A DNA stretch of 64,000 nt, taken from Candidatus Kapaibacterium thiocyanatum (GTDB lineage Bacteria; Bacteroidota; Ignavibacteria; Kapaibacteriales; Kapaibacteriaceae). Made by a program: the position numbers and the translations under genes. Positions within the stretch are counted from its first letter, which is position 1. Each line of letters begins with the position of its first letter. The DNA lies in assembly GCA_001899175.1 (NCBI GenBank), contig MKVH01000021.1, forward strand, positions 124,001 to 188,000, read 5' to 3'. Below the pieces are notes generated by a model. It worked only from the letters and a program-made list of their open reading frames with translations, was not told the DNA's origin and did not search any database. This document shows positions 1 to 64,000 of this stretch, one piece after another.

Positions 1-3000
1 TCGCCGTGAAGTAGTCATCATACGTGCCCTTTGGAAGAGCCGTACGAATAGCGTCCAGGGCAGTGTCCAGGCGGCTGAAGCGGTCCGTATAATCGCGTGA
101 CTCCGCTACGCGGATCGCCGCAATACGGCGTTCCAGTTCGTCGAAGCGTGCGTCGTAGTCCCGCACGCCGTCGTTCTTCATTGCCGTGATGAGTTGTCGT
201 ATGGCCGCAAACTCGCTGTCGTAGTTCCGAAGCGTATTCTGCTCGATGCGCGCGAGTACCGCGAGAATAGGAGCCAGGTCAATGTCCCGGCACGACGGGC
301 AGACCTTCGGCATCTGGCCGATGAGCGTGGAAAGCTCCCGGAACGTCTCGTCGTAGTTCGTTCCGGTCGCTGTCCGGATTTCGGCAAGTGTGCGCTGCAC
401 GCTCTCGAAATACGGCCTGTAGTCAACGGCTGCTTGCACGGCAGGCGTTCCCCCTTGCAGGACGACCGGCGGCGGAAGAACGATGGCACGGATCATCGCC
501 TCGATGCTGTCGAACCGAGGGTCGTAGTTCCGCGTCTCGCACTGCTGGCACCGTGCTTCGACGACGCGCTTGAGGTCCATGATGTCACGCCGGAGCGCGG
601 CATCGTCGTACGTCCCCGGAATGCGTAGTTCACGGACGGCACGCTCCAGATCACCGATGCGGACGAGAAGAGCCGCATCGTCATACTGCGTCGGTTGCAT
701 GGGAAGCTGTGAGCGGATGAACGCCAGGTCGCGCCGGATGTCGCTGACGTCGACCTTCTCACCTGCGCCGCACCGCAAGACCCCTTCCATGATTTTCTGA
801 ACGTCAAGGGACAGGTTTCGCTGCTGCTCACTCATAGCCTGCTGCTGCTCACGTATTGCCGTCACGAGCGTCCGTGTCTGGCGCGCTTCGGCGGTTGCCT
901 CGCCGACGGCCCTGCGAAGCTCAGCCAGTTCACGGCTGGTCTCCTGGCAGCATCCGTCATCCGTCCGGGGGCAACAGTCAACGATCTCCGTCCAGCGCGC
1001 GCCGATAAGCGCGTGCCACTGCGGATACGGGACGTCCGAATACCGTGCTTCATACATGACCGTGCATGAAGGAAGCACCGCACTCTCGCGCGCATCCATT
1101 GGTAGTGTAGACGCATCCTTCGGTCCTGATGGCACGTCCAGTTGCTGCATCGCTCTTTCGATCGCAGGAAGCGGTCCGCCGCCGGGCAAGGTCTGAATGT
1201 CCGAGAGCCCTGCGCGTACAGGTTCAGCCCGCTGACCCACGCGCATCGCCTCGAACATCTCCGGCGACATGACGGTACCCGCGATGATGCTGCGCGTGTC
1301 CACCGCCTGGAACATCGTTGGCGACGGAACCCAGCCATTGCCGGACGGCTGCATGGCACGCGCCTCGAACTGTCCCCACTGAAGAGTCCCAACGCTGCGC
1401 GTTGCCCGTAGCTCGAAGGCCCCCCCATTGCTGTTCGTCAGTTGAATCGTCGCTTGTTCGGTTCCCTGCGTCTGTGGAACGGGCCTTGCCTCACTTCCCG
1501 GCCGCACGCCGCAGTATGGCGGCGGACAGTAGCGGTAGACCCCGCTGGTGACACGGATGCAGGACGGCAGAACGTCAGGGCCACGAGCAGGGATCGGTCC
1601 ATCATATCGAGGGATACCCTGGTCATCCCGGCCCATTGGCCCCGCCCCAGGGCCTACGCCTGGTCCCGTGCCGGTACGTTCCCCTCCGCCCGTCGTGCCC
1701 GGGGCGTCCGCGCCGCTGTTCGGCAGTACGGGCCGCTCGACACAACAACCGTCACTGTCGCGGTACTGTTCAGGGGGACACGGCGCAAGCGTCTTCGGGT
1801 CAACGCACGAGCCGCAGACATACTTCTTCGGCGTGCAGCACTCAAGGCCCGTGACAACACGCACCTCATGGGCGAAGCACTCGGCCTTGTCCTTCTGCAT
1901 CGTGATGGGAAGAGAGAAGTCCCAGCCCCGGCGTGCGAAGTCATCGGCCTTGTTCAGGAGACTACTGAGGACAAGGCCATCCAACGCGCCATCGATCACT
2001 TGTTTGCCGGTAGCAAGACCCGCCAGGGCTGAATGCACGACGGCATCGGTTACGTCCTGACGGAAGATGTCGGCGACCTTCAGGATGTTGCCCGCGACCT
2101 TGTTGACTCCGGGCACGAGCGCAAGAAGCGAGGCGGACGCCTTTGTAAGAAGAAGTTCCTGCACGTACGGTATCTGCGTTGCCGATTTGGTGATCGACGT
2201 CGCATCGGCGACGAGATGAGCGAAGGTCGATTCCACGCCCTGTTGAAGGCTGATGAGGCTGCCCATCGCCTGCGCCGACCAACTGTCGGCAATGCCATGA
2301 ACCGTCGAGCGCACGTCACCGAGCGCGCCATTCCACCAGCGGTCCACTTCCGACGCGGCATTCCGAATCCAGCGTTCTTCATCGGCGAACTCGCGTTGCA
2401 CCGCCGACGTTACCTCCGGGAACTGACGCCCGAACTCCCGTGCGACGGCAAGAGCCGCCTGCAGGCCGCTTTGCCCACGGCTTGCCTGCAACGTTCTGTA
2501 GACGGCATTGGCACGCTGTGACGTGCTTTGGATGTCGCGGAACACGCTGGCATCGACACCGAAGGGCTTCTCACCCAGGACGCCAGAGCCGAGAGCCGCA
2601 GCGATACCGTTCGTGAGCGTGAACGCCACGTCGATCGCCGTACCCTGTGCCGCGCGAATCGTGTCGATCGTCGTCGACACGACGTTGAAGATGGGACCCA
2701 CGCCTGGAATGAGGCCGGAGATGACACGCAAGGGGCCACGTACGGCATCCCATACCGTGATCGGATCGCCGCGCCAGACGATGACAAGATTCTGCCCCGC
2801 ACGGTCCTTCGCACGCTTGTCCCATTCGAGGAGAAGATCGAAGAGACTGATGTCGAAGCCGTTCTCCGAGATGTCGCCGAACTTGTAGCTGTAGAACGGA
2901 TCCCGTGCGTCGAGACGCTTCTGGTTGAAACCGATGCCCCGTAGCACGTACATGGCGTAGTACGACCCTTGCCGGTCGAGGACACCGTCAAGTGAAGATT

Positions 3001-4444
3001 CAGGGAAGAACATCTTCGGTCCTTCCGGATGCAGCCACCGGCCAAGCCGCTCGGCCCATCCGCCGCCCGTGCCATCCGAGAATCGTGTACGGTCGATGCT
3101 GACGATACGGGGATTGGGGCCCCATAGGGAGAACTGCTCGAAGATCCTGAACATCTCCGACGATTCGCTGAGGATGAACGCATTGCAGTTATCCAGGCGA
3201 ATCATGGGGACGTAGTCGTAGACGGCCTTTGCCCGTTGGCTGTAGCCGCGTCCCATATGATCGTTACGGGTGATGACCGAGGACATGAGCGCTTCGCATA
3301 CGCCGTAGTCCCGCAGGTCCTGCGGCGTCACGACGCCGTCCGTGGTCGCAAACCGCAGGACGGTGCGTGGGCCCTGTCCGTCGTGGGGGTCGCACGCCGA
3401 TTTCAGAAGAAACGTCTCCTTGCACGGCGGTGCGTCGGTGGGCGGCGCGGCGTCCGGCGGCAGAAGCGAGACGCCGCGCTTGTACCTGACCCAACATCCG
3501 TCAGGTGATACCTGGGCGTCGTTCGCACCCGGACGCGTCTGCACGGTGCCATTCGGCAGCGTGCGAGGATAGACGTTGCTGAAGAGTTGCCAGTCCTGAT
3601 ACTGGTCGTCATCAGGCGCAGCGGGGGGCGGCGTCATGATGTCGCACGCCGGGGGGCTCGGCACCGGAAGACGCGATACTTCACAGACGATGTCCACGCC
3701 GAGACACGCCCTGTAGCCTTCGGGAATGACCGGCATGGCCGCGAGGTTGCACATGCGGTGGAAGTAGACGAACCGCCATCCTGCAATGGCCGCGCCTGCG
3801 TAGTTCCGCGCCGCATCGCCGGACTTCGTGAACGGACGGGATACATACCGCTCATACGCGGCACGGCTGTACGTCACGGTCACGAAGGCTTTAGGGTTTC
3901 CGCTTCCGCCGCTTACGGTGGTATTGGCTTCGACCGTCGTGATATAGTGGGCATCCGTCATCGGCGTTTCGATGACGATGCCCGCATGGTTGTGGCCTGC
4001 GTCGTTCGACGCACGGCAGAACATTGCGCCCACTTCCGGCTCGCGGCCCGTCGGCACGATGCCCGCGCGCTCGATCTCCATGAGCGTCCTGTAGACGTTG
4101 CCGTAGAGCGTGCGTTCGCGATTCCCGGATCCCGCCGCCGGGCGTGTCGGAAAACCGTGAATACAGGCCGTGCCGGAACGTGCCGCGAGGTCGAATGCCG
4201 TGCGAATGATCGCATATGCGCCGACAACGCAGTAGCTGCCGTAGTTGCCGTACGGATGGTAGCAGCTCCACAGTTCATCGGTCCAGACGTCGCGGTTGTT
4301 CTTCGCCGATTCGACGAAGCGCGTCGCGGCATACGACCGGGCGACGCAGACGATAAGGCTGGCCATCGGGGAAAGGTCCGAAAGGTCCGAAAGCGGAGCG
4401 TTCGCCGTAGGCCGCCTGGGTGATATGGTCATGGCTCCCATCAT
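1..4444 (-). CDS. Giant mobile-element protein with NlpC/P60- or CHAP-like N-terminus and coiled-coil repeats (partial, runs off left edge)
   Basis: One minus-strand frame is open without a stop from 4444 to the window edge, at least 1,481 codons; the 3' end lies outside. The ATG at 4444 overlaps the TGA of the preceding gene, the arrangement seen at the next junctions upstream. Residues 60-200 resemble a cysteine amidase fold: Cys72 in YGSYCVVGAY, His151 and His153 in GHNHAGIVIE, then a VEANT stretch, as in NlpC/P60 or CHAP hydrolases. A hydrophobic Gly/Ala-rich helical stretch lies near residues 580-625 and a Gly/Pro-rich low-complexity linker near 920-960. From about residue 1170 the protein is helical, and the last 220 visible residues repeat an NYDxxFxxIxxxI pattern about every 30-35 residues. 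I infer a structural or entry protein of a virus-like element, possibly carrying a peptidoglycan hydrolase. The open frame is certain; the function is not. Confidence 0.72.
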   Translation of the reverse strand, partial: MMGAMTISPRRPTANAPLSDLSDLSPMASLIVCVARSYAATRFVESAKNNRDVWTDELWSCYHPYGNYGSYCVVGAYAIIRTAFDLAARSGTACIHGFPTRPAAGSGNRERTLYGNVYRTLMEIERAGIVPTGREPEVGAMFCRASNDAGHNHAGIVIETPMTDAHYITTVEANTTVSGGSGNPKAFVTVTYSRAAYERYVSRPFTKSGDAARNYAGAAIAGWRFVYFHRMCNLAAMPVIPEGYRACLGVDIVCEVSRLPVPSPPACDIMTPPPAAPDDDQYQDWQLFSNVYPRTLPNGTVQTRPGANDAQVSPDGCWVRYKRGVSLLPPDAAPPTDAPPCKETFLLKSACDPHDGQGPRTVLRFATTDGVVTPQDLRDYGVCEALMSSVITRNDHMGRGYSQRAKAVYDYVPMIRLDNCNAFILSESSEMFRIFEQFSLWGPNPRIVSIDRTRFSDGTGGGWAERLGRWLHPEGPKMFFPESSLDGVLDRQGSYYAMYVLRGIGFNQKRLDARDPFYSYKFGDISENGFDISLFDLLLEWDKRAKDRAGQNLVIVWRGDPITVWDAVRGPLRVISGLIPGVGPIFNVVSTTIDTIRAAQGTAIDVAFTLTNGIAAALGSGVLGEKPFGVDASVFRDIQSTSQRANAVYRTLQASRGQSGLQAALAVAREFGRQFPEVTSAVQREFADEERWIRNAASEVDRWWNGALGDVRSTVHGIADSWSAQAMGSLISLQQGVESTFAHLVADATSITKSATQIPYVQELLLTKASASLLALVPGVNKVAGNILKVADIFRQDVTDAVVHSALAGLATGKQVIDGALDGLVLSSLLNKADDFARRGWDFSLPITMQKDKAECFAHEVRVVTGLECCTPKKYVCGSCVDPKTLAPCPPEQYRDSDGCCVERPVLPNSGADAPGTTGGGERTGTGPGVGPGAGPMGRDDQGIPRYDGPIPARGPDVLPSCIRVTSGVYRYCPPPYCGVRPGSEARPVPQTQGTEQATIQLTNSNGGAFELRATRSVGTLQWGQFEARAMQPSGNGWVPSPTMFQAVDTRSIIAGTVMSPEMFEAMRVGQRAEPVRAGLSDIQTLPGGGPLPAIERAMQQLDVPSGPKDASTLPMDARESAVLPSCTVMYEARYSDVPYPQWHALIGARWTEIVDCCPRTDDGCCQETSRELAELRRAVGEATAEARQTRTLVTAIREQQQAMSEQQRNLSLDVQKIMEGVLRCGAGEKVDVSDIRRDLAFIRSQLPMQPTQYDDAALLVRIGDLERAVRELRIPGTYDDAALRRDIMDLKRVVEARCQQCETRNYDPRFDSIEAMIRAIVLPPPVVLQGGTPAVQAAVDYRPYFESVQRTLAEIRTATGTNYDETFRELSTLIGQMPKVCPSCRDIDLAPILAVLARIEQNTLRNYDSEFAAIRQLITAMKNDGVRDYDARFDELERRIAAIRVAESRDYTDRFSRLDTALDAIRTALPKGTYDDYFTA

Positions 4445-4998
4445 CGGCGCGCCGTTCCCTCGAATGATGGCCGTACTGCGGCTGCTGGAACCGTGCGCAC
4501 GCGGTCAACGGGGTGCATGACGTCGCGGTTCGTGAAGACGCGCCGCAGGCGATCCCACACGACATTGAACGGCTTGTACTGTACTCTCTCGACGATCCGG
4601 TCGCGAGGAATGAAGACCGGGCGATATTCGACCTGACGTTTGGCTGTTGGGGGCCGTTGGGGACCCTCGAACGATGGTTTGCCAAGCCCGCTACGTGTCA
4701 GCTCTTCCCGGAGAATGCGCCGCACATCCGGCACGTCTTGTTGTTTCGGGGTCTCTCGCTCCACATGCTGCACGACAGGCGGCATGGTATCGGGGGGCGC
4801 GCTTTCGCTGTGCTGTCTGGACGACCCCACGGATGCATTGCTGCCCGTGTTCACGTTGACGTTCACATTGACGTCGCCACGGCCACAGTTTCGGCATGGC
4901 TTCGCTGCTGCGCCGAGTCCTGGAATCGGCGTGAACGCGTAGCGGTTGTCCATCGCCCGTGGCAATTGGGGACCGTCAGCCAGATACTGAATAATCAT
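4441..4998 (-). CDS. Hypothetical Pro/Arg-rich protein of the mobile element
   Basis: 185 aa. It begins MIIQYLADGPQLP, has a CRNC pair near residue 36, a run of alternating Val-Asn (VNVNVNV) and a Ser/Gln/Pro-rich middle, then a basic C-terminal half. No signal peptide or membrane segment is evident and I recognise no family. The ATG overlaps the stop of the transglutaminase-like gene upstream, and its own TGA overlaps the ATG of the giant gene downstream, so these genes are probably translationally coupled. Composition suggests a disordered linker or scaffold protein. The context implies a role with the giant protein, but that is inference. Confidence 0.6.
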   Translation of the reverse strand: MIIQYLADGPQLPRAMDNRYAFTPIPGLGAAAKPCRNCGRGDVNVNVNVNTGSNASVGSSRQHSESAPPDTMPPVVQHVERETPKQQDVPDVRRILREELTRSGLGKPSFEGPQRPPTAKRQVEYRPVFIPRDRIVERVQYKPFNVVWDRLRRVFTNRDVMHPVDRVRTVPAAAVRPSFEGTARR

Positions 4999-5954
4999 GC
5001 CGCCCTCCTGCGTGCGCGCTCCGGAAGCGTTGCCATCGCTGTTACGTACCCTGCTGTCGCAAAGAGAAGTGCGCCCGCTCCCGCAATTGCCATGAGCTTG
5101 TACCGATGGGCATAGAGATGGGCTTTGACGCTGCCCAGGCAGATAGAAACGGCATGTTCCTGGAGAATCTTGCCGATGTTCTCGCCCTGACCGAAGGGCT
5201 TCGGGAGCGCCCGCGTAAGAATATCCTTGCCGATCGCCTCGTAGTCGATCGCGGCGCCCACTGCCCCGTCGCTGAGTGTTTCACGCATTCCGACTTCCGT
5301 GCGGCTCAAGACGGGATAGGTCTCACTGCGGAGGATGGGCTTTCGCTCGTTGTTCCACCCATCCCGCTGCATGACGATGTCGACGGGTACCCACCGGCGG
5401 GTGCCCGTGTCGTACCATTCGTTGTAGACATGGGTATACTGGCGTGGGGGCCTGGTCTTTCTCCATGCGATGACCTTGAATCTGTTCGGAATCCCTGCCG
5501 CCGTCAGAAGTCCGGCGTAGGCGCACGTCAGGTCGTCACAGTCGCGGTACGGAAAGGGCGCGGTCTTCGTCAGCGTGTATACCGGCGCGTTCACATGCTC
5601 GATGTCATCCGGATCGGCGACATAGGGAAAGTTCCGGACCATGAATTGCCACAGGGCATACGCCGTCTCGCGGCTGGAGCCTTTTCGGTGCTTCGACGCG
5701 ATCTCCTGAAGGTAGGCGTCAGAGGCGGCAGCGCGCGCAGTACCGGCGGCAGTGCCTTGGCGATGACGTCGTACGATGGAGCGAATCCTATCGTCTGCGG
5801 CATCGCGACGCGCGAGGTCCCGCATGATATGCAGTGTCCTGCGGACGCCTCCGTCGCCTGGCGGCAATTTCTCGCGTACCAGCGTTGCCGTGCGTCCATC
5901 GAGTAGAGTGACGGGCGTGCGTGAAACAATGCGGGACGTAGGGGCCGTGATCAT
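4995..5954 (-). CDS. Transglutaminase-like cysteine protease domain protein with C-terminal membrane segment
   Basis: 319 aa from the ATG at 5954, chosen because it overlaps the TGA of the upstream gene by 4 bases; longer in-frame starts would run deep into that gene. Residues of about 130-235 show the transglutaminase/bacterial protease core: Asp-Cys in YRDCDDLTCAYAGLL, then GIPNRFKVIAW, then His in YTHVYNEWYD and Asp in WVPVDIVM, giving a Cys-His-Asp triad order. The C-terminus has one hydrophobic segment (LMAIAGAGALLFATAGYV) and ends in a basic tail, so it is probably membrane anchored. Such domains in phage-like modules may process structural proteins or act on the envelope. The family call is firm; the role in this element is inferred. 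Confidence 0.75.
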   Translation of the reverse strand: MITAPTSRIVSRTPVTLLDGRTATLVREKLPPGDGGVRRTLHIMRDLARRDAADDRIRSIVRRHRQGTAAGTARAAASDAYLQEIASKHRKGSSRETAYALWQFMVRNFPYVADPDDIEHVNAPVYTLTKTAPFPYRDCDDLTCAYAGLLTAAGIPNRFKVIAWRKTRPPRQYTHVYNEWYDTGTRRWVPVDIVMQRDGWNNERKPILRSETYPVLSRTEVGMRETLSDGAVGAAIDYEAIGKDILTRALPKPFGQGENIGKILQEHAVSICLGSVKAHLYAHRYKLMAIAGAGALLFATAGYVTAMATLPERARRRAA

Positions 5955-6784
5955 GCAGCAAGCCCCTTCGTCACGGCAACGCGGGCGACGTCGGGGCCGA
6001 TCGTGCGTGCCGTTCTCTGCGACTCGCCGTAGGCGCGGTTCACGTCGAACTGCTTGATTTTGCCAGCAACGGCCCATCCAATGAGACCGAGTGCGCCGAC
6101 GCCAATGACCGCAACGCCGATGCCTGCGACCTTGGCCGTTGTCGTCGCAGCACTGGCAAGCTCGCCTGGCGCGCTGAAGAGATTCGTAACGGCGGCACCG
6201 ATACGGCCAAAGAAGGTTTCCTTCTCCAGCTCTGCTTTCTGCTCCTGTACCTTCCGCTGCTCGTCTTCCAGAGCCAGCATTGCCAGTGCGCCCGGTGTCG
6301 GATAGCGTTGTGCCGCCGGAAGCAGAAGCGACGGCTTCGACTTGCCATCGATCGTCGCATAGAACCAGTCACGGAGAATTGCCCTCGTCACCTCGACGCT
6401 GGCCCCAGGATACCGTGGCATGAGCGCCGTCGTCACCTGCCCGTAGGTGTCTGCCGCTGCCGGAGTCGAAATGGTCACGGTCGTCAGGTGCGCGGCCGTG
6501 CCCGTACCGGAGAATCGTCGGTACTGGTCCATGACGTCCTGTACCAACCCCTTGCTGTAGTATTCCGTCGGGAAGCCCGGCAGGCTTCCCCGGTTGTTTG
6601 TCGTGTTGCGGTTGTAGTTGCTGCGCACGTAGACGAGCTGAACGGCCTTCTCCAGCGTATCGGCATACGGCGGCGCAGAGCCGAACCGAAGGGTGAACGC
6701 CGTTTCCGGCAGGCCACTGAGATTCGTTTCTCCGCTGGGAGATGGGCCGAGGCAGTTGCCGAGGGATGATGCGTAGTAGCTCAC
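5951..6784 (-). CDS. Hypothetical membrane-associated protein of the mobile element
   Basis: 277 aa using a GTG start at 6784 that overlaps the preceding TGA (GTGA), consistent with neighbouring junctions; a longer start at 6829 would overlap the upstream gene by 49 bases. The N-terminal two thirds is soluble, rich in Tyr, Thr and Pro. A charged helical stretch (LEDEQRKVQEQKAELEKE) precedes two or three hydrophobic Gly/Ala/Val segments ending in IGVGALGLIGWAVAGKI. I recognise no family. Its place between two other membrane-segment genes suggests a membrane-embedded component of a virion or entry apparatus, which is inference. Confidence 0.6.
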   Translation of the reverse strand: MSYYASSLGNCLGPSPSGETNLSGLPETAFTLRFGSAPPYADTLEKAVQLVYVRSNYNRNTTNNRGSLPGFPTEYYSKGLVQDVMDQYRRFSGTGTAAHLTTVTISTPAAADTYGQVTTALMPRYPGASVEVTRAILRDWFYATIDGKSKPSLLLPAAQRYPTPGALAMLALEDEQRKVQEQKAELEKETFFGRIGAAVTNLFSAPGELASAATTTAKVAGIGVAVIGVGALGLIGWAVAGKIKQFDVNRAYGESQRTARTIGPDVARVAVTKGLAA

Positions 6785-7305
6785 CGCATGGCTCGGTACA
6801 TGAGGAAGGTCACGATGGCGAGAGCGCAAATGATGAGGCCGCCGCCGATGCGGCGTGTAGGCGGGGCGTCCGCTCCTGCCTGCGTCTCGGTCCTGCGCGT
6901 GTCATGGGATGAATCATCCGACGGGCTGCCGCTCTCCGGCTGCGGCGCATTCTGTGTCGGTTTCTGCGCCGGTGGCTGTTCCTGCGTCTGCTCTGGAGCC
7001 AGGAACAGATCCGCGTACGGAGAGAATTCGGGGGCATGACCGCCAGCAATGGCACCCGGCAACGCACTGATGGCGGCCGCAACGACAAGGGGATTGCGAA
7101 GAGCTTTCCGGGCAAGCTCCTGTTCGCCTGGGACGTCGCCCGATCTAAGGCCGTCAAGAAGACCGTTCAGAACCGGAAGCATGTCACTTCCCGTATGGCG
7201 ATGCACCGCATATCCCAGGCGTTGGGATTCACGGGCATTGGCAAGGGCGGCAATGGTATTGGCCGTCCTACTTCCGACGCATTCTTCGGCGAGGTTCTGC
7301 GGCAT
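6781..7305 (-). CDS. Hypothetical protein with Pro/Gln-rich linker and C-terminal transmembrane helix
   Basis: 174 aa from the ATG at 7305; a start at 7368 in the same frame is possible but overlaps the upstream small gene by 100 bases. The N-terminal half is helical. Residues of about 95-140 are a Pro/Gln/Ser/Asp-rich linker, and the protein ends in a single transmembrane helix (GGGLIICALAIVTFLMY) with a basic tail, a tail-anchored layout. Its TGA overlaps the GTG of the next gene, so it belongs to the same translationally coupled run. No family recognised. Confidence 0.55.
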   Translation of the reverse strand: MPQNLAEECVGSRTANTIAALANARESQRLGYAVHRHTGSDMLPVLNGLLDGLRSGDVPGEQELARKALRNPLVVAAAISALPGAIAGGHAPEFSPYADLFLAPEQTQEQPPAQKPTQNAPQPESGSPSDDSSHDTRRTETQAGADAPPTRRIGGGLIICALAIVTFLMYRAMR

Positions 7306-7477
7306 ATCCCGGCACGAGTGTGGCAAGCATCCGGTCGCGTCGCCGCTCTTCCTCCATGATCCGGTCACGCCTGCGTGTTGCGATGCGGACGCGATAGCAG
7401 CCCGAAAGCTGGGTTTCTATGGTAGGATCGAGTGGCGTCGCCATATACTCATGAGGGGTGGGAAAGAGAGCCGCCAT
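7268..7477 (-). CDS. Small basic hypothetical protein
   Basis: 69 aa from an ATG at 7477; a GTG at 7519 is possible but lies inside a strong hairpin. The C-terminal half is very rich in Arg and Glu (MEEERRRDRML) and ends RRRMRRK. It overlaps the next gene by about 38 bases. Function unknown. It is kept because it continues the dense same-strand gene run, but the start is uncertain and the gene itself is only moderately supported. Confidence 0.4.
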   Translation of the reverse strand: MAALFPTPHEYMATPLDPTIETQLSGCYRVRIATRRRDRIMEEERRRDRMLATLVPGYAAEPRRRMRRK

Positions 7478-7498
7478 ACCGTCGTCCGCATAAGTCAA

Positions 7499-7527
7499 TG
7501 CCCCACGGCGAGTTGTCACCGTGGGGC
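7499..7527. other. GC-rich hairpin
   Basis: A 9-base inverted repeat (GCCCCACGG / CCGTGGGGC) flanks a 10-base loop. No T-run follows on either strand, so it does not look like a simple intrinsic terminator. It sits between two small minus-strand genes and includes a possible GTG start in its loop, so it could be an RNA control element or a processing site. That role is inference. Confidence 0.5.
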
Positions 7528-7562
7528 AGAGGAAGATAGAGGAAGTTCCTGTGCCTACAGGG

Positions 7563-7775
7563 CTACGGCAAGGTCAACCCGCCGTGGTCGTCCTTGGCCG
7601 AGTATGGGACATGCACAATGCCGCCCTTCCCTTTCTGGTGCGCGCGGAGAACAGAGTGTTCCATATGGTCGTAGCCGCTCGCATCGATCGGCGTGTGCCG
7701 AAGTAGTTGTTCCTCCGGTATTCCCTGGGAGGAATCCTTGTCAGCTTTCTCCGTTGCAGCTCGCTTGCGTGCCAT
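7563..7775 (-). CDS. Small hypothetical protein
   Basis: 70 aa, ATG start, with a weak AGGAC sequence upstream. It is hydrophilic, with a basic N-terminus (MARKRAATEKADK) and a Gly/His-rich C-terminus. No cysteine pairs, membrane segment or recognisable motif. It follows the same strand and spacing as its neighbours in the element. Function unknown. Confidence 0.5.
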   Translation of the reverse strand: MARKRAATEKADKDSSQGIPEEQLLRHTPIDASGYDHMEHSVLRAHQKGKGGIVHVPYSAKDDHGGLTLP

Positions 7776-7863
7776 TGTTCGTCCTGTCGGGATGGTTAGG
7801 GAATGCTTCCTACGGTTTCAATACGACTCTGGTAGCACGGTATTGTGGGGCCTGTAGGTCTGT

Positions 7864-8181
7864 TCACGCACGTCGCTTCTTCGCCACTTGTTTCTTCGCT
7901 CCGGGCTTCTTTCTCCCTTCCTTATCCTGCTTGTCGACCATGATCCATAGGTGATCGAGTATACTCGGATTGGAAGTGCAAGCTCGCTTCAGTACGCCCG
8001 ATACCTCTGTGACGGCAGCCAGGGCGTCACTGGCCTTCTTGACTCTCTTCTCCCACGTACCCGACATCGTGTTCGTAAACGAGCCGCCGTCTACGTCCTT
8101 GAGAACGGCCGCAACGCGGTTGCGGACGTAGACACTGGGAATGTCCCTGTCATATGATAATCGGATGATCACGTAATACAT
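7864..8181 (-). CDS. Hypothetical protein with Lys/Arg-rich tail
   Basis: 105 aa, ATG start. The N-terminus forms beta strands (YYVIIRLSYDR). The middle is helical, and the C-terminus is strongly basic (KKPGAKKQVAKKRRA), which suggests nucleic-acid contact. The coding region is somewhat less GC-rich than the core genes and is followed upstream by an AT-rich gap. I recognise no family. Confidence 0.55.
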   Translation of the reverse strand: MYYVIIRLSYDRDIPSVYVRNRVAAVLKDVDGGSFTNTMSGTWEKRVKKASDALAAVTEVSGVLKRACTSNPSILDHLWIMVDKQDKEGRKKPGAKKQVAKKRRA

Positions 8182-8398
8182 GTACTACCCTGTACAAGGA
8201 TGGAAGGAAATAGATCTCCAATAATGTGCGGAAGGTATAAGCATCCACATACTATTGGACCATGCCTATCATAGTGAAGTGTGGAATATTGATCTTCCAC
8301 ATGCGATTGACCATGTGTAATTGATCAATACCTAGTTACTATGTATGAAGGGCATACTACACCAATCTACTACCTAAAGGCCTATACATAGTCGGAGC
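8182..8398. other. AT-rich gap with palindromes
   Basis: No credible gene is present. The base composition is much more AT-rich than the window average. It contains a perfect inverted repeat GTGGAA-N8-TTCCAC (8281-8300) and the palindrome TTGATCAA (8321-8328). It could hold promoters or operators for the small gene to its left, or an element origin. Nothing more can be supported. Confidence 0.3.
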
Positions 8399-8632
8399 CT
8401 ACTTAGTGGCTACAATGAGTTTCCATCGGATAGCACCCTGTTCGGGAGTATGCTGATGGTGATTCTCCGGCGGGAATCGATCGCTACCATTTGCATTGGA
8501 TGCGATCTCATTGTCACAACCCTGGCATTGGTAAATGCCAGAATACGGCACCTTCGTACCCGGCTTGTGAATAGCGTTGAACGCCTCGTGTTCCAACGTG
8601 CGAATGCAACCTTTGTTCTGTACGAATGCCAT
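8399..8632 (-). CDS. Small zinc-ribbon-like protein
   Basis: 77 aa, ATG start with a good AGGAG ribosome site. The centre reads KVPYSGIYQCQGCDNEIAS, a CxxC knuckle, followed by FPPENHHQH and PEQGAIRWKL. The spacing resembles a family of small bacterial proteins with one zinc-binding CxxC and a conserved His cluster. The His residues could complete the metal site. Function is unknown; it stands alone between AT-rich gaps and may be cargo of the element. Confidence 0.65.
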   Translation of the reverse strand: MAFVQNKGCIRTLEHEAFNAIHKPGTKVPYSGIYQCQGCDNEIASNANGSDRFPPENHHQHTPEQGAIRWKLIVATK

Positions 8633-8714
8633 TGTGTATCTCCTATGACCTTACTGTTGAACAATGAACTACACTATAACCACCCACTATTGGCTAATAG
8701 AATCCTGCCGTTCT

Positions 8715-9524
8715 TTACTTCGGACGGCGTTTCTCAATTTTGTCGATTAAGAAAAATGCCGCAAAGGCCGTCAGGATAACGCTTACAACGTGCTGAATCA
8801 TAACGACCTGTCGAACTGTCGTATCCAGCGGGGTGATATCTGACGTCGACATGCCAGACATCGCACCAAGACTGAAGTACAGGAAATCCCAGTAGCCAAG
8901 TCTTTCTGGAATTGCACCAAGGTCTGTACTGCTTGGATGCCGTGCTTCAGACAATTCAGCCTCCCGCTCATGAATCCTTTTGTCAAGTCCTTCCAGCGCG
9001 AACTGACGCAACTCACCTATCGTGCGATACTTCTTGAGACCTGCTTTTGACCAGGTTCTGATGGTCACCTTCGTTGAGTAGGTCTTTCCCTTGTCGTTGA
9101 TGACAGTCACAAGAAGCTCGCCCGCATTAATAGCGCCTCGTATTCGTTGGAACTCACAATCAAGCGTCCCACGGCCAAATGTACGGTTCTCGATTCCCCA
9201 AGCGCATGTGCCACTTTTGTTGCGTAGTAGCCCTCCGATACGTTGACTATCATATTCAGTCGCAATCTTGTATCGTGTAAACTGTAGTAGCTTCAAGTCA
9301 TAGAATGCTTCGAGAGTGTCAGATGCGAAGTCACGTTCGACCTGTTCTTTTGCTGCGATGGACTCGCGCTGCTTTTGAACGATCAGTGTACTGTTAACAA
9401 CATAAAGTGACGGGTCGCCATCGTAGATATGCTGGTACCAGGCAGCGAACAACAGCGACACAACAAGGTAGGTAGTAACAAGCGTAATACCTTGTATCAA
9501 TTTTCGAGGGACCGTATCTTCCAT
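8715..9524 (-). CDS. Membrane protein with C-terminal two-helix ion-channel-like pore domain
   Basis: 269 aa, ATG start. A transmembrane helix near residues 12-30 is followed by about 170 residues of a soluble, partly helical domain. The C-terminus is a pore-like module: WDFLYFSLGAMSGMSTSDITP, then a final hydrophobic helix (VVSVILTAFAAFFLI) and a basic end. The layout matches two-helix potassium-channel-type (Ion_trans_2) domains, but the filter has STSDITP instead of TVGYGD. Only 16 bases separate it from dinD upstream, so the two are probably cotranscribed. Potassium selectivity should not be assumed. A role as a stress or defence effector is possible but speculative. Confidence 0.65.
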   Translation of the reverse strand: MEDTVPRKLIQGITLVTTYLVVSLLFAAWYQHIYDGDPSLYVVNSTLIVQKQRESIAAKEQVERDFASDTLEAFYDLKLLQFTRYKIATEYDSQRIGGLLRNKSGTCAWGIENRTFGRGTLDCEFQRIRGAINAGELLVTVINDKGKTYSTKVTIRTWSKAGLKKYRTIGELRQFALEGLDKRIHEREAELSEARHPSSTDLGAIPERLGYWDFLYFSLGAMSGMSTSDITPLDTTVRQVVMIQHVVSVILTAFAAFFLIDKIEKRRPK

Positions 9525-9540
9525 ATACAGCTATAGCCTT

Positions 9541-10359
9541 CTACTCGTCTCCCTTTGTCCTCTTGCTACTATCCTGTGCCTTCAACGTTTTGTTCGTGGC
9601 CTTCAACGCTTTCTTGACTTTGGGCAGTTCCGTCTGTACAGGCAGGTCTTCGGGGTTGCGGCCCGTTGATCTTTGGATCATTTCTCGGACGTCCCGGCCA
9701 ACTTCTGTGTGCGCCTGTTCCAATCTTATCTGTCCTTCGATCTTCTCATTCCGAATCTTCTCTTCCGTTACTGTAGTACGAAAAAGATTTGCGGCCAACT
9801 CCGTCCGTCCCATGTGGTCAATCAAACGCTTGCTTTCTATCCCACGTTTCTTTGCTAGCTGATGGTTGTACATGTTGTACAATCCTTTGTAACCAGCATT
9901 GACAAACCTCGCGAAGTCGTTGACCCCGGCTTTACGGGCAGTAGGAGCCAGAGACTTATTTGCTTCCCCAAGCTCATATCGAATTAGAATGCGTTCAATC
10001 TCATCAGGAGCTTCCAATGCCAAGAAGCTCTCTGTCATCTTGGCAAAGTATAGTTGGGCCTTTGCAACCTGTTGTAGTGAGGAATCAGCATTCATTACAG
10101 TCATGTAACAGGCTGTACGGCTCAACTTCCAATCCGTAGTGCCATCGCGATCATATGAGCGAAAATCCTCAGTCCACTCCATCCCCGCAGCCATGAATGC
10201 TTTGATTGCTTTGCTAACAACCTTCCTGAATTCAGCGTGATCAACACCAAGCATTACCATCAGGTCGCTACCCCACCAGTACGGCGCACCATTCTCCTGA
10301 CGGAAGTCCTCAAAGTCGATGTGCTGCTGCCCCGAATCGGGAACCTGGTCGGTAGACAT
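9541..10359 (-). CDS. dinD: DNA damage-inducible protein D homologue
   Basis: 272 aa, about the usual DinD length, with ATG start and an AAAGGAA ribosome site. The N-terminal part carries a BRO-like segment (WWGSDLMVMLGV). The C-terminal half has the DinD hallmark DHMGRTELAANLFR and then TEEKI, followed by the DVGRDVR-like segment. E. coli DinD is an SOS gene affecting RecA activity; here no clear LexA box is visible upstream. It precedes the channel-like gene closely. Homologues are common on mobile elements, which suits the location near an attachment site. Confidence 0.85.
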   Translation of the reverse strand: MSTDQVPDSGQQHIDFEDFRQENGAPYWWGSDLMVMLGVDHAEFRKVVSKAIKAFMAAGMEWTEDFRSYDRDGTTDWKLSRTACYMTVMNADSSLQQVAKAQLYFAKMTESFLALEAPDEIERILIRYELGEANKSLAPTARKAGVNDFARFVNAGYKGLYNMYNHQLAKKRGIESKRLIDHMGRTELAANLFRTTVTEEKIRNEKIEGQIRLEQAHTEVGRDVREMIQRSTGRNPEDLPVQTELPKVKKALKATNKTLKAQDSSKRTKGDE

Positions 10360-10558
10360 GATAATATTCCTTTCAATGAGCGGAAACTTACCACATCACT
10401 TTGAATCTACCTTGCTCTGCCTAAGAACATCGCGGTTCCGTCAAGCCTTGGGAAGGTGCGCCCCAATCCTAAGCCCTTATGAATCAGAATGTTAAGATTT
10501 GCGAATGTGTGGCGCCGACAATTGTTCGCCCCCAACAGTGCGGCTACACCTGGCTCTC

Positions 10559-10807
10559 CTATTCTGTCAGGTTCGACCTATCGTCTCGCCTATTCTTACT
10601 CTTTCGATACCAGACTAACAACGTCCAGTAGAACCGCTCAAAATCCGTCAAGGTAAAGCCTGTTTGTTGATGTTTTTGCCGCGCTAGTGACCATATCACC
10701 CGCGCAGCCGCCTTGATGGTCGGAGCCTTTCCTGCGTTGAGCAAGCGGTCTATTGACTCGACGCAGGCGTCTCGCAATCGTTCCGTAACAGGTGAAAGTC
10801 GTGCCAT
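10559..10807 (-). CDS. Small helical hypothetical protein
   Basis: 82 aa from the ATG at 10807 (a TTG at 10831 would add eight residues). It is helical and basic (IKAAARVIWSLARQKHQ), with an aromatic stretch FERFYWTLLVWYRK and a basic tail. It could be a small DNA-binding or regulatory protein, but I recognise no family. It is the last gene before the tRNA-Thr remnant, so it lies at the right edge of the inferred element. Confidence 0.5.
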   Translation of the reverse strand: MARLSPVTERLRDACVESIDRLLNAGKAPTIKAAARVIWSLARQKHQQTGFTLTDFERFYWTLLVWYRKSKNRRDDRSNLTE

Positions 10808-10948
10808 GATAGTCGTGTTAGTATTGGTCAAATTGGGGTCAAATACGGATCAAACGTCAGATCGAGGGGTCCACAGAATCGCGCCCTGATGCCCATCCAT
10901 TGGCTCTGTGGCTTGGTTTCAAGGATTCTTGCCCAGCCCGAAGCATCA

Positions 10949-10994
10949 TGATTTGTAATCAGCAGGCCGCCAGTTCAAGTCTGGCAATCGGCTC
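10949..10994 (+). pseudogene. 3' half of a tRNA-Thr(TGT) gene, likely attachment site
   Basis: The sequence reads as the 3' part of a tRNA: the end of the anticodon arm with the TTTGTAA loop (anticodon TGT), variable loop, T-arm GCCAG-TTCAAGT-CTGGC and a 3' acceptor half AATCGGC. No D-arm or 5' acceptor half precedes it. It is followed after a few bases by a strong terminator, as expected for the native tRNA 3' flank. Tyrosine integrases often use tRNA 3' ends, so I read this as the right junction (attR) of an element lying to the left. Confidence 0.75.
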
Positions 10995-11002
10995 AAAGCT
11001 AC

Positions 11003-11035
11003 AAGCCGTATCCCTGATGGGATACGGCTTTTTGC
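11003..11035 (+). terminator. Intrinsic terminator after tRNA-Thr remnant
   Basis: The perfect stem AAGCCGTATCCC / GGGATACGGCTT with loop TGAT is followed by a short T-run. It probably served the intact tRNA-Thr gene before integration. Confidence 0.85.
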
Positions 11036-11255
11036 GTATCGGGGAGCATCCAGAGTCAGCAGATAGAATGGCTTAGATTGACATAAACCATACATAGAAT
11101 AGCATAGACTTTCGTGCAGTTTCCGTGCAGAAATCAGCTAGCCATCTTTCCTTCCGCCCATACATTCTGTTGCTATCAACGCCTTTCCTGATACAAAAAA
11201 CACCCAACAGATACGATCCGGTAGGTGCATGAATCTGACTACTACGTGCAACCAG

Positions 11256-11669
11256 CTATCCAGCTTTGTGAACCTTATCCTTGACCTCCTGTCCTTTTCT
11301 CTTTTCGACGTTGTCCAATGCTTTGGCCAGACGCTCGGCATTCGTATAGCTGTAACAATTGATTGTCGTCGTAGTATTCCTATGGCGTAGGAGTTGCTGC
11401 CGGGTATACATTTCGACGTCGGCTTGATGCAATCGATCACAGAAAGTCCGTCTGAAGGTGTGGAAACCCCTTTTGACGTCCAAGCCTAAGAACTGCATTG
11501 CACGTTTCACAGTATTCAGCAAGCGCGACTGTGAGCTATAAGACCAACGAAACACATAGTCATTCCGATTCGCCTTGAGTGTTTTCCTTGCCCGCTTGTT
11601 CTTCATCAAGTATGCTTCTTGCTGGCACGGTAACAAGTCCTTCACTCCTGTCATCATCCCTTTATTCAC
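11256..11669 (-). pseudogene. Truncated tyrosine recombinase (integrase), C-terminal part only
   Basis: 137 codons are open but only the part from 11256 to about 11619 is integrase. It carries the catalytic-domain motifs HTFRRTFCDRL (HxxR) and LLRHRNTTTTINCYSY, with the Tyr nucleophile in the final motif. The N-terminal SAM-like domain and first catalytic Arg are missing. The first 17 codons derive from a 376-bp repeat whose edge at 11620 cuts the gene, so a recombination event truncated it. The gene points toward the tRNA-Thr remnant about 260 bp away, the usual int-att arrangement. It is probably inactive and may be left from an earlier or tandem integration. Confidence 0.8.
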
Positions 11670-11995
11670 TGCGCATACACAAATAACGAGGGCGTTAAAA
11701 CAGTAAAGGTTTTGCTAAGGTGAGCCACGGATCATCTTCTCCTAGGTTTCCACTCGTGAAAACGAATCAACACCAGTCCGTAACGGACGAGCAGACGGGT
11801 TGCCACTTCATAAATTTGTTATCTGCAAGGGTGTCAGTATCCCTTACTCGTTCATTGAGTATAGGAGCGAATCGTGTATAGGTCAAAATTACTCGGGTTC
11901 CTAGGTGCTATCGTACTGCTGACGGCATCTTCAGGGGCTACGCCACAGGACGGCGACGCGGCCGTCCATATCGGGCCAATCCGGTGGACGAAGGA
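11620..11995. repeat. 376-bp perfect direct repeat, copy 1
   Basis: This segment is identical, base for base, to 13620-13995, an exact 2,000-bp offset. It covers the upstream region and the first 122 bases of a secreted-protein gene. Its left edge cuts the integrase; its right edge is where the two paralogous genes begin to differ (first mismatch at 11996/13996). Confidence 0.95.
11811..11818 (+). promoter_or_regulatory. Candidate Bacteroidota-type -7 element
   Basis: TAAATTTG fits the Bacteroidota -7 consensus TAnnTTTG and lies 56 bases before the GTG start of the following gene. No convincing -33 TTG is seen at the normal spacing. The same element occurs at 13811 in the second repeat copy. 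Confidence 0.4.
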
Positions 11996-13196
11996 CAGTA
12001 TCGGTGCCTTCGCCGCACCTGATGCTGCAAATGTCCTATTCCTGGCTAACAAGCCAGATTCGGCCATCCTTGTCGTCGATCCAAACACGGGTGTTGAGCG
12101 GCAACGGCTTCGCGGATATGTCCAGGATCAATCATCCTTCATGTGTAGCCCCGATGGTATGCTGTGTCTCATGGGAGGGGGAAGCATCGACGGACGCACG
12201 TTAACCTTGCTCTATAGCAGTGAAGGCCAGCTTCTGAGAGAATGGAATGAAAGCTCGGAAGCGTGGGCCATTTCTGCGAAGCTGCAACGTGCCTGCGTCC
12301 TGATGAAGGACGGAGATGTTGCCGGTTGCGCATTGCGCGATCTGACAACAGGAGAAACGATCAAGTGGCTCGATGGGTGGGAATATGTATGGTTCGACGA
12401 GTGGCACAACAGGCTGTACGTCGGTACTGGAAAGTGGGGCGGTGAGTTCGGCAACTGGACCGTCGAACTTGATGCTACGACTGGTCAGGAACTGAACACG
12501 TACGGGCCAATGTGTCGCCTGAAAGATTCCGATACTCTCCTTGTTGTTGGGGAGGATATGCAGAAACCGGGCCTTAGGCTAGCAAAAGTAGTGGCTCTAA
12601 ATATTGCAACAGGAGGACGGGGCCCCATTATTCAATGTCCTGCGGATGTCTCAGACAAGTGCAGTTGCTTTAAGATCAATATTTACCATTGGTCTCTGAA
12701 TAGAGACGGTGGGAATGCGATTCTACAACGTATTCGTGGACTCAATGATCGATCAGTCATTGCTCGACGATTCCATCATGGACAACTCGACAATGCCGAA
12801 TGTTATCTTAATGATCAGCTAGCCTTGACGACGGGTGCTCCCTATGTTGCCGATGATGTTAATCAGAATCTATACTACCTACCTAATAGTTACTGGGGCA
12901 GCTTCATTTGCCGTGCGATTGGGCCTACGCTCCCGGTACCCGAGCCCGGTGCGCCGACATCTCTCATGATGGTTGTCGATGGCAGCACTCTCCGCATCAC
13001 AACGCCTTCCGATGCCACGGGTGATGGTATTCTCTCCATCACCGATATCAGCGGAAGACTGATGCAGAGGTCCACCGTGGTATTGGGTGGCCGTCCGGTC
13101 TCCGTTTCGATTGCTGGCCTACCGACCGGGAGCTATCTCTGTAGTCTGCAAGCAGGCTCCATATCAGCGACTGGTAAGTTCTCCGTCATCCAGTAG
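11874..13196 (+). CDS. Secreted protein with T9SS type A-like sorting domain, paralogue 1
   Basis: 440 aa from a GTG start, chosen for the AGGAG six bases upstream. The N-terminus is a signal peptide (LLGFLGAIVLLTASSGA). The body is beta-strand-rich, with repeated phrases such as VVDPNTGVERQRL and LDATTGQELN that resemble blades of a WD40/PQQ-like propeller. The last 75 residues match a T9SS C-terminal sorting domain (ILSITDISGRLMQRS, then LPTGSYLCSLQAG). It should cross the inner membrane by Sec and the outer membrane by T9SS. It is paralogous to the gene at 13874 and shares blocks of perfect DNA identity with it, which indicates recent duplication or gene conversion. The ligand or role is unknown. 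Confidence 0.8.
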   Translation: MYRSKLLGFLGAIVLLTASSGATPQDGDAAVHIGPIRWTKDSIGAFAAPDAANVLFLANKPDSAILVVDPNTGVERQRLRGYVQDQSSFMCSPDGMLCLMGGGSIDGRTLTLLYSSEGQLLREWNESSEAWAISAKLQRACVLMKDGDVAGCALRDLTTGETIKWLDGWEYVWFDEWHNRLYVGTGKWGGEFGNWTVELDATTGQELNTYGPMCRLKDSDTLLVVGEDMQKPGLRLAKVVALNIATGGRGPIIQCPADVSDKCSCFKINIYHWSLNRDGGNAILQRIRGLNDRSVIARRFHHGQLDNAECYLNDQLALTTGAPYVADDVNQNLYYLPNSYWGSFICRAIGPTLPVPEPGAPTSLMMVVDGSTLRITTPSDATGDGILSITDISGRLMQRSTVVLGGRPVSVSIAGLPTGSYLCSLQAGSISATGKFSVIQ

Positions 13197-13619
13197 TAGC
13201 CCCTCACGTGCGCCACGCGTTCTCCCGATGGAAGAGCACTGAACTACAATCCGATCTGCCACAATCCACACAACTGAACTTATGAGAAGCTACAAATGAA
13301 GAGAAAGGGCACGAATAGGCATTTTCTCTTCACTTTGGTGCGTTTCTTGTAAGACCTAGCTGCAGTATATACTCAAACGAGCCTATACGGGCATCGCCGG
13401 AATACGCATGGACATGAGTCAGCGCCATGAACATTTCGACGACGAGCTGTTCGCCTACGAATGGCTCGACGCCTCCAAGACACTACCCCTACCCCGCTAT
13501 CTCCTTTCACCCCGTGCGGACCAACAACACGACATCGGAACCTCACCCGCACGGGGCGGAAAAGGGACGTGTCCGTGCGATCGGCAAACTCCTGCTCCCG
13601 TCGTCCTCGCGTGCGCATC
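13197..13619. other. Intergenic region with gene-start remnant and hairpin
   Basis: At 13282 the sequence ATGAGAAGCTACAAATGA copies the start of the gene at 15308 and then stops, so it is a leftover of a tandem duplication. An AT-rich inverted repeat (TGAAGAGAAA / TTTCTCTTCA, 13297-13332) could act as a weak terminator. From about 13385 the DNA becomes GC-rich and carries no recognisable gene. Confidence 0.6.
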
Positions 13620-13995
13620 TGCTGGCACGGTAACAAGTCCTTCACTCCTGTCATCATCCCTTTATTCACTGCGCATACACAAATAACGAGGGCGTTAAAA
13701 CAGTAAAGGTTTTGCTAAGGTGAGCCACGGATCATCTTCTCCTAGGTTTCCACTCGTGAAAACGAATCAACACCAGTCCGTAACGGACGAGCAGACGGGT
13801 TGCCACTTCATAAATTTGTTATCTGCAAGGGTGTCAGTATCCCTTACTCGTTCATTGAGTATAGGAGCGAATCGTGTATAGGTCAAAATTACTCGGGTTC
13901 CTAGGTGCTATCGTACTGCTGACGGCATCTTCAGGGGCTACGCCACAGGACGGCGACGCGGCCGTCCATATCGGGCCAATCCGGTGGACGAAGGA
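13620..13995. repeat. 376-bp perfect direct repeat, copy 2
   Basis: Identical to 11620-11995. Here the left edge abuts unrelated GC-rich sequence rather than integrase. The right edge lies inside the second paralogous gene. Confidence 0.95.
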
Positions 13996-15217
13996 TAGTA
14001 TCGCCAACTTCGCTGTACCTGATGGGGCAAATGTTGTATTCCTCGGAAGACGGCCCGATACTGCCGTTCTCGTCGTCGATCCTATGACAGGAATCGAACG
14101 GCGACGCCTGCCGGGATTCATCGGCTCCACGTCGCTAGGATGTAGCCCGGATGGTACACTCTGTTTGATGGCAGGTGCGATCACGCCGGAAAGCACGGCA
14201 TCGACCACGCTGCTCTACAACGTTGCCGATGGCCGCCTTCTGTGGCAGAAGACCGAACAGGCTCGCTTCATGGCGATGTCGACGAAACTTGATCGTCTGC
14301 TACTTCGATTTAGTGATACTCAGGATTATGAACTTCGTAGTCTGACGACAGGCGAAACCATCAAACGATTCAATAGCCTGATCGAGTATGTATTCATGGA
14401 CGAATGGCACCAGCGCATCTATGTCGGTACTGGAAAGTGGGGCGGTGAGTTCGGCAACTGGACCGTCGAACTTGATGCTACGACTGGTCAGGAACTGAAC
14501 AAGTGGGGCTTGGCGACGTACGGGCCGATGTGCCGCCTAAAGGATTCCGATACGCTCCTCGTATTTGGTGAGGATCTTCAGAAGCCGGGACTACGGCTAG
14601 CAAAAGTCCTGGGATTGAATGTGAAGACGGGCGGACGTAGTGTGGTGCTTGAGTGTCCGGAGAATACCTCTGATGTGTGTGGGTGTATTGGCTGGAACAT
14701 TCTTGCACGCTGGACTATCTCCCCTGACCAGCAAAGCGCTCTTCTGCATCAGGTTCGTAATCAGCGTACCATTGCTGTCCTTGCTCGGCGATTCCAAATA
14801 GAAAGAATGATTGGATCGGAGTGCTTTATCAATGAACCAATCATGCTATTTGGCGAACCAATGGGGATAAACCGTGAATTCGTTGATGTCGTCAATAACA
14901 ACTTTTACTATATACCCAAACAGTTTATTTGCCGCGCCATCGGTCCGACCCTACCCGTACCCGAGCCCGGTGCGCCGACACCTCTCATGATGGTTGTCGA
15001 TGGCAGCACCCTCCGCATCACACCACCATCCGATGCCGCTGGCGAAGGCTTTCTCTCCATCACGGATATGAGCGGACGACTCGTGCAGCGATCCACGGTG
15101 GTATTGGGTGGCCGTCCGGTCTCCGTTTCAGTGGGTGGCCTACCGACCGGAAGCTATCTCTGTAGTCTGCAAGCAGGCTCCATAGCGGCCACTGGTAAGT
15201 TCTCCGTCGTCCAGTAA
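13874..15217 (+). CDS. Secreted protein with T9SS type A-like sorting domain, paralogue 2
   Basis: 447 aa, GTG start with the same AGGAG site as paralogue 1. The signal peptide and first 41 residues are encoded by DNA identical to paralogue 1. The middle is diverged apart from a 79-bp identical block (14423-14501 versus 12420-12498) encoding GKWGGEFGNWTVELDATTGQ. The C-terminal sorting domain (FLSITDMSGRLVQRS, LPTGSYLCSLQAG) is again nearly identical. The protein is a predicted beta-propeller-like surface or secreted protein exported by T9SS. The patchy identity suggests gene conversion between the two copies. Specific function unknown. Confidence 0.8.
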   Translation: MYRSKLLGFLGAIVLLTASSGATPQDGDAAVHIGPIRWTKDSIANFAVPDGANVVFLGRRPDTAVLVVDPMTGIERRRLPGFIGSTSLGCSPDGTLCLMAGAITPESTASTTLLYNVADGRLLWQKTEQARFMAMSTKLDRLLLRFSDTQDYELRSLTTGETIKRFNSLIEYVFMDEWHQRIYVGTGKWGGEFGNWTVELDATTGQELNKWGLATYGPMCRLKDSDTLLVFGEDLQKPGLRLAKVLGLNVKTGGRSVVLECPENTSDVCGCIGWNILARWTISPDQQSALLHQVRNQRTIAVLARRFQIERMIGSECFINEPIMLFGEPMGINREFVDVVNNNFYYIPKQFICRAIGPTLPVPEPGAPTPLMMVVDGSTLRITPPSDAAGEGFLSITDMSGRLVQRSTVVLGGRPVSVSVGGLPTGSYLCSLQAGSIAATGKFSVVQ

Positions 15218-15307
15218 GCAAGCCCACCTCCAGGTGCGCCGTGTTCTCTCCTGCTGAGAGGACGCTGAACTACAATCCGATTTGCCACACACCAAACAAC
15301 TGAACCT

Positions 15308-16244
15308 ATGAGAAGCTACATAGCTATCGTGCTCATGATCGTGGGCATGGGTAGGGGGCTTTATGCCCAGGACTGCGCGCCGACACCCATTGTCGTCGGT
15401 CCGGGATCACCCGTAACGCAGCAAATGATCGACATGGTCATGGACACCGTCCGACCGAAGGTGTTCATCGGCTGGAACTGGGGCGCGTCGCTCCATCAGG
15501 TGAACGCCGATCTCCATTCGAACGTCTGGCATTTACGAAGCCCGTTCTCGGCAACTACAAGAGGGACGGACCCGTTCGTCCGTGAGCCCTATCATGAAAT
15601 GTCCAAGACGACGGATGGTATGAAGCTCATCCTCGCCCCTGCACGGCCGTATGACCGTACGGCTATGCTAACGGTCTGCCCCTGGTATGTTCCGCTCTGG
15701 GATAGCGGATACAAGGAACCCAAAGGCCGTATCGACATGACCTTCAGCGGCGACGATCCCATCGCACTCACAGAGGTCCTCGGCATCCGTTATCAGCCAG
15801 AGTATACAGTCAACACGACGAACTTCACGCCGATGGTCGGCGACACACAGGGCGCAGGCTTCGGCTTCCAGAACAAGGTCCACGGTACCGTCAGCGGGCA
15901 GCGGTTCGTCCTGCAACAAGCCGGCCTTGTCGGAACACCGACCGTCCTGAGTGGTTGCTGGCCGAATACCCATCTCGTGGAATGGAGTGAGCTAGCCAAC
16001 ACACGACAATCGGCTCCCTTCAATGGACGGCGAATGTATGCCGCGATCAACAACCGGACATGTTCGCATTACCATACCGGCTGGCACGCTATCATGTGTG
16101 ATATACGATGCGATAGGGAGGGTGAGTGCGACACTCCCAACCGACATGGAGCATGTAATGCTCGAGAATCTTGCCACCGGTACCTACTTCGTTGTTGCAA
16201 CGGGCAAACGCGTCGTCACAACATCGTTTGTGGTCACCAGATAG
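15308..16244 (+). pseudogene. Secreted T9SS-type protein broken by a frameshift
   Basis: The ATG at 15308 opens a frame with a signal peptide (YIAIVLMIVGMGRGLYAQ) and about 235 residues of a secreted domain of unknown family. The matching T9SS tail (HVRITIPAGTLSCVIYDAIGRV ending in GTYFVVATGKRVVTTSFVVTR, shown here only by its ends) lies in the next frame, which is open only from 15996 and ends at 16244. The switch must fall between about 15996 and 16060. The original frame would otherwise run on to 16378 with no sorting signal. Either the gene is truly disrupted or there is a sequencing indel. It follows paralogue 2 by 90 bases and probably shares its transcript. Confidence 0.7.
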
Positions 16245-16621
16245 CCCCGCATACCAGCCCCTGGACCAGGACCCGGCCGAGGCCATCGGGCATCGGAAGC
16301 CACGGAATATCAATCGTAAGCTCCAATGGATCGGAATGTCACGTACCAGCCAAAGAGATTCGCGGCAGTGCAACGTGAAATCTCTCCTGCTGCTCTGTAA
16401 CTCGGTCCTGGAGCATCGCCACGGATGTGAAGTCCAACGACTCCTAATCGGCAGTCTACCGGTTCAAGTGCTGCGGTCCGTCCCGTACGCAGGCCATGTC
16501 CCCGGCCGGATACGGCCGCGCTGTCATTGGTTTCTCACTCCCAGGACGACACAGCAATAATCGGGTTACAGGAACGCTGTCGGGACGCTAAGTTGCCACG
16601 GTACAACAGGGAATCCTGACC
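16245..16621. other. Intergenic region without recognised gene
   Basis: No coding frame with credible composition is seen in these 377 bases. It should contain the promoter of the alkylation-repair operon, but I cannot assign Ada-box or -7/-33 elements with confidence. Confidence 0.4.
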
Positions 16622-17491
16622 ATGTCGAACGACTATGACTACATGAGGATCGCCGAAGCGATCGACTTCCTGAAACGGAATTTCAAGGACCAGCCGTCAC
16701 TGCAGGACGTGGCGGAACATATCCACCTCAGCCCATACCACTTCCAGCGCCTGTTCAAGAACTGGGCCGGCGTAACGCCCAAGCAATTCCTGCAGTACAT
16801 CAGCATCGAACACGCGAAGACCATGCTCGAAGACAGACAGGCGTCGCTGTTCGACGCTGCACTGGAAACGGGACTTTCAGGTACCAGCAGGCTTCACGAC
16901 CTCTTCGTGAAGATCGAAGGTATGACACCGGGCGAGTACAGGAACGGTGGTGAGCACATCGACATCAACTACAGCTTCGCGGAGAGTCCGTTCGGCATGG
17001 TGATCATCGCATCGACGCCGAAAGGTATCTGCTACATGGCCTTCTTCGATACGGACAGGGATCGGGCCTTCGAGGAGTTGAAGCAACGCTTCCCGAACGC
17101 CAGGTACAGGATGACGGTCGATCTGGTACAGCAGCAGGCGCTCTTCATCTTCACGCAGGACTGGAGCAGGATCGGCGAGATCAAACTGCACCTGAAAGGA
17201 ACGGAGTTCCAGATCAAGGTCTGGGAGGCCCTGCTGAAGGTTCCCATGGGCGAACTGTCGACGTACTCGGCCGTCGCACGGCAGATCGGTAATGCCGGTG
17301 CTTCGCGTGCAGTGGGATCGGCGATCGGCGACAATCCCGTCGCCTTCCTCATTCCCTGCCATCGTGCGATCAAGGCCACGGGTGAGATCGGAGAATACCA
17401 TTGGGGCAGTACACGGAAGAATGCCATGATCGGCTGGGAGGCCTCCAGGGTGTTCGGCGATACGACCGGCGATACGGGCCATCGATCATGA
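16622..17491 (+). CDS. AraC-type regulator fused to O6-methylguanine-DNA methyltransferase (Ada-like)
   Basis: 289 aa, ATG start with a GGGA site upstream. Residues 5-100 form an AraC/XylS helix-turn-helix pair (LQDVAEHIHLSPYHFQRLF). Residues 115-280 are an MGMT/Ogt domain: FQIKVWEALLKVPMGELSTY, SRAVGSA, and the active-site PCHR with the acceptor Cys246. It lacks the N-terminal zinc phosphotriester domain of E. coli Ada, but a separate zinc-domain protein is encoded immediately downstream with ATGA overlap. It should remove O6-alkyl groups from guanine by self-methylation and probably regulates the repair operon. How it senses damage without the fused zinc domain is not known. Confidence 0.92.
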   Translation: MSNDYDYMRIAEAIDFLKRNFKDQPSLQDVAEHIHLSPYHFQRLFKNWAGVTPKQFLQYISIEHAKTMLEDRQASLFDAALETGLSGTSRLHDLFVKIEGMTPGEYRNGGEHIDINYSFAESPFGMVIIASTPKGICYMAFFDTDRDRAFEELKQRFPNARYRMTVDLVQQQALFIFTQDWSRIGEIKLHLKGTEFQIKVWEALLKVPMGELSTYSAVARQIGNAGASRAVGSAIGDNPVAFLIPCHRAIKATGEIGEYHWGSTRKNAMIGWEASRVFGDTTGDTGHRS

Positions 17492-17811
17492 CAGCGGTCG
17501 CACCACCGAAGAATCCCCATGGTACGATGATCTCCCATTCCGATATGGGAAGCACCGCATCGGAACGACGACGGAGGCTATGGCAGCTCGTACGCGACGG
17601 AAGCATCGCACTGGCAGGCAATCGTCGACTGAGGATCTACGGCAGACTCGACTGCTCGTCGGGCAGGCGTATGAAGCTCGTCAACCGAGTCTTCTTCCGC
17701 GACGAAGCGGAGGCCATCGCAGCCGGATATCGTCCATGCGCCCATTGCATGCGTGAACACTTCGAACGATGGCACCCTGCCGAACATCGGGAATCCAGCC
17801 ATGATCGATGA
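17488..17811 (+). CDS. Stand-alone Ada metal-binding-domain protein
   Basis: 107 aa; the ATG overlaps the stop of the Ada-like gene (ATGA). Residues of about 45-100 match the Ada zinc-binding domain: RIYGRLDCSSGRRMK, then NRVFF, then AAGYRPCAHC. In E. coli Ada the four ligands are C38, C42, C69 and C72, and C38 accepts methyl groups from phosphotriesters. Here the residue four before the first Cys is Gly, so the C38 equivalent is missing, leaving one Cys and the CxxC pair. It may still bind metal with another ligand and recognise DNA, but methyl transfer by the usual residue is unlikely. Its operon position suggests it works with the Ada-like protein. Confidence 0.8.
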   Translation: MTAVAPPKNPHGTMISHSDMGSTASERRRRLWQLVRDGSIALAGNRRLRIYGRLDCSSGRRMKLVNRVFFRDEAEAIAAGYRPCAHCMREHFERWHPAEHRESSHDR

Positions 17812-18391
17812 CGGAACGAACATCCTTCCGCGCGACGGTAAGGCCTTCCTGCTCGCCACGTTCTTCGACAAGGAAGACGGTGATCGCTACCTGGATCTGC
17901 TGATGACGGAGATCGCATGGCGTCAGGAACCGATCGTCATCATGGGCAGGACGATCATGCAGCCGCGGTTGACGGCACTTCACGGCGATGAGGACAAACC
18001 CTACCGCTATTCGGGAATCACGATGGCACCGCATCCGTGGACCGCCACGTTGCTGGAGATCAGGAACAGGATCGAATCCATCGTGAACCATCGTTTCACG
18101 ACGGCATTGCTCAATCTGTACCGCAACGGCGAAGACAGCATGGGATGGCACGCCGACAACGAGAAGGAGCTCGGCCGCGATCCCTTCATCGCCTCCGTCA
18201 GTTTCGGCGCAACGCGAACCTTCCAGTTCCGCCACCGTACCGACGCACCGGCACGCGCGGAAGTATCCCTTGGACATGGCAGCCTGCTGATCATGTGCGG
18301 CCCCACGCAACACTACTGGCTCCACCGTCTTCCGAAACGGGCGAACGTATCGGAGCCGAGAATCAACATCACGTTCAGAACGATACTCTGA
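17801..18391 (+). CDS. alkB: AlkB family 2-oxoglutarate/Fe(II) DNA repair dioxygenase
   Basis: 196 aa from the ATG at 17801, overlapping the previous gene by 11 bases; an in-frame start at 17753 would add 16 residues. The double-stranded beta-helix motifs are intact: HxD in GWHADNE (His117, Asp119), the distal His in YWLHRLPKR (His175), and the 2OG-binding Arg residues in EPRINITFR. AlkB-type enzymes oxidatively demethylate 1-methyladenine and 3-methylcytosine. Its size resembles ALKBH2/3-like bacterial AlkB proteins. It sits third in the alkylation-repair operon. Confidence 0.93.
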   Translation: MIDDGTNILPRDGKAFLLATFFDKEDGDRYLDLLMTEIAWRQEPIVIMGRTIMQPRLTALHGDEDKPYRYSGITMAPHPWTATLLEIRNRIESIVNHRFTTALLNLYRNGEDSMGWHADNEKELGRDPFIASVSFGATRTFQFRHRTDAPARAEVSLGHGSLLIMCGPTQHYWLHRLPKRANVSEPRINITFRTIL

Positions 18392-18439
18392 CGAACGATC
18401 GATCCGCGATACATCCTACGTCGCGGCACCGATCATGGA

Positions 18440-19186
18440 ATGACATCTCTTCATCATCACCCATCGCACCAAATGCCTGCAATCATCGAACGCATCGCGC
18501 GATGCGATTGGCCCGACGTCGTTACCAGCCTGCATACGACCGGATACGCCATCGTTCCCTCCGTCGTCACGAAGGACGAATGTGACGGACTGATCGCATC
18601 CTACGACGTAGATACGCTCTACAGGAAGACCGTGAAGATGGAACGCCACAGGTTCGGTATCGGCGAGTACAGATACTTCCGTTATCCGTTGCCCGGTATC
18701 GTCGCCGATCTGCGCACGGCCATCTATCCTCGCATCGCACCGGTAGCGAACGCGTGGATGGACATGCTCGGTATCGATACGGCATATCCGGCGGATCATG
18801 CGACGTTCCTGGCGTCATGCCACGACCGCGGCCAGAGCCTTCCTACGCCCCTGATCCTGAAGTACGGCCCCGACGGCTACAACACACTGCACCAGGACCT
18901 CTACGGCGAGCTGTACTTCCCGATACAACTCGTCCTCTTCCTCAGCCAGTCGGGCGAGGACCATACCGGTGGTGAGTTCGTGCTTACGGAACAGCTCCCC
19001 AGAGCACAGTCGAGGGCTACGGTACTGAATCCCGGGCGTGGTGATCTGCTGCTCTTCACGACGAACTTCCGTCCGGTACGGGGAAGTCGTGGACACTACA
19101 GGTCGGCGGTCAGGCATGGCGTGAGTACCGTACGGGAGGGCCAGCGCCACACGCTGGGCATCATCTTCCACGATGCCGCGAGCTGA
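18440..19186 (+). CDS. 2OG-Fe(II) oxygenase
   Basis: 248 aa, ATG start 48 bases after alkB. The C-terminal half holds the dioxygenase core: LHQDLYGE (His151, Asp153), GGEFVLTEQ, GDLLLFTT, and the distal His in VRHGVS (His226), followed by RHTLGIIFHDA. The pattern matches the Oxygenase-NA type of 2OG-Fe(II) proteins rather than AlkB. Homologues are often found in alkylation-repair operons, which supports a role in nucleic-acid repair, but the substrate is not established. Confidence 0.82.
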   Translation: MTSLHHHPSHQMPAIIERIARCDWPDVVTSLHTTGYAIVPSVVTKDECDGLIASYDVDTLYRKTVKMERHRFGIGEYRYFRYPLPGIVADLRTAIYPRIAPVANAWMDMLGIDTAYPADHATFLASCHDRGQSLPTPLILKYGPDGYNTLHQDLYGELYFPIQLVLFLSQSGEDHTGGEFVLTEQLPRAQSRATVLNPGRGDLLLFTTNFRPVRGSRGHYRSAVRHGVSTVREGQRHTLGIIFHDAAS

Positions 19187-19192
19187 CCGGAT

Positions 19193-20089
19193 TCATCGAT
19201 AGAGGCTTCGCCAGAGGTAGAACGACGTATAGCTTTCCCAGCCCGGAAACCGAACGAAGAAGCGTTCGATACCGGCCTTGTCCTTCCTGTCCGCGATCAT
19301 TCCATGATCGACCAGAGCCTTGATCATTCCGGCATCGCCGTGAGGAATACTCGACGGGTCTCTCATCGTCTTCATCAGCACGTAATTCGCAGTCCACGGC
19401 CCGACACCACTCAGTTCCATCAGCGACCGGCGTCTTTCGGCGACATCTTCCATATGCCGGAGGACTTCCCTGCTCACCTTGCCCTCGGCGACGGCGCGAG
19501 CGATACCGATGATGTAGTCCACCTTGCTGCGCGACAACTGCATCGCTCTCAGATCCTCCGGCTTCGCATCGGCCAGGACCTCCGCACGCGGAAAGGCGTA
19601 GTGAGGCGCTCCTCCATGGATCATCGAGCTACCGTAGTCCATCACGAGTCGGCGTTTGATCCTGTGCGCGAAAGCCAGATTGATCTGCTGCCCGATGATG
19701 GACCAGCACAGTGCTTCGAACAGGTCCGGGATCCCGATCATGCGCAGGCCACGGAAGATCTTCGGCATGTATGCAAGATCATCGTGCTCCGTCAGTAATT
19801 CATAAAACGGGATAATATCCCGATCCATATCGAACAGATCCCGGACGTGGTTCCTCACGTCGGCATGCGTGATCGATCCGCTACCGTCATCGAGAATACG
19901 GACGTGGACACCCTCGTCATCTCCCGTCAGTTCGGTGAGGATCGTACGATCCATTATCGTCAGCACCTTCCGGACTGCCGCACCATCGATGACGTGAAGG
20001 CAGTCGTCGAGCTGGCGATCGAGGAACCGCAGGCACTCGGCGAAGCTGAACGGTCGGATTGCGGGAACGGATATGACTGTTGGTTTCAT
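19193..20089 (-). CDS. alkA: DNA-3-methyladenine glycosylase II (AlkA type)
   Basis: 298 aa from the ATG at 20089; upstream in-frame starts encode sequence with no glycosylase similarity. The N-terminal domain is of AlkA_N type. The HhH-GPD core includes ALCWSIIGQQINLAFA, the hairpin in LMELSGVGPWTANYVLM, and the catalytic Asp in HGDAGMI. It removes alkylated bases, chiefly 3-methyladenine, to start base excision repair. It is convergent with the oxygenase gene and separated by only 6 bases, so the cluster holds direct-reversal, oxidative and excision enzymes together. Confidence 0.9.
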   Translation of the reverse strand: MKPTVISVPAIRPFSFAECLRFLDRQLDDCLHVIDGAAVRKVLTIMDRTILTELTGDDEGVHVRILDDGSGSITHADVRNHVRDLFDMDRDIIPFYELLTEHDDLAYMPKIFRGLRMIGIPDLFEALCWSIIGQQINLAFAHRIKRRLVMDYGSSMIHGGAPHYAFPRAEVLADAKPEDLRAMQLSRSKVDYIIGIARAVAEGKVSREVLRHMEDVAERRRSLMELSGVGPWTANYVLMKTMRDPSSIPHGDAGMIKALVDHGMIADRKDKAGIERFFVRFPGWESYTSFYLWRSLYR

Positions 20090-20166
20090 GACGTGAATAT
20101 GCGGTAGCATCCGGTATCGATCAATCCGTTCATTGCCGTATCCGGTACTGATCGCTGATAGCCGGT

Positions 20167-23097
20167 CTACCACGCCATGAGAGCCATGACCTGCATCTGC
20201 ACACCGCTCCGTACGCGCACGAACAGCGGACCGCGGCAGGAGGGCCGCAGGGTGGCCAATCCGGAATCGTTCTGCGTCACCACGTCCGTCTCGGACAACA
20301 GGCGGCCGTCGGGCGTCCATGCTTCGACGATACAATGCGTTCCTGTAGCTGCACGGATCCCGATCCGGATACCGTCATGACCGGCAGTCGCGAAGAGCAC
20401 GGCAAGCGACGGGGCATTGAAGCGCACCGTACGCGTATCCAGACTGCATCCGACCCATTCCACGCCGCGCAAGGTATCGCCGACGATGGTACCGCACCCT
20501 TCGGAGGATACGACCCTGCAGATGAACGGTTCATCCGTCTCAGTGGTCAGCATGGCTTCGCCACTGAAGCGGATCGACCCGGTGGCGGAAGGAGCATAGC
20601 CTATACGCATCGTGCGCTCCGTGAGGCCCACGGTGCTGCCGAGGTCCACTCCTTCTTCCACCGTCAGATGCGCGATGGCGCGCAGAGGCATGACGACTTC
20701 GGCGATGAAGGTCGTGAAGGACTCCGGATTCGTCGCACGCAGCTCGATGGTCGAACGTTGTCCGGGCTCGAGCTGGAAAGGCTGGAAGGCGAGCCGTGCC
20801 GTTGCGGCCGACGTCACCGTCACGGGAAACGTCACGAGGCGGCTGCAATCGGAGGCGGCATAGACACGTACCGAATAGGACGTCGTCCGAAGCGGGCGTA
20901 CGGTCACCGATCGCTGCGTGGGGTCGTCGATATCCGGTCCGGGTATCCACTCGTAGCGCGTGCCTTCGGGTGCCGTAAGCATGACTGCATCGCCTTCGCA
21001 GATGGCCTGTGCGGGCATCGTATCGGTTCCACTCGCGCCCGTGTAGACCGTAACCGGAAATACGATCGTACTGCTGCACCCGTTCGCCGCGAAGACCGTT
21101 ACGGTATATGTCGTCGTCGTCACTGGTCGTACGGTCACGGACTGTTGTGCGGGGTCGGCGATATCCGGCCTCGACTCCCAACGATATCGTTGGCCTTCGG
21201 GTGCCGTAAGCACGACCGCATCGCCTTCGCAGATGACCCGTGCTTCGACCGTGTCCGTTTCTCCCGCACCCGTACGTACGGTGACCGTCACCGTACGCTT
21301 CTGATGACATGCGCCGCTCCATATGTCGACGACATAGGTCGTCGTCGTATCCGGGGATATGAGAGGCACGGGCGAACGCGGGTCGCTCACGCCGTCGGAT
21401 GGGCTCCACAGCACACTATCGGCTTCGGAAACGGTCAGTCGTGTGGCCATGCCCCGACAGAGTTCCGTACTGCCCGAGATGGTCGGATCGAACGTCCGGT
21501 AGTGCACGGTCACAACGTCCTCGGACACGCAGCCTTCGGCCGTATACCCCTTGACGCGATAGATCGTGGTACTGAAGACGCGCACGATCGGATCCGGGGC
21601 GTACTTGCTGCTGATACCGATGTCGGGTTCCCATTCGTATCGTTCTGCTCCACTCGCATGAAGACGCCCGTACGAGGAATCGCACAGCTCGACGTCGGGC
21701 CCCGCATCCACGATCGGCAGCGGTACGACGCGTACAGTGCGCGTCGTCGTATCGGCACCGTACGAGTTGCTCACCACGAGGCGAATGGCATAGGTTCCAG
21801 GTGTGGAATAGCATACCGGGGGCGGCACCCGGCCATCGTAGACACCCGGTGTTCCTCCGGTGAAGGTCCATTCCCATTTCGTCGGCGTCCGTTCCGTCGC
21901 GTCACGAATCGTCAGACAGGATCCTACACAGGCCGCCGTATCCGCGAGGATACCGGCGATGGGCGGACCGCAGAAGACGATCCTGCTCCTGTCATAGAGA
22001 CATTCCGTGACGTTCGGCATTCCGAGTACGGCGATGCCGCCGTCGAGCGGAACGGCATAGGTCGTGGTATACACGGCTTCCTGACCATACCGTTCGGGAT
22101 ACTGGACGACCCGCAGGTTCGCCCCGTCCGCGACGTAGATCCTTCCGTCAGGCCCGCACTGGATGCCGCCTCTGTACAACGACGGTTCGTAGCTCGGTAT
22201 CGGACCCAGCTCGATACCGGCGACGGGCGGATAACTGGTCAACGTTGGGAACTGCCATACACTACTCCACGTGGTGCCGTAGAGCATCGAACCCGACGGC
22301 GAGAATGCGATGCCGTAGAAGGGCAGCCCACGGCGAACGGTACGTGGAGTATTGATATCGCCCGTTCCGATGTCGAAGGAGAACAGTTCCAGCATCGCCG
22401 CATGCGGGCTCGCCATCGCCAGCAGGGTGCCTTCCGGTGAGAACTTGATATAGCCGAGCCCATACTCGCGACCGGGCTGACCGGGTTCGACCGTATACTG
22501 CTCGCCCACGTTCCTGACGATGGGCGGGTGGACGCCGTCGGCATCGACCCGATAGACGTAGAATCGGGGTATCGTCATCGCATGTGCCACGACCCACCAT
22601 GACTGGCCGTCGCAGTGCAACGTGGCCGTCAGTTTTTCCGCACACGAATCCAGGAGGCGTACGTTCTTCACCGTAACGTCGCCCATGCCGTTGTTCAGCG
22701 TCATGTCGACGACCGAATACGCCAGGCCCGGTCTCTGACCGTTATTGGAGAGGTCTCCCGGCGTGAAGACGTAGTACTTCGACGTGTCGCCCGGCATCGG
22801 AATGATGAGGGCGCTCTGCGTACTGGACCATCCACCGAGGAGCCCCCTGCCGTTCGGCATCGACGAGCCGCTGCGGTCGTAGAGGATGATACCGTCCGTG
22901 CTGAACAGCAGCGCACCCGTCGTCCGGTTACAGATCGACGCGCTTCCTTCCTGCGTACTGAAGAATCCCCGAATGGCCTTCACGCCCGTCGACGAGAACT
23001 CGAGACCGGCATTCTCGCCGAAGTGCCAGACGTCGTACTCATGTTGCGCGAACATGACAATGGGAGAACACAGGATGAGCAGAAGGATCGTACGCAT
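20167..23097 (-). CDS. Large secreted PKD/Ig-like domain protein
   Basis: 976 aa from the ATG at 23097, which begins a signal peptide (MRTILLLILCSPIVMFAQ). The N-terminal 370 residues match the propeller-like region common in Bacteroidota gliding-associated proteins (YDVWHFGENAGLEF). A PKD domain follows (WEWTFTGGTPGVYDG, PGTYAIRLVVSN). Then come three or four Ig-like repeats with the phrase AICEGDAVxLTAPEG. The C-terminal 70 residues resemble a T9SS tail but lack a clear NPxxD motif. It is probably a secreted or surface protein; the gene stands alone, divergent from rlmI. Confidence 0.75.
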   Translation of the reverse strand: MRTILLLILCSPIVMFAQHEYDVWHFGENAGLEFSSTGVKAIRGFFSTQEGSASICNRTTGALLFSTDGIILYDRSGSSMPNGRGLLGGWSSTQSALIIPMPGDTSKYYVFTPGDLSNNGQRPGLAYSVVDMTLNNGMGDVTVKNVRLLDSCAEKLTATLHCDGQSWWVVAHAMTIPRFYVYRVDADGVHPPIVRNVGEQYTVEPGQPGREYGLGYIKFSPEGTLLAMASPHAAMLELFSFDIGTGDINTPRTVRRGLPFYGIAFSPSGSMLYGTTWSSVWQFPTLTSYPPVAGIELGPIPSYEPSLYRGGIQCGPDGRIYVADGANLRVVQYPERYGQEAVYTTTYAVPLDGGIAVLGMPNVTECLYDRSRIVFCGPPIAGILADTAACVGSCLTIRDATERTPTKWEWTFTGGTPGVYDGRVPPPVCYSTPGTYAIRLVVSNSYGADTTTRTVRVVPLPIVDAGPDVELCDSSYGRLHASGAERYEWEPDIGISSKYAPDPIVRVFSTTIYRVKGYTAEGCVSEDVVTVHYRTFDPTISGSTELCRGMATRLTVSEADSVLWSPSDGVSDPRSPVPLISPDTTTTYVVDIWSGACHQKRTVTVTVRTGAGETDTVEARVICEGDAVVLTAPEGQRYRWESRPDIADPAQQSVTVRPVTTTTYTVTVFAANGCSSTIVFPVTVYTGASGTDTMPAQAICEGDAVMLTAPEGTRYEWIPGPDIDDPTQRSVTVRPLRTTSYSVRVYAASDCSRLVTFPVTVTSAATARLAFQPFQLEPGQRSTIELRATNPESFTTFIAEVVMPLRAIAHLTVEEGVDLGSTVGLTERTMRIGYAPSATGSIRFSGEAMLTTETDEPFICRVVSSEGCGTIVGDTLRGVEWVGCSLDTRTVRFNAPSLAVLFATAGHDGIRIGIRAATGTHCIVEAWTPDGRLLSETDVVTQNDSGLATLRPSCRGPLFVRVRSGVQMQVMALMAW

Positions 23098-23206
23098 ACG
23101 GTGCAGGAGTTGATTTCCGCGCGAAAGTTTCCAGGTGGATCGAACACGACTTTGGATGCAATTTGCATCCGTATCCTGCCTGAGGCAAACACCACTTCTC
23201 CCGACC

Positions 23207-24403
23207 GTGAACACGACACCAGCCGCATTACCGATCGTCACGATGCGCCCGCGCGAAGAGCAACGCATCAAATCCGGACACCTGTGGGTCTATCGCAATG
23301 AACTGAGCGACGTCATCCCTGCCGAATCCGGCGCCCTCGTCCGTGTAAGTACGTTCGACGGCGCATCGATGGGCACGGGCTTCTACAACCCGCAATCGAA
23401 GATCGCCATACGCCTGCTCGGCGGCGAGATCGAGAACGTCGACACCGACTTCTTCATCCAGCGCATCGGCGCGGCCCAGGCCGTCCGTGAAAGAGTCCTT
23501 CCCGGAGAGACCGCCTATCGTGTCGTCTTCGGCGAAGCCGACCTCATGAGCGGCCTCATCGTCGACCGCTATGGCGACTATCTCGTCGTCCAGACGCTCG
23601 CGGCCGGCATGGACCGGCGGATGCCGCAGATCGTGGACGCGTTGCTGGCGGTGTTTCCGAACGTGAAGGGTATCGTCGAAAAGAACATGGCGGCCACGCG
23701 GACGCGCGAAGGACTGGACCTCAGGGAAGGCGTGATCCGGGGCACCGTACCGGACACGGTTGATATCGTGGAGAACGGGCTGAACCTGCGGATCGATCTG
23801 GCCGGTGGCCAGAAGACGGGATACTTCCTCGACCAGAAGATCAATCGCCGTACCGTGGCGTCCTTCGCGGAAGGCAAGCGCGTCCTCGACTGCTTCTGCA
23901 ACGTGGGTGGCTTCGCCCTGAACGCTGCCAGGGCCGGTGCGGCGGAAGCCGTCGGTATCGACAGCTCGGCGGCGGCGGTGGCGGCGGCGCGCAGGAATGC
24001 CGAGCTCAACGGCCTCGCCAATTGCCGCTTCGAACAGGCCAACGTCTTCGACCTCCTCCGCGAACAGGTGCAACAGGGACGGACATGGGACATCGTCGTA
24101 CTGGACCCTCCGTCCTTCGCCAAATCCAGGAGTGCCGTCAAGGGTGCTCAGGCAGGCTATGCCGAGCTCAACCGCACGGCCATGAAACTGCTGGCGCCGG
24201 GTGGGCTGCTGGTTTCGGCGAGCTGCACGCAACTCGTTCCCGAGTCGATGCTTATGGACATTCTATACAGGGAATCGGCACGATTGCGCCGCCGATTACG
24301 TCTTCTCCACCGTGGCGGACAGGCACCCGACCATCCGGTCCTGCTTGCGATGCCCGAAACGCAGTACCTGAAATTCCTCGTGTTTGACGTGGTCCAGTGT
24401 TGA
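23207..24403 (+). CDS. rlmI: Class I SAM-dependent 23S rRNA methyltransferase (RlmI type)
   Basis: 398 aa from a GTG at 23207, which gives the normal family length; an ATG at 23135 would add 24 residues overlapping the divergent promoter region. The N-terminus is a PUA-like domain (SGHLWVYRNEL). The C-terminal methyltransferase shows the SAM motif NVGGFALNAARAGA, DPPSFAKS and the SxSC motif (SASCTQ) with the catalytic Cys. The family methylates C5 of a cytosine in 23S rRNA (C1962 in E. coli). The exact target here is assumed. Confidence 0.85.
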   Translation: MNTTPAALPIVTMRPREEQRIKSGHLWVYRNELSDVIPAESGALVRVSTFDGASMGTGFYNPQSKIAIRLLGGEIENVDTDFFIQRIGAAQAVRERVLPGETAYRVVFGEADLMSGLIVDRYGDYLVVQTLAAGMDRRMPQIVDALLAVFPNVKGIVEKNMAATRTREGLDLREGVIRGTVPDTVDIVENGLNLRIDLAGGQKTGYFLDQKINRRTVASFAEGKRVLDCFCNVGGFALNAARAGAAEAVGIDSSAAAVAAARRNAELNGLANCRFEQANVFDLLREQVQQGRTWDIVVLDPPSFAKSRSAVKGAQAGYAELNRTAMKLLAPGGLLVSASCTQLVPESMLMDILYRESARLRRRLRLLHRGGQAPDHPVLLAMPETQYLKFLVFDVVQC

Positions 24404-24460
24404 GTTACATTGCACCGAACAGGTCTGATGCCATTACCACCAATCATGGAGTGAGCCATC

Positions 24461-25912
24461 ATGCTTGAGTACGATTACGACGACGATGCCGATGAACCCA
24501 ATCGGCAGGAAATGGACGAAACGCTCAACCGCTTCCGTGAATACCATCGGAGCGGCAACTGGCAACAGGGCTCGCCATCGGCCGAGGCCCTGGAAACCAT
24601 CGTGCACTACTGTCTGGAAACGCAGAAGTTCGACGACGCCCTGGTCTTCGCCACCATGTGGAAGGAGACCGCTCCCTATTCTGCGGATGCCTGGCACAAG
24701 TACGGTATCGCCCTCAGCAGCGTGTCGCGCTGGGCGGATGCACTCGCGGCGTACGAACGGGCCACGGAGCTCGATCCGGTCGACATCGAAATCCATGTCA
24801 ACAGAGGAATCGCGCTCGAACAGAGCGGACGTCTGGACGAGGCGATGGCCGTCATCGAATATGCCCTGAGCAACGAGCCGGACAATCCCGATGCCCTGTT
24901 CAGCAAGGCCATGATCTTCCAGAAACTCGAACGCTACGACGAAGCCGTACGGATCTTCCAGTACCTGTCCCGGCACGAGACGTTCCGTCGCGACGCCCTC
25001 TTCGAAATGGCCTATTGCCTCGAGTGCCTGGACCGCAACGACGAAGCGGGCGAGATCTACGAACAGTGTATCGAGACCGATCCCTACGACTCCAATGCCT
25101 GGTTCAACAAGGGCGTCATCCTGGGCAGGAAGGGCGCACACCGCCAGAGCATCGACTACTACGGCATGGCCGTCACGATCAAGTCCGACTTCGTGAATGC
25201 ATGGTACAACATGGGCAATGCCTATGCGACCATCGGCCGGCTCGACGACTCCATCGCCGCTTATCGCGAAGCTCACGAGCTCGATCCCAAGGACGTCTCG
25301 GTGCTCCACAATCTGGCTTCCTCCCTCGAGGAGCGAGGTCTGTTCGCCGAGGCGATCGGTATCTTCAACAAGGCGCTCCTGCTCGAACCGACGCACCTGC
25401 AGAGTCTGTACGGACGCGGCACGTGTCACGACGCACTGGACCAGTACGAGAATGCGCTGCTCGACTACGATGCCGCTCTGGCCATGGATCCGTCCTATGC
25501 CGATCTGTGGTATGCCAAGGGCGACGCCAACTACAACCTGCAACGCCTCGAGGAAGCGCTCGTCTGCTACCGCAAGGCCCTGGACATCGAACCGAACGAC
25601 ATGGAATGCTGGTTCGACTACGGAAGCACGCTGCTGGAGACCGGAGACGTCATGGAAGCACTGCGTGCCTTCTCGGAGTGCATCAGCCTCGCACCGGAAT
25701 GGTCCGAAGGATACTTCGCCACCGCCAAGGTGCTCTGCGGAGCGGGCCAGCCCCATACGGCGATTCCATATCTGCACAGAACTTTTTCGCTGGAACCTGG
25801 AAAGCGTCAGGAATTCGACCGGGAGTTCCCGGCCATCGCCGGACCGATCGGCATGGAATATCTCCGCGACGCTCTCGACCAGTTGTCCCGCATCTCACCT
25901 CAAGGAGAATGA
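24461..25912 (+). CDS. Tetratricopeptide-repeat protein
   Basis: 483 aa, ATG with a GGAG ribosome site. After an acidic N-terminus (YDYDDDAD), residues of about 45-440 form some 11-12 TPR units with the usual A8/G/Y pattern, for example AWYNMGNAYATIGRLDDSI and DLWYAKGDANYNLQRLEE. No signal peptide or membrane helix is seen, so it is probably cytoplasmic and serves as a protein scaffold. It is followed after 2 bases by a bacilliredoxin gene, so the two are coupled. The partner is not known. Confidence 0.88.
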   Translation: MLEYDYDDDADEPNRQEMDETLNRFREYHRSGNWQQGSPSAEALETIVHYCLETQKFDDALVFATMWKETAPYSADAWHKYGIALSSVSRWADALAAYERATELDPVDIEIHVNRGIALEQSGRLDEAMAVIEYALSNEPDNPDALFSKAMIFQKLERYDEAVRIFQYLSRHETFRRDALFEMAYCLECLDRNDEAGEIYEQCIETDPYDSNAWFNKGVILGRKGAHRQSIDYYGMAVTIKSDFVNAWYNMGNAYATIGRLDDSIAAYREAHELDPKDVSVLHNLASSLEERGLFAEAIGIFNKALLLEPTHLQSLYGRGTCHDALDQYENALLDYDAALAMDPSYADLWYAKGDANYNLQRLEEALVCYRKALDIEPNDMECWFDYGSTLLETGDVMEALRAFSECISLAPEWSEGYFATAKVLCGAGQPHTAIPYLHRTFSLEPGKRQEFDREFPAIAGPIGMEYLRDALDQLSRISPQGE

Positions 25913-25914
25913 TC

Positions 25915-26343
25915 ATGCCGTACGATCCCATGCTCGTCCAACCCATGCGCGAAGACCTGACCAAACTCGGAGTCCAGGAACTGCGTTCGGCCGAAGAAGT
26001 CGATGCCGCCATGGCGAAGCCCGGCTTCTCGATGGTCGTCGTCAATTCCGTATGCGGATGCGCAGCGGGCGGAGCACGCCCGGGCGTCGCACTCGCACTC
26101 AAGCATAACGTCCTGCCGGATCGTGTGCTGACGGTATTCGCGGGCCAGGATCTGGAAGCCACGGAACGCGCCCGCACGTACTTCACGGGCCAGGCCCCCT
26201 CGTCGCCCAGCATCGCCCTCATGCGCGATGGCCAGCTCGTGGGCTTCATGCCCCGCCATCATATCGAAGGCCGCACGCCGGAGATGATCGCCTCGGCGCT
26301 GACGACGGCATTCGACGAACTATGCGCCCAGGCCTCGGCCTAA
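25915..26343 (+). CDS. BrxA/BrxB family bacilliredoxin
   Basis: 142 aa from the ATG at 25915, seven bases after AAGGAG; a second ATG at 25909 is too close to that site. It has the thioredoxin-like fold with the CGC redox motif (VCGCAAGG, Cys47 and Cys49) and begins MPYDPMLVQPMRE as in the YphP/YqiW family. In Firmicutes these proteins remove bacillithiol from oxidised proteins. Related proteins occur in Bacteroidota, some of which make bacillithiol. Its stop overlaps the end of the convergent metallopeptidase gene by 4 bases. Confidence 0.9.
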   Translation: MPYDPMLVQPMREDLTKLGVQELRSAEEVDAAMAKPGFSMVVVNSVCGCAAGGARPGVALALKHNVLPDRVLTVFAGQDLEATERARTYFTGQAPSSPSIALMRDGQLVGFMPRHHIEGRTPEMIASALTTAFDELCAQASA

Positions 26344-27122
26344 GCAAGCCATAGATAGCGTTCTTCGACGGGGCCTCGTGCCCCGTCCGTCGTTTGTGGC
26401 TCCGGCATCGTCAGCACGGAACTCCACGTATCGAGCAGAGCGTCGTGTTTCCGGTAGTCCGGCTCCATCGATCTCATCAGGGCGTGGAAGTCGGGTCCGT
26501 GATGCAGGTGGACGAGGTGGCAGAGTTCGTGGATGACGACGACGCGGATGCAGGGATCGGGGGTACGGACCAGCATGTCGTTGAGCGTGATCGTTCCCGA
26601 CGAACTGCAACTTCCCCATCTGCGACGCATACGGCGTATCTTGAGCGTGCGGTATCGAAGACCATGAACACCGAATGCGGGCAGCATCCCGGCGATCACC
26701 TCTCCGAAGACGCGTTCGGCATCACGCCGGCGCCAGCCTTCCACCCAACGCCAGGCAGTGGTTTCGTTAGATGCAAATCGTTTCGGGACAATGACTTGGC
26801 GATCGAACAATGCGGTTTCGGAAACGCCGTCGTTCGCATAATCGGTCGGCATCCTCCACTGGAATACCGCACCGCGATGGTGAAATTGCCGTGGTGTCGT
26901 CAGGGGCGGTATCACCTGACGCTGCTCGGCGGCCCTGGCAAGGCGGGTGGCGATCCATTCCGCACGCGAACGGAGGAACTGCTCGGCTTCGGAAACGGGA
27001 GTGCGGGCAGGGATCCGGACGATGAGGCGGCCATCCGGATGTATTTCGACGGACAGGGAACGCCTGCGCGACCGTATCAGTTGATAGGGCACCAACGTGC
27101 CCGGAAAGAGTGGTACCGTCAA
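26340..27122 (-). CDS. YgjP-like (DUF45) zinc metallopeptidase
   Basis: 260 aa using a TTG at 27122; a GTG at 27092 is an equally plausible start, and no ATG is available near the beginning of the conserved region. The N-terminal part reads YQLIRSRRRSLSVEIHPDG as in the family. The metal site is VIHELCHLVHLHHGPDF, an HExxH motif with the third His downstream. The family is typically about 230-260 aa and cytoplasmic. Substrates are not known. It is divergent from the ECF sigma gene with a 37-base gap. Confidence 0.82.
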   Translation of the reverse strand: MTVPLFPGTLVPYQLIRSRRRSLSVEIHPDGRLIVRIPARTPVSEAEQFLRSRAEWIATRLARAAEQRQVIPPLTTPRQFHHRGAVFQWRMPTDYANDGVSETALFDRQVIVPKRFASNETTAWRWVEGWRRRDAERVFGEVIAGMLPAFGVHGLRYRTLKIRRMRRRWGSCSSSGTITLNDMLVRTPDPCIRVVVIHELCHLVHLHHGPDFHALMRSMEPDYRKHDALLDTWSSVLTMPEPQTTDGARGPVEERYLWLA

Positions 27123-27159
27123 TGTAACGTTTTGATGCGGACGTTGTTGATAACATGAA

Positions 27160-27723
27160 ATGAAGCGGCGACTGAGCGAATATAGCGACTCGGAACTCTA
27201 CGCCATGTTACGCACCGAGCGCAGGGAAGAGGCATTCGGCGAGCTCTATGCTCGACTATCGCCCAATGTCTTTTCCTATTGCATGCGGGTACTGGGCAGC
27301 AGGGATCGAGCTTACGACGTTTTCCAGGAGACGTTCCTCCGCTTTTACCAAAGCGCGGAGAGACACGAAGGCCTGGATAACGTGCGGGCCTATGCGCTCA
27401 CCATCTGCCGGAATCTCTGCCTGAACGAGAAGAAGCGGGTACAGACGAACGTCATCGAATTCGACGACACCCTCTACAACCCCGGCATGTCACGCGAAGC
27501 CGACCGGAATGAGATGCTGAATCTCATATCCACGGCACTGGAATTGCTCCCGCATGACATGCGCGAAGTCTTCGTCCTGCGGGAGTATGACGGCCTGTCG
27601 TACAACGAGATCAGCGACATGCTGAGCATCAAGCTCGACACGGCCAAGGTCCGGGTCTTCCGGGCCAGGCAGAAAATCAGAGAAATTCTTGAACCGTATC
27701 TCAACGAGATGCACCGAGAGTAA
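27160..27723 (+). CDS. ECF-type RNA polymerase sigma factor
   Basis: 187 aa, ATG start. Region 2 is YCMRVLGSRDRAYDVFQETFLRFY and NVRAYALTICRNL. Region 4 is ELLPHDMREVFVLREYDGLSYNEISDML with a helix-turn-helix that reads KLDTAKVRVFRARQKI. The gene is 2 bases from the next, which encodes a membrane protein that may act as its anti-sigma factor. It would direct transcription of an envelope or stress regulon; targets cannot be read from the window. Confidence 0.92.
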   Translation: MKRRLSEYSDSELYAMLRTERREEAFGELYARLSPNVFSYCMRVLGSRDRAYDVFQETFLRFYQSAERHEGLDNVRAYALTICRNLCLNEKKRVQTNVIEFDDTLYNPGMSREADRNEMLNLISTALELLPHDMREVFVLREYDGLSYNEISDMLSIKLDTAKVRVFRARQKIREILEPYLNEMHRE

Positions 27724-27725
27724 CC

Positions 27726-28982
27726 ATGTCAACCGTACCTCCCGAACAGCACGAGTGGATCCAGCAATTGCTGGATGGTGAGCTCGACGCCGTTCACGAA
27801 CAACCTCTGTTCTCGGATCTGGCCGTCAACACGGACCTGAGAGCGGAGCTCAAGCAGCAACTGGCGATCCGGTCCACGGTCCAGAATGACCGTATGGCCC
27901 TGCTCCCCCCTGCCCATCTCACGAATGCCGTCTTTTCGGGCCTCGGCTTCGCCGCCCCGCTCGCCGGTGCCGTGGCGGGTGCGGCTGGAGGTGGAATCAT
28001 CGCCTCCTGGCTGTCCAGGCTCGGGCTTCCCCTGCTGTCGGCCCTTGCAGCGACGGGTATCACGTGGTTCGCCGTCACGTCCGATGGTCAGACGCCGGCG
28101 CATCCGACGGCCGTGGCGGGTAATGCTCCGGTCACGACCACGCCGGTGACGGGGCAGCAGACGATGCCAACGGACGACGGTCGCCTCCAGGAACTCGAAC
28201 GCACCAATGCCGGCCTCGCCCGCACGAACGGCGATCTCCAGCGTATGCTCGAGGCCCGGCGCCGGGAAACGTCGGCCCTCCGCCGGGAAATGGCCGCTCT
28301 GGAACGCCAGCACACACCGGCCGTGCAACAACCGGTCAGCACCACGGACGACGGCAACGGAACGACCATGAATCAGGAAGTCACCACGCCGATGGCATCC
28401 ATGGTCACGGTCACCAATTCCATGGCTCTCGTGCGCGATACCGAACCGAAGACCTTCGCCATGACGAAGCTCGACGTCATGCCGTCGGCATGGGAGAAAT
28501 ATCCGGCCTTCATGATCCAGGCGCGCGGCATCGCCAGCGCTCCCCTGACGCAGACGACGGTATCGGCGCAGACGGCCTGGTATCAGAACATCGGCCTGGC
28601 CATGCTCTATCAGCTCTCCGACAACCACGGCATCGGTCTGGAATTCGGCAGCGAGACGTTCCCGCAGGTCTTCGAGGGCAGCAGGGCGAGTGGCCAGATC
28701 ATCCGCTACGAACAGCAGCCCGCTTCCATGTGGGCAGGCATCTTCTACCGCTACCGCATGGCGCAGCCGGGCGGATCGGTCGCACCGTTCGGCCAGATCC
28801 TTGCCGGAGGCACGAAGTTCGGCCCGCTCGGCCGGGCTACCGTTGGGCTCGAATACACGCCGGTAGGCCCTCTGTCGTTCCTGGTCGGCGTCGAAGGCAC
28901 CATGATGGGATATCAGTTCCAGAACAAGTGGTTCTCCTCCTCGAAACTCGGCCTAACCTACGGCGTAGCAGTACGCTTCTGA
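27726..28982 (+). CDS. Membrane protein with anti-sigma-like N-terminus and C-terminal beta-barrel-like domain
   Basis: 418 aa. The first 70 residues (EWIQQLLDGELDAV) resemble the acidic N-terminus of anti-sigma factors but lack a zinc-binding HxxxCxxC. A hydrophobic Gly/Ala region and helix span about residues 78-120 (LLSALAATGITWFAV). A coiled coil follows at about 145-195. The last 180 residues are beta-strand-rich (IGLAMLYQLSDNHGIGLEFG) and end in VAVRF, a typical outer-membrane barrel terminus. Position suggests it controls the sigma factor, while the C-terminus suggests an envelope-spanning sensor. This combination is unusual and the role is inferred. Confidence 0.65.
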   Translation: MSTVPPEQHEWIQQLLDGELDAVHEQPLFSDLAVNTDLRAELKQQLAIRSTVQNDRMALLPPAHLTNAVFSGLGFAAPLAGAVAGAAGGGIIASWLSRLGLPLLSALAATGITWFAVTSDGQTPAHPTAVAGNAPVTTTPVTGQQTMPTDDGRLQELERTNAGLARTNGDLQRMLEARRRETSALRREMAALERQHTPAVQQPVSTTDDGNGTTMNQEVTTPMASMVTVTNSMALVRDTEPKTFAMTKLDVMPSAWEKYPAFMIQARGIASAPLTQTTVSAQTAWYQNIGLAMLYQLSDNHGIGLEFGSETFPQVFEGSRASGQIIRYEQQPASMWAGIFYRYRMAQPGGSVAPFGQILAGGTKFGPLGRATVGLEYTPVGPLSFLVGVEGTMMGYQFQNKWFSSSKLGLTYGVAVRF

Positions 28983-29008
28983 ACAACGCACACATCAACC
29001 CGACGATC

Positions 29009-29578
29009 ATGACACCTGTACGCACCCTGTTCATCCTCGTTCTCCTGACGGCCCTGGCCCTCTGGCTCGCGAGTTGCACGTCTCCACTGGATGCCGATGC
29101 GCCACGGAAAATCACACCCGTGACGCCGGCCGCCAAGGTCACGCCCATTTCCGTGTCGGCAGACTTCACCAACGCCAAAAGCTCCTACCGGATCAAGGGC
29201 CTGCCGATCTTCAAGGTCGACACCACGACGTCGCCTGCCACGGTCTGGATGGACGTCACGATGGAGCAGCAGAACGCCCCGGACAACAAACCCCTCATCG
29301 AGTCCTTCAGGATCCAGGCGGATTCCGTCCCGGGCGAAGGCTATCAGAAGAACCTCCAGGGCAACGAGATGTCCCTGCTCCTGAACCTCCAGAGCGGGCC
29401 GTTCACGACCAACGCCACATCGTCGAATGCCGGTTGGGTCCTGGTGTCCGAACCACAGCGCCAGCCCGGCGAGCCCCGCCGTATCACGATCAGCGTCTAC
29501 GTGCTGGCCAACAAGGACAGCTTCTGGCCCGCGGAAAAGCAGGAACAGGTCTTCGGATTGTTCGAGCTGGTATTGTAA
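29009..29578 (+). CDS. Predicted lipoprotein
   Basis: 189 aa from the ATG at 29009, which begins a lipoprotein signal (LFILVLLTALALWLASC) with lipobox LASC. The mature part is beta-strand-rich (VTMEQQNAPDNKPLIESF) with no recognised family. It lies 26 bases after the barrel-like gene and may be cotranscribed with the sigma operon. Confidence 0.75.
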   Translation: MTPVRTLFILVLLTALALWLASCTSPLDADAPRKITPVTPAAKVTPISVSADFTNAKSSYRIKGLPIFKVDTTTSPATVWMDVTMEQQNAPDNKPLIESFRIQADSVPGEGYQKNLQGNEMSLLLNLQSGPFTTNATSSNAGWVLVSEPQRQPGEPRRITISVYVLANKDSFWPAEKQEQVFGLFELVL

Positions 29579-29654
29579 CTGAATATGCAATAACGGTATT
29601 TTGTCTCCGGTTGTCATCGTCGAGATTGTTTCTCAATACATCCGGAGCAGTTCC

Positions 29655-31958
29655 ATGCGAACGTCTTCATCGTGGCGGCTCCTACTGCTGACGCTCTTCC
29701 TTTCCATCAGCAGTTACGCCCTGCAGGCGGCAGCCCCCCGTACCCCCCTCGAGTTCAATGCGATCGTCGACGGGGCCCCGGGACACCAGGTTGTCCTCCT
29801 GAAATGGTTCGCTCACCCAGAAGGTGATCGTCCCACGGTATTCGACATCTACCAGGCCAGCGGCGAAACGGAAGTCCTCGCCAACTTCACGAAGGTCGGT
29901 TCCGTCGAAGCCGATCCCCAGCATCCCTTCCCGGAGCGGGAATACATCACCTATCTCGTCACGGACCTCGAGCCCGGCACCTATACCTTCTTCGTGAAGG
30001 CGGGTAACGCCGATGGCTTCAGTGAACGTACGCGGATTCGCGTCGTCGTTCTCAAGGAAGCCGGCGCTACCCTCGAATTCGTGACCGAGCCCGTCAAGAC
30101 CGGTGTCGTCGGTACCGCATACCGATATCCGGCCAGGGCCACGGGTGGCCTCAACCAGGCAATCACCTATTCCCTGGTCCACGGACCCGATGGCATGACC
30201 ATCGACGCCCGTACGGGTGTCATCGAATGGATGCCGTCGGCCGCAGGTCGTTTCGAAGTCAAGATCCGCGCGACCATCGGCGCCAATGGCGTCGTGACGG
30301 CCGAAGCGTTCCAGAGCTTCGTCATCGAAGTGAAAGGCCGCGACGACGATCCGAATCGCGAGTGTGCGGCCGTCGTCGGCAAGGCACTCTTCGACGACGT
30401 GAATACCGTCGTCATGGATGGTACGGTCACGGCATTCCGCCGCGACTCCGTCCGCGGAGACCGCGATACGGTGTGGCGCGAAGTGTGGAAACCCGTCGCA
30501 ACGGCCCCGATCCAGCAGAGCAACTTCTATCTCAAGCTTCGTGCGGGCGACTACAAGTTCCTCGCCGAAGGCAAGAGCTTCAATCGCGAATGGTATGAAG
30601 ACGTCGTCGAACTCGGCGATGCGAAGGTCGTGACCCTGACGTGCGAGTCCACCCTGGACCTCATCATGCACCTCACGGCCAAGCCGGCACCGAAGATCCA
30701 TGTCGTGGAAGGCCGCGTCACGGATGCGGAAACGGGTGCAGGACTGCGCGCCGTGGTGACCTTCGAAGCACGTACCCGTGACAACGTCGATCGCCGCTGG
30801 CTCTCCGTCCGCGTCGAAACCAATGCCGAGGGCAACTTCCGCGTCGAACTGCCCGAAGGCATCGGCTTCATCGCCTTCGCACGCGCCGCCAAGACGCGCG
30901 ACGGCGCGAATACCGACCTCTACCTGACGGAATGGTGGCAGGAAACGCACGATGCCACCCAGGCAACGGTCATCACACTCACGGAAAACAAGGGTGATTT
31001 GAACTTCACCCTCGACAAGCGCCCGACCTACGAGAACGGCTTCGGCGGCACGCTCAAGGTCGAAGCCACGGGTGAAGGAACTCCGGGCAAGGTGACGGCA
31101 TTCCTGCTCATCGCACGCGGCAACGACGATGAACGCCACAGGGTTCCCGTAGCGTCCGTGGAAACGGACAGCCTCGGCAACTACCACTTCGACAATCTCA
31201 CACCGGGTGTCTACCTCGTCTTCGGCGCACCGAGTCAGCGTCCGAACGTACCCGGCTGGTACGTGATGGGCGCAACGGCGGCCAAGTCGTGGAAGGATGC
31301 CACGCGTATCGAAGTCGGAGAAGTGATGCTCACGGTCCAGCATGACATCCTCCTCCGTACGGGCAACACCGAACGCGGTCGTGGCCACGCTCGCGGCAGG
31401 GTCTTCGATCGTCGTGACGGCGGCATCGTCGTCAAGGACGATCGCACGGAAGGCATGGGCGGTCTGGCCGGCGCCCTTCTCATCGCCACCGATAGCGAAG
31501 GCACGATCGTCGACTTCTCCATGTCGGCCAACGAAGGCGGATACGAAATGACGACGCTGTCGGCCGGAACGATCACGCTGACGGTGGACCGCTTCGGCTT
31601 CGAACCGGGAACGCAGACCATCGACGTCGCAGAAGGCGGCGATGTCTCGGCGGACTTCGGTCTCGCCGGTACGACGACGGGCGTCGATAATCCGACCGAT
31701 CCCGTAGCCGCCGGCTACGTACTCTATCCCAACCCCGCGAACACATCGGCGACGTTCTCCTTCCCGTCCATCCAGGGCAAGGCGAACATCCGTATCGTAT
31801 CGATGACAGGCATGGTTCTGGCGACGCAATCCGTTGACGTTCTCCCGGGCACATCGTCCGTAACGCTCGACACGTCGAACCTGCCGATAGGCATGATGCT
31901 CGTGCAGATTTCCAACGGCACCCGCGGTGCCACTCTCCCATTGGTCATCTCACGCTGA
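29655..31958 (+). CDS. Large secreted protein with fibronectin/carboxypeptidase-regulatory-like repeats and T9SS tail
   Basis: 767 aa from the ATG at 29655, which starts a signal peptide (LLLLTLFLSISSYALQAA). Residues 30-125 resemble a fibronectin type III domain (VVLLKWFAHPEGDRPTVFDIY). A putative Ig domain at about 135-230 contains MTIDARTGVIEWMP. The rest holds several carboxypeptidase-regulatory-like repeats (GRVTDAETGAGLRAVVTFEA). The end is a T9SS type A sorting domain: YVLYPNPANTSATFSF, then NLPIGMMLVQIS. It should be exported and anchored or released by T9SS. It is followed by a strong terminator. Confidence 0.85.
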   Translation: MRTSSSWRLLLLTLFLSISSYALQAAAPRTPLEFNAIVDGAPGHQVVLLKWFAHPEGDRPTVFDIYQASGETEVLANFTKVGSVEADPQHPFPEREYITYLVTDLEPGTYTFFVKAGNADGFSERTRIRVVVLKEAGATLEFVTEPVKTGVVGTAYRYPARATGGLNQAITYSLVHGPDGMTIDARTGVIEWMPSAAGRFEVKIRATIGANGVVTAEAFQSFVIEVKGRDDDPNRECAAVVGKALFDDVNTVVMDGTVTAFRRDSVRGDRDTVWREVWKPVATAPIQQSNFYLKLRAGDYKFLAEGKSFNREWYEDVVELGDAKVVTLTCESTLDLIMHLTAKPAPKIHVVEGRVTDAETGAGLRAVVTFEARTRDNVDRRWLSVRVETNAEGNFRVELPEGIGFIAFARAAKTRDGANTDLYLTEWWQETHDATQATVITLTENKGDLNFTLDKRPTYENGFGGTLKVEATGEGTPGKVTAFLLIARGNDDERHRVPVASVETDSLGNYHFDNLTPGVYLVFGAPSQRPNVPGWYVMGATAAKSWKDATRIEVGEVMLTVQHDILLRTGNTERGRGHARGRVFDRRDGGIVVKDDRTEGMGGLAGALLIATDSEGTIVDFSMSANEGGYEMTTLSAGTITLTVDRFGFEPGTQTIDVAEGGDVSADFGLAGTTTGVDNPTDPVAAGYVLYPNPANTSATFSFPSIQGKANIRIVSMTGMVLATQSVDVLPGTSSVTLDTSNLPIGMMLVQISNGTRGATLPLVISR

Positions 31959-31979
31959 TTCGGCGAACATGAGCATCCG

Positions 31980-32020
31980 AAGGCCCGTCCGCATCATGCA
32001 GACGGGCCTTTGTTTATTTT
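31980..32020 (+). terminator. Intrinsic terminator
   Basis: The perfect stem AAGGCCCGTC / GACGGGCCTT with an 11-base loop is followed by TGTTTATTTT. It ends the T9SS-protein transcript and shows that the next gene has its own promoter or depends on readthrough. Confidence 0.92.
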
Positions 32021-32025
32021 CAGAC

Positions 32026-33996
32026 ATGAGACCATCGCCCGTCAGCCTCGCCCTCCGGATCCTCCTTCTGATCATGGCCTCCATGGGCACCGCCGCCCAG
32101 CCGATCAGCACACCGACCGGATATCGTCAGCAGCCGTTCGACGTGATTTCCTATACGCTCGATGCCACGATCGCCGAGCCGTCCACGCGGATGATCAGGG
32201 CCACCGTCGTGATACGGGTGGCATGGACAGTCGCGGCAACGGACGCTTCCTTTCCCGTACATCTGCGCGACCTGACGATCGATTCCGCCCGTCTCGACGG
32301 TACGAGACTGCAGGTCGTGGACGAGGGACAGCCTGCGGACGCGACCTATCATCATCGTATCGTGCTGAATCGCACGACCGCCCCGGGCGATACCCTCGAC
32401 ATCGTCGTCGACTACTCGGGCACGATGACCGCGGAACCCGGTACATCGCCCTGGGGCGGTGTGCACTATCAGGACAACGTCCTGTATGCGATGGGCGTCG
32501 GCTTCAGCGCCAACTACGTCTCCACCACGCAGCACTGGCTCGCGTGCTACGACCATCCTTCGGACAAGGCCACCTTCGACGCCACGTTTCGGGTTCCGCG
32601 ATCGATGGTCGCGGCATCCGTCGGACGTCATACGGATGTCGATTCCTCCGGCCCTCTCTCCGTCTGGCACTGGAAGGAAGATCATCCTGCGGCGACCTAT
32701 CTCCTGACGTTCGCGGTAGGCCCGTTCGCGAAGCTCGATCTCGGCACCGTCGACGACATTCCGCAGGTGGCCTACGTCCTGCGTCGCGATACGATGCGAT
32801 CGAAGGTCTCGTACGGCCTCGTCCCGCGCATGACGGCGACGTTCGCACGGCGCTTCGTCCCCTATCCGTTCGACAAGGTGGGCTACGTCAACACGCAGCT
32901 CGGCGCGATGGAACACCAGACGCTCATCAGCTTCCCCGTCGTGATCGCACAACGTCAGGATACCGTCAACAGCACGGCAGCGCACGAGCTCGCCCATCAG
33001 TGGTTCGGCGACTACGTGTCCCCACAGGATTTCAGGCATGCGTGGCTGACGGAAAGCTTCGCCACCTTCTGCGAGGCGCTGTGGTCCGAGGAACTGTCCG
33101 GTCGCGACGAATATCTCAGGGTCATGGAAGACAAGGCCCGTCAGTACATCCGTACCATCGCGCCGGGCGAAGGCATCTTCCCGCTCTACGACTTCCCCCG
33201 GCAGGCACCGTCATCCAACTATCCGCAGACGATCTATCAGAAAGGCGCCGTCGTCGTGGGAATGCTCCGTGCGATTCTCGGTGACTCGATCTTCTTCGAC
33301 GGCATGAGAACCTATCTGCGACGCCATGCCTACGGCAACGCCACGTCGGACGACATGCGCAACGTTCTCGAAGAAGTCAGCGGACGCGACTTGTCGGAGT
33401 ACTGGAATGACTGGATCCTCGGAATGGGTTGGCCACGCATCACGACGACGTTGATCCAGGAAACGGATCGCTGGCGCGTACGCGTCAGCCATATCGCGAC
33501 CGATGCCCTGTGGCCGGACTTCCATACCCTTCCCCTGAACGTGACGTACAGGAACTGCCTCGATCCCAATGCGGGCGCAGATTGCACGGTCGACACCGTC
33601 TTCACGATGGATCGCGATATCGAGTTCTTCGTACAGGATCCGTCGACGCTCCGCATCAACAGCGGCACGAAGTGCCGCAGCCTCGTCGAGGTGGCCACCG
33701 TCACGAGCATCGGCATGGAAGAACGTGGCGGCACGGCCTCGCACGATACGATGACGCTGGCTCCCAATCCCGTTCACGACGATATCGTCGTTCGAAGGTC
33801 GACGACGAAGCCCGCGTCCGCAGCCGTCATCGAAATCGTCGACATGAACGGACGCATCGTACAGTCCACGACGATCGGTGCAGGCCAGGAACGAACGCGG
33901 CTGACGACCACGGGGCTGCCAGCCGGTTCCTATATCGTTCGGATGAGCGTGGACGGGAAGGCGGTCCTGTCCGCACCGTTCACACGTTCATTCTGA
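32026..33996 (+). CDS. M1 family metallopeptidase with T9SS sorting domain
   Basis: 656 aa from the ATG at 32026, the first start after the terminator hairpin, beginning a signal peptide (SLALRILLLIMASMGTAAQ). The gluzincin site is HELAHQWFGDY with His320, Glu321, His324 and Glu343 18 residues later. The substrate motif normally GxMEN reads LGAMEH here, so the final Asn is His. The C-terminal 80 residues are a T9SS sorting domain (LAPNPVHDDIVVRR, GLPAGSYIVRMSVDG). It is a secreted or surface aminopeptidase, probably for peptide nutrition. Its 3' end overlaps the convergent permease gene. Confidence 0.9.
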   Translation: MRPSPVSLALRILLLIMASMGTAAQPISTPTGYRQQPFDVISYTLDATIAEPSTRMIRATVVIRVAWTVAATDASFPVHLRDLTIDSARLDGTRLQVVDEGQPADATYHHRIVLNRTTAPGDTLDIVVDYSGTMTAEPGTSPWGGVHYQDNVLYAMGVGFSANYVSTTQHWLACYDHPSDKATFDATFRVPRSMVAASVGRHTDVDSSGPLSVWHWKEDHPAATYLLTFAVGPFAKLDLGTVDDIPQVAYVLRRDTMRSKVSYGLVPRMTATFARRFVPYPFDKVGYVNTQLGAMEHQTLISFPVVIAQRQDTVNSTAAHELAHQWFGDYVSPQDFRHAWLTESFATFCEALWSEELSGRDEYLRVMEDKARQYIRTIAPGEGIFPLYDFPRQAPSSNYPQTIYQKGAVVVGMLRAILGDSIFFDGMRTYLRRHAYGNATSDDMRNVLEEVSGRDLSEYWNDWILGMGWPRITTTLIQETDRWRVRVSHIATDALWPDFHTLPLNVTYRNCLDPNAGADCTVDTVFTMDRDIEFFVQDPSTLRINSGTKCRSLVEVATVTSIGMEERGGTASHDTMTLAPNPVHDDIVVRRSTTKPASAAVIEIVDMNGRIVQSTTIGAGQERTRLTTTGLPAGSYIVRMSVDGKAVLSAPFTRSF

Positions 33997-35296
33997 TCCA
34001 GCGTCCGATATCGCGGAAGGTCGGCTTCTTGCCGTAGGACAGGATGCCGATACGATAGATGCGGGAAGCCAGCCACACCGCGCCGAAGAACGTACCGATC
34101 ATCAGTACTATGGAGGCGAGGATCTGCCATAGCGGTACGTCCGTCGCCGCCACGCGCACCGTCATCAGGATCGGCGAGAACAGCGGTATGAGGGAAAGGA
34201 CGACGGCCAGGGTACCGTTCGGAGATGCGATCACGTTACCGATGAACAGCATGGTCAGGATGACGGGGAACGTCACGGGGAACGTCAGTTGATTCGCATC
34301 GGCTTCCTGATCCACCGCCGAGCCGACGGCGGCGAAGAGCGTCGCATAGATGAAGTATCCGCACAGGAAGTAGAAGACGAAGAGAACGAGGCTCGGCAAC
34401 GAGAGCGCGGGAATGCTCGTGATCTTCGTGAACATGGCCGCCTTGTCGGCACCAGGCCCGCCCGACATCGCCGCCATGGCCTGCGGGTCGACGGTCGCAC
34501 CACTGCTGCCGATCAGCAGACCGATGATCATCATCGCACCGGAACCCAGCACGATCCACATCACGAGCTGCGTCAGGCCCACAAGACCGATGCCCACGAC
34601 CTTGCCCATCATGATGTGATAGGGTCTGGCCGACGAAGCCAGCACTTCGACGATGCGATTCGCCTTCTCGTCCACCACGCCCCGCATCACCATCGTGCCA
34701 TAGAGGAAGATCAGGATGTAGATGATGAAGCCTGCCGCATATCCCACTGCTGCGGACACGGTGCTGGCATCCTCCTCCACACCCTTGTCCGTGATCTTCA
34801 GTGCCGAGATCTCCACGCCCTGCTGCACCAGTCGTATCACCGACGTATCCGCACCCGCGCGTTCGAGGCGGGCATCGACGACGAAGGGCTCGATGGATTC
34901 GCGTACGTTCTGTTCGAAGGAGATGCCCGAACCACCGCGTGAATACATCGTCACGCGGCCCTTGTCCAGAATATCGGCCGGAATGATGACGTAGGCCTGG
35001 AGTTCTTCCTTGCGGACGGCTTCGGCCAGATCCTGTTCGCTGCGTTGTCCGCCCGTGGTGAACAGCGCCGTATCCGACGCGACGATGGACGCACCCAGAC
35101 GCCCCGTACGATCCAGCACCGCCACCTTGCCATTGGCGCCATCGCCTGCGAGCATCATCGCCAACGCGGGAATCAGGACGAGCAGGGACATCGCCAGCGG
35201 GCCGAGCAAGGTACTGAGGATGAACCATTTGCTCCGGACGCGGGTAAGGTATTCATGAGAGATGATGACGCCGATCTTCGTCGTGGCAGCCGACAT
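33980..35296 (-). CDS. ABC-2 type transporter permease (NatB-like)
   Basis: 438 aa from the ATG at 35296; upstream frame-open sequence reaches into the citrate synthase promoter and is not family-like. One N-terminal helix (STLLGPLAMSLLVLIPALAMML) is followed by a large periplasmic domain (KVAVLDRTGRLGASIV) and then five or more helices (MGKVVGIGLVGLTQLVMWIVLG). This is the NatB/ABC2_membrane_3 layout. The matching ATPase is not next to it in this window, so it must be encoded elsewhere or be shared. Substrate unknown; NatB homologues export sodium, but many relatives do not. Confidence 0.8.
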   Translation of the reverse strand: MSAATTKIGVIISHEYLTRVRSKWFILSTLLGPLAMSLLVLIPALAMMLAGDGANGKVAVLDRTGRLGASIVASDTALFTTGGQRSEQDLAEAVRKEELQAYVIIPADILDKGRVTMYSRGGSGISFEQNVRESIEPFVVDARLERAGADTSVIRLVQQGVEISALKITDKGVEEDASTVSAAVGYAAGFIIYILIFLYGTMVMRGVVDEKANRIVEVLASSARPYHIMMGKVVGIGLVGLTQLVMWIVLGSGAMMIIGLLIGSSGATVDPQAMAAMSGGPGADKAAMFTKITSIPALSLPSLVLFVFYFLCGYFIYATLFAAVGSAVDQEADANQLTFPVTFPVILTMLFIGNVIASPNGTLAVVLSLIPLFSPILMTVRVAATDVPLWQILASIVLMIGTFFGAVWLASRIYRIGILSYGKKPTFRDIGRWIRMNV

Positions 35297-35447
35297 ATTC
35301 CATTCCTTGACAGATGATGATGCCTGTTGGCGCCGGCAAGATAGGCAGGTGCCAGCGGACGAACGGTACGTGCTTCCCGCCTTCGGGATACAGTCGAAAC
35401 GATTCGGGGCGATGAAACCTTCATCATGGTACCGTTTATCGCAATCC

Positions 35448-35485
35448 GAACGGACAAAGCTTCGTCCGTTCGGACAAAGCTTCGT
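35448..35485 (+). promoter_or_regulatory. Palindrome and 20-bp direct repeat upstream of citrate synthase
   Basis: The inverted repeat GAACGGAC-N8-GTCCGTTC (35448-35471) overlaps a direct repeat of GGACAAAGCTTCGT at 35452 and 35472, a 20-base period. It ends 36 bases before the citrate synthase start. Two same-face sites next to a dyad suggest an operator for a dimeric regulator. No known consensus is matched. Confidence 0.5.
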
Positions 35486-35520
35486 ATTTTGATGTGCTAT
35501 TTTCGTTCGGAGAGACCCCA

Positions 35521-36795
35521 ATGAGCAACATCCTGCATGAAAAGCTGAACGCCCAGGTCGATGCCCTGCGTGCGACTCGCTCCTCACTTCTCAAAGAGCA
35601 CGGCGAAACGGTTCTGGGCTCCGTCACCATCGAGCAGGTTCTCGGCGGTATGCGCGGTGTTCCCGCTCTCGTCTGCGATACGTCGAGCGTATCGGCCGAC
35701 GAAGGGTTGCGTATCCGTAACATCCCCATCATGGAGCTGACGGACTCCACGCCTGAAGAGACCTTCTGGCTGCTCGTCACCGGCCAACGCGCCACGCCTG
35801 CCGAACTCACGGCCCTGCGTGCCGAATTCGCCAAGCACTATGCCGTTCCCCAGTACGTGATCGACACGCTCAAGGCGATGCCCAAGGATTCCCATCCCAT
35901 GGCCATGCTCGGAGTCGGTCTTCTGGCGATGGAGAAGGAATCGGAATTCCGCGCCGGATACGATCAGGGTGCAGGAAAGGACAAGCTCTGGCAGTTCATG
36001 GTCAACGATGCCGTACGCCTCATCGCGTCGATCCCCGGTATCGCTGCCGCCATCTACCGCATCCGCTACAACAAGGGCGACATCATCGCTCCCCTCGCCG
36101 GCGAGCAGGATCTCTCGAAGAACTTCGCCCATATGCTGGGTGTGAGCAACGACGAAACGTGGAAGGAACTCGTACGCCTCTATCTCGTGCTCCACAGCGA
36201 CCACGAAGGCGGTAACGTCAGCGCCATGACGTCCTACGTCGTGAGCTCGGCACTGAGCGATCCCTACTACAGCGTCGCCGCCGCCATGGGCGGTCTTGCA
36301 GGCCCCCTCCACGGCCTCGCCAACCAGGAATGTCTCGGCTTCATCATCAGCGTCAAGGAAAAGTTCGGCGGGGTTCCGACGGACGAACAGCTCCGCGACT
36401 ACACGTGGGAACGCCTCAACAGCGGCCAGGTCATTCCGGGCTACGGCCATGCCGTACTGCGCGTGACGGATCCCCGCTTCTCGGCCTTCCACAAGTTCGC
36501 AGAACAGCACAACATCAAGGACGACAACGTCCAGATCGTCCAGAAGATCTACAACATCGTTCCCGGCGTTCTCCGCGAACACGGCAAGGCCAAGAATCCC
36601 TGGCCGAACGTGGATGCATACTCCGGCTCGCTGCTCTACGCCTACGGCATGACGGAGTTCGACTTCTATACCGTGATGTTCGGTGTGTCCCGCGCTATCG
36701 GCCTCTGCTCGCAGATGGTCGTCAACCGCATGATGGCCGCTCCGATCGTCCGTCCCAAGTCGCTCACCCTCGCCGAGCTGGGCTCGAAGGCATAA
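35521..36795 (+). CDS. gltA: Citrate synthase, eukaryotic-type
   Basis: 424 aa from the ATG at 35521, with GGAGAG just upstream. It condenses oxaloacetate and acetyl-CoA to citrate. The catalytic residues are visible: His in GPLHGLAN, His in IPGYGHAVLR and Asp in NVDAYSG. The surrounding sequence (FGGVPTDEQLRDYTWE) is of the mitochondrial-like type rather than the allosteric hexameric E. coli type. An N-terminal segment about residues 10-75 is typical of this subgroup. It is monocistronic between an operator-like element and a terminator. Confidence 0.95.
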   Translation: MSNILHEKLNAQVDALRATRSSLLKEHGETVLGSVTIEQVLGGMRGVPALVCDTSSVSADEGLRIRNIPIMELTDSTPEETFWLLVTGQRATPAELTALRAEFAKHYAVPQYVIDTLKAMPKDSHPMAMLGVGLLAMEKESEFRAGYDQGAGKDKLWQFMVNDAVRLIASIPGIAAAIYRIRYNKGDIIAPLAGEQDLSKNFAHMLGVSNDETWKELVRLYLVLHSDHEGGNVSAMTSYVVSSALSDPYYSVAAAMGGLAGPLHGLANQECLGFIISVKEKFGGVPTDEQLRDYTWERLNSGQVIPGYGHAVLRVTDPRFSAFHKFAEQHNIKDDNVQIVQKIYNIVPGVLREHGKAKNPWPNVDAYSGSLLYAYGMTEFDFYTVMFGVSRAIGLCSQMVVNRMMAAPIVRPKSLTLAELGSKA

Positions 36796-36847
36796 GGACC
36801 TGCCGGACTCGTTCCGGCCGGTGATACATAGACGTACCTACGGAAAT

Positions 36848-36874
36848 GCCTGCTCCCCCGAGCGGGCTTTTCTG
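36848..36874 (+). terminator. Intrinsic terminator of citrate synthase
   Basis: The stem GCCTGCTC / GAGCGGGC with a CCCC loop is followed by TTTTCTG. The rest of the gap up to the tRNA holds no gene that I can support. Confidence 0.8.
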
Positions 36875-37121
36875 TTCAGGACACAGGATTCTCTACGACG
36901 CAATCATCGCATGCATTCTTCGCCGACTTCCATCGCAGTATCGTCCGCATCATCCACGGCACCGGTATACGGCATGCGCATGACGCATCCTGCAGTGGAC
37001 ACTGACGTCGTTTACGTTGCTGTTCGTCGTGGCTGGAAAAAGGCGGCTGGCGTGGCGCCGATGATTCCCTGTGAAGCCGGGAACCTTGTATCTTTGCCGC
37101 TCGGAGGACGGGGAGGTGAAG

Positions 37122-37195
37122 TGGACTCTACTGGATTCGAACCAGTGACCTTTACGATGTCAACGTAACGCTCTAACCAACTGAGCTAAGAGTCC
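37122..37195 (-). tRNA. tRNA-Val(GAC)
   Basis: The reverse strand folds into a complete cloverleaf: acceptor GGACTCT / AGAGTCC, D-arm GCTC-AGTTGGTTA-GAGC, anticodon stem TTACG / CGTAA with loop TTGACAT (anticodon GAC), and T-arm ACTGG-TTCGAAT-CCAGT. The discriminator is A, as in valine tRNAs. The 3' CCA is not encoded. Confidence 0.95.
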
Positions 37196-37209
37196 GTCAT
37201 CGAGAATGG

Positions 37210-37241
37210 CAAAGTTAACAAGGTTTGGTCCTCAAAAACAA
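37210..37241 (-). promoter_or_regulatory. Bacteroidota-type promoter of tRNA-Val
   Basis: On the minus strand TTG is followed after 21 bases by TAACTTTG, matching the Bacteroidota -33/-7 pattern (TTG-N19-21-TAnnTTTG). The -7 element ends 15 bases before the tRNA, leaving a short leader. Confidence 0.6.
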
Positions 37242-37296
37242 CAACGAAAACAACGAACATTCAGTTATTCATCGCAACAACCTTTAAAGGGAACGT

Positions 37297-39411
37297 ATGA
37301 TCCTCTCGGTGATCCTCGGACTCGGTGTGCTCTCGCTACTTGTGGCGGCATTCTACCGCCAGCGCGTGCTTGCTGTAAAGATCGAGGACGGCGCTGCTTC
37401 GGCGGATGAAGTGACACGTCTGACGGAGATTTCTTCGGCCATCGCCGAAGGCGCAATGGCATTTCTGAGCCGTGAATATCGTGTGCTCGGCATCTTCATG
37501 GCATTGTTTGCCGTCATCATCGCCTTTACGGTACAGGACGGTCTGTACACGGCCGGTGCATTCCTCATCGGAGCGTTGATCTCCGTGATCAGCGGCTTCA
37601 TCGGCATGCGCATCGCCACGAAGGGGAACGTCCGTACCGCTGCCGCGGCACGCATATCGTTGCCGAAGGCATTTTCGGTAGCCTTCGAATCCGGCATCGT
37701 CATGGGCTTCGGCCTTACGGGGCTCGCCGTCATCGGCCTCGGCCTCGTGTGGCTCGGCATCGTCAACATCCTGCCGGGAGTCGAACCGCACATCCAGATG
37801 GAAATTCTCTCCGGCTTCGGCCTGGGTGGTTCCGCCGTCGCTCTCTTCGGCCGTGTCGGTGGTGGCATCTACACGAAGGCTGCCGACGTCGGCGCCGACC
37901 TCGTCGGTAAGGTCGAGGCAGGCATTCCCGAAGACGATCCGCGTAACCCCGCCGTCATCGCCGACAACGTGGGCGACAACGTCGGCGACATCGCGGGCAT
38001 GGGTGCCGACCTCTTCGGATCCGTTGCCGAATCCACGTGTGCGGCCCTGGTCATCGGTGCCGTGGCCTTCGCCACACTCGATGAAAGCATCCGCCTCCAG
38101 GCACTGCTCTTCCCGATGCTCGTCAACGGTATCGGCATCGTCGCTTCGATCATTTCCCTCTTCTTCGTACGACCCAAGTCGGAAGAGAAGGTCGAAGGCG
38201 CACTCAAGATGGCCCTCATCGTATCGACGCTGCTCATGCTCGTCGGCCTCTACCCGGTCACGATGAGCATGCTGCCCGCCACGTTCGCCATCGGCGACGT
38301 CACGTCGTCCAACACGGGCGTCTTCATCGCACTGGCCGCCGGCCTCATCGCAGGTCTCGCCATCGGTCTCATCACGGAATTCTATACGTCGCACCGCTAC
38401 TCGCCCGTGCGTCAGGTAGCGGATGCATCGAAGACCGGTGCCGCGACGAACATCATCTACGGTCTGGCTCTCGGCTATAACTCCGCCGTCCTGCCGATGC
38501 TCCTCATCGCCATCTCCGTCGTCATCGGCTATTCGTTCGCCGGTATGTACGGTATCGCACTGACGGCCATCGGTATGCTCGGCACCATCGCCGTCGGTCT
38601 CACCATCGACGCCTATGGCCCGACGTCCGACAACGCCGGTGGTATCGCCGAAATGGCCGAAATGGGCAAGGACATCCGCAAGCGCACGGACGCACTCGAC
38701 GCCGCAGGCAACACGACGGCCGCCATCGGCAAGGGCTTCGCCATCGGTTCGGCAGCGCTCACGTCACTCGCGCTCACCAGCGCATTCATCACGCGTGCCC
38801 GTACGGTCGATCCGACGTTCACGGTCATCGACCTTCTCTCGCCTACCGTTCTCGCCGGCCTCCTCGTCGGTGGTGCCCTGCCCTTCGCCTTCTCGGCAAT
38901 GACAATGAAGAGCGTCGGCAAGGCCGCCTTCGACATGATCGAGGAAGTACGTCGTCAGTTCCGTACCATCCCCGGCCTCATGGAAGGCAAGGGACGCCCG
39001 GAATACGGCAAGTGCGTCGACATTTCGACCAAGGCATCGATCCGCGAGATGATCGCCCCCGGTCTCCTCGTCATCCTCACTCCCCTCGTCGTCGGCTTCC
39101 TCTTCGGCGTACAGATGCTCGCCGGCCTGCTCATCGGCGCCCTCGTCGTCGGCGTCATGCTGGCCATCTCCATGGCCAACTCCGGTGGTGCATGGGACAA
39201 CGCCAAGAAGTACATCGAAACCGGCGTACTCGGTGGCAAGGGTTCGGACACGCACAAGGCCGCTGTCGTCGGCGACACGGTCGGCGATCCCTTCAAGGAT
39301 ACCTCGGGTCCGTCGCTCAACATCCTCATCAAGCTCATGGCCATCATCTCCCTCGTCTTCGCCCAGGCCTTCGCCCAGAACGGCGGCATCCTGCTCAAGA
39401 TGTTCAAGTGA
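37297..39411 (+). CDS. hppA: Membrane-bound ion-translocating pyrophosphatase
   Basis: 704 aa, ATG with an AAAGGG ribosome site. It is a polytopic protein of about 16 helices. Catalytic motifs include [32 protein letters not shown] and the C-terminal [15 protein letters not shown]. Residues [10 protein letters not shown] match the potassium-dependent subclass (Ala and Gly where potassium-independent enzymes have Lys and Thr). It couples pyrophosphate hydrolysis to outward pumping of protons or sodium; which ion cannot be fixed from the motifs I can read. It recovers energy from biosynthetic pyrophosphate. A terminator follows. Confidence 0.94.
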
Positions 39412-39487
39412 GGTAGTCTGAGTTCAAGTCGCTATGGACCTGAACCCTCTGATTAACGATCTGATATCTTACGACAGATCATACGAG

Positions 39488-39519
39488 AGCCCGATATGCG
39501 AATGCATGTCGGGCTTTTT
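39488..39519 (+). terminator. Intrinsic terminator of hppA
   Basis: The stem AGCCCGA / TCGGGCT is followed by TTTTT. The remaining part of the 350-base gap before the next gene holds nothing that I can support. Confidence 0.8.
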
Positions 39520-39765
39520 CGTTGCGAGTGCCGTAGACAGGGTTCGAGTCCTGCCAGGACTCGAATCACGGTGACATCGTTCGTGGATGTCGACCGACAC
39601 GTACGTCGAGAGCCCCCTTCACCACCACGACATGTCATGACGGAAACATGTCATACCTTGGGATAGTATCGTACGGCAACGATGGGCGCACTACACCCCG
39701 CTTCCTCCGATCGTCCGATAGAACCTCATTCAATCAAGGAATCTCGACACGGAAGGTATGGCAAC

Positions 39766-40875
39766 ATGATCTATCGTCACCAGTTCGGCATTCACTGCTG
39801 CCTCCTCCTGTCGCTGCTACTGTCCACTTCGTGTGATGGAGGGGCGAGTGTCCGGGAGCGGGAGAAGGCACATACGCGTGAAGGAATGTCAGATGGGCAA
39901 CCAAAACTCGTACGAACGCGAGGCTCGGACCAGTACTCCAACGTCTACTGCGCATTGGAAGACAAGGCAGGCAATCTCTGGTTCGGTACGACGAAGGAAG
40001 GAGTCTATCGATACGACGGAAGGAGCTTCACGCAGTTCACCATGAAGAATGGTCTGAACAGCGATACCGTACTGTCCATCATGGAGGATGGGGCCGGCAA
40101 CGTCTGGTTCGGCACCGCAGACGGGCTGTCACGCTACGATGGGAAGACCATCAGCCGCATCCCGCTCGTCGTACCCCATACCGGCTACCTCCAGCCCTCC
40201 GGTTCGTCGATCGATACACCTCCCGCGAAGAACATGGTATGGAGCATGATGCGGGACAGGAACGGACAGCTCTGGTTCGGTACGACCGATGGCGTCTATC
40301 GCTACGACGGCACCTCATTCGATCGCTTCCTGGACGATGCCCGCATCGTCAACAAGGATGACCTGCATCTCAGGATGGTCGACTGCATGATCGAGGACGC
40401 AGGCGGTAATATCTGGTTCGCATCGGGAATGCTGCCTGGAATGGAAGGTATCATTCGTTACGATCCGGCAACCGGCATCATGACCCGCTTCAAGCCCGGT
40501 GGCGAAGGATGGATACGTCGCATGGTATTCGACGGGAAGGGTCATCTGTGGATCGGCACGAGACATCGCGGAGCGTGGCGATACGACGGGCATACGTTCA
40601 TGCAGGAGAAAGACGGGCTCGGCTGTCCCCAGATCATGGACCGCGCAGGCAACATCTGGTTCGGCGGCAGCGAGAACAAGGACGGCTACAGCTCCGACAA
40701 CGGCATATGGCGTTTCGATGGAAGATCCTACACCAACTTCACCACGAAGGACGGCCTCGGGAACTACGGAACCTGGTGCATGCTGCAGGACAAGGCCGGG
40801 CGCGTCTGGGTGGGGACGAGGAACGTCGGGTTGTACCGTTACGACGGGAACCGTTTCATCGGACTATCGGAGTAG
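39766..40875 (+). CDS. Lipoprotein with two-component-regulator-type propeller repeats
   Basis: 369 aa from the ATG at 39766. The N-terminus is a lipoprotein signal with Cys in LLLSTSC. The body is made of about seven Reg_prop-type blades with the recurring phrase NxWFGTxxGVYRYDG, as in the sensor half of hybrid two-component systems of Bacteroidota. No transmembrane helix, histidine kinase or regulator domain follows, so this is a free-standing propeller anchored to the membrane. It may bind carbohydrate or a signal protein; the partner is not evident. Confidence 0.8.
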   Translation: MIYRHQFGIHCCLLLSLLLSTSCDGGASVREREKAHTREGMSDGQPKLVRTRGSDQYSNVYCALEDKAGNLWFGTTKEGVYRYDGRSFTQFTMKNGLNSDTVLSIMEDGAGNVWFGTADGLSRYDGKTISRIPLVVPHTGYLQPSGSSIDTPPAKNMVWSMMRDRNGQLWFGTTDGVYRYDGTSFDRFLDDARIVNKDDLHLRMVDCMIEDAGGNIWFASGMLPGMEGIIRYDPATGIMTRFKPGGEGWIRRMVFDGKGHLWIGTRHRGAWRYDGHTFMQEKDGLGCPQIMDRAGNIWFGGSENKDGYSSDNGIWRFDGRSYTNFTTKDGLGNYGTWCMLQDKAGRVWVGTRNVGLYRYDGNRFIGLSE

Positions 40876-40889
40876 ACGGCTGCCACGTC

Positions 40890-41948
40890 TCAGATGCCTC
40901 CGTGTTCATACCATCCTTTCGTTCGGTTCACGATCGCGACGACGAAGAGCATGATCGGAACTTCTACCAGCACACCTACGACAGTTGCGAGTGCCGCGCC
41001 CGATGTGATCCCGAACATGCTGATCGCAGCCGCGACGGCCAGCTCGAAGAAGTTCGATGCACCGATGAGACAGGATGGTCCTGCGACGGTATGCGCTTCC
41101 CGTACCGACCGATTGAGAAGGTAGGCCAGTGCTGCGACGAAGATGACCTGGATGACGATAGGTACGGCCAGCATTCCGATGATCAGTGGCTGCGCGAGAA
41201 ATGCGGTCCCCTGGAATGCGAATAACAAGACCAGCGTGGCGAGAAGTGCTGCCGTGGACCATGGCCCCGATCGTCGGAGAACGTTCTCCAGTACTTCCGG
41301 CCCCGCCGCTCTCAGCCGTGATCTCCATATCTGGGCGATGACGACCGGTATCAGGATATACAATCCTACCGACAGGAGAAGAGTGCTCCACGGTATCACG
41401 ATGGAAGAGACGCCCAGGAGCATCCCGACGATGGGCGCGAAGGCCAGAACCATGATCGTATCGTTCAGAGCTACCTGCGTGAGCGTGAACAAGGGATCGC
41501 CATCGACCAGTTTACTCCACACGAAGACCATCGCCGTACACGGTGCGGCGGCGAGGAGGACCAGTCCTGCTATGTAGCCATCATGCTCGACGGCAGGGAG
41601 ATACGGAGCGAATACGATACGGATGAAGAACCATCCGAGAAAGGCCATGGAAAGCGGTTTTACGGCCCAGTTCACGAAGAGAGTGACGGCGATCCCCCTC
41701 CAATGACGTCGGACCTCATGAAGTGCTCCGAAATCCACTCTCATGAGCATCGGCACGATCATGACCCAGATCAACAGCCCGACAGGAATGTTGACCCTGG
41801 CGACTTCCGCCGAACCCAGGACCTCGAACAGTTCTGGGAATAGCCTGCCAAGTCCGATTCCTGTTCCGATACATGTCAGGACCCACAGGGGAAGATATCG
41901 CTCGAAGAAACCGATGGCAGTCGGCCTGTGTTCAACCATGCATACCAT
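40890..41948 (-). CDS. acr3: ACR3-family arsenite efflux permease
   Basis: 352 aa with ten predicted helices. The start at 41948 overlaps the arsC end by 17 bases; an in-frame ATG at 41939 is possible. Characteristic segments are LWVLTCIGTGIGLGRLFP, the conserved Cys in AAPCTAMVFVW, and IGASNFFELAVAAAI. ACR3 exports arsenite using the proton gradient. It is the last gene of arsR-arsC-acr3. Confidence 0.93.
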   Translation of the reverse strand: MVCMVEHRPTAIGFFERYLPLWVLTCIGTGIGLGRLFPELFEVLGSAEVARVNIPVGLLIWVMIVPMLMRVDFGALHEVRRHWRGIAVTLFVNWAVKPLSMAFLGWFFIRIVFAPYLPAVEHDGYIAGLVLLAAAPCTAMVFVWSKLVDGDPLFTLTQVALNDTIMVLAFAPIVGMLLGVSSIVIPWSTLLLSVGLYILIPVVIAQIWRSRLRAAGPEVLENVLRRSGPWSTAALLATLVLLFAFQGTAFLAQPLIIGMLAVPIVIQVIFVAALAYLLNRSVREAHTVAGPSCLIGASNFFELAVAAAISMFGITSGAALATVVGVLVEVPIMLFVVAIVNRTKGWYEHGGI

Positions 41949-42447
41949 CCATCGCTTTGCGGATCGATAGTTCGTCGAGAGAAGCCAGTGGAAGGCTCAT
42001 GAAGAAGCGAACCCTGTTCATGATCTGATTGAAGATGTCGTCGAACATGACCATCTTCTCGGTGTCGGTCCCGTGCACTGCGGCAGGGTCTTCGAATCCC
42101 CAATGGAACGTCATGGGTGTACCGGGCCATATCGGACATACCTCGCCACCGGCACGATCGCATACCGTGATGATGAAGTCCATTGCGGGTGCTCCAGGCA
42201 GGGCGAATTCGTCCCAGCCCTTGCTCCGAAGGCTTTCCGTAGGGTATCCCAATGTCCTGCAGAGCTCGAGGGCGAAGGGATTCACGATGCCTGTCGGATG
42301 ACTTCCAGCACTGAAGGCCGTGAATCTGTCCTTGCCGATCGTGTTGAATATGGCCTCCGCCATGATGCTTCGAGCGGAGTTGCCGGTGCAGAGAATCAGG
42401 ACGTTGTAGTGTTCCCCGCCGACGGTATGGGAGTGCGGTATCGTCAT
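41932..42447 (-). CDS. arsC: Arsenate reductase, low-molecular-weight phosphatase type
   Basis: 171 aa. The ATG overlaps the arsR stop (ATGA). The P-loop is LCTGNSARS (Cx5RS) with further Cys in ITVCDRAGGEVCP and the DPAA loop, the pattern of thioredoxin-linked ArsC. It reduces arsenate to arsenite for export by Acr3. It is about 30 residues longer than the S. aureus protein, mainly at the C-terminus (IMNRVRFFMSLPLASLDEL), as in many Bacteroidota and proteobacterial versions. Confidence 0.92.
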   Translation of the reverse strand: MTIPHSHTVGGEHYNVLILCTGNSARSIMAEAIFNTIGKDRFTAFSAGSHPTGIVNPFALELCRTLGYPTESLRSKGWDEFALPGAPAMDFIITVCDRAGGEVCPIWPGTPMTFHWGFEDPAAVHGTDTEKMVMFDDIFNQIMNRVRFFMSLPLASLDELSIRKAMDGMHG

Positions 42448-42845
42448 CGTTTCCTCACCGGATTCCTGGCGACGGATTGTGCGGATTCCTTCCTCGTGGT
42501 CGTCGTCGCTTTCTTCTTCGGAAGATCAATCGTTACCGGACTGCAGACAGGCAGGCATGGCATGCCACCACAACAGTTCTCCGTCAGATAGGCGATGACG
42601 TCGTTCATCCTCCCGAACTCGGCGGAATAGTGGAGGTATCGCCCCGAACGACGTACGTTCACCAGACCCGCGATGGAGAGTTCCTTCAGATGGAAGGACA
42701 ATGACGCCGGAGGTATTCCGATCGAATCGCCGATCGCACCCACGACCAGACCGTCCGGACCAGCTTGTACGAGCAGGCGATACACCGACAGTCTGGTTTC
42801 GTGTGCGAGCGCGGTCAGCGCAGCAACGACAGTTTTCGATTCCAT
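42444..42845 (-). CDS. arsR: ArsR-family arsenic-responsive repressor
   Basis: 133 aa. The winged helix carries ETRLSVYRLLVQAG and PPASLSFHLKEL. The classic ELCVCDL arsenic site in helix 3 is absent. Instead the C-terminal part has ENCCGGMPCLPVC, resembling the C-terminal CC-xn-C site of Acidithiobacillus-type ArsR. It ends in a Lys/Arg-rich tail. It should repress the operon and release DNA on binding arsenite. A candidate operator overlaps its start. Confidence 0.9.
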   Translation of the reverse strand: MESKTVVAALTALAHETRLSVYRLLVQAGPDGLVVGAIGDSIGIPPASLSFHLKELSIAGLVNVRRSGRYLHYSAEFGRMNDVIAYLTENCCGGMPCLPVCSPVTIDLPKKKATTTTRKESAQSVARNPVRKR

Positions 42846-42846
42846 G

Positions 42847-42872
42847 ATTCGAATATAATTGAATTATCGAAT
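42847..42872 (-). promoter_or_regulatory. Candidate ArsR operator
   Basis: ATTCGA-N14-TCGAAT is an AT-rich dyad just upstream of the arsR start, where an autoregulatory operator would be expected. It includes TATATTCG on the minus strand, one mismatch from the Bacteroidota -7 element. Confidence 0.5.
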
Positions 42873-42934
42873 TCCATGACCATCGAACGATCTTCGTGCG
42901 AAGTGATTCGACGTATGCATAGGCACATACGAAG

Positions 42935-42972
42935 ATCGGGCCGGCCGATGGTTGTCCATCGACCGGCCCGAT
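42935..42972 (-). terminator. Strong hairpin after the OmpA gene, likely terminator
   Basis: The inverted repeat ATCGGGCCGG-TCGATGG / CCATCG-GCCGGCCCGAT has a short ACAA loop. No T-run follows, but its position right after the last gene of the fibre operon suggests termination or mRNA stabilisation. Confidence 0.6.
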
Positions 42973-42996
42973 ACAGTATGATCTGCCGTCCTATCT

Positions 42997-45027
42997 CTAC
43001 TTGTTGGGCGTTTCCACCGTGATGAGTACCGTACGACAGAACAGACGTCCTTCCGGCAGGTTGTTGTCGAACATGTCCGTAGGACCGAAGCCCTTGACAC
43101 GGTCGCCCGCAGCGGCGAGACGCTTGCCGGTCTCGACGGCGCGCTTCTCGGACAGACGGATGTTGTATTCGGGGCTGCCCGAACGGTCCGTATAGCCTGC
43201 CACACTGACGGTCGACGACGGCTTGATACGCGTCTTCACGATGCCGAGGATTTCCTCGTGCTTGGCACTGAAGGCACTCTCGTTGAAGCCGAAGATGATG
43301 AGCGTGAAGCGTTCCACGGTCTTGTCAGAACGCGTGAACTGACGCACCGCGATTTCGGGTGAGGCCGCGGTACGGATACGTCCGTCGTTGTCTTCGACTT
43401 CGAGTGTGATCTTGAGCGGCTTCTTGATCTTGGGCAACTCCTGCAAGGAACTTTCCACATCGTACTGCAGGGTCTCGGGCGGAGCTCCTTCACCCTTCTG
43501 CTCGCTGATGATCTTGTCGCCCTGGCGTACGATGAGTTTCCAGCGCCTGACACCGGCATCGGCCGTGATGTTCGCACCGGCCTTGATCACCGGAGCATTG
43601 GTGGTGCGCACGGTATCCGTGAAGTACAGCGGATCGAGAATGGTCTTGTCATCCGATGTGATCTCGACGCGTCGGTTCTCACCCTGGCCATCCGGCGACT
43701 TCGGATTCGATGGCAGCGACGGCAGTCCCCTGCCCGTGATCTTGATCCGTCCTTCGTCGATACCCCATACGTTCACGAGGTAGTCCTTCACGGTCTGCGC
43801 GCGGTCCTTGGCCAGTGCAGACGCGTTGTGCTCGCGGTCGACATCGGCCGTACAGCCCGTCAGCGTGAGCTTGGCCGCAGGGCGTTGCCGCATGCGCGTG
43901 CCCACGATGTTGAGCGTGTGATGGTAGATGGACATCGTGGACAGGCCGTTGACCGACGACTCGTTGAACGATGAAATGGAATCCCTGGGAATCTGCACGT
44001 ACCGCTCCGGCAGCACGGACGAACTGTCTTCGAAGAAGATGTAGTTCAGTACCGCGTACAGGTTCAACGGAACGACATCCGTGATGTCCACCGTGGAATC
44101 GCTGATGGGCAGGTTCTGTGCGTCGAGCAACTGTACCGTCATATTGTTGACGGCGAGCACGGGCTCGGGAGGAGGCGGGGGTGGTGGCGGAGGAGGAGGA
44201 GGCGGGGGTGGTGGAACCGGCACGACCCACGTGTTGAACTGGACACCGACGCCGAAGCGCAGCCCGTTCGCCTTCCAGTCCTGGTTCTTCTGCAGATTGG
44301 TGAGGCCGATCGTGTAGAGTACTTCCGGCACGATGGACAACGTCCGATCGGCATTGAGCGGAAGCTCGTACCGCAGACCTGCAGTGGCCGCCATCCACAT
44401 CGATGCGGCATCGGGAATCGTACCCGAATACGACATGCGCGTACGCTGGTCGTTCTCGAACGTGGCGTCGCTCGGTTCGAGGATCCGCTCGCTCTGGTCG
44501 AACGACGTCCCCACACCGAGTCCGAGAGTCATGCCACCGATCACGCTCAGATCACCCACGACGGCATACCGCAGGAGCGGCTCGATGGTGACGAGCGTGC
44601 GGCGCGTGGAGAGCTGATGTCGGAAGATGCCGTCGATGGCCGTACCGTCGATGTTGATCGTCTCGTGTTCGTCGGTGGTCATGTCACCCGGCAACGTTCC
44701 GAGGCCGATGCGGCCCTGTACCGCGAGACGAGGCGACAGGAAGTATTCGCCGAGTGCGGCGATGTTGAGGCCGAGCCCCGTACCGCTGGAATACTCCGGA
44801 CAGCAGCTCGGAATACCTGGCAGACCGTCGATGGCGACGCTGTGCTTGAGGATGGATACGCCGCCGGCGGCACCGATACTGTATGTCCGATACGGCGTCA
44901 GGTCCAGCGTATCCGTCTTCTGCGCATACAGCGGCGTGACGAGCGACAAGGCTGCGGTCGACACGATACCGATGGCGGCTGTCAGCGCCCCGCCGAGCGG
45001 GCGCGAAGATCGTAAGCGAAATTTCAT
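42997..45027 (-). CDS. OmpA-family protein with polyproline linker and two OmpA-like domains
   Basis: 676 aa. A signal peptide (GGALTAAIGIVSTAALSLVTPLYAQ) precedes an outer-membrane barrel-like region of about residues 35-270 (YFLSPRLAVQGRIGLG). A 16-17-residue run of Pro follows near 275-292. Two OmpA C-terminal-like modules follow: one with LTGCTADVDREHNASALAKDRAQ and the other with VAGYTDRSGSPEYNIRLSEKRA, both of the peptidoglycan-binding type. The ATG overlaps the stop of the upstream gene. As the last gene of the fibre operon it could anchor the surface structure to the wall. Confidence 0.85.
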   Translation of the reverse strand: MKFRLRSSRPLGGALTAAIGIVSTAALSLVTPLYAQKTDTLDLTPYRTYSIGAAGGVSILKHSVAIDGLPGIPSCCPEYSSGTGLGLNIAALGEYFLSPRLAVQGRIGLGTLPGDMTTDEHETINIDGTAIDGIFRHQLSTRRTLVTIEPLLRYAVVGDLSVIGGMTLGLGVGTSFDQSERILEPSDATFENDQRTRMSYSGTIPDAASMWMAATAGLRYELPLNADRTLSIVPEVLYTIGLTNLQKNQDWKANGLRFGVGVQFNTWVVPVPPPPPPPPPPPPPPPPEPVLAVNNMTVQLLDAQNLPISDSTVDITDVVPLNLYAVLNYIFFEDSSSVLPERYVQIPRDSISSFNESSVNGLSTMSIYHHTLNIVGTRMRQRPAAKLTLTGCTADVDREHNASALAKDRAQTVKDYLVNVWGIDEGRIKITGRGLPSLPSNPKSPDGQGENRRVEITSDDKTILDPLYFTDTVRTTNAPVIKAGANITADAGVRRWKLIVRQGDKIISEQKGEGAPPETLQYDVESSLQELPKIKKPLKITLEVEDNDGRIRTAASPEIAVRQFTRSDKTVERFTLIIFGFNESAFSAKHEEILGIVKTRIKPSSTVSVAGYTDRSGSPEYNIRLSEKRAVETGKRLAAAGDRVKGFGPTDMFDNNLPEGRLFCRTVLITVETPNK

Positions 45028-45902
45028 TTGCGGATCACCATGCTGCTCGTGAACAATTCGCTTGGCGTCATGAGGACGACGCGATACGTACCGCTGGAGA
45101 TGGTCGAGACATCGACGCTCACCTCTTGTCTGCCTGGTGCGCGGTCACGCGTATCGAACATGACGATTTCCTTTCCGGCGTTGTCGACGAGATAGAGTCT
45201 CGTCATGCCGCGTTCGACGATATCGAGAGCGATCGTGGCGGTCGTACTCGCCGGCATCGGTGCGATCGAGGCGATACCCGCCGCACGCGATTTCTTGATG
45301 AGACGCGGAACCCCATCGATGATACAGACGCCCGTGGCCTGGAAGACGCCGGGATACTTTTCGGTCGAGATGGTCGAGGCGCCGACCCACTCCACGGTAT
45401 CGACGGACATCACCGTGGTATCGGCGTTACCGAGCGTGACGAGGAAGGGAACGTCGGCGAGCGTACCGGCGGAGTCGCGCATGGTACCCGTCACGGTGAG
45501 GATGCAGTCGTCACCGTCACGTTCGCACGGGAAGGAGCCCTGATGTACGAGGACCGTCGCATTATAGCGCAGCTTGACGATGAAGTCACGCGGACCGTCG
45601 ACGACGAGGTTATTGGACGAGATGAGCATGACGGGAATGTTCACCTGTGTACCGACCTCTCCTTCGGTATTCGGTACGGCGACGATGGTGACGCCCGTAC
45701 GCGGACGATACCAGAAACCGGCATAGCGATGCGAGCCGTCGGCGAGACGTGCGTGACCGATCACACCCTGCCCCATCGTGCCTTGATGATGCAGCGTGCC
45801 GTCGGTGGCGTGGACGCTCCCCGAACCGACGACGCTTCGCACCTGCGCGGAGGCACCGATGGCGGAGAGAGCGAGGACGGCCAGACATAGAAGACGTTTC
45901 AT
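45024..45902 (-). CDS. Secreted protein with cohesin-like region and T9SS sorting tail
   Basis: 292 aa from the ATG at 45902, beginning a signal peptide (LLCLAVLALSAIGASA). Residues of about 85-195 read GEVGTQVNIPVMLIS, then FIVKLRYNATVL, the strand pattern of cohesin or carbohydrate-binding type beta sandwiches. The last 80 residues are a T9SS type A tail (ASIAPMPASTTATIALDIV, SGTYRVVLMTPSELFTSSMVIRK in two parts). It is the only member of the operon with a clear T9SS signal. The cohesin call is tentative. It may display or crosslink the fibres. Confidence 0.72.
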   Translation of the reverse strand: MKRLLCLAVLALSAIGASAQVRSVVGSGSVHATDGTLHHQGTMGQGVIGHARLADGSHRYAGFWYRPRTGVTIVAVPNTEGEVGTQVNIPVMLISSNNLVVDGPRDFIVKLRYNATVLVHQGSFPCERDGDDCILTVTGTMRDSAGTLADVPFLVTLGNADTTVMSVDTVEWVGASTISTEKYPGVFQATGVCIIDGVPRLIKKSRAAGIASIAPMPASTTATIALDIVERGMTRLYLVDNAGKEIVMFDTRDRAPGRQEVSVDVSTISSGTYRVVLMTPSELFTSSMVIRK

Positions 45903-45913
45903 GGATGGAGTCC

Positions 45914-48900
45914 TCATTGGAATAGCGTGACGGTGATGACATGCCCGGATGCATCGTAGTCGGCACCCGACAGATTGGTGACGGACATGAGGAGCCGTCC
46001 GTCCGTCGCCGTCATTGCCTGTGCGAAGATGCCGTCGGGCAGCGGCGGATTGACGGAAATGGATACACCGAAGTTGTTCCAGCCGCCGTTCCACCACCAG
46101 GACTGCACCGTGAAATTCGGCGCCATACCGACACCCATGTCGATCTGTGATACCGAACCGATGGTGGTACCGTCCACACCGAAGCGGAAGGAGCCGTTGA
46201 TCTCCAGTCTGATGTTCGCGGGAGGATTGTTCGTGCCGATTCCCATGTGGACGGGTGTACCACCGTTGACGCCGGTGATACCGCCGAAGACGATGGCATT
46301 GTTGGTATCGACCACGGCGCGCAGTCCGATGGCCGTGGCATTCTGCAGCGTGGCCTGTCCTGCGTCGGCGTAGGCACCGATGAACATGTTGCCGGTTCCG
46401 GACTGCAGCGTGCGGCCTGCCGCAAGACCTACGGCGACGTTGTCGTCGCCGGAAGTGAAGTTGGCCAGGGCCTGCTCGCCGACGATGACGTTGCCGTTAC
46501 CGGTCGTCATCGTAGTCGCCGCGCGATCGCCGGCGACTACGTTGTTGGATCCGGTCTGAAGTGCCGGTGCCACGTAGGCGCCGATGGCGACGTTGTCGTC
46601 GCCCGTACGATACTGGTCGAGTGCATGCGAACCGATGACCGTATGATCGTCGCCACCTTGCAGGCGCGGCAACGCGTACTGTCCGATGACCGTGAGGTTG
46701 CTCGACGTCACGCTCCGCGACGGTGCGAGCGATGCGACGCCGTTACCGATGATCGTGTTGTTCGATCCCGTACTCAGCGACAGGGCGGTGTTGGTACCGA
46801 CGATGGTATTGCGCTTGCCGATGTTCGACCAGTTGGCAGCGGTGTTGTATCCGAGGAAGGTATTGTATCCGCTGTTGCGCTGCGTATTCAGTGTCGGACC
46901 GATATAGACGTCACCCGAGTCGCTGTGAGCGAGATCCAGCCATTTCTTGTCGCCGAGATAGTAGGACGATGCCGAGTCGAGATAGATACCGCCATTGCGG
47001 ATCTCCAGACCTCGCGCATATGCCGTTCCGGTGGCCTGGAGGTTGACCGTGAGGGCCGTGGCGTCGTAGTTACCGGGCCCCTTCGCCTCCGACCTGATGC
47101 GGGCACCCATGGCTGCGCCGGCGGGTGCGGAGGGCGCATAACGCACGTCGAGGAACATCCGGCCCGAGGCCAGGATGGAATCGGCCGGAGGATTACCGTT
47201 GCCGAGCCGAACGTACCGTCCGGGCATCGTCAGTGGACGGTATGGCTTGCCATTCTCGCTGATGTACGCGTTGTTGGCTGCTATCGATGACAACATTCCC
47301 TTGTTGACCGCAGGATCGCCGAAAGTGGCCGGACCACCGGCATTACGCATCTGGAAGACACCGTTCAGCAGAAGTGATACGCTCTTGTCCGCGGTGTTGC
47401 GGAAGTAGAATTGTCCGACGTAGTTCTGATGGCTGGCACGGTATCCGATCAACGATGAATACTGGCCTTCCTGTGTGAACTTCATGGCGACGGAATTGAG
47501 ACTGGTCGGCGTGAACGGCGTGTACAACTCGAGCATGTTGATATAGGGATTCGCCATACCGACGGAGGGAGACACGAGTTGCACCCTGGGAACGCCACTC
47601 TCCATACTACGATTGGAGATGACGGAACCTACGGGCTCCACAGGAGCCATGGTACCGCTGGCGAAGGTGATGACCTTCGTCGTATCCTCAGTATGATACT
47701 GCACGTCGTTCGTATTCACCGTGATACCGCGGATACCGCCATGCGGTGCACGATCGGTGAAGGAGACCTTCAGGCCATACGAAGGACCGAGATCCAGGAT
47801 CGCCACCGGCGACGTCGTTCCGATACCGAGGCGGTTGTCGGCGGCGCTCCACGTGAAGTCCGCATCGGCTGCGAGCGTCGAATCGTCGGCCCAATAGGTG
47901 AGTGCATTCGTGAGGCCCGATCCATACAGATAGTTCCGTGCCTGCCACGATACATCCGTACCGTTGCTGACCAGCCACTTGCCCGCATGCCCGGCCTGCG
48001 AAGGCAGAAGCCCCGTCCGTGCAGCCAGCGCCGTCGACGCGGCCGTACCACCATGCGCGACATCGACGATGCCCGTCGTCGGTACACTGTTGATGATGGA
48101 GAGGATGGTGTTACCGGACGTGGGGGCGATGGTGGGATTCGGATACGTTCCCGCAAGCACGCCACCGGCGCTTCCACCGGGCTCGATGCCACGCAGGAGA
48201 ACGTTCTGTGCGGACGTCACACGACCTGCACGATCGAGCGTAAGACGTACGCTGTGCGTACTGTCGCCGTAGACACCGGTCGTGACTCCTGTCGGCGACA
48301 TCTTCTGCGACGTGACGTTGGCATCGGCGAGCTTCGACGTCGTCACCGAACCAGGTGCGAGTTTGTTCGTCGTCACGTCGCCGTCGGCGAGCTTCGACGT
48401 CGTCACCGAACTGTCGGCGAGCTTCGGCGTCGTCACGTTCCCGTCGGCAATCTTCGGCGTCGTCACGTTCCCGTCGGCAATCTTCGGCGTCGTCACGTTC
48501 CCGTCGGCAAGCTTCGGCGTCGTCACGTTCCCGTCGGCGAGCTTCGGCGTCGTCACGGCGAGCGGAGCGATCTGCGGATCGGGATACGTTCCCGTGAGAT
48601 CGCCACCGGCAGGACCGCCAGGCTGAACGCCGCGGATGAGGATGTTCTGCGCGTCGGTGACACGACCCGCACGGTCGAGAGTCACGTGCACGGCATGCGT
48701 GCTGTCACCATACGTACCCGGCGTAACGCCCGTAGGAGCGATCGCCGCATTCGTCACGGCATCGTCCGCGAACTTCGGCGTCGTCACGTTCCCGTCGGCA
48801 ATCTTCGGCGTCGTCACGCTACCATCCGCGAGCTTTCCTGTCGTAATCGCACTGTCGCGAATGGAAGGATTCGGATACGTTCCCGCCAGATCGCCACCGG

Positions 48901-50974
48901 CCGAACCTCCCGGTTCTACCGAACGGATGAGTACGGATTGCACATCCGTGATACGACCGGCCTGATCCACCACGATACGCGGTGAATGCGTACTGTCACC
49001 GTACGTACCAGGCACGACACCCGTCGGCGACATCTTCTGCGTCGTGACGTTGGCATCGGTGATCTTCGGCGTCGTCACACTCCCATCGGCGATCTTCGGC
49101 GGCGTCGCAGCGCCATCGGCAAGCTTCGGCGTCGTTACGGCACTGTCGGCAAGTTTCGCGGTCGTGACGTTGGCATCGGCGATCTTCGACGTCGTCACCG
49201 CACCATCGATGAGCTTCGGTGTCGTTACGGCGCCATCGGCAAGTTTCACGGTCGTCACAGCGCCGTCTGCAATCTTCGGCGTCGTTACCGATCCATCGGC
49301 AAGCTTCGGTGTCGTCACGTTACCATCGGCGATACGCTGCGTGACGACCGTGTTGTCGCGGATATCGGGATCGGGATAGGTTCCGGTGAGGTCGCCGCTG
49401 GCAGGACCACCGGGCTGTACGCCGGTGATGGTCGTCGTGGTGATTGCCGTGATACGACCGGCACGGTCGACGGTCACGACGGGTGTTTCCGTATACAGAC
49501 CGTATGCTCCCGGCACTGCGCCGGTAGGCGACATCTTCTGCGTCGTCACCGTACTGTCGGCAAGAACACTGTCCACGACGGCAACGTCCTGGATCTTCTG
49601 CGTCGTCACCGCGCCATCGGCAAGTTTGGCAGTCGTCACCGCGCCATCCTGGAGCACGATCGTCGTCACCGACCCATCGGCAAGTTTGGCAGTCGTCACC
49701 GCGCCATCCCGGATCTTCACCGTCGTGGCCGCACCGTCACGAATGGCGGGGTTCGGATAGGTACCGTCGAGGTCGCCACCAGCGGCGCCACCCGGCACCG
49801 TCGTGCGGATCGTACGATTCACGGCCGACGTCACACGACCGGTGGCATCGACGTCCATGCGGACAGCCTGCGTTTCCGATCCATACGTTCCCGCAGTTAC
49901 GCCCGTCGACGTGAGCTTGTCCGTCGTGATGGAGTTATCGGCGATACGGTCCGTCGTGATCGCATCGTCGGCGAGTTTCATGGTCGTGACACTTCCGTCG
50001 GCAAGGTTCGGTGTCGCCACCGATTCATCGGCCAACTTCGGCGTCGTCACCGAGCCGTCCTCAAGCTTCCCTGTCGTCACGGAACCATCGACGAGCTTCG
50101 GCGTCGCCACGGCGCCATCGGCGAGTTTCGCAGTCGTGACACTTCCATCGACGAGCTTCGGCGTCGCCACCGCACCATCGGCAAGTTTCACGGTCGTCAC
50201 GGCGCCGTCGGCAAGCTTCCCTGTCGTCACCGCACCATCGACGAACTTCGCAGTCGTCACGGCGCCGTCGGCGAGTTTCTCTGCCGCCACCGATCCGTCG
50301 ACGAGCTCCGGCGTCGTCACCGCACCATCGGCAAGATGGGAGGCAGCGATCCCGCCGTCGCGTACTTCGATGGATACCTGTGGACCGGCAGGATTCGTGA
50401 CGTCGATGGTGGAGCCAGGACTGGTGATGGTGACGAGACGATCGGGGCGGCTCGATACCATGATGGTGTCGCCGCTGGACGTTACCGTCGTGCCGCCTTC
50501 GCCGACGATGACGAGGTGTCCGTCACCGCCATTCACCGAACGAACGACGCCTGTCGTCATCGGGCCGACGACGCTTACGCTATCGGCGACATTCGTATGC
50601 AGTGCCGTCGGAATGGATACCAGCGCCAGGCGCGGCTCCATCTCGGTACCGCCGTTCACGGCGATGGCCATCCACATCGGACGGTCGAAGATCGCGCCGA
50701 TCGTCGACTGCGTGCCGAGCATGACGTCGAACACACCGGCGAAAGTCCGCACGGTATGGGTCTCGGTCCACAGCGCCGTACCGCCCGTGGCGGCATCGTA
50801 GAGACGGAACGTCACGGCGTGATTGCCTTCGGCCACCGGCCGGCCCCCCGCATCCGTGATCAGTCCTTGATAGTTGAGGATACGTGGGCTCGTCGAAGAC
50901 TGTGCGAACATAGCCGGCATGGCCATCAGTCCACACCCTGCGGCGACGAGAATCAATCGTTGAAGCTTCTTCAT
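45914..50974 (-). CDS. Giant repeat-fibre protein, paralogue C
   Basis: 1,686 aa from the ATG at 50974, at the signal peptide (LILVAAGCGLMAMPAMFAQ). Order of parts: an N-terminal beta domain (RILNYQGLITDAGG to IPTALHTNVADS, about 25-155); a VNGGDGHLVIVG module; blocks of decapeptides such as KLADGAVTTP; five GGDLTGTYPNP-type modules, each preceded by a GTYGDSTxxxxxxxDRAGRIT stretch; an IDxAHGGT-type module near 970; a beta-rich C-terminal part; and YadA-like head repeats (NTIIGNGVASL, NVAIGAYVA) near 1400-1550. It ends in ITVTLFQ without a usual T9SS motif. It is the third of three tandem paralogues and is probably a surface fibre. The export route is not evident. Confidence 0.85.
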   Translation of the reverse strand: MKKLQRLILVAAGCGLMAMPAMFAQSSTSPRILNYQGLITDAGGRPVAEGNHAVTFRLYDAATGGTALWTETHTVRTFAGVFDVMLGTQSTIGAIFDRPMWMAIAVNGGTEMEPRLALVSIPTALHTNVADSVSVVGPMTTGVVRSVNGGDGHLVIVGEGGTTVTSSGDTIMVSSRPDRLVTITSPGSTIDVTNPAGPQVSIEVRDGGIAASHLADGAVTTPELVDGSVAAEKLADGAVTTAKFVDGAVTTGKLADGAVTTVKLADGAVATPKLVDGSVTTAKLADGAVATPKLVDGSVTTGKLEDGSVTTPKLADESVATPNLADGSVTTMKLADDAITTDRIADNSITTDKLTSTGVTAGTYGSETQAVRMDVDATGRVTSAVNRTIRTTVPGGAAGGDLDGTYPNPAIRDGAATTVKIRDGAVTTAKLADGSVTTIVLQDGAVTTAKLADGAVTTQKIQDVAVVDSVLADSTVTTQKMSPTGAVPGAYGLYTETPVVTVDRAGRITAITTTTITGVQPGGPASGDLTGTYPDPDIRDNTVVTQRIADGNVTTPKLADGSVTTPKIADGAVTTVKLADGAVTTPKLIDGAVTTSKIADANVTTAKLADSAVTTPKLADGAATPPKIADGSVTTPKITDANVTTQKMSPTGVVPGTYGDSTHSPRIVVDQAGRITDVQSVLIRSVEPGGSAGGDLAGTYPNPSIRDSAITTGKLADGSVTTPKIADGNVTTPKFADDAVTNAAIAPTGVTPGTYGDSTHAVHVTLDRAGRVTDAQNILIRGVQPGGPAGGDLTGTYPDPQIAPLAVTTPKLADGNVTTPKLADGNVTTPKIADGNVTTPKIADGNVTTPKLADSSVTTSKLADGDVTTNKLAPGSVTTSKLADANVTSQKMSPTGVTTGVYGDSTHSVRLTLDRAGRVTSAQNVLLRGIEPGGSAGGVLAGTYPNPTIAPTSGNTILSIINSVPTTGIVDVAHGGTAASTALAARTGLLPSQAGHAGKWLVSNGTDVSWQARNYLYGSGLTNALTYWADDSTLAADADFTWSAADNRLGIGTTSPVAILDLGPSYGLKVSFTDRAPHGGIRGITVNTNDVQYHTEDTTKVITFASGTMAPVEPVGSVISNRSMESGVPRVQLVSPSVGMANPYINMLELYTPFTPTSLNSVAMKFTQEGQYSSLIGYRASHQNYVGQFYFRNTADKSVSLLLNGVFQMRNAGGPATFGDPAVNKGMLSSIAANNAYISENGKPYRPLTMPGRYVRLGNGNPPADSILASGRMFLDVRYAPSAPAGAAMGARIRSEAKGPGNYDATALTVNLQATGTAYARGLEIRNGGIYLDSASSYYLGDKKWLDLAHSDSGDVYIGPTLNTQRNSGYNTFLGYNTAANWSNIGKRNTIVGTNTALSLSTGSNNTIIGNGVASLAPSRSVTSSNLTVIGQYALPRLQGGDDHTVIGSHALDQYRTGDDNVAIGAYVAPALQTGSNNVVAGDRAATTMTTGNGNVIVGEQALANFTSGDDNVAVGLAAGRTLQSGTGNMFIGAYADAGQATLQNATAIGLRAVVDTNNAIVFGGITGVNGGTPVHMGIGTNNPPANIRLEINGSFRFGVDGTTIGSVSQIDMGVGMAPNFTVQSWWWNGGWNNFGVSISVNPPLPDGIFAQAMTATDGRLLMSVTNLSGADYDASGHVITVTLFQ
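48275..48560 (-). repeat. 30-bp tandem repeats in paralogue C
   Basis: About nine consecutive 30-bp units encode KxADGxVTTx decapeptides. Units between roughly 48,420 and 48,560 are nearly identical in DNA, which makes them prone to slippage. Similar arrays lie at about 49,035-49,340 and 49,915-50,340 in the same gene. Confidence 0.9.
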
Positions 50975-50981
50975 AACGTCG

Positions 50982-53900
50982 TTACTGGATGATGGTGATG
51001 ACGATGGGCATGTCGGTATTCTTCGTGTAGTTGTAGACCGCAGGCTGCAGCGCGAACCGTACGGTGCCATTCACCGGCACGTAGGCCCAGCCGGTGAACG
51101 TCGTGATCTCCTGAAAGTAGTTGCCGGGATCGGCCCGCAACGTGACTGCGACCGATGCGCCGACCTTCGCCCCGGGTACGGGCACCTCCAGGATGACTTC
51201 CTGATTGGCGGTGAAGGCCTGTGGTGTAGTACCGAACGGCAACGTATAGGGGTACTTGATGATGTCTTCGATGACCGTACCATTGGTGCCGATGATGATG
51301 TCGCCATTGACGTCGAGTCTGCGCTTGGGCTTGGTGGTACCGATCCCTACGTTGGGATAGCCGGCCCCGCCATTACCACCGAGGACCATACCGGAATCGG
51401 TCTGCAGGTTCGCGCGTGCTCCGAGTACCCCACCTCCATGCGACATGGCACCGGTATACGAGTGCAAGGCTCCGATACTCACCATGCTGTCCAGGCCCAC
51501 ACCGGTACCACCGGCATCACGTCCGACGGCGACGTTGGCAGAGGTCGCCGTCGCCCCGTAGCTGACACCCCGGCCAAGGAAGACGTTCGAGTTGCCGGTC
51601 GTAAGGTTCATGCCTGCATCCTTCCCGATGAGCACGTTGCGCGATCCCGTCCCTATCTGGGTCCCGGCGGACTGGCCGATCGCGATGTTCAAGCTGTCGG
51701 TAGTTCCGATGGCCAGCGTCGAGGCCCCGACGGCCGTCGTCCTCCTCGCCGTCTTCGTCGCCCTCCCCCTCGCCATATAGCCGACGGCAACGTTGTCGTC
51801 GGCCGTGACAGGCGACGCAGCCGGCGAACTGTAAAGGGCTCCTTCGCCGATGAGGATGTTATTGGATCCCCCGCTCAGGATCATACCCGCGAGATAGCCG
51901 ATGCCGATATTATCGTTGCCGACCATCGGAGACAGCGCGTTGAATCCGATACCGATGGTATTGGTATTACCCGGTACCGTTCCGGTGTTTCCACCGAGAT
52001 ACATGTTCGTTCCGCCGGAAACACCGCGCCAGAACTTCATGTTGGAGTAGTCGATGATATAGCCGTGCACGCTGTCGATGATCATGTCACCCTTGCCGAC
52101 GACCGCCCTTGGGACGCCGTTGCCCACCCTCGTCACCTCGATGTGGACGCCGTTGGCGAAGTTGTTGCCCGGTGCGGTGGAGATACCCTCGATGCGTGCA
52201 CCGCGCGCCGGTCCCATCGGCGCCGTGCTCGCATAGGCCACGTCGAAGAGATACTTCGAGCGGTCGGACACCGTATCCTCCGAGGCCCAGTTCGTGAATG
52301 GCAGGTTGAGCTGTACGTACTGTCCGAACGGATTGAGGGCCTTGAACGGTCCACCGTTCTCGGATGCGAGGACCTTCCGGCTCGTACTGTCGAAGTAGAT
52401 CACCGAAGAACCGGACGTAGGTGTGATGAAGGCATCCTGTGCGGATCCTATCATCGACAGCGTACCGTTATGCTCGATCGACGTCGGCGCATCGTTGTGC
52501 GACGAGAAGATGAACTGTCCCGGACCGTTCGTCGATGCGGCACGATAGCTGATGCGACCTGCATACTGCCCGTCCTGTGTGAAGGACAGGCGCGTTTCCA
52601 TTCGGGGATTACCGGAATTGGCGCTGTAGAGTTCGAGATGCGCTTCACTGCCCGCGAGCGCCGAAACGGGCTGGCCGTTTCTCACCACCGTGTACCTGCC
52701 TTCACCGGAAGGGTTGGTACGTATGATCATATTCTGGGTGGTACCCGCGCCGTTGTTCGCCTCGATGCTATGATCCGCTCCCGGTATGGTCGTCAGACGC
52801 ATTTCATTCGGATACGTGCCGATCGATGACGAATACGGTCCACTGGACTGGACGGCGAGCTGCTGTCCCGACAGATCGGCGAAGTTGAGCGTCGCGTCCG
52901 TGCGCTGCGTACCGATACCCATGGTGTTGAGCACGGGATCGATGAACCAGTTGTCGGCTTTCAAGGTGCGTGCCGCCATGTAGATGGCGACCCTGTTGGC
53001 GGTGCCGCGACCGAACGCCGCATTGATGCCCGACCACGATGCATTGGTACCATCGGTACGCAGGAAGGTCTCGTCGGCCGTTTGCGTCGGCAGCAGGGCC
53101 GTACGCGCACCGAGGATCGTCGCCGCACCCGTACCCCCATGAGCGATGTCGATCAGCGATGTCGTGGATGCGTTGTTGATGACGTTGGCGATGGTATTGC
53201 CGGAAGTGGCAGCGAAGGTCGGAGCGGAATAGGTTCCCGTAAGCACGCCACCGGCAGGACCACCCGGCGGTACGCCGCGTGCAAGGACGTTCTGCGCCTG
53301 CGTTACACGGCCACTGGCCTCCACCGTAAGCGATGCGACATACGTCGAATCACCGTAGGTGCCGACGCTGACACCGGTCGGCGACATTTTCTGTGAGGTC
53401 ACTGCATCGTCGGCAAGCTTCGCCGTCGTCACGTTAGCATCCGCGAGCTTCGCCGTCGTCACGTTGCCGTCCGCGAGCTTCACGGTCGTCACATTGACGT
53501 CCGCGAGCTTCGACGTCGTCACGTTGCCGTCCGCGACCTTCACGGTCGTCACGGCACTGTCGGCGAGTTTCACCGTCGTCACGTTGCCGTCGGCAAGCTT
53601 CGGCGTCGTCACGCTGCCATCGGCGAGCTTGATCGTGGTGACGGCACCCGGTGCGATCGACGGATTCGGATACGTACCGGAGAGATCACCGCCGGCGGGA
53701 CCACCGGGTTCGACGTTCGTGATGAGAACATCCTGAGCCGTCGTCGTACGTCCGGCACGATCGATCGTCAGTCGTGCCACGTGACTGGAATCACCATAGG
53801 TACCGGCGGTACCCGTGGGCGACATTTTCTGTGAGGTCACGGCACCGGACGCGAGCGCCGGCGTCGTGACGTTGGCATCGGCGAGCTTCGACGTCGTCAC

Positions 53901-56048
53901 TGCACTGTCGGCGAGCTTCGACGTCACCACGGTGGACATGGCTACCTGCGGATCAGGATACGTTCCCGTGAGATCGCCACCGGCAGGGCCACCCGGCGTG
54001 ACGGTGCGTACGAGCACATCCTGTGCCGTCGTCACGCGTCCTGCGGTATCGACGGTGATCCGTGCGGCGTGCTGTGCATCTCCATAGGCGCCGGACGCGA
54101 CTCCTGTCGGCGACATCTTCTGCGACGTCACGGCATCGTCGGCGACCTTCGGCGTCGTCACGGAACCATCGGCAAGCTTCGGTGTCGTCACACTGCCATC
54201 CGCGAGCTTCGACGTCGTCACATTGACGTCCGCGAGCTTCGACGTCGTCACGTTGCCGTCCGCGAGCTTCGACGTCGTCACATTGACGTCCGCGAGCTTC
54301 GACGTCGTCACATTGACGTCCGCGAGCTTCGACGTCGTCACGCTGCCATCGGCAATCTTCGGTGTCGTCACGCTGCCGGCGGCGAGCTTCGCAGTCGTCA
54401 CCGAACTGTCGGCAAACTTCGATGTCGTAACGGAGCTGTCGGCAAGGCGTGGGTTGGGATAGCTGCCCGTGAGATCGCCGCCGGCTGCATTCCCCGGCTC
54501 GACGCCGCGGATATCGACGCTTCTCATCGACGTCACGCGTCCGGCTTCGTCCACGGTGACCAGCTGCGTCTGTGTCGCATTGCCATATGTACCAGGCGCG
54601 ACGCCGGTGGACGTCATCTTGTCGCTGGTGACGGCGGAATCCTGGATCTTCGATGTCCTCACCGCGCCAGCGGCGAACTTGAGCGTCGTGATCGAACCGT
54701 CCTGAAGAGCGAGGGTCGTAACGGCACCGTCGGCGAGCTTGAGGGTCGTCACCGCTCCCGGTGCTATCGCCGGTGTACCGACGCTGCTGTCGGCGATGGC
54801 CACCGTCGTGATCGAACCATCGCGCAGCGACGGATTCGGATAGGTACCGGTGAGATCGCCGCCGGCGGGACCGCCAGGTTGCGTACCGGTGATCGTCGCT
54901 TCACGTGCCGCTGTGATACGCCCCTTCGTGTCCACCGTGATGACGGCCGACTTCGTCGAATCGCCATACATCCCGGCCGTCACACCCGTCGGCGAGAGCT
55001 TGGCCAACGTGATCGACGTGTCCTCCACGATACGTGTCGTGATGGAACCGGGTGCGAGCTTCGCGGTCGTCACACTTCCATCGGCGAGCTTTGCGGTCGT
55101 CACGCTTCCATCGGCGAGCTTCGCGGTCGTCACGCTGCCATCGGCGAGCTTCGCGGTCGTCACACTGCCATCGGCGAGCTTCGCGGTCGTCACGCTTCCA
55201 TCGGCGAGCTTCACGGTCGTCACACTGCCATCGGCGAGCTTCGCGGTCGTCACGCTTCCATCGGCGAGCTTCACGGTCGTCACACTCCCATCGGCAAGCT
55301 TGGGCGTCGTCACACTCCCATCGGCAAGCTTCGACGTCGTCACCGACGTATCCGCGAGCTTCGACGTCGTCACGCTTCCATCGGCCAGTTTCACGGTCGT
55401 GACGCTTCTATCGGCAATCTTCACGGTCGTGATCGCATTCGCAGCGACGTCGAGGCTGACGTCCGGTCCTGAACCCGACGTCACGGCGACACTATTGTCC
55501 GAACTCACGAGCGTCTTCACGCCATCCGGTGTGGAACCGATCCTGATCGTATCACCGGTGCGTACGACGGTGGTACCACCGGAACCGGTCATCGTCACAT
55601 CGCCTTCACGACCGTTGATCGTTCGCACGATACCCCGTACCGACGGCGACAGTGCATAGGCGGTATCGGCGACCTGGGCATTCATGGCATAGGGAACGGA
55701 CGTCAACGCAAGACGCTGCTGAAGTTCCGCACCACCGTCGATCGACAGTGCCAGCCAGTATTGTCGGTCGAACGCCATCGTCAATGGCGTACTGATCCCC
55801 AGCACGACGTCGAAGACACCCGTGAAGGTGTTCACCGTATGTGTTTCCGACCATACGGCAGTGCCGCCGCTGGCGACGTCGTACAGTGCGAAGGCGACGG
55901 TATGGCTTCCCTCCGGTACAGGCTGACCGCCGCCATCCGTCAACAATCCCTGATAGGAAAACGTCCGCGGCTGATTCTGTTGGGCATGGGCGGTTTCACC
56001 AACGAGGATGCAAGCGGCGCAGGCGATAGCGAGGGCAAGATTCTTCAT
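50982..56048 (-). CDS. Giant repeat-fibre protein, paralogue B
   Basis: 1,688 aa from the ATG at 56048, five bases after GGAG; an ATG at 56060 is possible but has no such site. The signal peptide ends near AHAQ. The architecture is the same as paralogue C: an N-terminal beta domain (RTFSYQGLLTDGGG), decapeptide arrays, exactly five GG-type modules (the last reads GGVLTGTYSAP), an IDIAHGGTGA module, a beta-rich C-terminal region and YadA-like repeats (NIGIGYLAG, NILIGEGAL). It ends in MPIVITIIQ. Only 7 bases separate it from paralogue C. The first decapeptide block has 13 units in a row, the most regular stretch in the window. Confidence 0.85.
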   Translation of the reverse strand: MKNLALAIACAACILVGETAHAQQNQPRTFSYQGLLTDGGGQPVPEGSHTVAFALYDVASGGTAVWSETHTVNTFTGVFDVVLGISTPLTMAFDRQYWLALSIDGGAELQQRLALTSVPYAMNAQVADTAYALSPSVRGIVRTINGREGDVTMTGSGGTTVVRTGDTIRIGSTPDGVKTLVSSDNSVAVTSGSGPDVSLDVAANAITTVKIADRSVTTVKLADGSVTTSKLADTSVTTSKLADGSVTTPKLADGSVTTVKLADGSVTTAKLADGSVTTVKLADGSVTTAKLADGSVTTAKLADGSVTTAKLADGSVTTAKLADGSVTTAKLAPGSITTRIVEDTSITLAKLSPTGVTAGMYGDSTKSAVITVDTKGRITAAREATITGTQPGGPAGGDLTGTYPNPSLRDGSITTVAIADSSVGTPAIAPGAVTTLKLADGAVTTLALQDGSITTLKFAAGAVRTSKIQDSAVTSDKMTSTGVAPGTYGNATQTQLVTVDEAGRVTSMRSVDIRGVEPGNAAGGDLTGSYPNPRLADSSVTTSKFADSSVTTAKLAAGSVTTPKIADGSVTTSKLADVNVTTSKLADVNVTTSKLADGNVTTSKLADVNVTTSKLADGSVTTPKLADGSVTTPKVADDAVTSQKMSPTGVASGAYGDAQHAARITVDTAGRVTTAQDVLVRTVTPGGPAGGDLTGTYPDPQVAMSTVVTSKLADSAVTTSKLADANVTTPALASGAVTSQKMSPTGTAGTYGDSSHVARLTIDRAGRTTTAQDVLITNVEPGGPAGGDLSGTYPNPSIAPGAVTTIKLADGSVTTPKLADGNVTTVKLADSAVTTVKVADGNVTTSKLADVNVTTVKLADGNVTTAKLADANVTTAKLADDAVTSQKMSPTGVSVGTYGDSTYVASLTVEASGRVTQAQNVLARGVPPGGPAGGVLTGTYSAPTFAATSGNTIANVINNASTTSLIDIAHGGTGAATILGARTALLPTQTADETFLRTDGTNASWSGINAAFGRGTANRVAIYMAARTLKADNWFIDPVLNTMGIGTQRTDATLNFADLSGQQLAVQSSGPYSSSIGTYPNEMRLTTIPGADHSIEANNGAGTTQNMIIRTNPSGEGRYTVVRNGQPVSALAGSEAHLELYSANSGNPRMETRLSFTQDGQYAGRISYRAASTNGPGQFIFSSHNDAPTSIEHNGTLSMIGSAQDAFITPTSGSSVIYFDSTSRKVLASENGGPFKALNPFGQYVQLNLPFTNWASEDTVSDRSKYLFDVAYASTAPMGPARGARIEGISTAPGNNFANGVHIEVTRVGNGVPRAVVGKGDMIIDSVHGYIIDYSNMKFWRGVSGGTNMYLGGNTGTVPGNTNTIGIGFNALSPMVGNDNIGIGYLAGMILSGGSNNILIGEGALYSSPAASPVTADDNVAVGYMARGRATKTARRTTAVGASTLAIGTTDSLNIAIGQSAGTQIGTGSRNVLIGKDAGMNLTTGNSNVFLGRGVSYGATATSANVAVGRDAGGTGVGLDSMVSIGALHSYTGAMSHGGGVLGARANLQTDSGMVLGGNGGAGYPNVGIGTTKPKRRLDVNGDIIIGTNGTVIEDIIKYPYTLPFGTTPQAFTANQEVILEVPVPGAKVGASVAVTLRADPGNYFQEITTFTGWAYVPVNGTVRFALQPAVYNYTKNTDMPIVITIIQ
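55041..55438 (-). repeat. 13-unit 30-bp tandem repeat array in paralogue B
   Basis: Thirteen consecutive units encode decapeptides of the form KLADGSVTTA. Five adjacent units are identical in protein and differ in DNA only at a few third positions. This favours copy-number change by slippage. Further arrays in this gene lie at about 53,400-53,660 and 54,130-54,450. Confidence 0.93.
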
Positions 56049-56060
56049 GTGCGCTCCCAT

Positions 56061-59000
56061 TTACATCACCGTGATGAAGAAGTCCACCTGCGGCGGATCC
56101 GCGGGGGCATTGAACACGTTCTTGAATTCGATGGTCACCACGTCCGCAGCCGAAACCCGTGCAGTGACCATGATGCCATCCGGAAGATCGGCACTCGGCG
56201 AAAGCAACACGCGCTGGCCGACCTGGGCCCCCGGTGCGGCAACGTTGACGAGGACATGACCACGTGACACGACGTTCGGAGCGTCGACCGTGGAGGTCTG
56301 CCGGAAGATGGATGGTGCGATGACGGAACCTGTGCCGAGTCGCACGGGGCCATTGACATGCAGACGTGCACGCGGACGCGTGACACCGATGCCGACGTTG
56401 GTGTTCGACGTAGCGCCGTTCACACCGGCGATACTTCCGAGCACGATGGCATTGTTCGTATCCACCTGCGCCTTCCATCCGATGGCCATCGATCCGGTGA
56501 GGTTCGGTGTCGTCGTCGTCGTACGCGCACCGATGAACGTATTGCGATCTCCGCCCGTATGTCCGCTACCGGAGTACGCGCCGAGATAGGTATTCTCCGC
56601 ACCGAGCAGGAGGTCGACGCCCGCACTGTCTCCGACGGCCGTCGTCGATGTCGCCCTCTGCGCCGTGCGCAGCGCATCGGTACCGAGTGCTACGTAGCTG
56701 TTGGCGAATCTCATACCGGCCGCTGCACGTGCACCGATACCGACGCCATCGTTGTGTCCCGTGCTGGATGAAGAGTCACCTCCCGATCCGGCACCGACGA
56801 ATGTATTGCGTGGACCCGATCCTCTCGGCGAAACGCCGGCACCGATGAGGACCGACGTGACATGGTTCGCCGTACTGTCGAGCGGTGCGATGTCCGTACC
56901 GATGGCGATCGCATTGGTCGTCAGCATCGGAGAATTGTTCAGGATGTTCTGCCCGATATAGTTCGTGCCATTGTTTGCCGCCCGTCCACCGACTTTCCGG
57001 CCAGCCATGGTATTACCCGTGTTCAACGTCGAGGCGCCAGTCGGCCCGAGACGGATCTGGCCGGGGCTCTGCGTATTGCTGCCTGAGAATACCCTCGAGT
57101 TGCCGATGTTCAGCGACGGCAGCGTGGAGCCACCGTAGAAGTACACGTCGCCGCCGTTGATCTGCATCGCGACGGCCCGTCCTGTGCCGGACGGAATGGC
57201 CTCGAGCGTCAGGCCCGTGGCATCGACGTCACCCACACCCGTGGAGATGGAATTGATCCCTGCGCTGTAGCCGGCTCCTGCCATGGGCTGGAAGTTGATG
57301 TTGAACAGGTAGTTGCTACGGTCCATCACGGTATCGGGTACCGGCGGACCGAGACGCATGTACGTGTCGTTGGTGAAGAGATCGAAGAAGGCCCCACCGT
57401 TCTCCGAGATCTGCAGCTTGTTGGTCGTACCGTTCGTACGGAGCATGAATCCACCGGCGACCGGAGCGATCGACGTGTTGGCCGGCGTTCCGGCGAGGAT
57501 GAGGGCGCCCTGGTTCTCGATCACGTTATAGATCACGTTCAGGCTCATCGTGGTGAACGTTCCGTTGCCCATCGTGGACGATGCGGCATAGTTGAGCGTA
57601 CCCCAGTACTGGTTGCTTTGGTGGAAACGGATGCGTTGTCCGGCGGTCGGATCGCTGACGTTCGTGCTGTGCAGATCGAGGTGCGCCTGTGCGCGGCCGG
57701 CCAGCGTGGAATCCGACGCAGTACCGTAAATACGCAGACGCGGTTCAGCACCCGATGCCATACCGCTGACGCGCATGGTGGGAGAGAACAGGCCGTTCTG
57801 CAGATGTCCGTAGGACACCGTAATGGCATCCGACGCCGTCACGAGGCGGGTATGAACATCGTTCGACGAGTAACCGGTCATGGAGCCGCCGCTCGAGCGG
57901 AGGGCGAGCTTCGCAGCCTGTCCGTTCACACTGATGGGCGCCTTGAGCAATCGGGCACCCGTACCAATGGACAGATAGCTGCCGGCCGAATCCCATACCG
58001 CCGAGGTGGGAGAAACGGACTTCGTCGTCGGCCAGTATGCTGCGACCTGGCCGGTGAAGGCGGCGGATGTACCGACCGTATCGCCGACGCTCTTCCAGAG
58101 AACGTCCGTGCCGTTCGTCGACAGGAATTCCCCTGCATGTCCCGCTTGTGCGGGCAGAAGATTGTTGAGTGCGCCTGAACGCGTATTCGCATTCGTACCG
58201 CCATGGGCGATGTCGAGGACGGACGACGATGCATTGATCGCCGTGACGATGTTGTTCCCCGCAGTCGTGGCGAGTGCGGGATTCGGATAGGTACCCGCAA
58301 GATCGCCACCGGCAGGGCCCCCGGGCTCGACTCCACGGATCGTGACGTTCTGTGCCTGCGTGATCCTTCCCGCGCGATCGATGGTCACCTGACCGGTACG
58401 AAGGCTGTCGCCATAGGTACCCGATAGCACGCCGGTGGGCAACATCTTCTGTGATGTCACGGCGTCGTCAGCAAGAATAGGTGTGGTAACGCTGCTGTCC
58501 CGAAGCTTCGCAGTCATCACGCTGCCATCGGCCAGCTTCGCAGTCGTCACACTGCCATCGGCAAGCTTCGCAGTCGTCACACTGCCATCGGCAAGCTTCG
58601 CAGTCGTCACGCTGCCGTCGGCAAGCTTCGCAGTCGTCACGCTGCCATCGGCAAGCTTCGCAGCCGTCACGGCTCCATCGGCGATGTCGGGTGTACCGAC
58701 GATACCGTCACGGAGTTGCGGATTGGGATAGGTGCTCGTCAGATCACCACCGGCAGGACCGCCGGGTTCCACCGAACGGATGAGCACGGGCTGCGCCGAT
58801 GTGATACGCCCCGTGGCATCGACGGCGATGTGGCCGACGTGTGTGCTGTCACCGTACGTCGATGGTACGACGCCCGTGGGCGACAACTTCTGCGAGGTCA
58901 CGGCATCGTCCTGGATCTTCTGCGTCGTCACGCTGCCGGGCGCAAGTTTCGATGCGGTCACACTACCGTTCGCGAGCTTCGCAGTCGTCACCGCATTCGG

Positions 59001-61109
59001 TGCGATCTGCGGATTCGGGTACGTACCCGTGAGATCGCCACCGGCAGGACCACCGGGCTCGACGTTCGTGATGAGCACGGGTTGGGCCGACGTGATGCGG
59101 CCGGAACGATCGACGGTGATGCGGGCAACGTGTGTGGAATCGGCGTAGGTGCCCGGAACGACGCCCGTCGGTGCCATCTTCGGCGTCGTCACGGCGCCGT
59201 CGGCGATCTTCGGTGTGGTCACCGAACCGTCGGCGAGTTTCGGTGTGGTCACCGAACTGTCGGCGAGTTTTTCGGTCGTCACGGCACCATCGGCAATCTT
59301 CGACGTCGTGACGTTTCCGTCGGCAATCTTCGACGTCGTGGCGTTTCCGTCGGCAATCTTCGGCGTCGTGACATTTCCATCGGCAATCTTCGGCATCGTT
59401 ACCGAACTGTCGGCAAGCTTCGTTGTCGTTACATTTCCGTCGGCAAGCTTCGCTGTCGTCACGGCACCGTCGGCAAGCTTCGACGTCGTGATGGCACCAG
59501 GTGCGATCTGCGGATTCGGATACGTGCCGGCGAGGTCACCACCGGCAGGACCTCCCGGCGTAACGCCGCGGATCGTGAGCGTATCGACGCGCGTGATGCG
59601 GCCCGAGGCATCGACCGTGAGCCGGCGTACCTGCATGGAATCCGTATATGCTCCTGCGATCACACCGCTAGGCGACATCTTCCTCGACGTCACGGTATTG
59701 TCGGCGATCTTCACCGTCGTCACGGCTCCGTCGGCAAGCTTCGCCGTCGTCACGCTGCCATCCTCGATCTTCAACGTGGTGACGGCGCCCGTTGCCAGCT
59801 TCGCAGTCGTCACGGCGCCGTCTGCGATCTTCACCGTCACGACGGCCCCATCGGGGAAATGCTTCGTCACGATCGCACCATCACGGATGGACGGATTCGG
59901 ATAGGTACCGGTAAGGTCACCACCGGCCGCCCCACCTGGCTCCGTACCGGCGATCAGTCGTTCCTCCACACGGATGACGCGACCCTTGTCGTCGATATCC
60001 ACGACGGCCACATGCATGGAATCGCCATAGGTTCCGGATATGCCGACCGTAGGTGACAACTTTTCCGTCGTCACGCTGCCGTCGGCGAACGTTCTCGTCG
60101 TGGCGGCCCTGTCGACGAGCTTCGGCGTCGTCACACTACCATCGGCGAGCTTCGACGTCATCACACTACCGTCGGCGAGCTTCGCAGCCGTCACGCTGCC
60201 ATCGGCGAGCTTCGCAGTCGTCACACTGCCATCGGCAAGCTTCGCAATCGTCACGCTGCCATCGGCGAGTTTTCGTGTCGTGATCGAACTGTCCGCGAGT
60301 TTCACAGTCGTCACACCGTCATCGGCGAGCTTCGTAGTCGTCACGCTGCCATCGGCGAGCTTCGGCGTCGTCCCGGCTCCATCGGCGAGCTTCGCAGTCG
60401 TCACGCTGCCATCGGCGAGCTTCGACGTCGTCACATTGCCGTCGGCGAGCTTCGCAGCCGTCACACTGCCGTCGGCGAGCTTCGCAGTCGTCACGCCACC
60501 GGAGGCGACCGTCACGTCCGTCGTCTCGGCAGCGACAGGGCTGAGCGTCAGCGAAGGATCGGATGCCGTCACGGAGGCGATACCACCCGCAGGACTAGAT
60601 ACGACGATACCGTCGTTCGACGTCGTCACGGTCGTACCGCCCGCCCCCCGCACGACGACGTCGCCTTCGCGACCATTGACGGAGCGCACGACTCCTGTCG
60701 TCGTCGAACGGATCGACATGGCCGTATCGGCCACAGATGCATGAAGGGCGCTGACGACCGTCGTCAACGCGAGGCGCGGCTCCGCTTCGGTGCCATCGGC
60801 GATGGCTATGCCCAGATAGTATTGTTCTGTGAAGGGAGCGATCAGCGGATTGATCGACCCAAGGATCGCCTCGCATCCACCGTTCACCACGGACAACGTA
60901 TGCGTCTCCGTCCAGAACGGAGTACCGCCGCTCGATTCCCGATAGAGCGAGAATGTCACGGCATATCTGCCGCCAGGCAATGGATCGTTGTATATGGACG
61001 TCAGTAGTCCCTGGTAGCGGATCGTTCGCGGCGTATTCTGAGCGAATGCCGTAACGGACGTGAATAGCAGCAGCCCGATCGCTGCGGCCGTCACCAATCG
61101 AAACCTCAT
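56061..61109 (-). CDS. Giant repeat-fibre protein, paralogue A
   Basis: 1,682 aa, ATG with AGGGA upstream. The signal peptide is LVTAAAIGLLLFTSVTAFA. Residues 24-150 form the N-terminal beta domain (RTIRYQGLLTSIYND). Decapeptide block 1 spans about 195-350. Five GGDLTGTYPNP-type modules alternate with DRSGRITSAQ stretches up to about 960, where an LDIAHGGTNA module begins. The C-terminal 700 residues are beta-rich, with YadA-like head repeats (NAIAIGTDIAP, NTFVGAGSG, NTFIGARTT) at about 1370-1555 and a GIGVTRPRARLHVNG segment as in phage tail spikes, but no S74 chaperone domain. The first gene of the 18-kb operon; a promoter-like element lies 45 bases upstream. It is probably an extracellular fibre. 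Confidence 0.86.
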   Translation of the reverse strand: MRFRLVTAAAIGLLLFTSVTAFAQNTPRTIRYQGLLTSIYNDPLPGGRYAVTFSLYRESSGGTPFWTETHTLSVVNGGCEAILGSINPLIAPFTEQYYLGIAIADGTEAEPRLALTTVVSALHASVADTAMSIRSTTTGVVRSVNGREGDVVVRGAGGTTVTTSNDGIVVSSPAGGIASVTASDPSLTLSPVAAETTDVTVASGGVTTAKLADGSVTAAKLADGNVTTSKLADGSVTTAKLADGAGTTPKLADGSVTTTKLADDGVTTVKLADSSITTRKLADGSVTIAKLADGSVTTAKLADGSVTAAKLADGSVMTSKLADGSVTTPKLVDRAATTRTFADGSVTTEKLSPTVGISGTYGDSMHVAVVDIDDKGRVIRVEERLIAGTEPGGAAGGDLTGTYPNPSIRDGAIVTKHFPDGAVVTVKIADGAVTTAKLATGAVTTLKIEDGSVTTAKLADGAVTTVKIADNTVTSRKMSPSGVIAGAYTDSMQVRRLTVDASGRITRVDTLTIRGVTPGGPAGGDLAGTYPNPQIAPGAITTSKLADGAVTTAKLADGNVTTTKLADSSVTMPKIADGNVTTPKIADGNATTSKIADGNVTTSKIADGAVTTEKLADSSVTTPKLADGSVTTPKIADGAVTTPKMAPTGVVPGTYADSTHVARITVDRSGRITSAQPVLITNVEPGGPAGGDLTGTYPNPQIAPNAVTTAKLANGSVTASKLAPGSVTTQKIQDDAVTSQKLSPTGVVPSTYGDSTHVGHIAVDATGRITSAQPVLIRSVEPGGPAGGDLTSTYPNPQLRDGIVGTPDIADGAVTAAKLADGSVTTAKLADGSVTTAKLADGSVTTAKLADGSVTTAKLADGSVMTAKLRDSSVTTPILADDAVTSQKMLPTGVLSGTYGDSLRTGQVTIDRAGRITQAQNVTIRGVEPGGPAGGDLAGTYPNPALATTAGNNIVTAINASSSVLDIAHGGTNANTRSGALNNLLPAQAGHAGEFLSTNGTDVLWKSVGDTVGTSAAFTGQVAAYWPTTKSVSPTSAVWDSAGSYLSIGTGARLLKAPISVNGQAAKLALRSSGGSMTGYSSNDVHTRLVTASDAITVSYGHLQNGLFSPTMRVSGMASGAEPRLRIYGTASDSTLAGRAQAHLDLHSTNVSDPTAGQRIRFHQSNQYWGTLNYAASSTMGNGTFTTMSLNVIYNVIENQGALILAGTPANTSIAPVAGGFMLRTNGTTNKLQISENGGAFFDLFTNDTYMRLGPPVPDTVMDRSNYLFNINFQPMAGAGYSAGINSISTGVGDVDATGLTLEAIPSGTGRAVAMQINGGDVYFYGGSTLPSLNIGNSRVFSGSNTQSPGQIRLGPTGASTLNTGNTMAGRKVGGRAANNGTNYIGQNILNNSPMLTTNAIAIGTDIAPLDSTANHVTSVLIGAGVSPRGSGPRNTFVGAGSGGDSSSSTGHNDGVGIGARAAAGMRFANSYVALGTDALRTAQRATSTTAVGDSAGVDLLLGAENTYLGAYSGSGHTGGDRNTFIGARTTTTTPNLTGSMAIGWKAQVDTNNAIVLGSIAGVNGATSNTNVGIGVTRPRARLHVNGPVRLGTGSVIAPSIFRQTSTVDAPNVVSRGHVLVNVAAPGAQVGQRVLLSPSADLPDGIMVTARVSAADVVTIEFKNVFNAPADPPQVDFFITVM
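60050..60510 (-). repeat. 30-bp tandem repeat array in paralogue A
   Basis: About fifteen consecutive 30-bp units encode KLADGSVTTA-type decapeptides. Smaller arrays in the same gene lie at about 58,490-58,680 (six units, nearly identical) and 59,175-59,490. Confidence 0.9.
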
Positions 61110-61153
61110 GACGATCCCTGGAGTGTAGGCGCGTTTCCCGGAAAAAAGCGTTG

Positions 61154-61161
61154 CAAACTTA
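61154..61161 (-). promoter_or_regulatory. Candidate -7 element of the fibre operon
   Basis: TAAGTTTG on the minus strand fits TAnnTTTG and lies 45 bases before the start of paralogue A. A good -33 TTG at the normal distance is not seen. The rest of 61,162-61,496 shows no gene. Confidence 0.45.
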
Positions 61162-61496
61162 CTCGGGAATCAGCCAACGAAGAACGTAGTTCTACGCGAA
61201 ATACCGTATTACATACGCATATTTTTTGCACATAACGTCGGATACGGCCCTGCGTTCCGATTCGATAAGCTTAGTGATACCAAGCCACTATGCAGGCACC
61301 AAACCGCATGGACACACAGGTGATATCATGCGGTAGATTACCGGGAATACCCACAATCGGGGATGTAAATCAGATTAGTATAACGCCGTGGTATAGCACT
61401 ATCGATACTTTCCATATCGGAACGATACTGTCGCCCGATACATTCATTCGGGAATGGTCCGTACCGAGAGGCCAGCGCGCTCATTCAATCCGGCCA

Positions 61497-61535
61497 AAAA
61501 AAAGGCCGAAATCCACTTGCATATGGACTTCGGCC
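61497..61535 (-). terminator. Intrinsic terminator downstream of the glycosyltransferase
   Basis: On the minus strand the stem AGGCCGAAGTCCA / TGGATTTCGGCCT (one G-T pair) with an 8-base loop is followed by a run of T. It is a strong terminator for transcripts coming from the glycosyltransferase gene. Confidence 0.9.
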
Positions 61536-61558
61536 TGAAGCTTGGTGCTCCCTCGGGG

Positions 61559-61599
61559 ACTAATGTTGATTTTCTTTAACTAGTGAAAAATCAACTAGT
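61559..61599 (-). other. AT-rich hairpin in the glycosyltransferase 3' region
   Basis: ACTAGTTGATTTT and AAAATCAACATTAGT pair over 13 bases with a 2-base bulge. Between it and the terminator lies GTCCCCGAGGGAGCACC, which resembles a tRNA 3' end. It may be part of a structured 3' untranslated region, a small RNA or an old integration site; I cannot decide. Confidence 0.4.
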
Positions 61600-61679
61600 T
61601 GCGAACGGTATGGCTTTCTATGCTGACGATTTTGCTGACGAAATACCCTGCCATGGGGCGATTGCGGGGCGTTGGCACC

Positions 61680-62756
61680 TCACATTCCCGTAGTCTCTGG
61701 AAGACGCAGGCCACTTCGTCGATAGACATCGAGAAGTCTCGGTAGAATGTCCTCACCTGTCCGCCTGGGCAGCGGCAGCCTGCCGAGCTGGACGTCAAGG
61801 ACTGCTTCCCGTAGAGCGCGCAGTAGATCGGTATCGGAGCCGTTCGCGAATAGACGGCATCCGGGAAGGCGTGGTACGGCATCCGAGCCGATGGCGATAC
61901 GACCGCATTCCAGTGCTTCGGACAGTGTGAGACTCGGCCCACCTTCCGTACGTGTAGGCCGTACGACGATATGCGAATGCAGGACGGCGGGAAGGAGTGG
62001 GCCACGGTGGCCGTTCACCAGATGGATTCCTGCGTCCTGCTCTGCCATACGTTGCCATTCTGCGTAGAGATCATGATTGACGACGTCGTTGCCCACGACG
62101 ATGAGCAACGAGACATCCGGTGCCGTATGGCGGAGGTCGGTGACGGCTTTCAACAGAACATCGATCCCGTAGAGATCTTCACCGCCAAAGCGTACGACAC
62201 GGCCGGCATTAGCGACGATGCGTACGGGTGCGTTCGTCCAGGCGGACGGAATGGATGTGTCAAGCGGGCGTTCACGCTCGAATGACGAGACGGGAAGGTT
62301 GGACGGGATCACCGTACAGTGATCCCGTTGGACACCGATGAGTTCGGCAAGGGAAGAGCGCACTTCTTCACTGATACAGATGATCGTCGCCGCTTCGTCA
62401 TACGCCCGACGCAGGGCGTTCCGGATCAGTCCGTTGGTGAAGACATCGCGTGGACGGAATGAATGCAGTGTAACGATGTACGGGATGTGGTGATGCCGCC
62501 AGTATCGTGAAGCCAATAGAGCCGTCTTCCAGTTCCCTTCGTCACTATGGTAGTGGACGATACTCCCCGGCTTACCGATCCCCCGCGCTACGTCGAATAG
62601 TGAGACCTTCGAGATCGGCAGTGCCGTGTCCGGTACCCCCGTCAGGGAAAAGCCACGGACATCGATGTTGCGCTCGATCAGACATTCGAGTAGGCGAACA
62701 GCATGGATGGCCACGCCGCCGTATGGGGGAGGAAACAAAGAGAGAAGATTGAGCAT
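61680..62756 (-). CDS. GT4-type glycosyltransferase
   Basis: 358 aa, ATG start. It has the GT-B two-domain layout: MLNLLSLFPPPYGGVAIHAVRLLE at the N-terminus (given in two overlapping parts of the acceptor domain) and the nucleotide-sugar site TRTEGGPSLTLSEALECG near residue 275, with the two Glu residues in the usual ExxxxxxxE spacing. It transfers a sugar in polysaccharide or glycolipid synthesis. Donor and acceptor are unknown and no other polysaccharide gene lies nearby. It could decorate the neighbouring fibre system, but that is only proximity. Confidence 0.85.
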   Translation of the reverse strand: MLNLLSLFPPPYGGVAIHAVRLLECLIERNIDVRGFSLTGVPDTALPISKVSLFDVARGIGKPGSIVHYHSDEGNWKTALLASRYWRHHHIPYIVTLHSFRPRDVFTNGLIRNALRRAYDEAATIICISEEVRSSLAELIGVQRDHCTVIPSNLPVSSFERERPLDTSIPSAWTNAPVRIVANAGRVVRFGGEDLYGIDVLLKAVTDLRHTAPDVSLLIVVGNDVVNHDLYAEWQRMAEQDAGIHLVNGHRGPLLPAVLHSHIVVRPTRTEGGPSLTLSEALECGRIAIGSDAVPRLPGCRLFANGSDTDLLRALREAVLDVQLGRLPLPRRTGEDILPRLLDVYRRSGLRLPETTGM

Positions 62757-63043
62757 TGCTACCTAAAGAACGTGCCAGACCGACTACCATCCGACGATCT
62801 ACTGCCAATGCAAACAGCCACTGCGAGTTCCAGCGGTTCCATGGGGTTTCTCAAAACCAATTGGAACCTCCTGAAGAAACAATGCTATCCGTGCATATCC
62901 ACCATACTGACGTGCATGGTAGAGCATGAACGCAAGATACGGTGGAGCGGTATGTGATGATGAATGGTACCGAGTATACCAGGTTGCTGATTGATGTTCC
63001 AACAATGTGCAGAGCGGAACTGTCCGCCATACAGCTCGAATAG

Positions 63044-63838
63044 CTAATCGTCACCCTTAGCATCAATAGGTGTGTTATCCTCATAGTGTGTTGCTGCTTG
63101 CGCCAGGATATTCCGAATTTTGCCCAGTTCAGACTTGATATCCATCACAACAGGTAGCCATTCCTTAGAGATAACTTCTAATCGTCCTGAAGTTGAGCGC
63201 ATCGGCACAATGGAGTTCTTATGTGTATTAATGTCTATCGGGATGGTATACTCGTACTTAGTACCTCCCAATGATTCAAAACTGACATCAATGGAGAACC
63301 TACGCGGGTACTTCTGTTCGTCAATATCCTCAGTATACGCTTTACCGCGCTGCATCAAGAACTCATACACCCAGTCAGTCGGTAAATCACATTCTCCTGT
63401 AAAAAGCGGGTTGTCGAGAAGCCTAAGTACCTTTCCTGTACGATCACCAGGCGGTGTTTCTAATTCAAGCCCATCCTTCACGCCGTGCAATCTTAACCGA
63501 GTGTTAAGCGCTACGCTCTTTCCAGTGTTAGCGATAACAAGAATTCGGTAGCTGTCTGGATGAAGTCGAATCATGATTGAGATGTGTGGCCGGTCTGCAT
63601 CGTCGGCGGCATACTTTCCCTGCTTCCACGCGAGATAGAGGAACGCAACCGTTGCAACTGTCGCAATTGCAGTTACAGTGTTCGGCTCACTGAGGGCATC
63701 CAGCAACGATCCACTACGCCTAGCGTTGGCGATACAGACCGCGCCTATCGCACTGAGTACCGTGATGACTTCAATAACTCGAAGGTAGAAGTAGGGTCGG
63801 GTGATCTTCATCGATTTGTTCACTACGTATTTACACAT
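63044..63838 (-). CDS. Membrane protein of unknown function
   Basis: 264 aa from the ATG at 63838; a downstream ATG at 63811 is also possible. Two N-terminal helices (VIEVITVLSAIGAVCIA and TVTAIATVATVAFLYLAW) are followed by about 190 soluble residues rich in beta strands (PHISIMIRLHPDSYRILVIANTGKSVA, given here as a region). The coding sequence is more AT-rich than its neighbours, which suggests acquisition. I recognise no family. The 287-base gap to the glycosyltransferase and the last 160 bases of the window hold no gene that I can support. Confidence 0.6.
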   Translation of the reverse strand: MCKYVVNKSMKITRPYFYLRVIEVITVLSAIGAVCIANARRSGSLLDALSEPNTVTAIATVATVAFLYLAWKQGKYAADDADRPHISIMIRLHPDSYRILVIANTGKSVALNTRLRLHGVKDGLELETPPGDRTGKVLRLLDNPLFTGECDLPTDWVYEFLMQRGKAYTEDIDEQKYPRRFSIDVSFESLGGTKYEYTIPIDINTHKNSIVPMRSTSGRLEVISKEWLPVVMDIKSELGKIRNILAQAATHYEDNTPIDAKGDD

Positions 63839-64000
63839 CAATAATTATTGAGGTTGGCAACGTGACCGATACCATTCAGGCGGAAGATAACTACACGCGG
63901 GGGGCAAGACAATCGAATAGCGTTGTACCACGCAGCGCTGATCCTACAATCATCTCAGCATCTATACCACTGGCTTCAGAAGCCCTATGCATGCAGAATC

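Follow-up and report, generated by a model that had tools for sequence, protein, structure and literature searches.

Five adjacent genes of Candidatus Kapaibacterium thiocyanatum (genome size 3.27 Mb) probably build and anchor a giant trimeric fibre that faces outward from the cell surface: they encode three fibre chains (A, B and C), a likely adaptor and a likely OmpA-type anchor, and from their sequences we put the probability of this fibre–adaptor–anchor unit, taken as a whole, at roughly 0.6. The most unusual feature of the operon, which is absent from the initial annotation of this DNA, is its set of length-locked shafts with tips that are orthologous in another genus. We tentatively propose, at rather less than even odds, that A, B and C depend on one another to form one heterotrimeric fibre (~1685 residues per chain), which would carry three different tips on one stalk and be fixed to the wall via a T9SS-delivered cohesin adaptor and the OmpA protein. 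More broadly, MAT-like fibres of T9SS bacteria would have the conserved GFW segment found in the adaptor as their partner at the cell surface.

Organisation of the operon

The operon is located on a contig we label C21, and runs on the minus strand from position 61109 to 42997 of the window, the whole 64,000-nucleotide stretch that was analysed (Table 1). Its genes follow each other almost without gaps: 12 nt separate A from B and 7 nt separate B from C, with 56048 and 50974 taken as the starts of B and C, while the C and adaptor genes are 11 nt apart and the adaptor and OmpA genes share a 4-nt ATGA overlap. The coordinates and reading frames in the initial annotation were borne out, as was the 11-base or overlapping spacing which it gave for the genes downstream of the fibres; from their likely starts, the fibre chains are 1682, 1688 and 1686 residues long.

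Table 1 Features of the fibre operon and its surroundings, in window coordinates.
Feature	Position	Strand	Remarks
Intrinsic-terminator-like site between A and its upstream gene	61503..61536	-	14 pairs followed by seven T
Fibre chain A, 1682 aa	56061..61109	-	Signal-like leader; N-domain to ~138; five-module shaft to ~969; tip 713 aa; DUF5907 61.1 bits (cut-off 27)
N-domain of A, 115 aa after leader	60696..61040	-	Related to first half of the MAT N-domain model (alignment; order-wide matches)
Shaft of A	58203..60695	-	SVTTAKLADG-like decapeptide runs and GGDL modules; segments of 256, 127, 167, 97, 147 and 37 aa
Tip of A	56064..58202	-	Head-like repeats and C-terminal β-sandwich (last ~83 aa)
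Fibre chain B, 1688 aa from ATG 56048	50982..56048	-	In-frame ATG 56060 also possible; tip 718 aa
Fibre chain C, 1686 aa from ATG 50974	45914..50974	-	Listed ORF begins farther upstream; tip 712 aa
Adaptor gene, 292 aa from ATG 45902	45024..45902	-	
GFW segment of adaptor	45705..45845	-	Conserved, VVGSGS...GTMGQ...GFWYR; mostly pLDDT <50 when modelled alone
Cohesin-fold domain of adaptor	45303..45695	-	Foldseek 6kgd_A, E 1.3e-7, TM 0.63 by target length; top rows mostly cohesins
T9SS type A sorting-like domain of adaptor	45027..45290	-	Well ordered in model; window copy below cut-offs, family members match
OmpA-type anchor, 676 aa	42997..45027	-	N-terminal region barrel-like by inference; 16-proline linker; two OmpA domains
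Hairpin directly 3' of OmpA stop	42935..42972	-	17 bp, perfect, without T run; 97-nt region folds at -50 kcal/mol, z -6.1

A terminator-like site upstream of A and a hairpin directly after the OmpA stop codon suggest that the five genes are transcribed together; the terminator scan overall returned 7 sites vs 11.2 in shuffles. Promoter-like sites were no more frequent than chance would give (6 in the scan, 5.8 expected). Directly downstream of the operon, at window positions 40890–42845, are genes resembling an arsenic-resistance set (regulator, reductase and transporter, named by eye). Elsewhere in the window, the G+C content dips to 0.48–0.49 at positions 8001–12000, vs ~0.6 in most of the window.

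Conservation of the cassette

The gene order proved to be conserved in relatives: all five genes recur in another genus (genome G004), where the OmpA gene ends at the contig end, at its proline linker, and the fibre–adaptor–OmpA core is found again in four of the order's families (f1, f2, f3 and f9). The three fibre subunits of the initial annotation are thus a feature of the window and of G004; the other complete cassettes examined have one fibre gene.

We collected 34 further loci with a full-length adaptor, using a first search profile made from eight cassette proteins; several of these loci come from one genome, and they are hence not independent. Upstream sequence is available for 33 of them, and every one has a same-strand gene within 238 nt. 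That gene was recognised as a fibre in 27 loci (24 by an N-domain or tail profile, three by GGDL modules), and the remaining six are fragments which these criteria leave unclassified. On the downstream side, which is also available for 33 loci, OmpA is the next gene in 25. The other eight consist of the contig end in G004, six loci with a 268–307-residue protein instead, and one with some other gene. At one locus (L076) the 268–307-residue protein is followed by an OmpA-like protein of 655 residues. The 268–307-residue protein that takes the place of OmpA at L064, L065, L092 and L120 was not recognised as OmpA, and its barrel-like character is our reading of the sequence. One genome, G033, has at least five fibre–adaptor–OmpA cassettes (L067, L077, L081, L082 and L084), with fibre frames of up to 4489 residues.

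This recurrence of gene order marks the cassette as a genuine conserved unit, in which the last two genes likely serve as adaptor and anchor. The conserved order also leaves the earlier suggestion, a surface fibre of several components that is anchored to the wall, as the likeliest reading, now refined to include an adaptor and, in the other complete cassettes examined, one fibre gene. Exported proteins of these types are very common in the genome itself (at least 29 OmpA and 93 sorting-domain matches), which is what an ordinary operon of unrelated exported proteins would draw on, with fibre, T9SS protein and OmpA not forming one structure; such an explanation is nonetheless improbable given that the order is repeated in 34 loci, that the OmpA proteins form a largely fibre-specific clade and that GFW segments pair with fibres, both as described below.

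Fibre chains and their resemblance to MAT fibres

All three chains are built alike. After a leader and an N-domain comes a shaft made up of decapeptide runs and five GGDL modules, and each chain ends in a tip of 712–718 residues. The five GGDLTGTYPNP-type modules which had been noted in each chain were all located, at residues 396, 523, 690, 787 and 934 in A, 396, 523, 690, 786 and 933 in B, and 399, 526, 693, 790 and 937 in C; the last module reads GGVL in B and C, and the second reads SGDL in C. Conservation varies along the chains: identity among A, B and C per 100-column block is 36–51% in the N-domain, 56–76% in the shaft, 18–37% in the tip and 15–21% in the last short block. Across the whole tip it is 28–29% or 30–31%, depending on the alignment.

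The last ~83 residues of the tip were modelled as a β-sandwich, with pLDDT mostly >90. Its nearest structural match is the C-terminal domain of Klebsiella phage depolymerase (Z 9.0 and 8.6), and these two depolymerase rows are the only ones that stand out for the tip, modestly. Lectin likeness is weaker, and we rejected a lectin assignment: discoidin I (Z 6.9) and Helix agglutinins (Z 5.6) score in a range which the tool calls common. Sequence searches of the PDB with A, the adaptor and the C-terminal domain returned nothing convincing.

The chains also have many PHROG tail-fibre matches, as might be expected of a remnant of a phage or phage-derived particle. These matches arise mostly from shared repeats, and phage origin was rejected as their explanation: most of the best-matching stretches fall within the repetitive shaft, all three chains carry a leader, T9SS-type and OmpA genes accompany the fibre genes again at other loci, and there are no phage structural genes among the ORFs examined beside the operon. 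We give this origin hardly any weight.

In plan, the chains look like the MAT (mosaic adhesive trimer) family, with a resemblance that falls below the membership cut-off. In Bdellovibrio bacteriovorus, MAT fibres are reported to be trimers whose tips have been swapped (Caulton et al. 2024, PMC10769870). They and the window chains have in common a leader, an N-domain of similar size directly after it, a long shaft, a conserved base and a diversified tip; the MAT criterion of a conserved base with a diversified tip within one genome describes A, B and C. According to the same paper, MAT tips without S74 include β-sandwiches (PMC10769870). Peptidase_S74, the other MAT tip class, is found in one GFW-linked fibre from outside the order (44.3 bits, cut-off 22). 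The differences are that the N-domains here are below the NCBIfam cut-off, that the operon holds three length-locked chains, and that adaptor and OmpA genes lie alongside. The Bdello_MAT_N model (NF053851, cut-off 60) scores 29.3 bits with B (residues 23–92 of a 1692-residue reading) and 25.0 with C, and finds no match in A at E≤0.5. Direct membership of the MAT family by N-domain was therefore rejected, as all three chains miss the curated cut-off of 60 bits. Across the order, MAT N-domain matches at E≤0.001 are found in 77 of 123 genomes and exceed the cut-off in one. This sole match (G044:C94:6401-6868, L135; 111.8 bits) may be a true MAT fibre or lie on a contaminant contig.

The initial annotation knew of no named system with this set of genes, which calls for qualification: the fibres are close in plan to MAT fibres and thus known in kind, the T9SS-type adaptor and OmpA partner are new, and the three-chain set of locked length is remarkable. 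Among the papers found by searches on T9SS, tail fibres, Kapabacteria, heterotrimeric fibres, MAT and cohesins, no title or abstract opening describes the cassette.

The same contig carries a second fibre outside the window (C21:41.3–44.1 kb, L071; ~1211 residues from its likely start), directly downstream of a small GFW/sorting-domain protein, which is a simpler, two-gene form of the system.

The probable adaptor

The 292-residue protein had been annotated as a cohesin-like T9SS protein. Its cohesin fold is supported by the predicted structure; PF00963 (cohesin) matches at E≤0.01 in 5 of 28 aligned adaptor family members. The T9SS part of the description holds for the family, in which the sorting domain is matched at E≤0.01 in 27 of 28 members by Pfam and in 24 of 28 by NCBIfam (best E 1.3e-12), but the window copy itself is below both curated cut-offs (Pfam PF18962 20.3 vs 27 bits; NCBIfam 17.7 vs 23). 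The protein therefore resembles T9SS type A cargo in its C-terminal sorting-like domain and in the presence of SprA in the genome, and departs from it in the sub-threshold score of the window copy and in accompanying fibre chains that have no such domain. Compared with the cohesins of cellulosome scaffoldins, it has a domain of the same fold by predicted structure, placed here between the GFW segment and the sorting-like domain.

Each half of the adaptor is also found without the other. Long T9SS-type proteins that end in the cohesin-plus-sorting half were examined at 20 loci (L114–L134 without L120, itself a fibre cassette): an OmpA gene of the same family is directly next in 10, and no OmpA is present within the fetched flank in the other 10. 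The GFW segment, the first ~55 residues after the leader, gave 113 listed matches in 66 of 123 genomes of the order, and among these listed matches at least 42 are near a MAT_N-like domain. From the other 71 we fetched 20 previously unexamined loci: 15 have an adjoining fibre N-domain, three have a fibre-like fragment, and two, at contig ends, have neither. In a sample of 395 genomes from the phylum the segment was found in 36, 12 of them outside the order; examination of 16 of the 17 matches listed outside the order showed 11 adjoining a fibre gene and five with no fibre beside them. The low pLDDT of the segment (Table 1) can also come from a shallow alignment.

Because the GFW segment occurs in other small T9SS-type proteins beside fibre genes, and the cohesin-plus-sorting part in long OmpA-linked proteins, the 292-residue protein is likely an adaptor with its GFW segment directed toward the fibre and its cohesin-plus-sorting half toward OmpA. 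From this separate distribution of its halves, it is better read in this way than as the displayed or crosslinking protein first suggested.

The probable OmpA anchor, and export

The OmpA protein with a polyproline linker is as first described: it matches PF00691 (64.5 bits, cut-off 27.2) in two stretches, and has a run of 16 prolines. Asp and Arg mark the peptidoglycan site of OmpA domains; read by eye, the stretches that may hold them are ...GYTDRSG...LSEKRA... in the second domain and ...TADVD...LAKDRA... in the first. The family is large: the organism's own 3.3-Mb genome has at least 29 matches to this protein (29 of 37 candidates scored).

We built a tree from 23 fibre-linked OmpA proteins and 20 others: 17 of the fibre-linked proteins form an exclusive clade (support 90/96) that includes the window OmpA, and six are outside it. 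The fibre-linked label requires 5 changes on the tree; shuffled labels require 14.5, and none of 500 shuffles was as low. The other OmpAs were presumed unlinked from the absence of a listed full-length adaptor beside them, and one of these (L182) is nearly identical to a fibre-linked row.

A fibre with an OmpA-domain wall binder is also what the family name of NF047726 points to: TpgA, the peptidoglycan partner of a trimeric autotransporter adhesin. The systems are alike in pairing a fibre with an OmpA protein, and the OmpA domain has a weak match to TpgA (39.6 bits, cut-off 350). They differ in that A, B and C have no YadA-type C-terminal anchor among Pfam matches at E≤0.5; YadA_head in A scores 13.1, vs a cut-off of 25.

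The genome has a T9SS, since it encodes SprA (856.6 bits, cut-off 200) and 93 sorting-domain matches at E≤0.001. No sorting domain was found in A, B or C. In G033 and G044, two of seven upstream-gene ends exceed the NCBIfam sorting cut-off: L067, which was recognised as a fibre, and L080, a fragment that no other criterion places among the fibres. One possibility is that the window fibres cross the outer membrane riding with the adaptor.

A proposed model for fibre assembly

The gene order, domain content, conservation, matched lengths and orthologous tips observed here fit a model in which the fibre chains would pass the inner membrane by the Sec route and then reach the surface; its binding, export, trimerisation and stoichiometry we infer. 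The N-domain would form the base of the fibre, the decapeptide and GGDL repeats its shaft, and the variable C-terminal regions its binding tip. The GFW segment of the adaptor would dock on the fibre base, the sorting-like domain would carry the adaptor through the T9SS, the cohesin-plus-sorting half would pair with the OmpA protein, and the OmpA protein would hold the assembly to peptidoglycan. The likely role of such a fibre is adhesion to cells or glycan-coated surfaces.

In the Discussion of the MAT study, the surface element bound by the N-domain is said to await further study (PMC10769870). Gene order here offers concrete candidate partners for holding MAT-like fibres, namely the GFW segment of the adaptor and the OmpA anchor, and the GFW segment adjoins fibre genes both in the order and in scattered other Bacteroidota.

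Matched lengths of the three chains

The distance from the YQG motif to the start of the tip is 938 residues in A, 939 in B and 940 in C, and the modules are spaced accordingly: 256/127/167/97/147/37 in A, 256/127/167/96/147/39 in B and 256/127/167/97/147/39 in C. This matching also holds in the other genus: the three G004 fibres measure 625, 626 and 627 residues from YQG to tip, with spacings of 205–207/127/147/39. Some 313 residues thus seem to have been gained or lost in all three chains. The tips are length-matched as well, at 712–718 residues in the window and 720–723 in G004, at about 30% identity.

The tips of the window and G004 are orthologous one to one (support A-a 91/92, B-b 99/99 and C-c 100/97), and the three-fibre set therefore seems older than the split of the two genera. 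The order of the fibre genes differs, being A, B, C in the window and b, a, c in G004. A tree of the N-domains has no A-a, B-b and C-c pairing, and its branches are poorly separated.

Module positions that match to the residue in two lineages are best explained by chains which lie side by side in register, as a heterotrimer or a bundle. Since the chain lengths changed together, the likeliest arrangement of A, B and C is a single in-register A:B:C heterotrimer, or failing that a tight bundle; for the heterotrimer step alone we stop somewhat short of an even chance. Three full-length tip matches are carried by only two of the 123 genomes of the order (G000 and G004, with up to nine candidates scored per genome), which limits the length-lock claim. 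If the length lock does reflect a heterotrimer, it would show a phage-like homotrimeric fibre turning into a three-chain fibre with three tips at once, which would bear on how fibres evolve and on how multivalent binders might be designed.

A, B and C could instead form three separate homotrimers on a common adaptor and anchor, with equal shafts that put the three tips at one height. Trimers with exchanged tips are the MAT precedent (PMC10769870), the part in which A, B and C diverge is the tips, and a single-fibre cassette, if trimeric, is necessarily homotrimeric. Tips could, however, stand at equal height without lengths precise to one residue or corresponding module positions along 940 residues, and the fibres of one genome vary freely when they are in separate cassettes (frames of 3109, 3584, 3768 and 4489 residues in G033). 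We regard separate homotrimers as possible, if doubtful.

The shafts could also match through gene conversion among tandem genes, a concerted evolution without structural meaning. The genes are tandem and repetitive, and the window shafts are 61–63% identical, vs 30–31% for the tips, with raised identity at four-fold sites (49–54% vs an expected ~33%); some homogenisation among the window shafts is possible. A, B and C also resemble each other more closely in segment 3, which is missing in G004, than in segments 1 and 2, but no more closely than in segment 5, which is common to both genera. The G004 shafts are only 48–51% identical and agree at 25–30% of four-fold sites, where the random level is 27%. 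These shafts were therefore not recently copied from each other, yet their lengths are within 2 residues, and the tips are matched in length despite their low identity. Concerted evolution alone is an unlikely source of the matching, and the in-register assembly of A, B and C continues to be our preferred reading.

As a control, two G010 fibres on separate contigs are 82% identical over 358 C-terminal columns and measure 1153 vs 1590 residues from YQG to tip; a G022 fibre, whose C-terminal end is 78% identical to one of them, measures 1819. Counting against the lock, the adjacent fibres in L157 are unequal, at 499 vs 781 residues. Total length alone means little, because two G014 fibres from separate cassettes have nearly equal lengths (1599 and 1604 residues) and quite different module spacing. 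The chance of equal segments, estimated at 7e-6 for four segments and three genes, is not counted as evidence because it ignores common descent. For the segment comparisons we relied on a gapped alignment: an ungapped one slips by one residue in G004 after segment 1, and in B of the window at segment 4.
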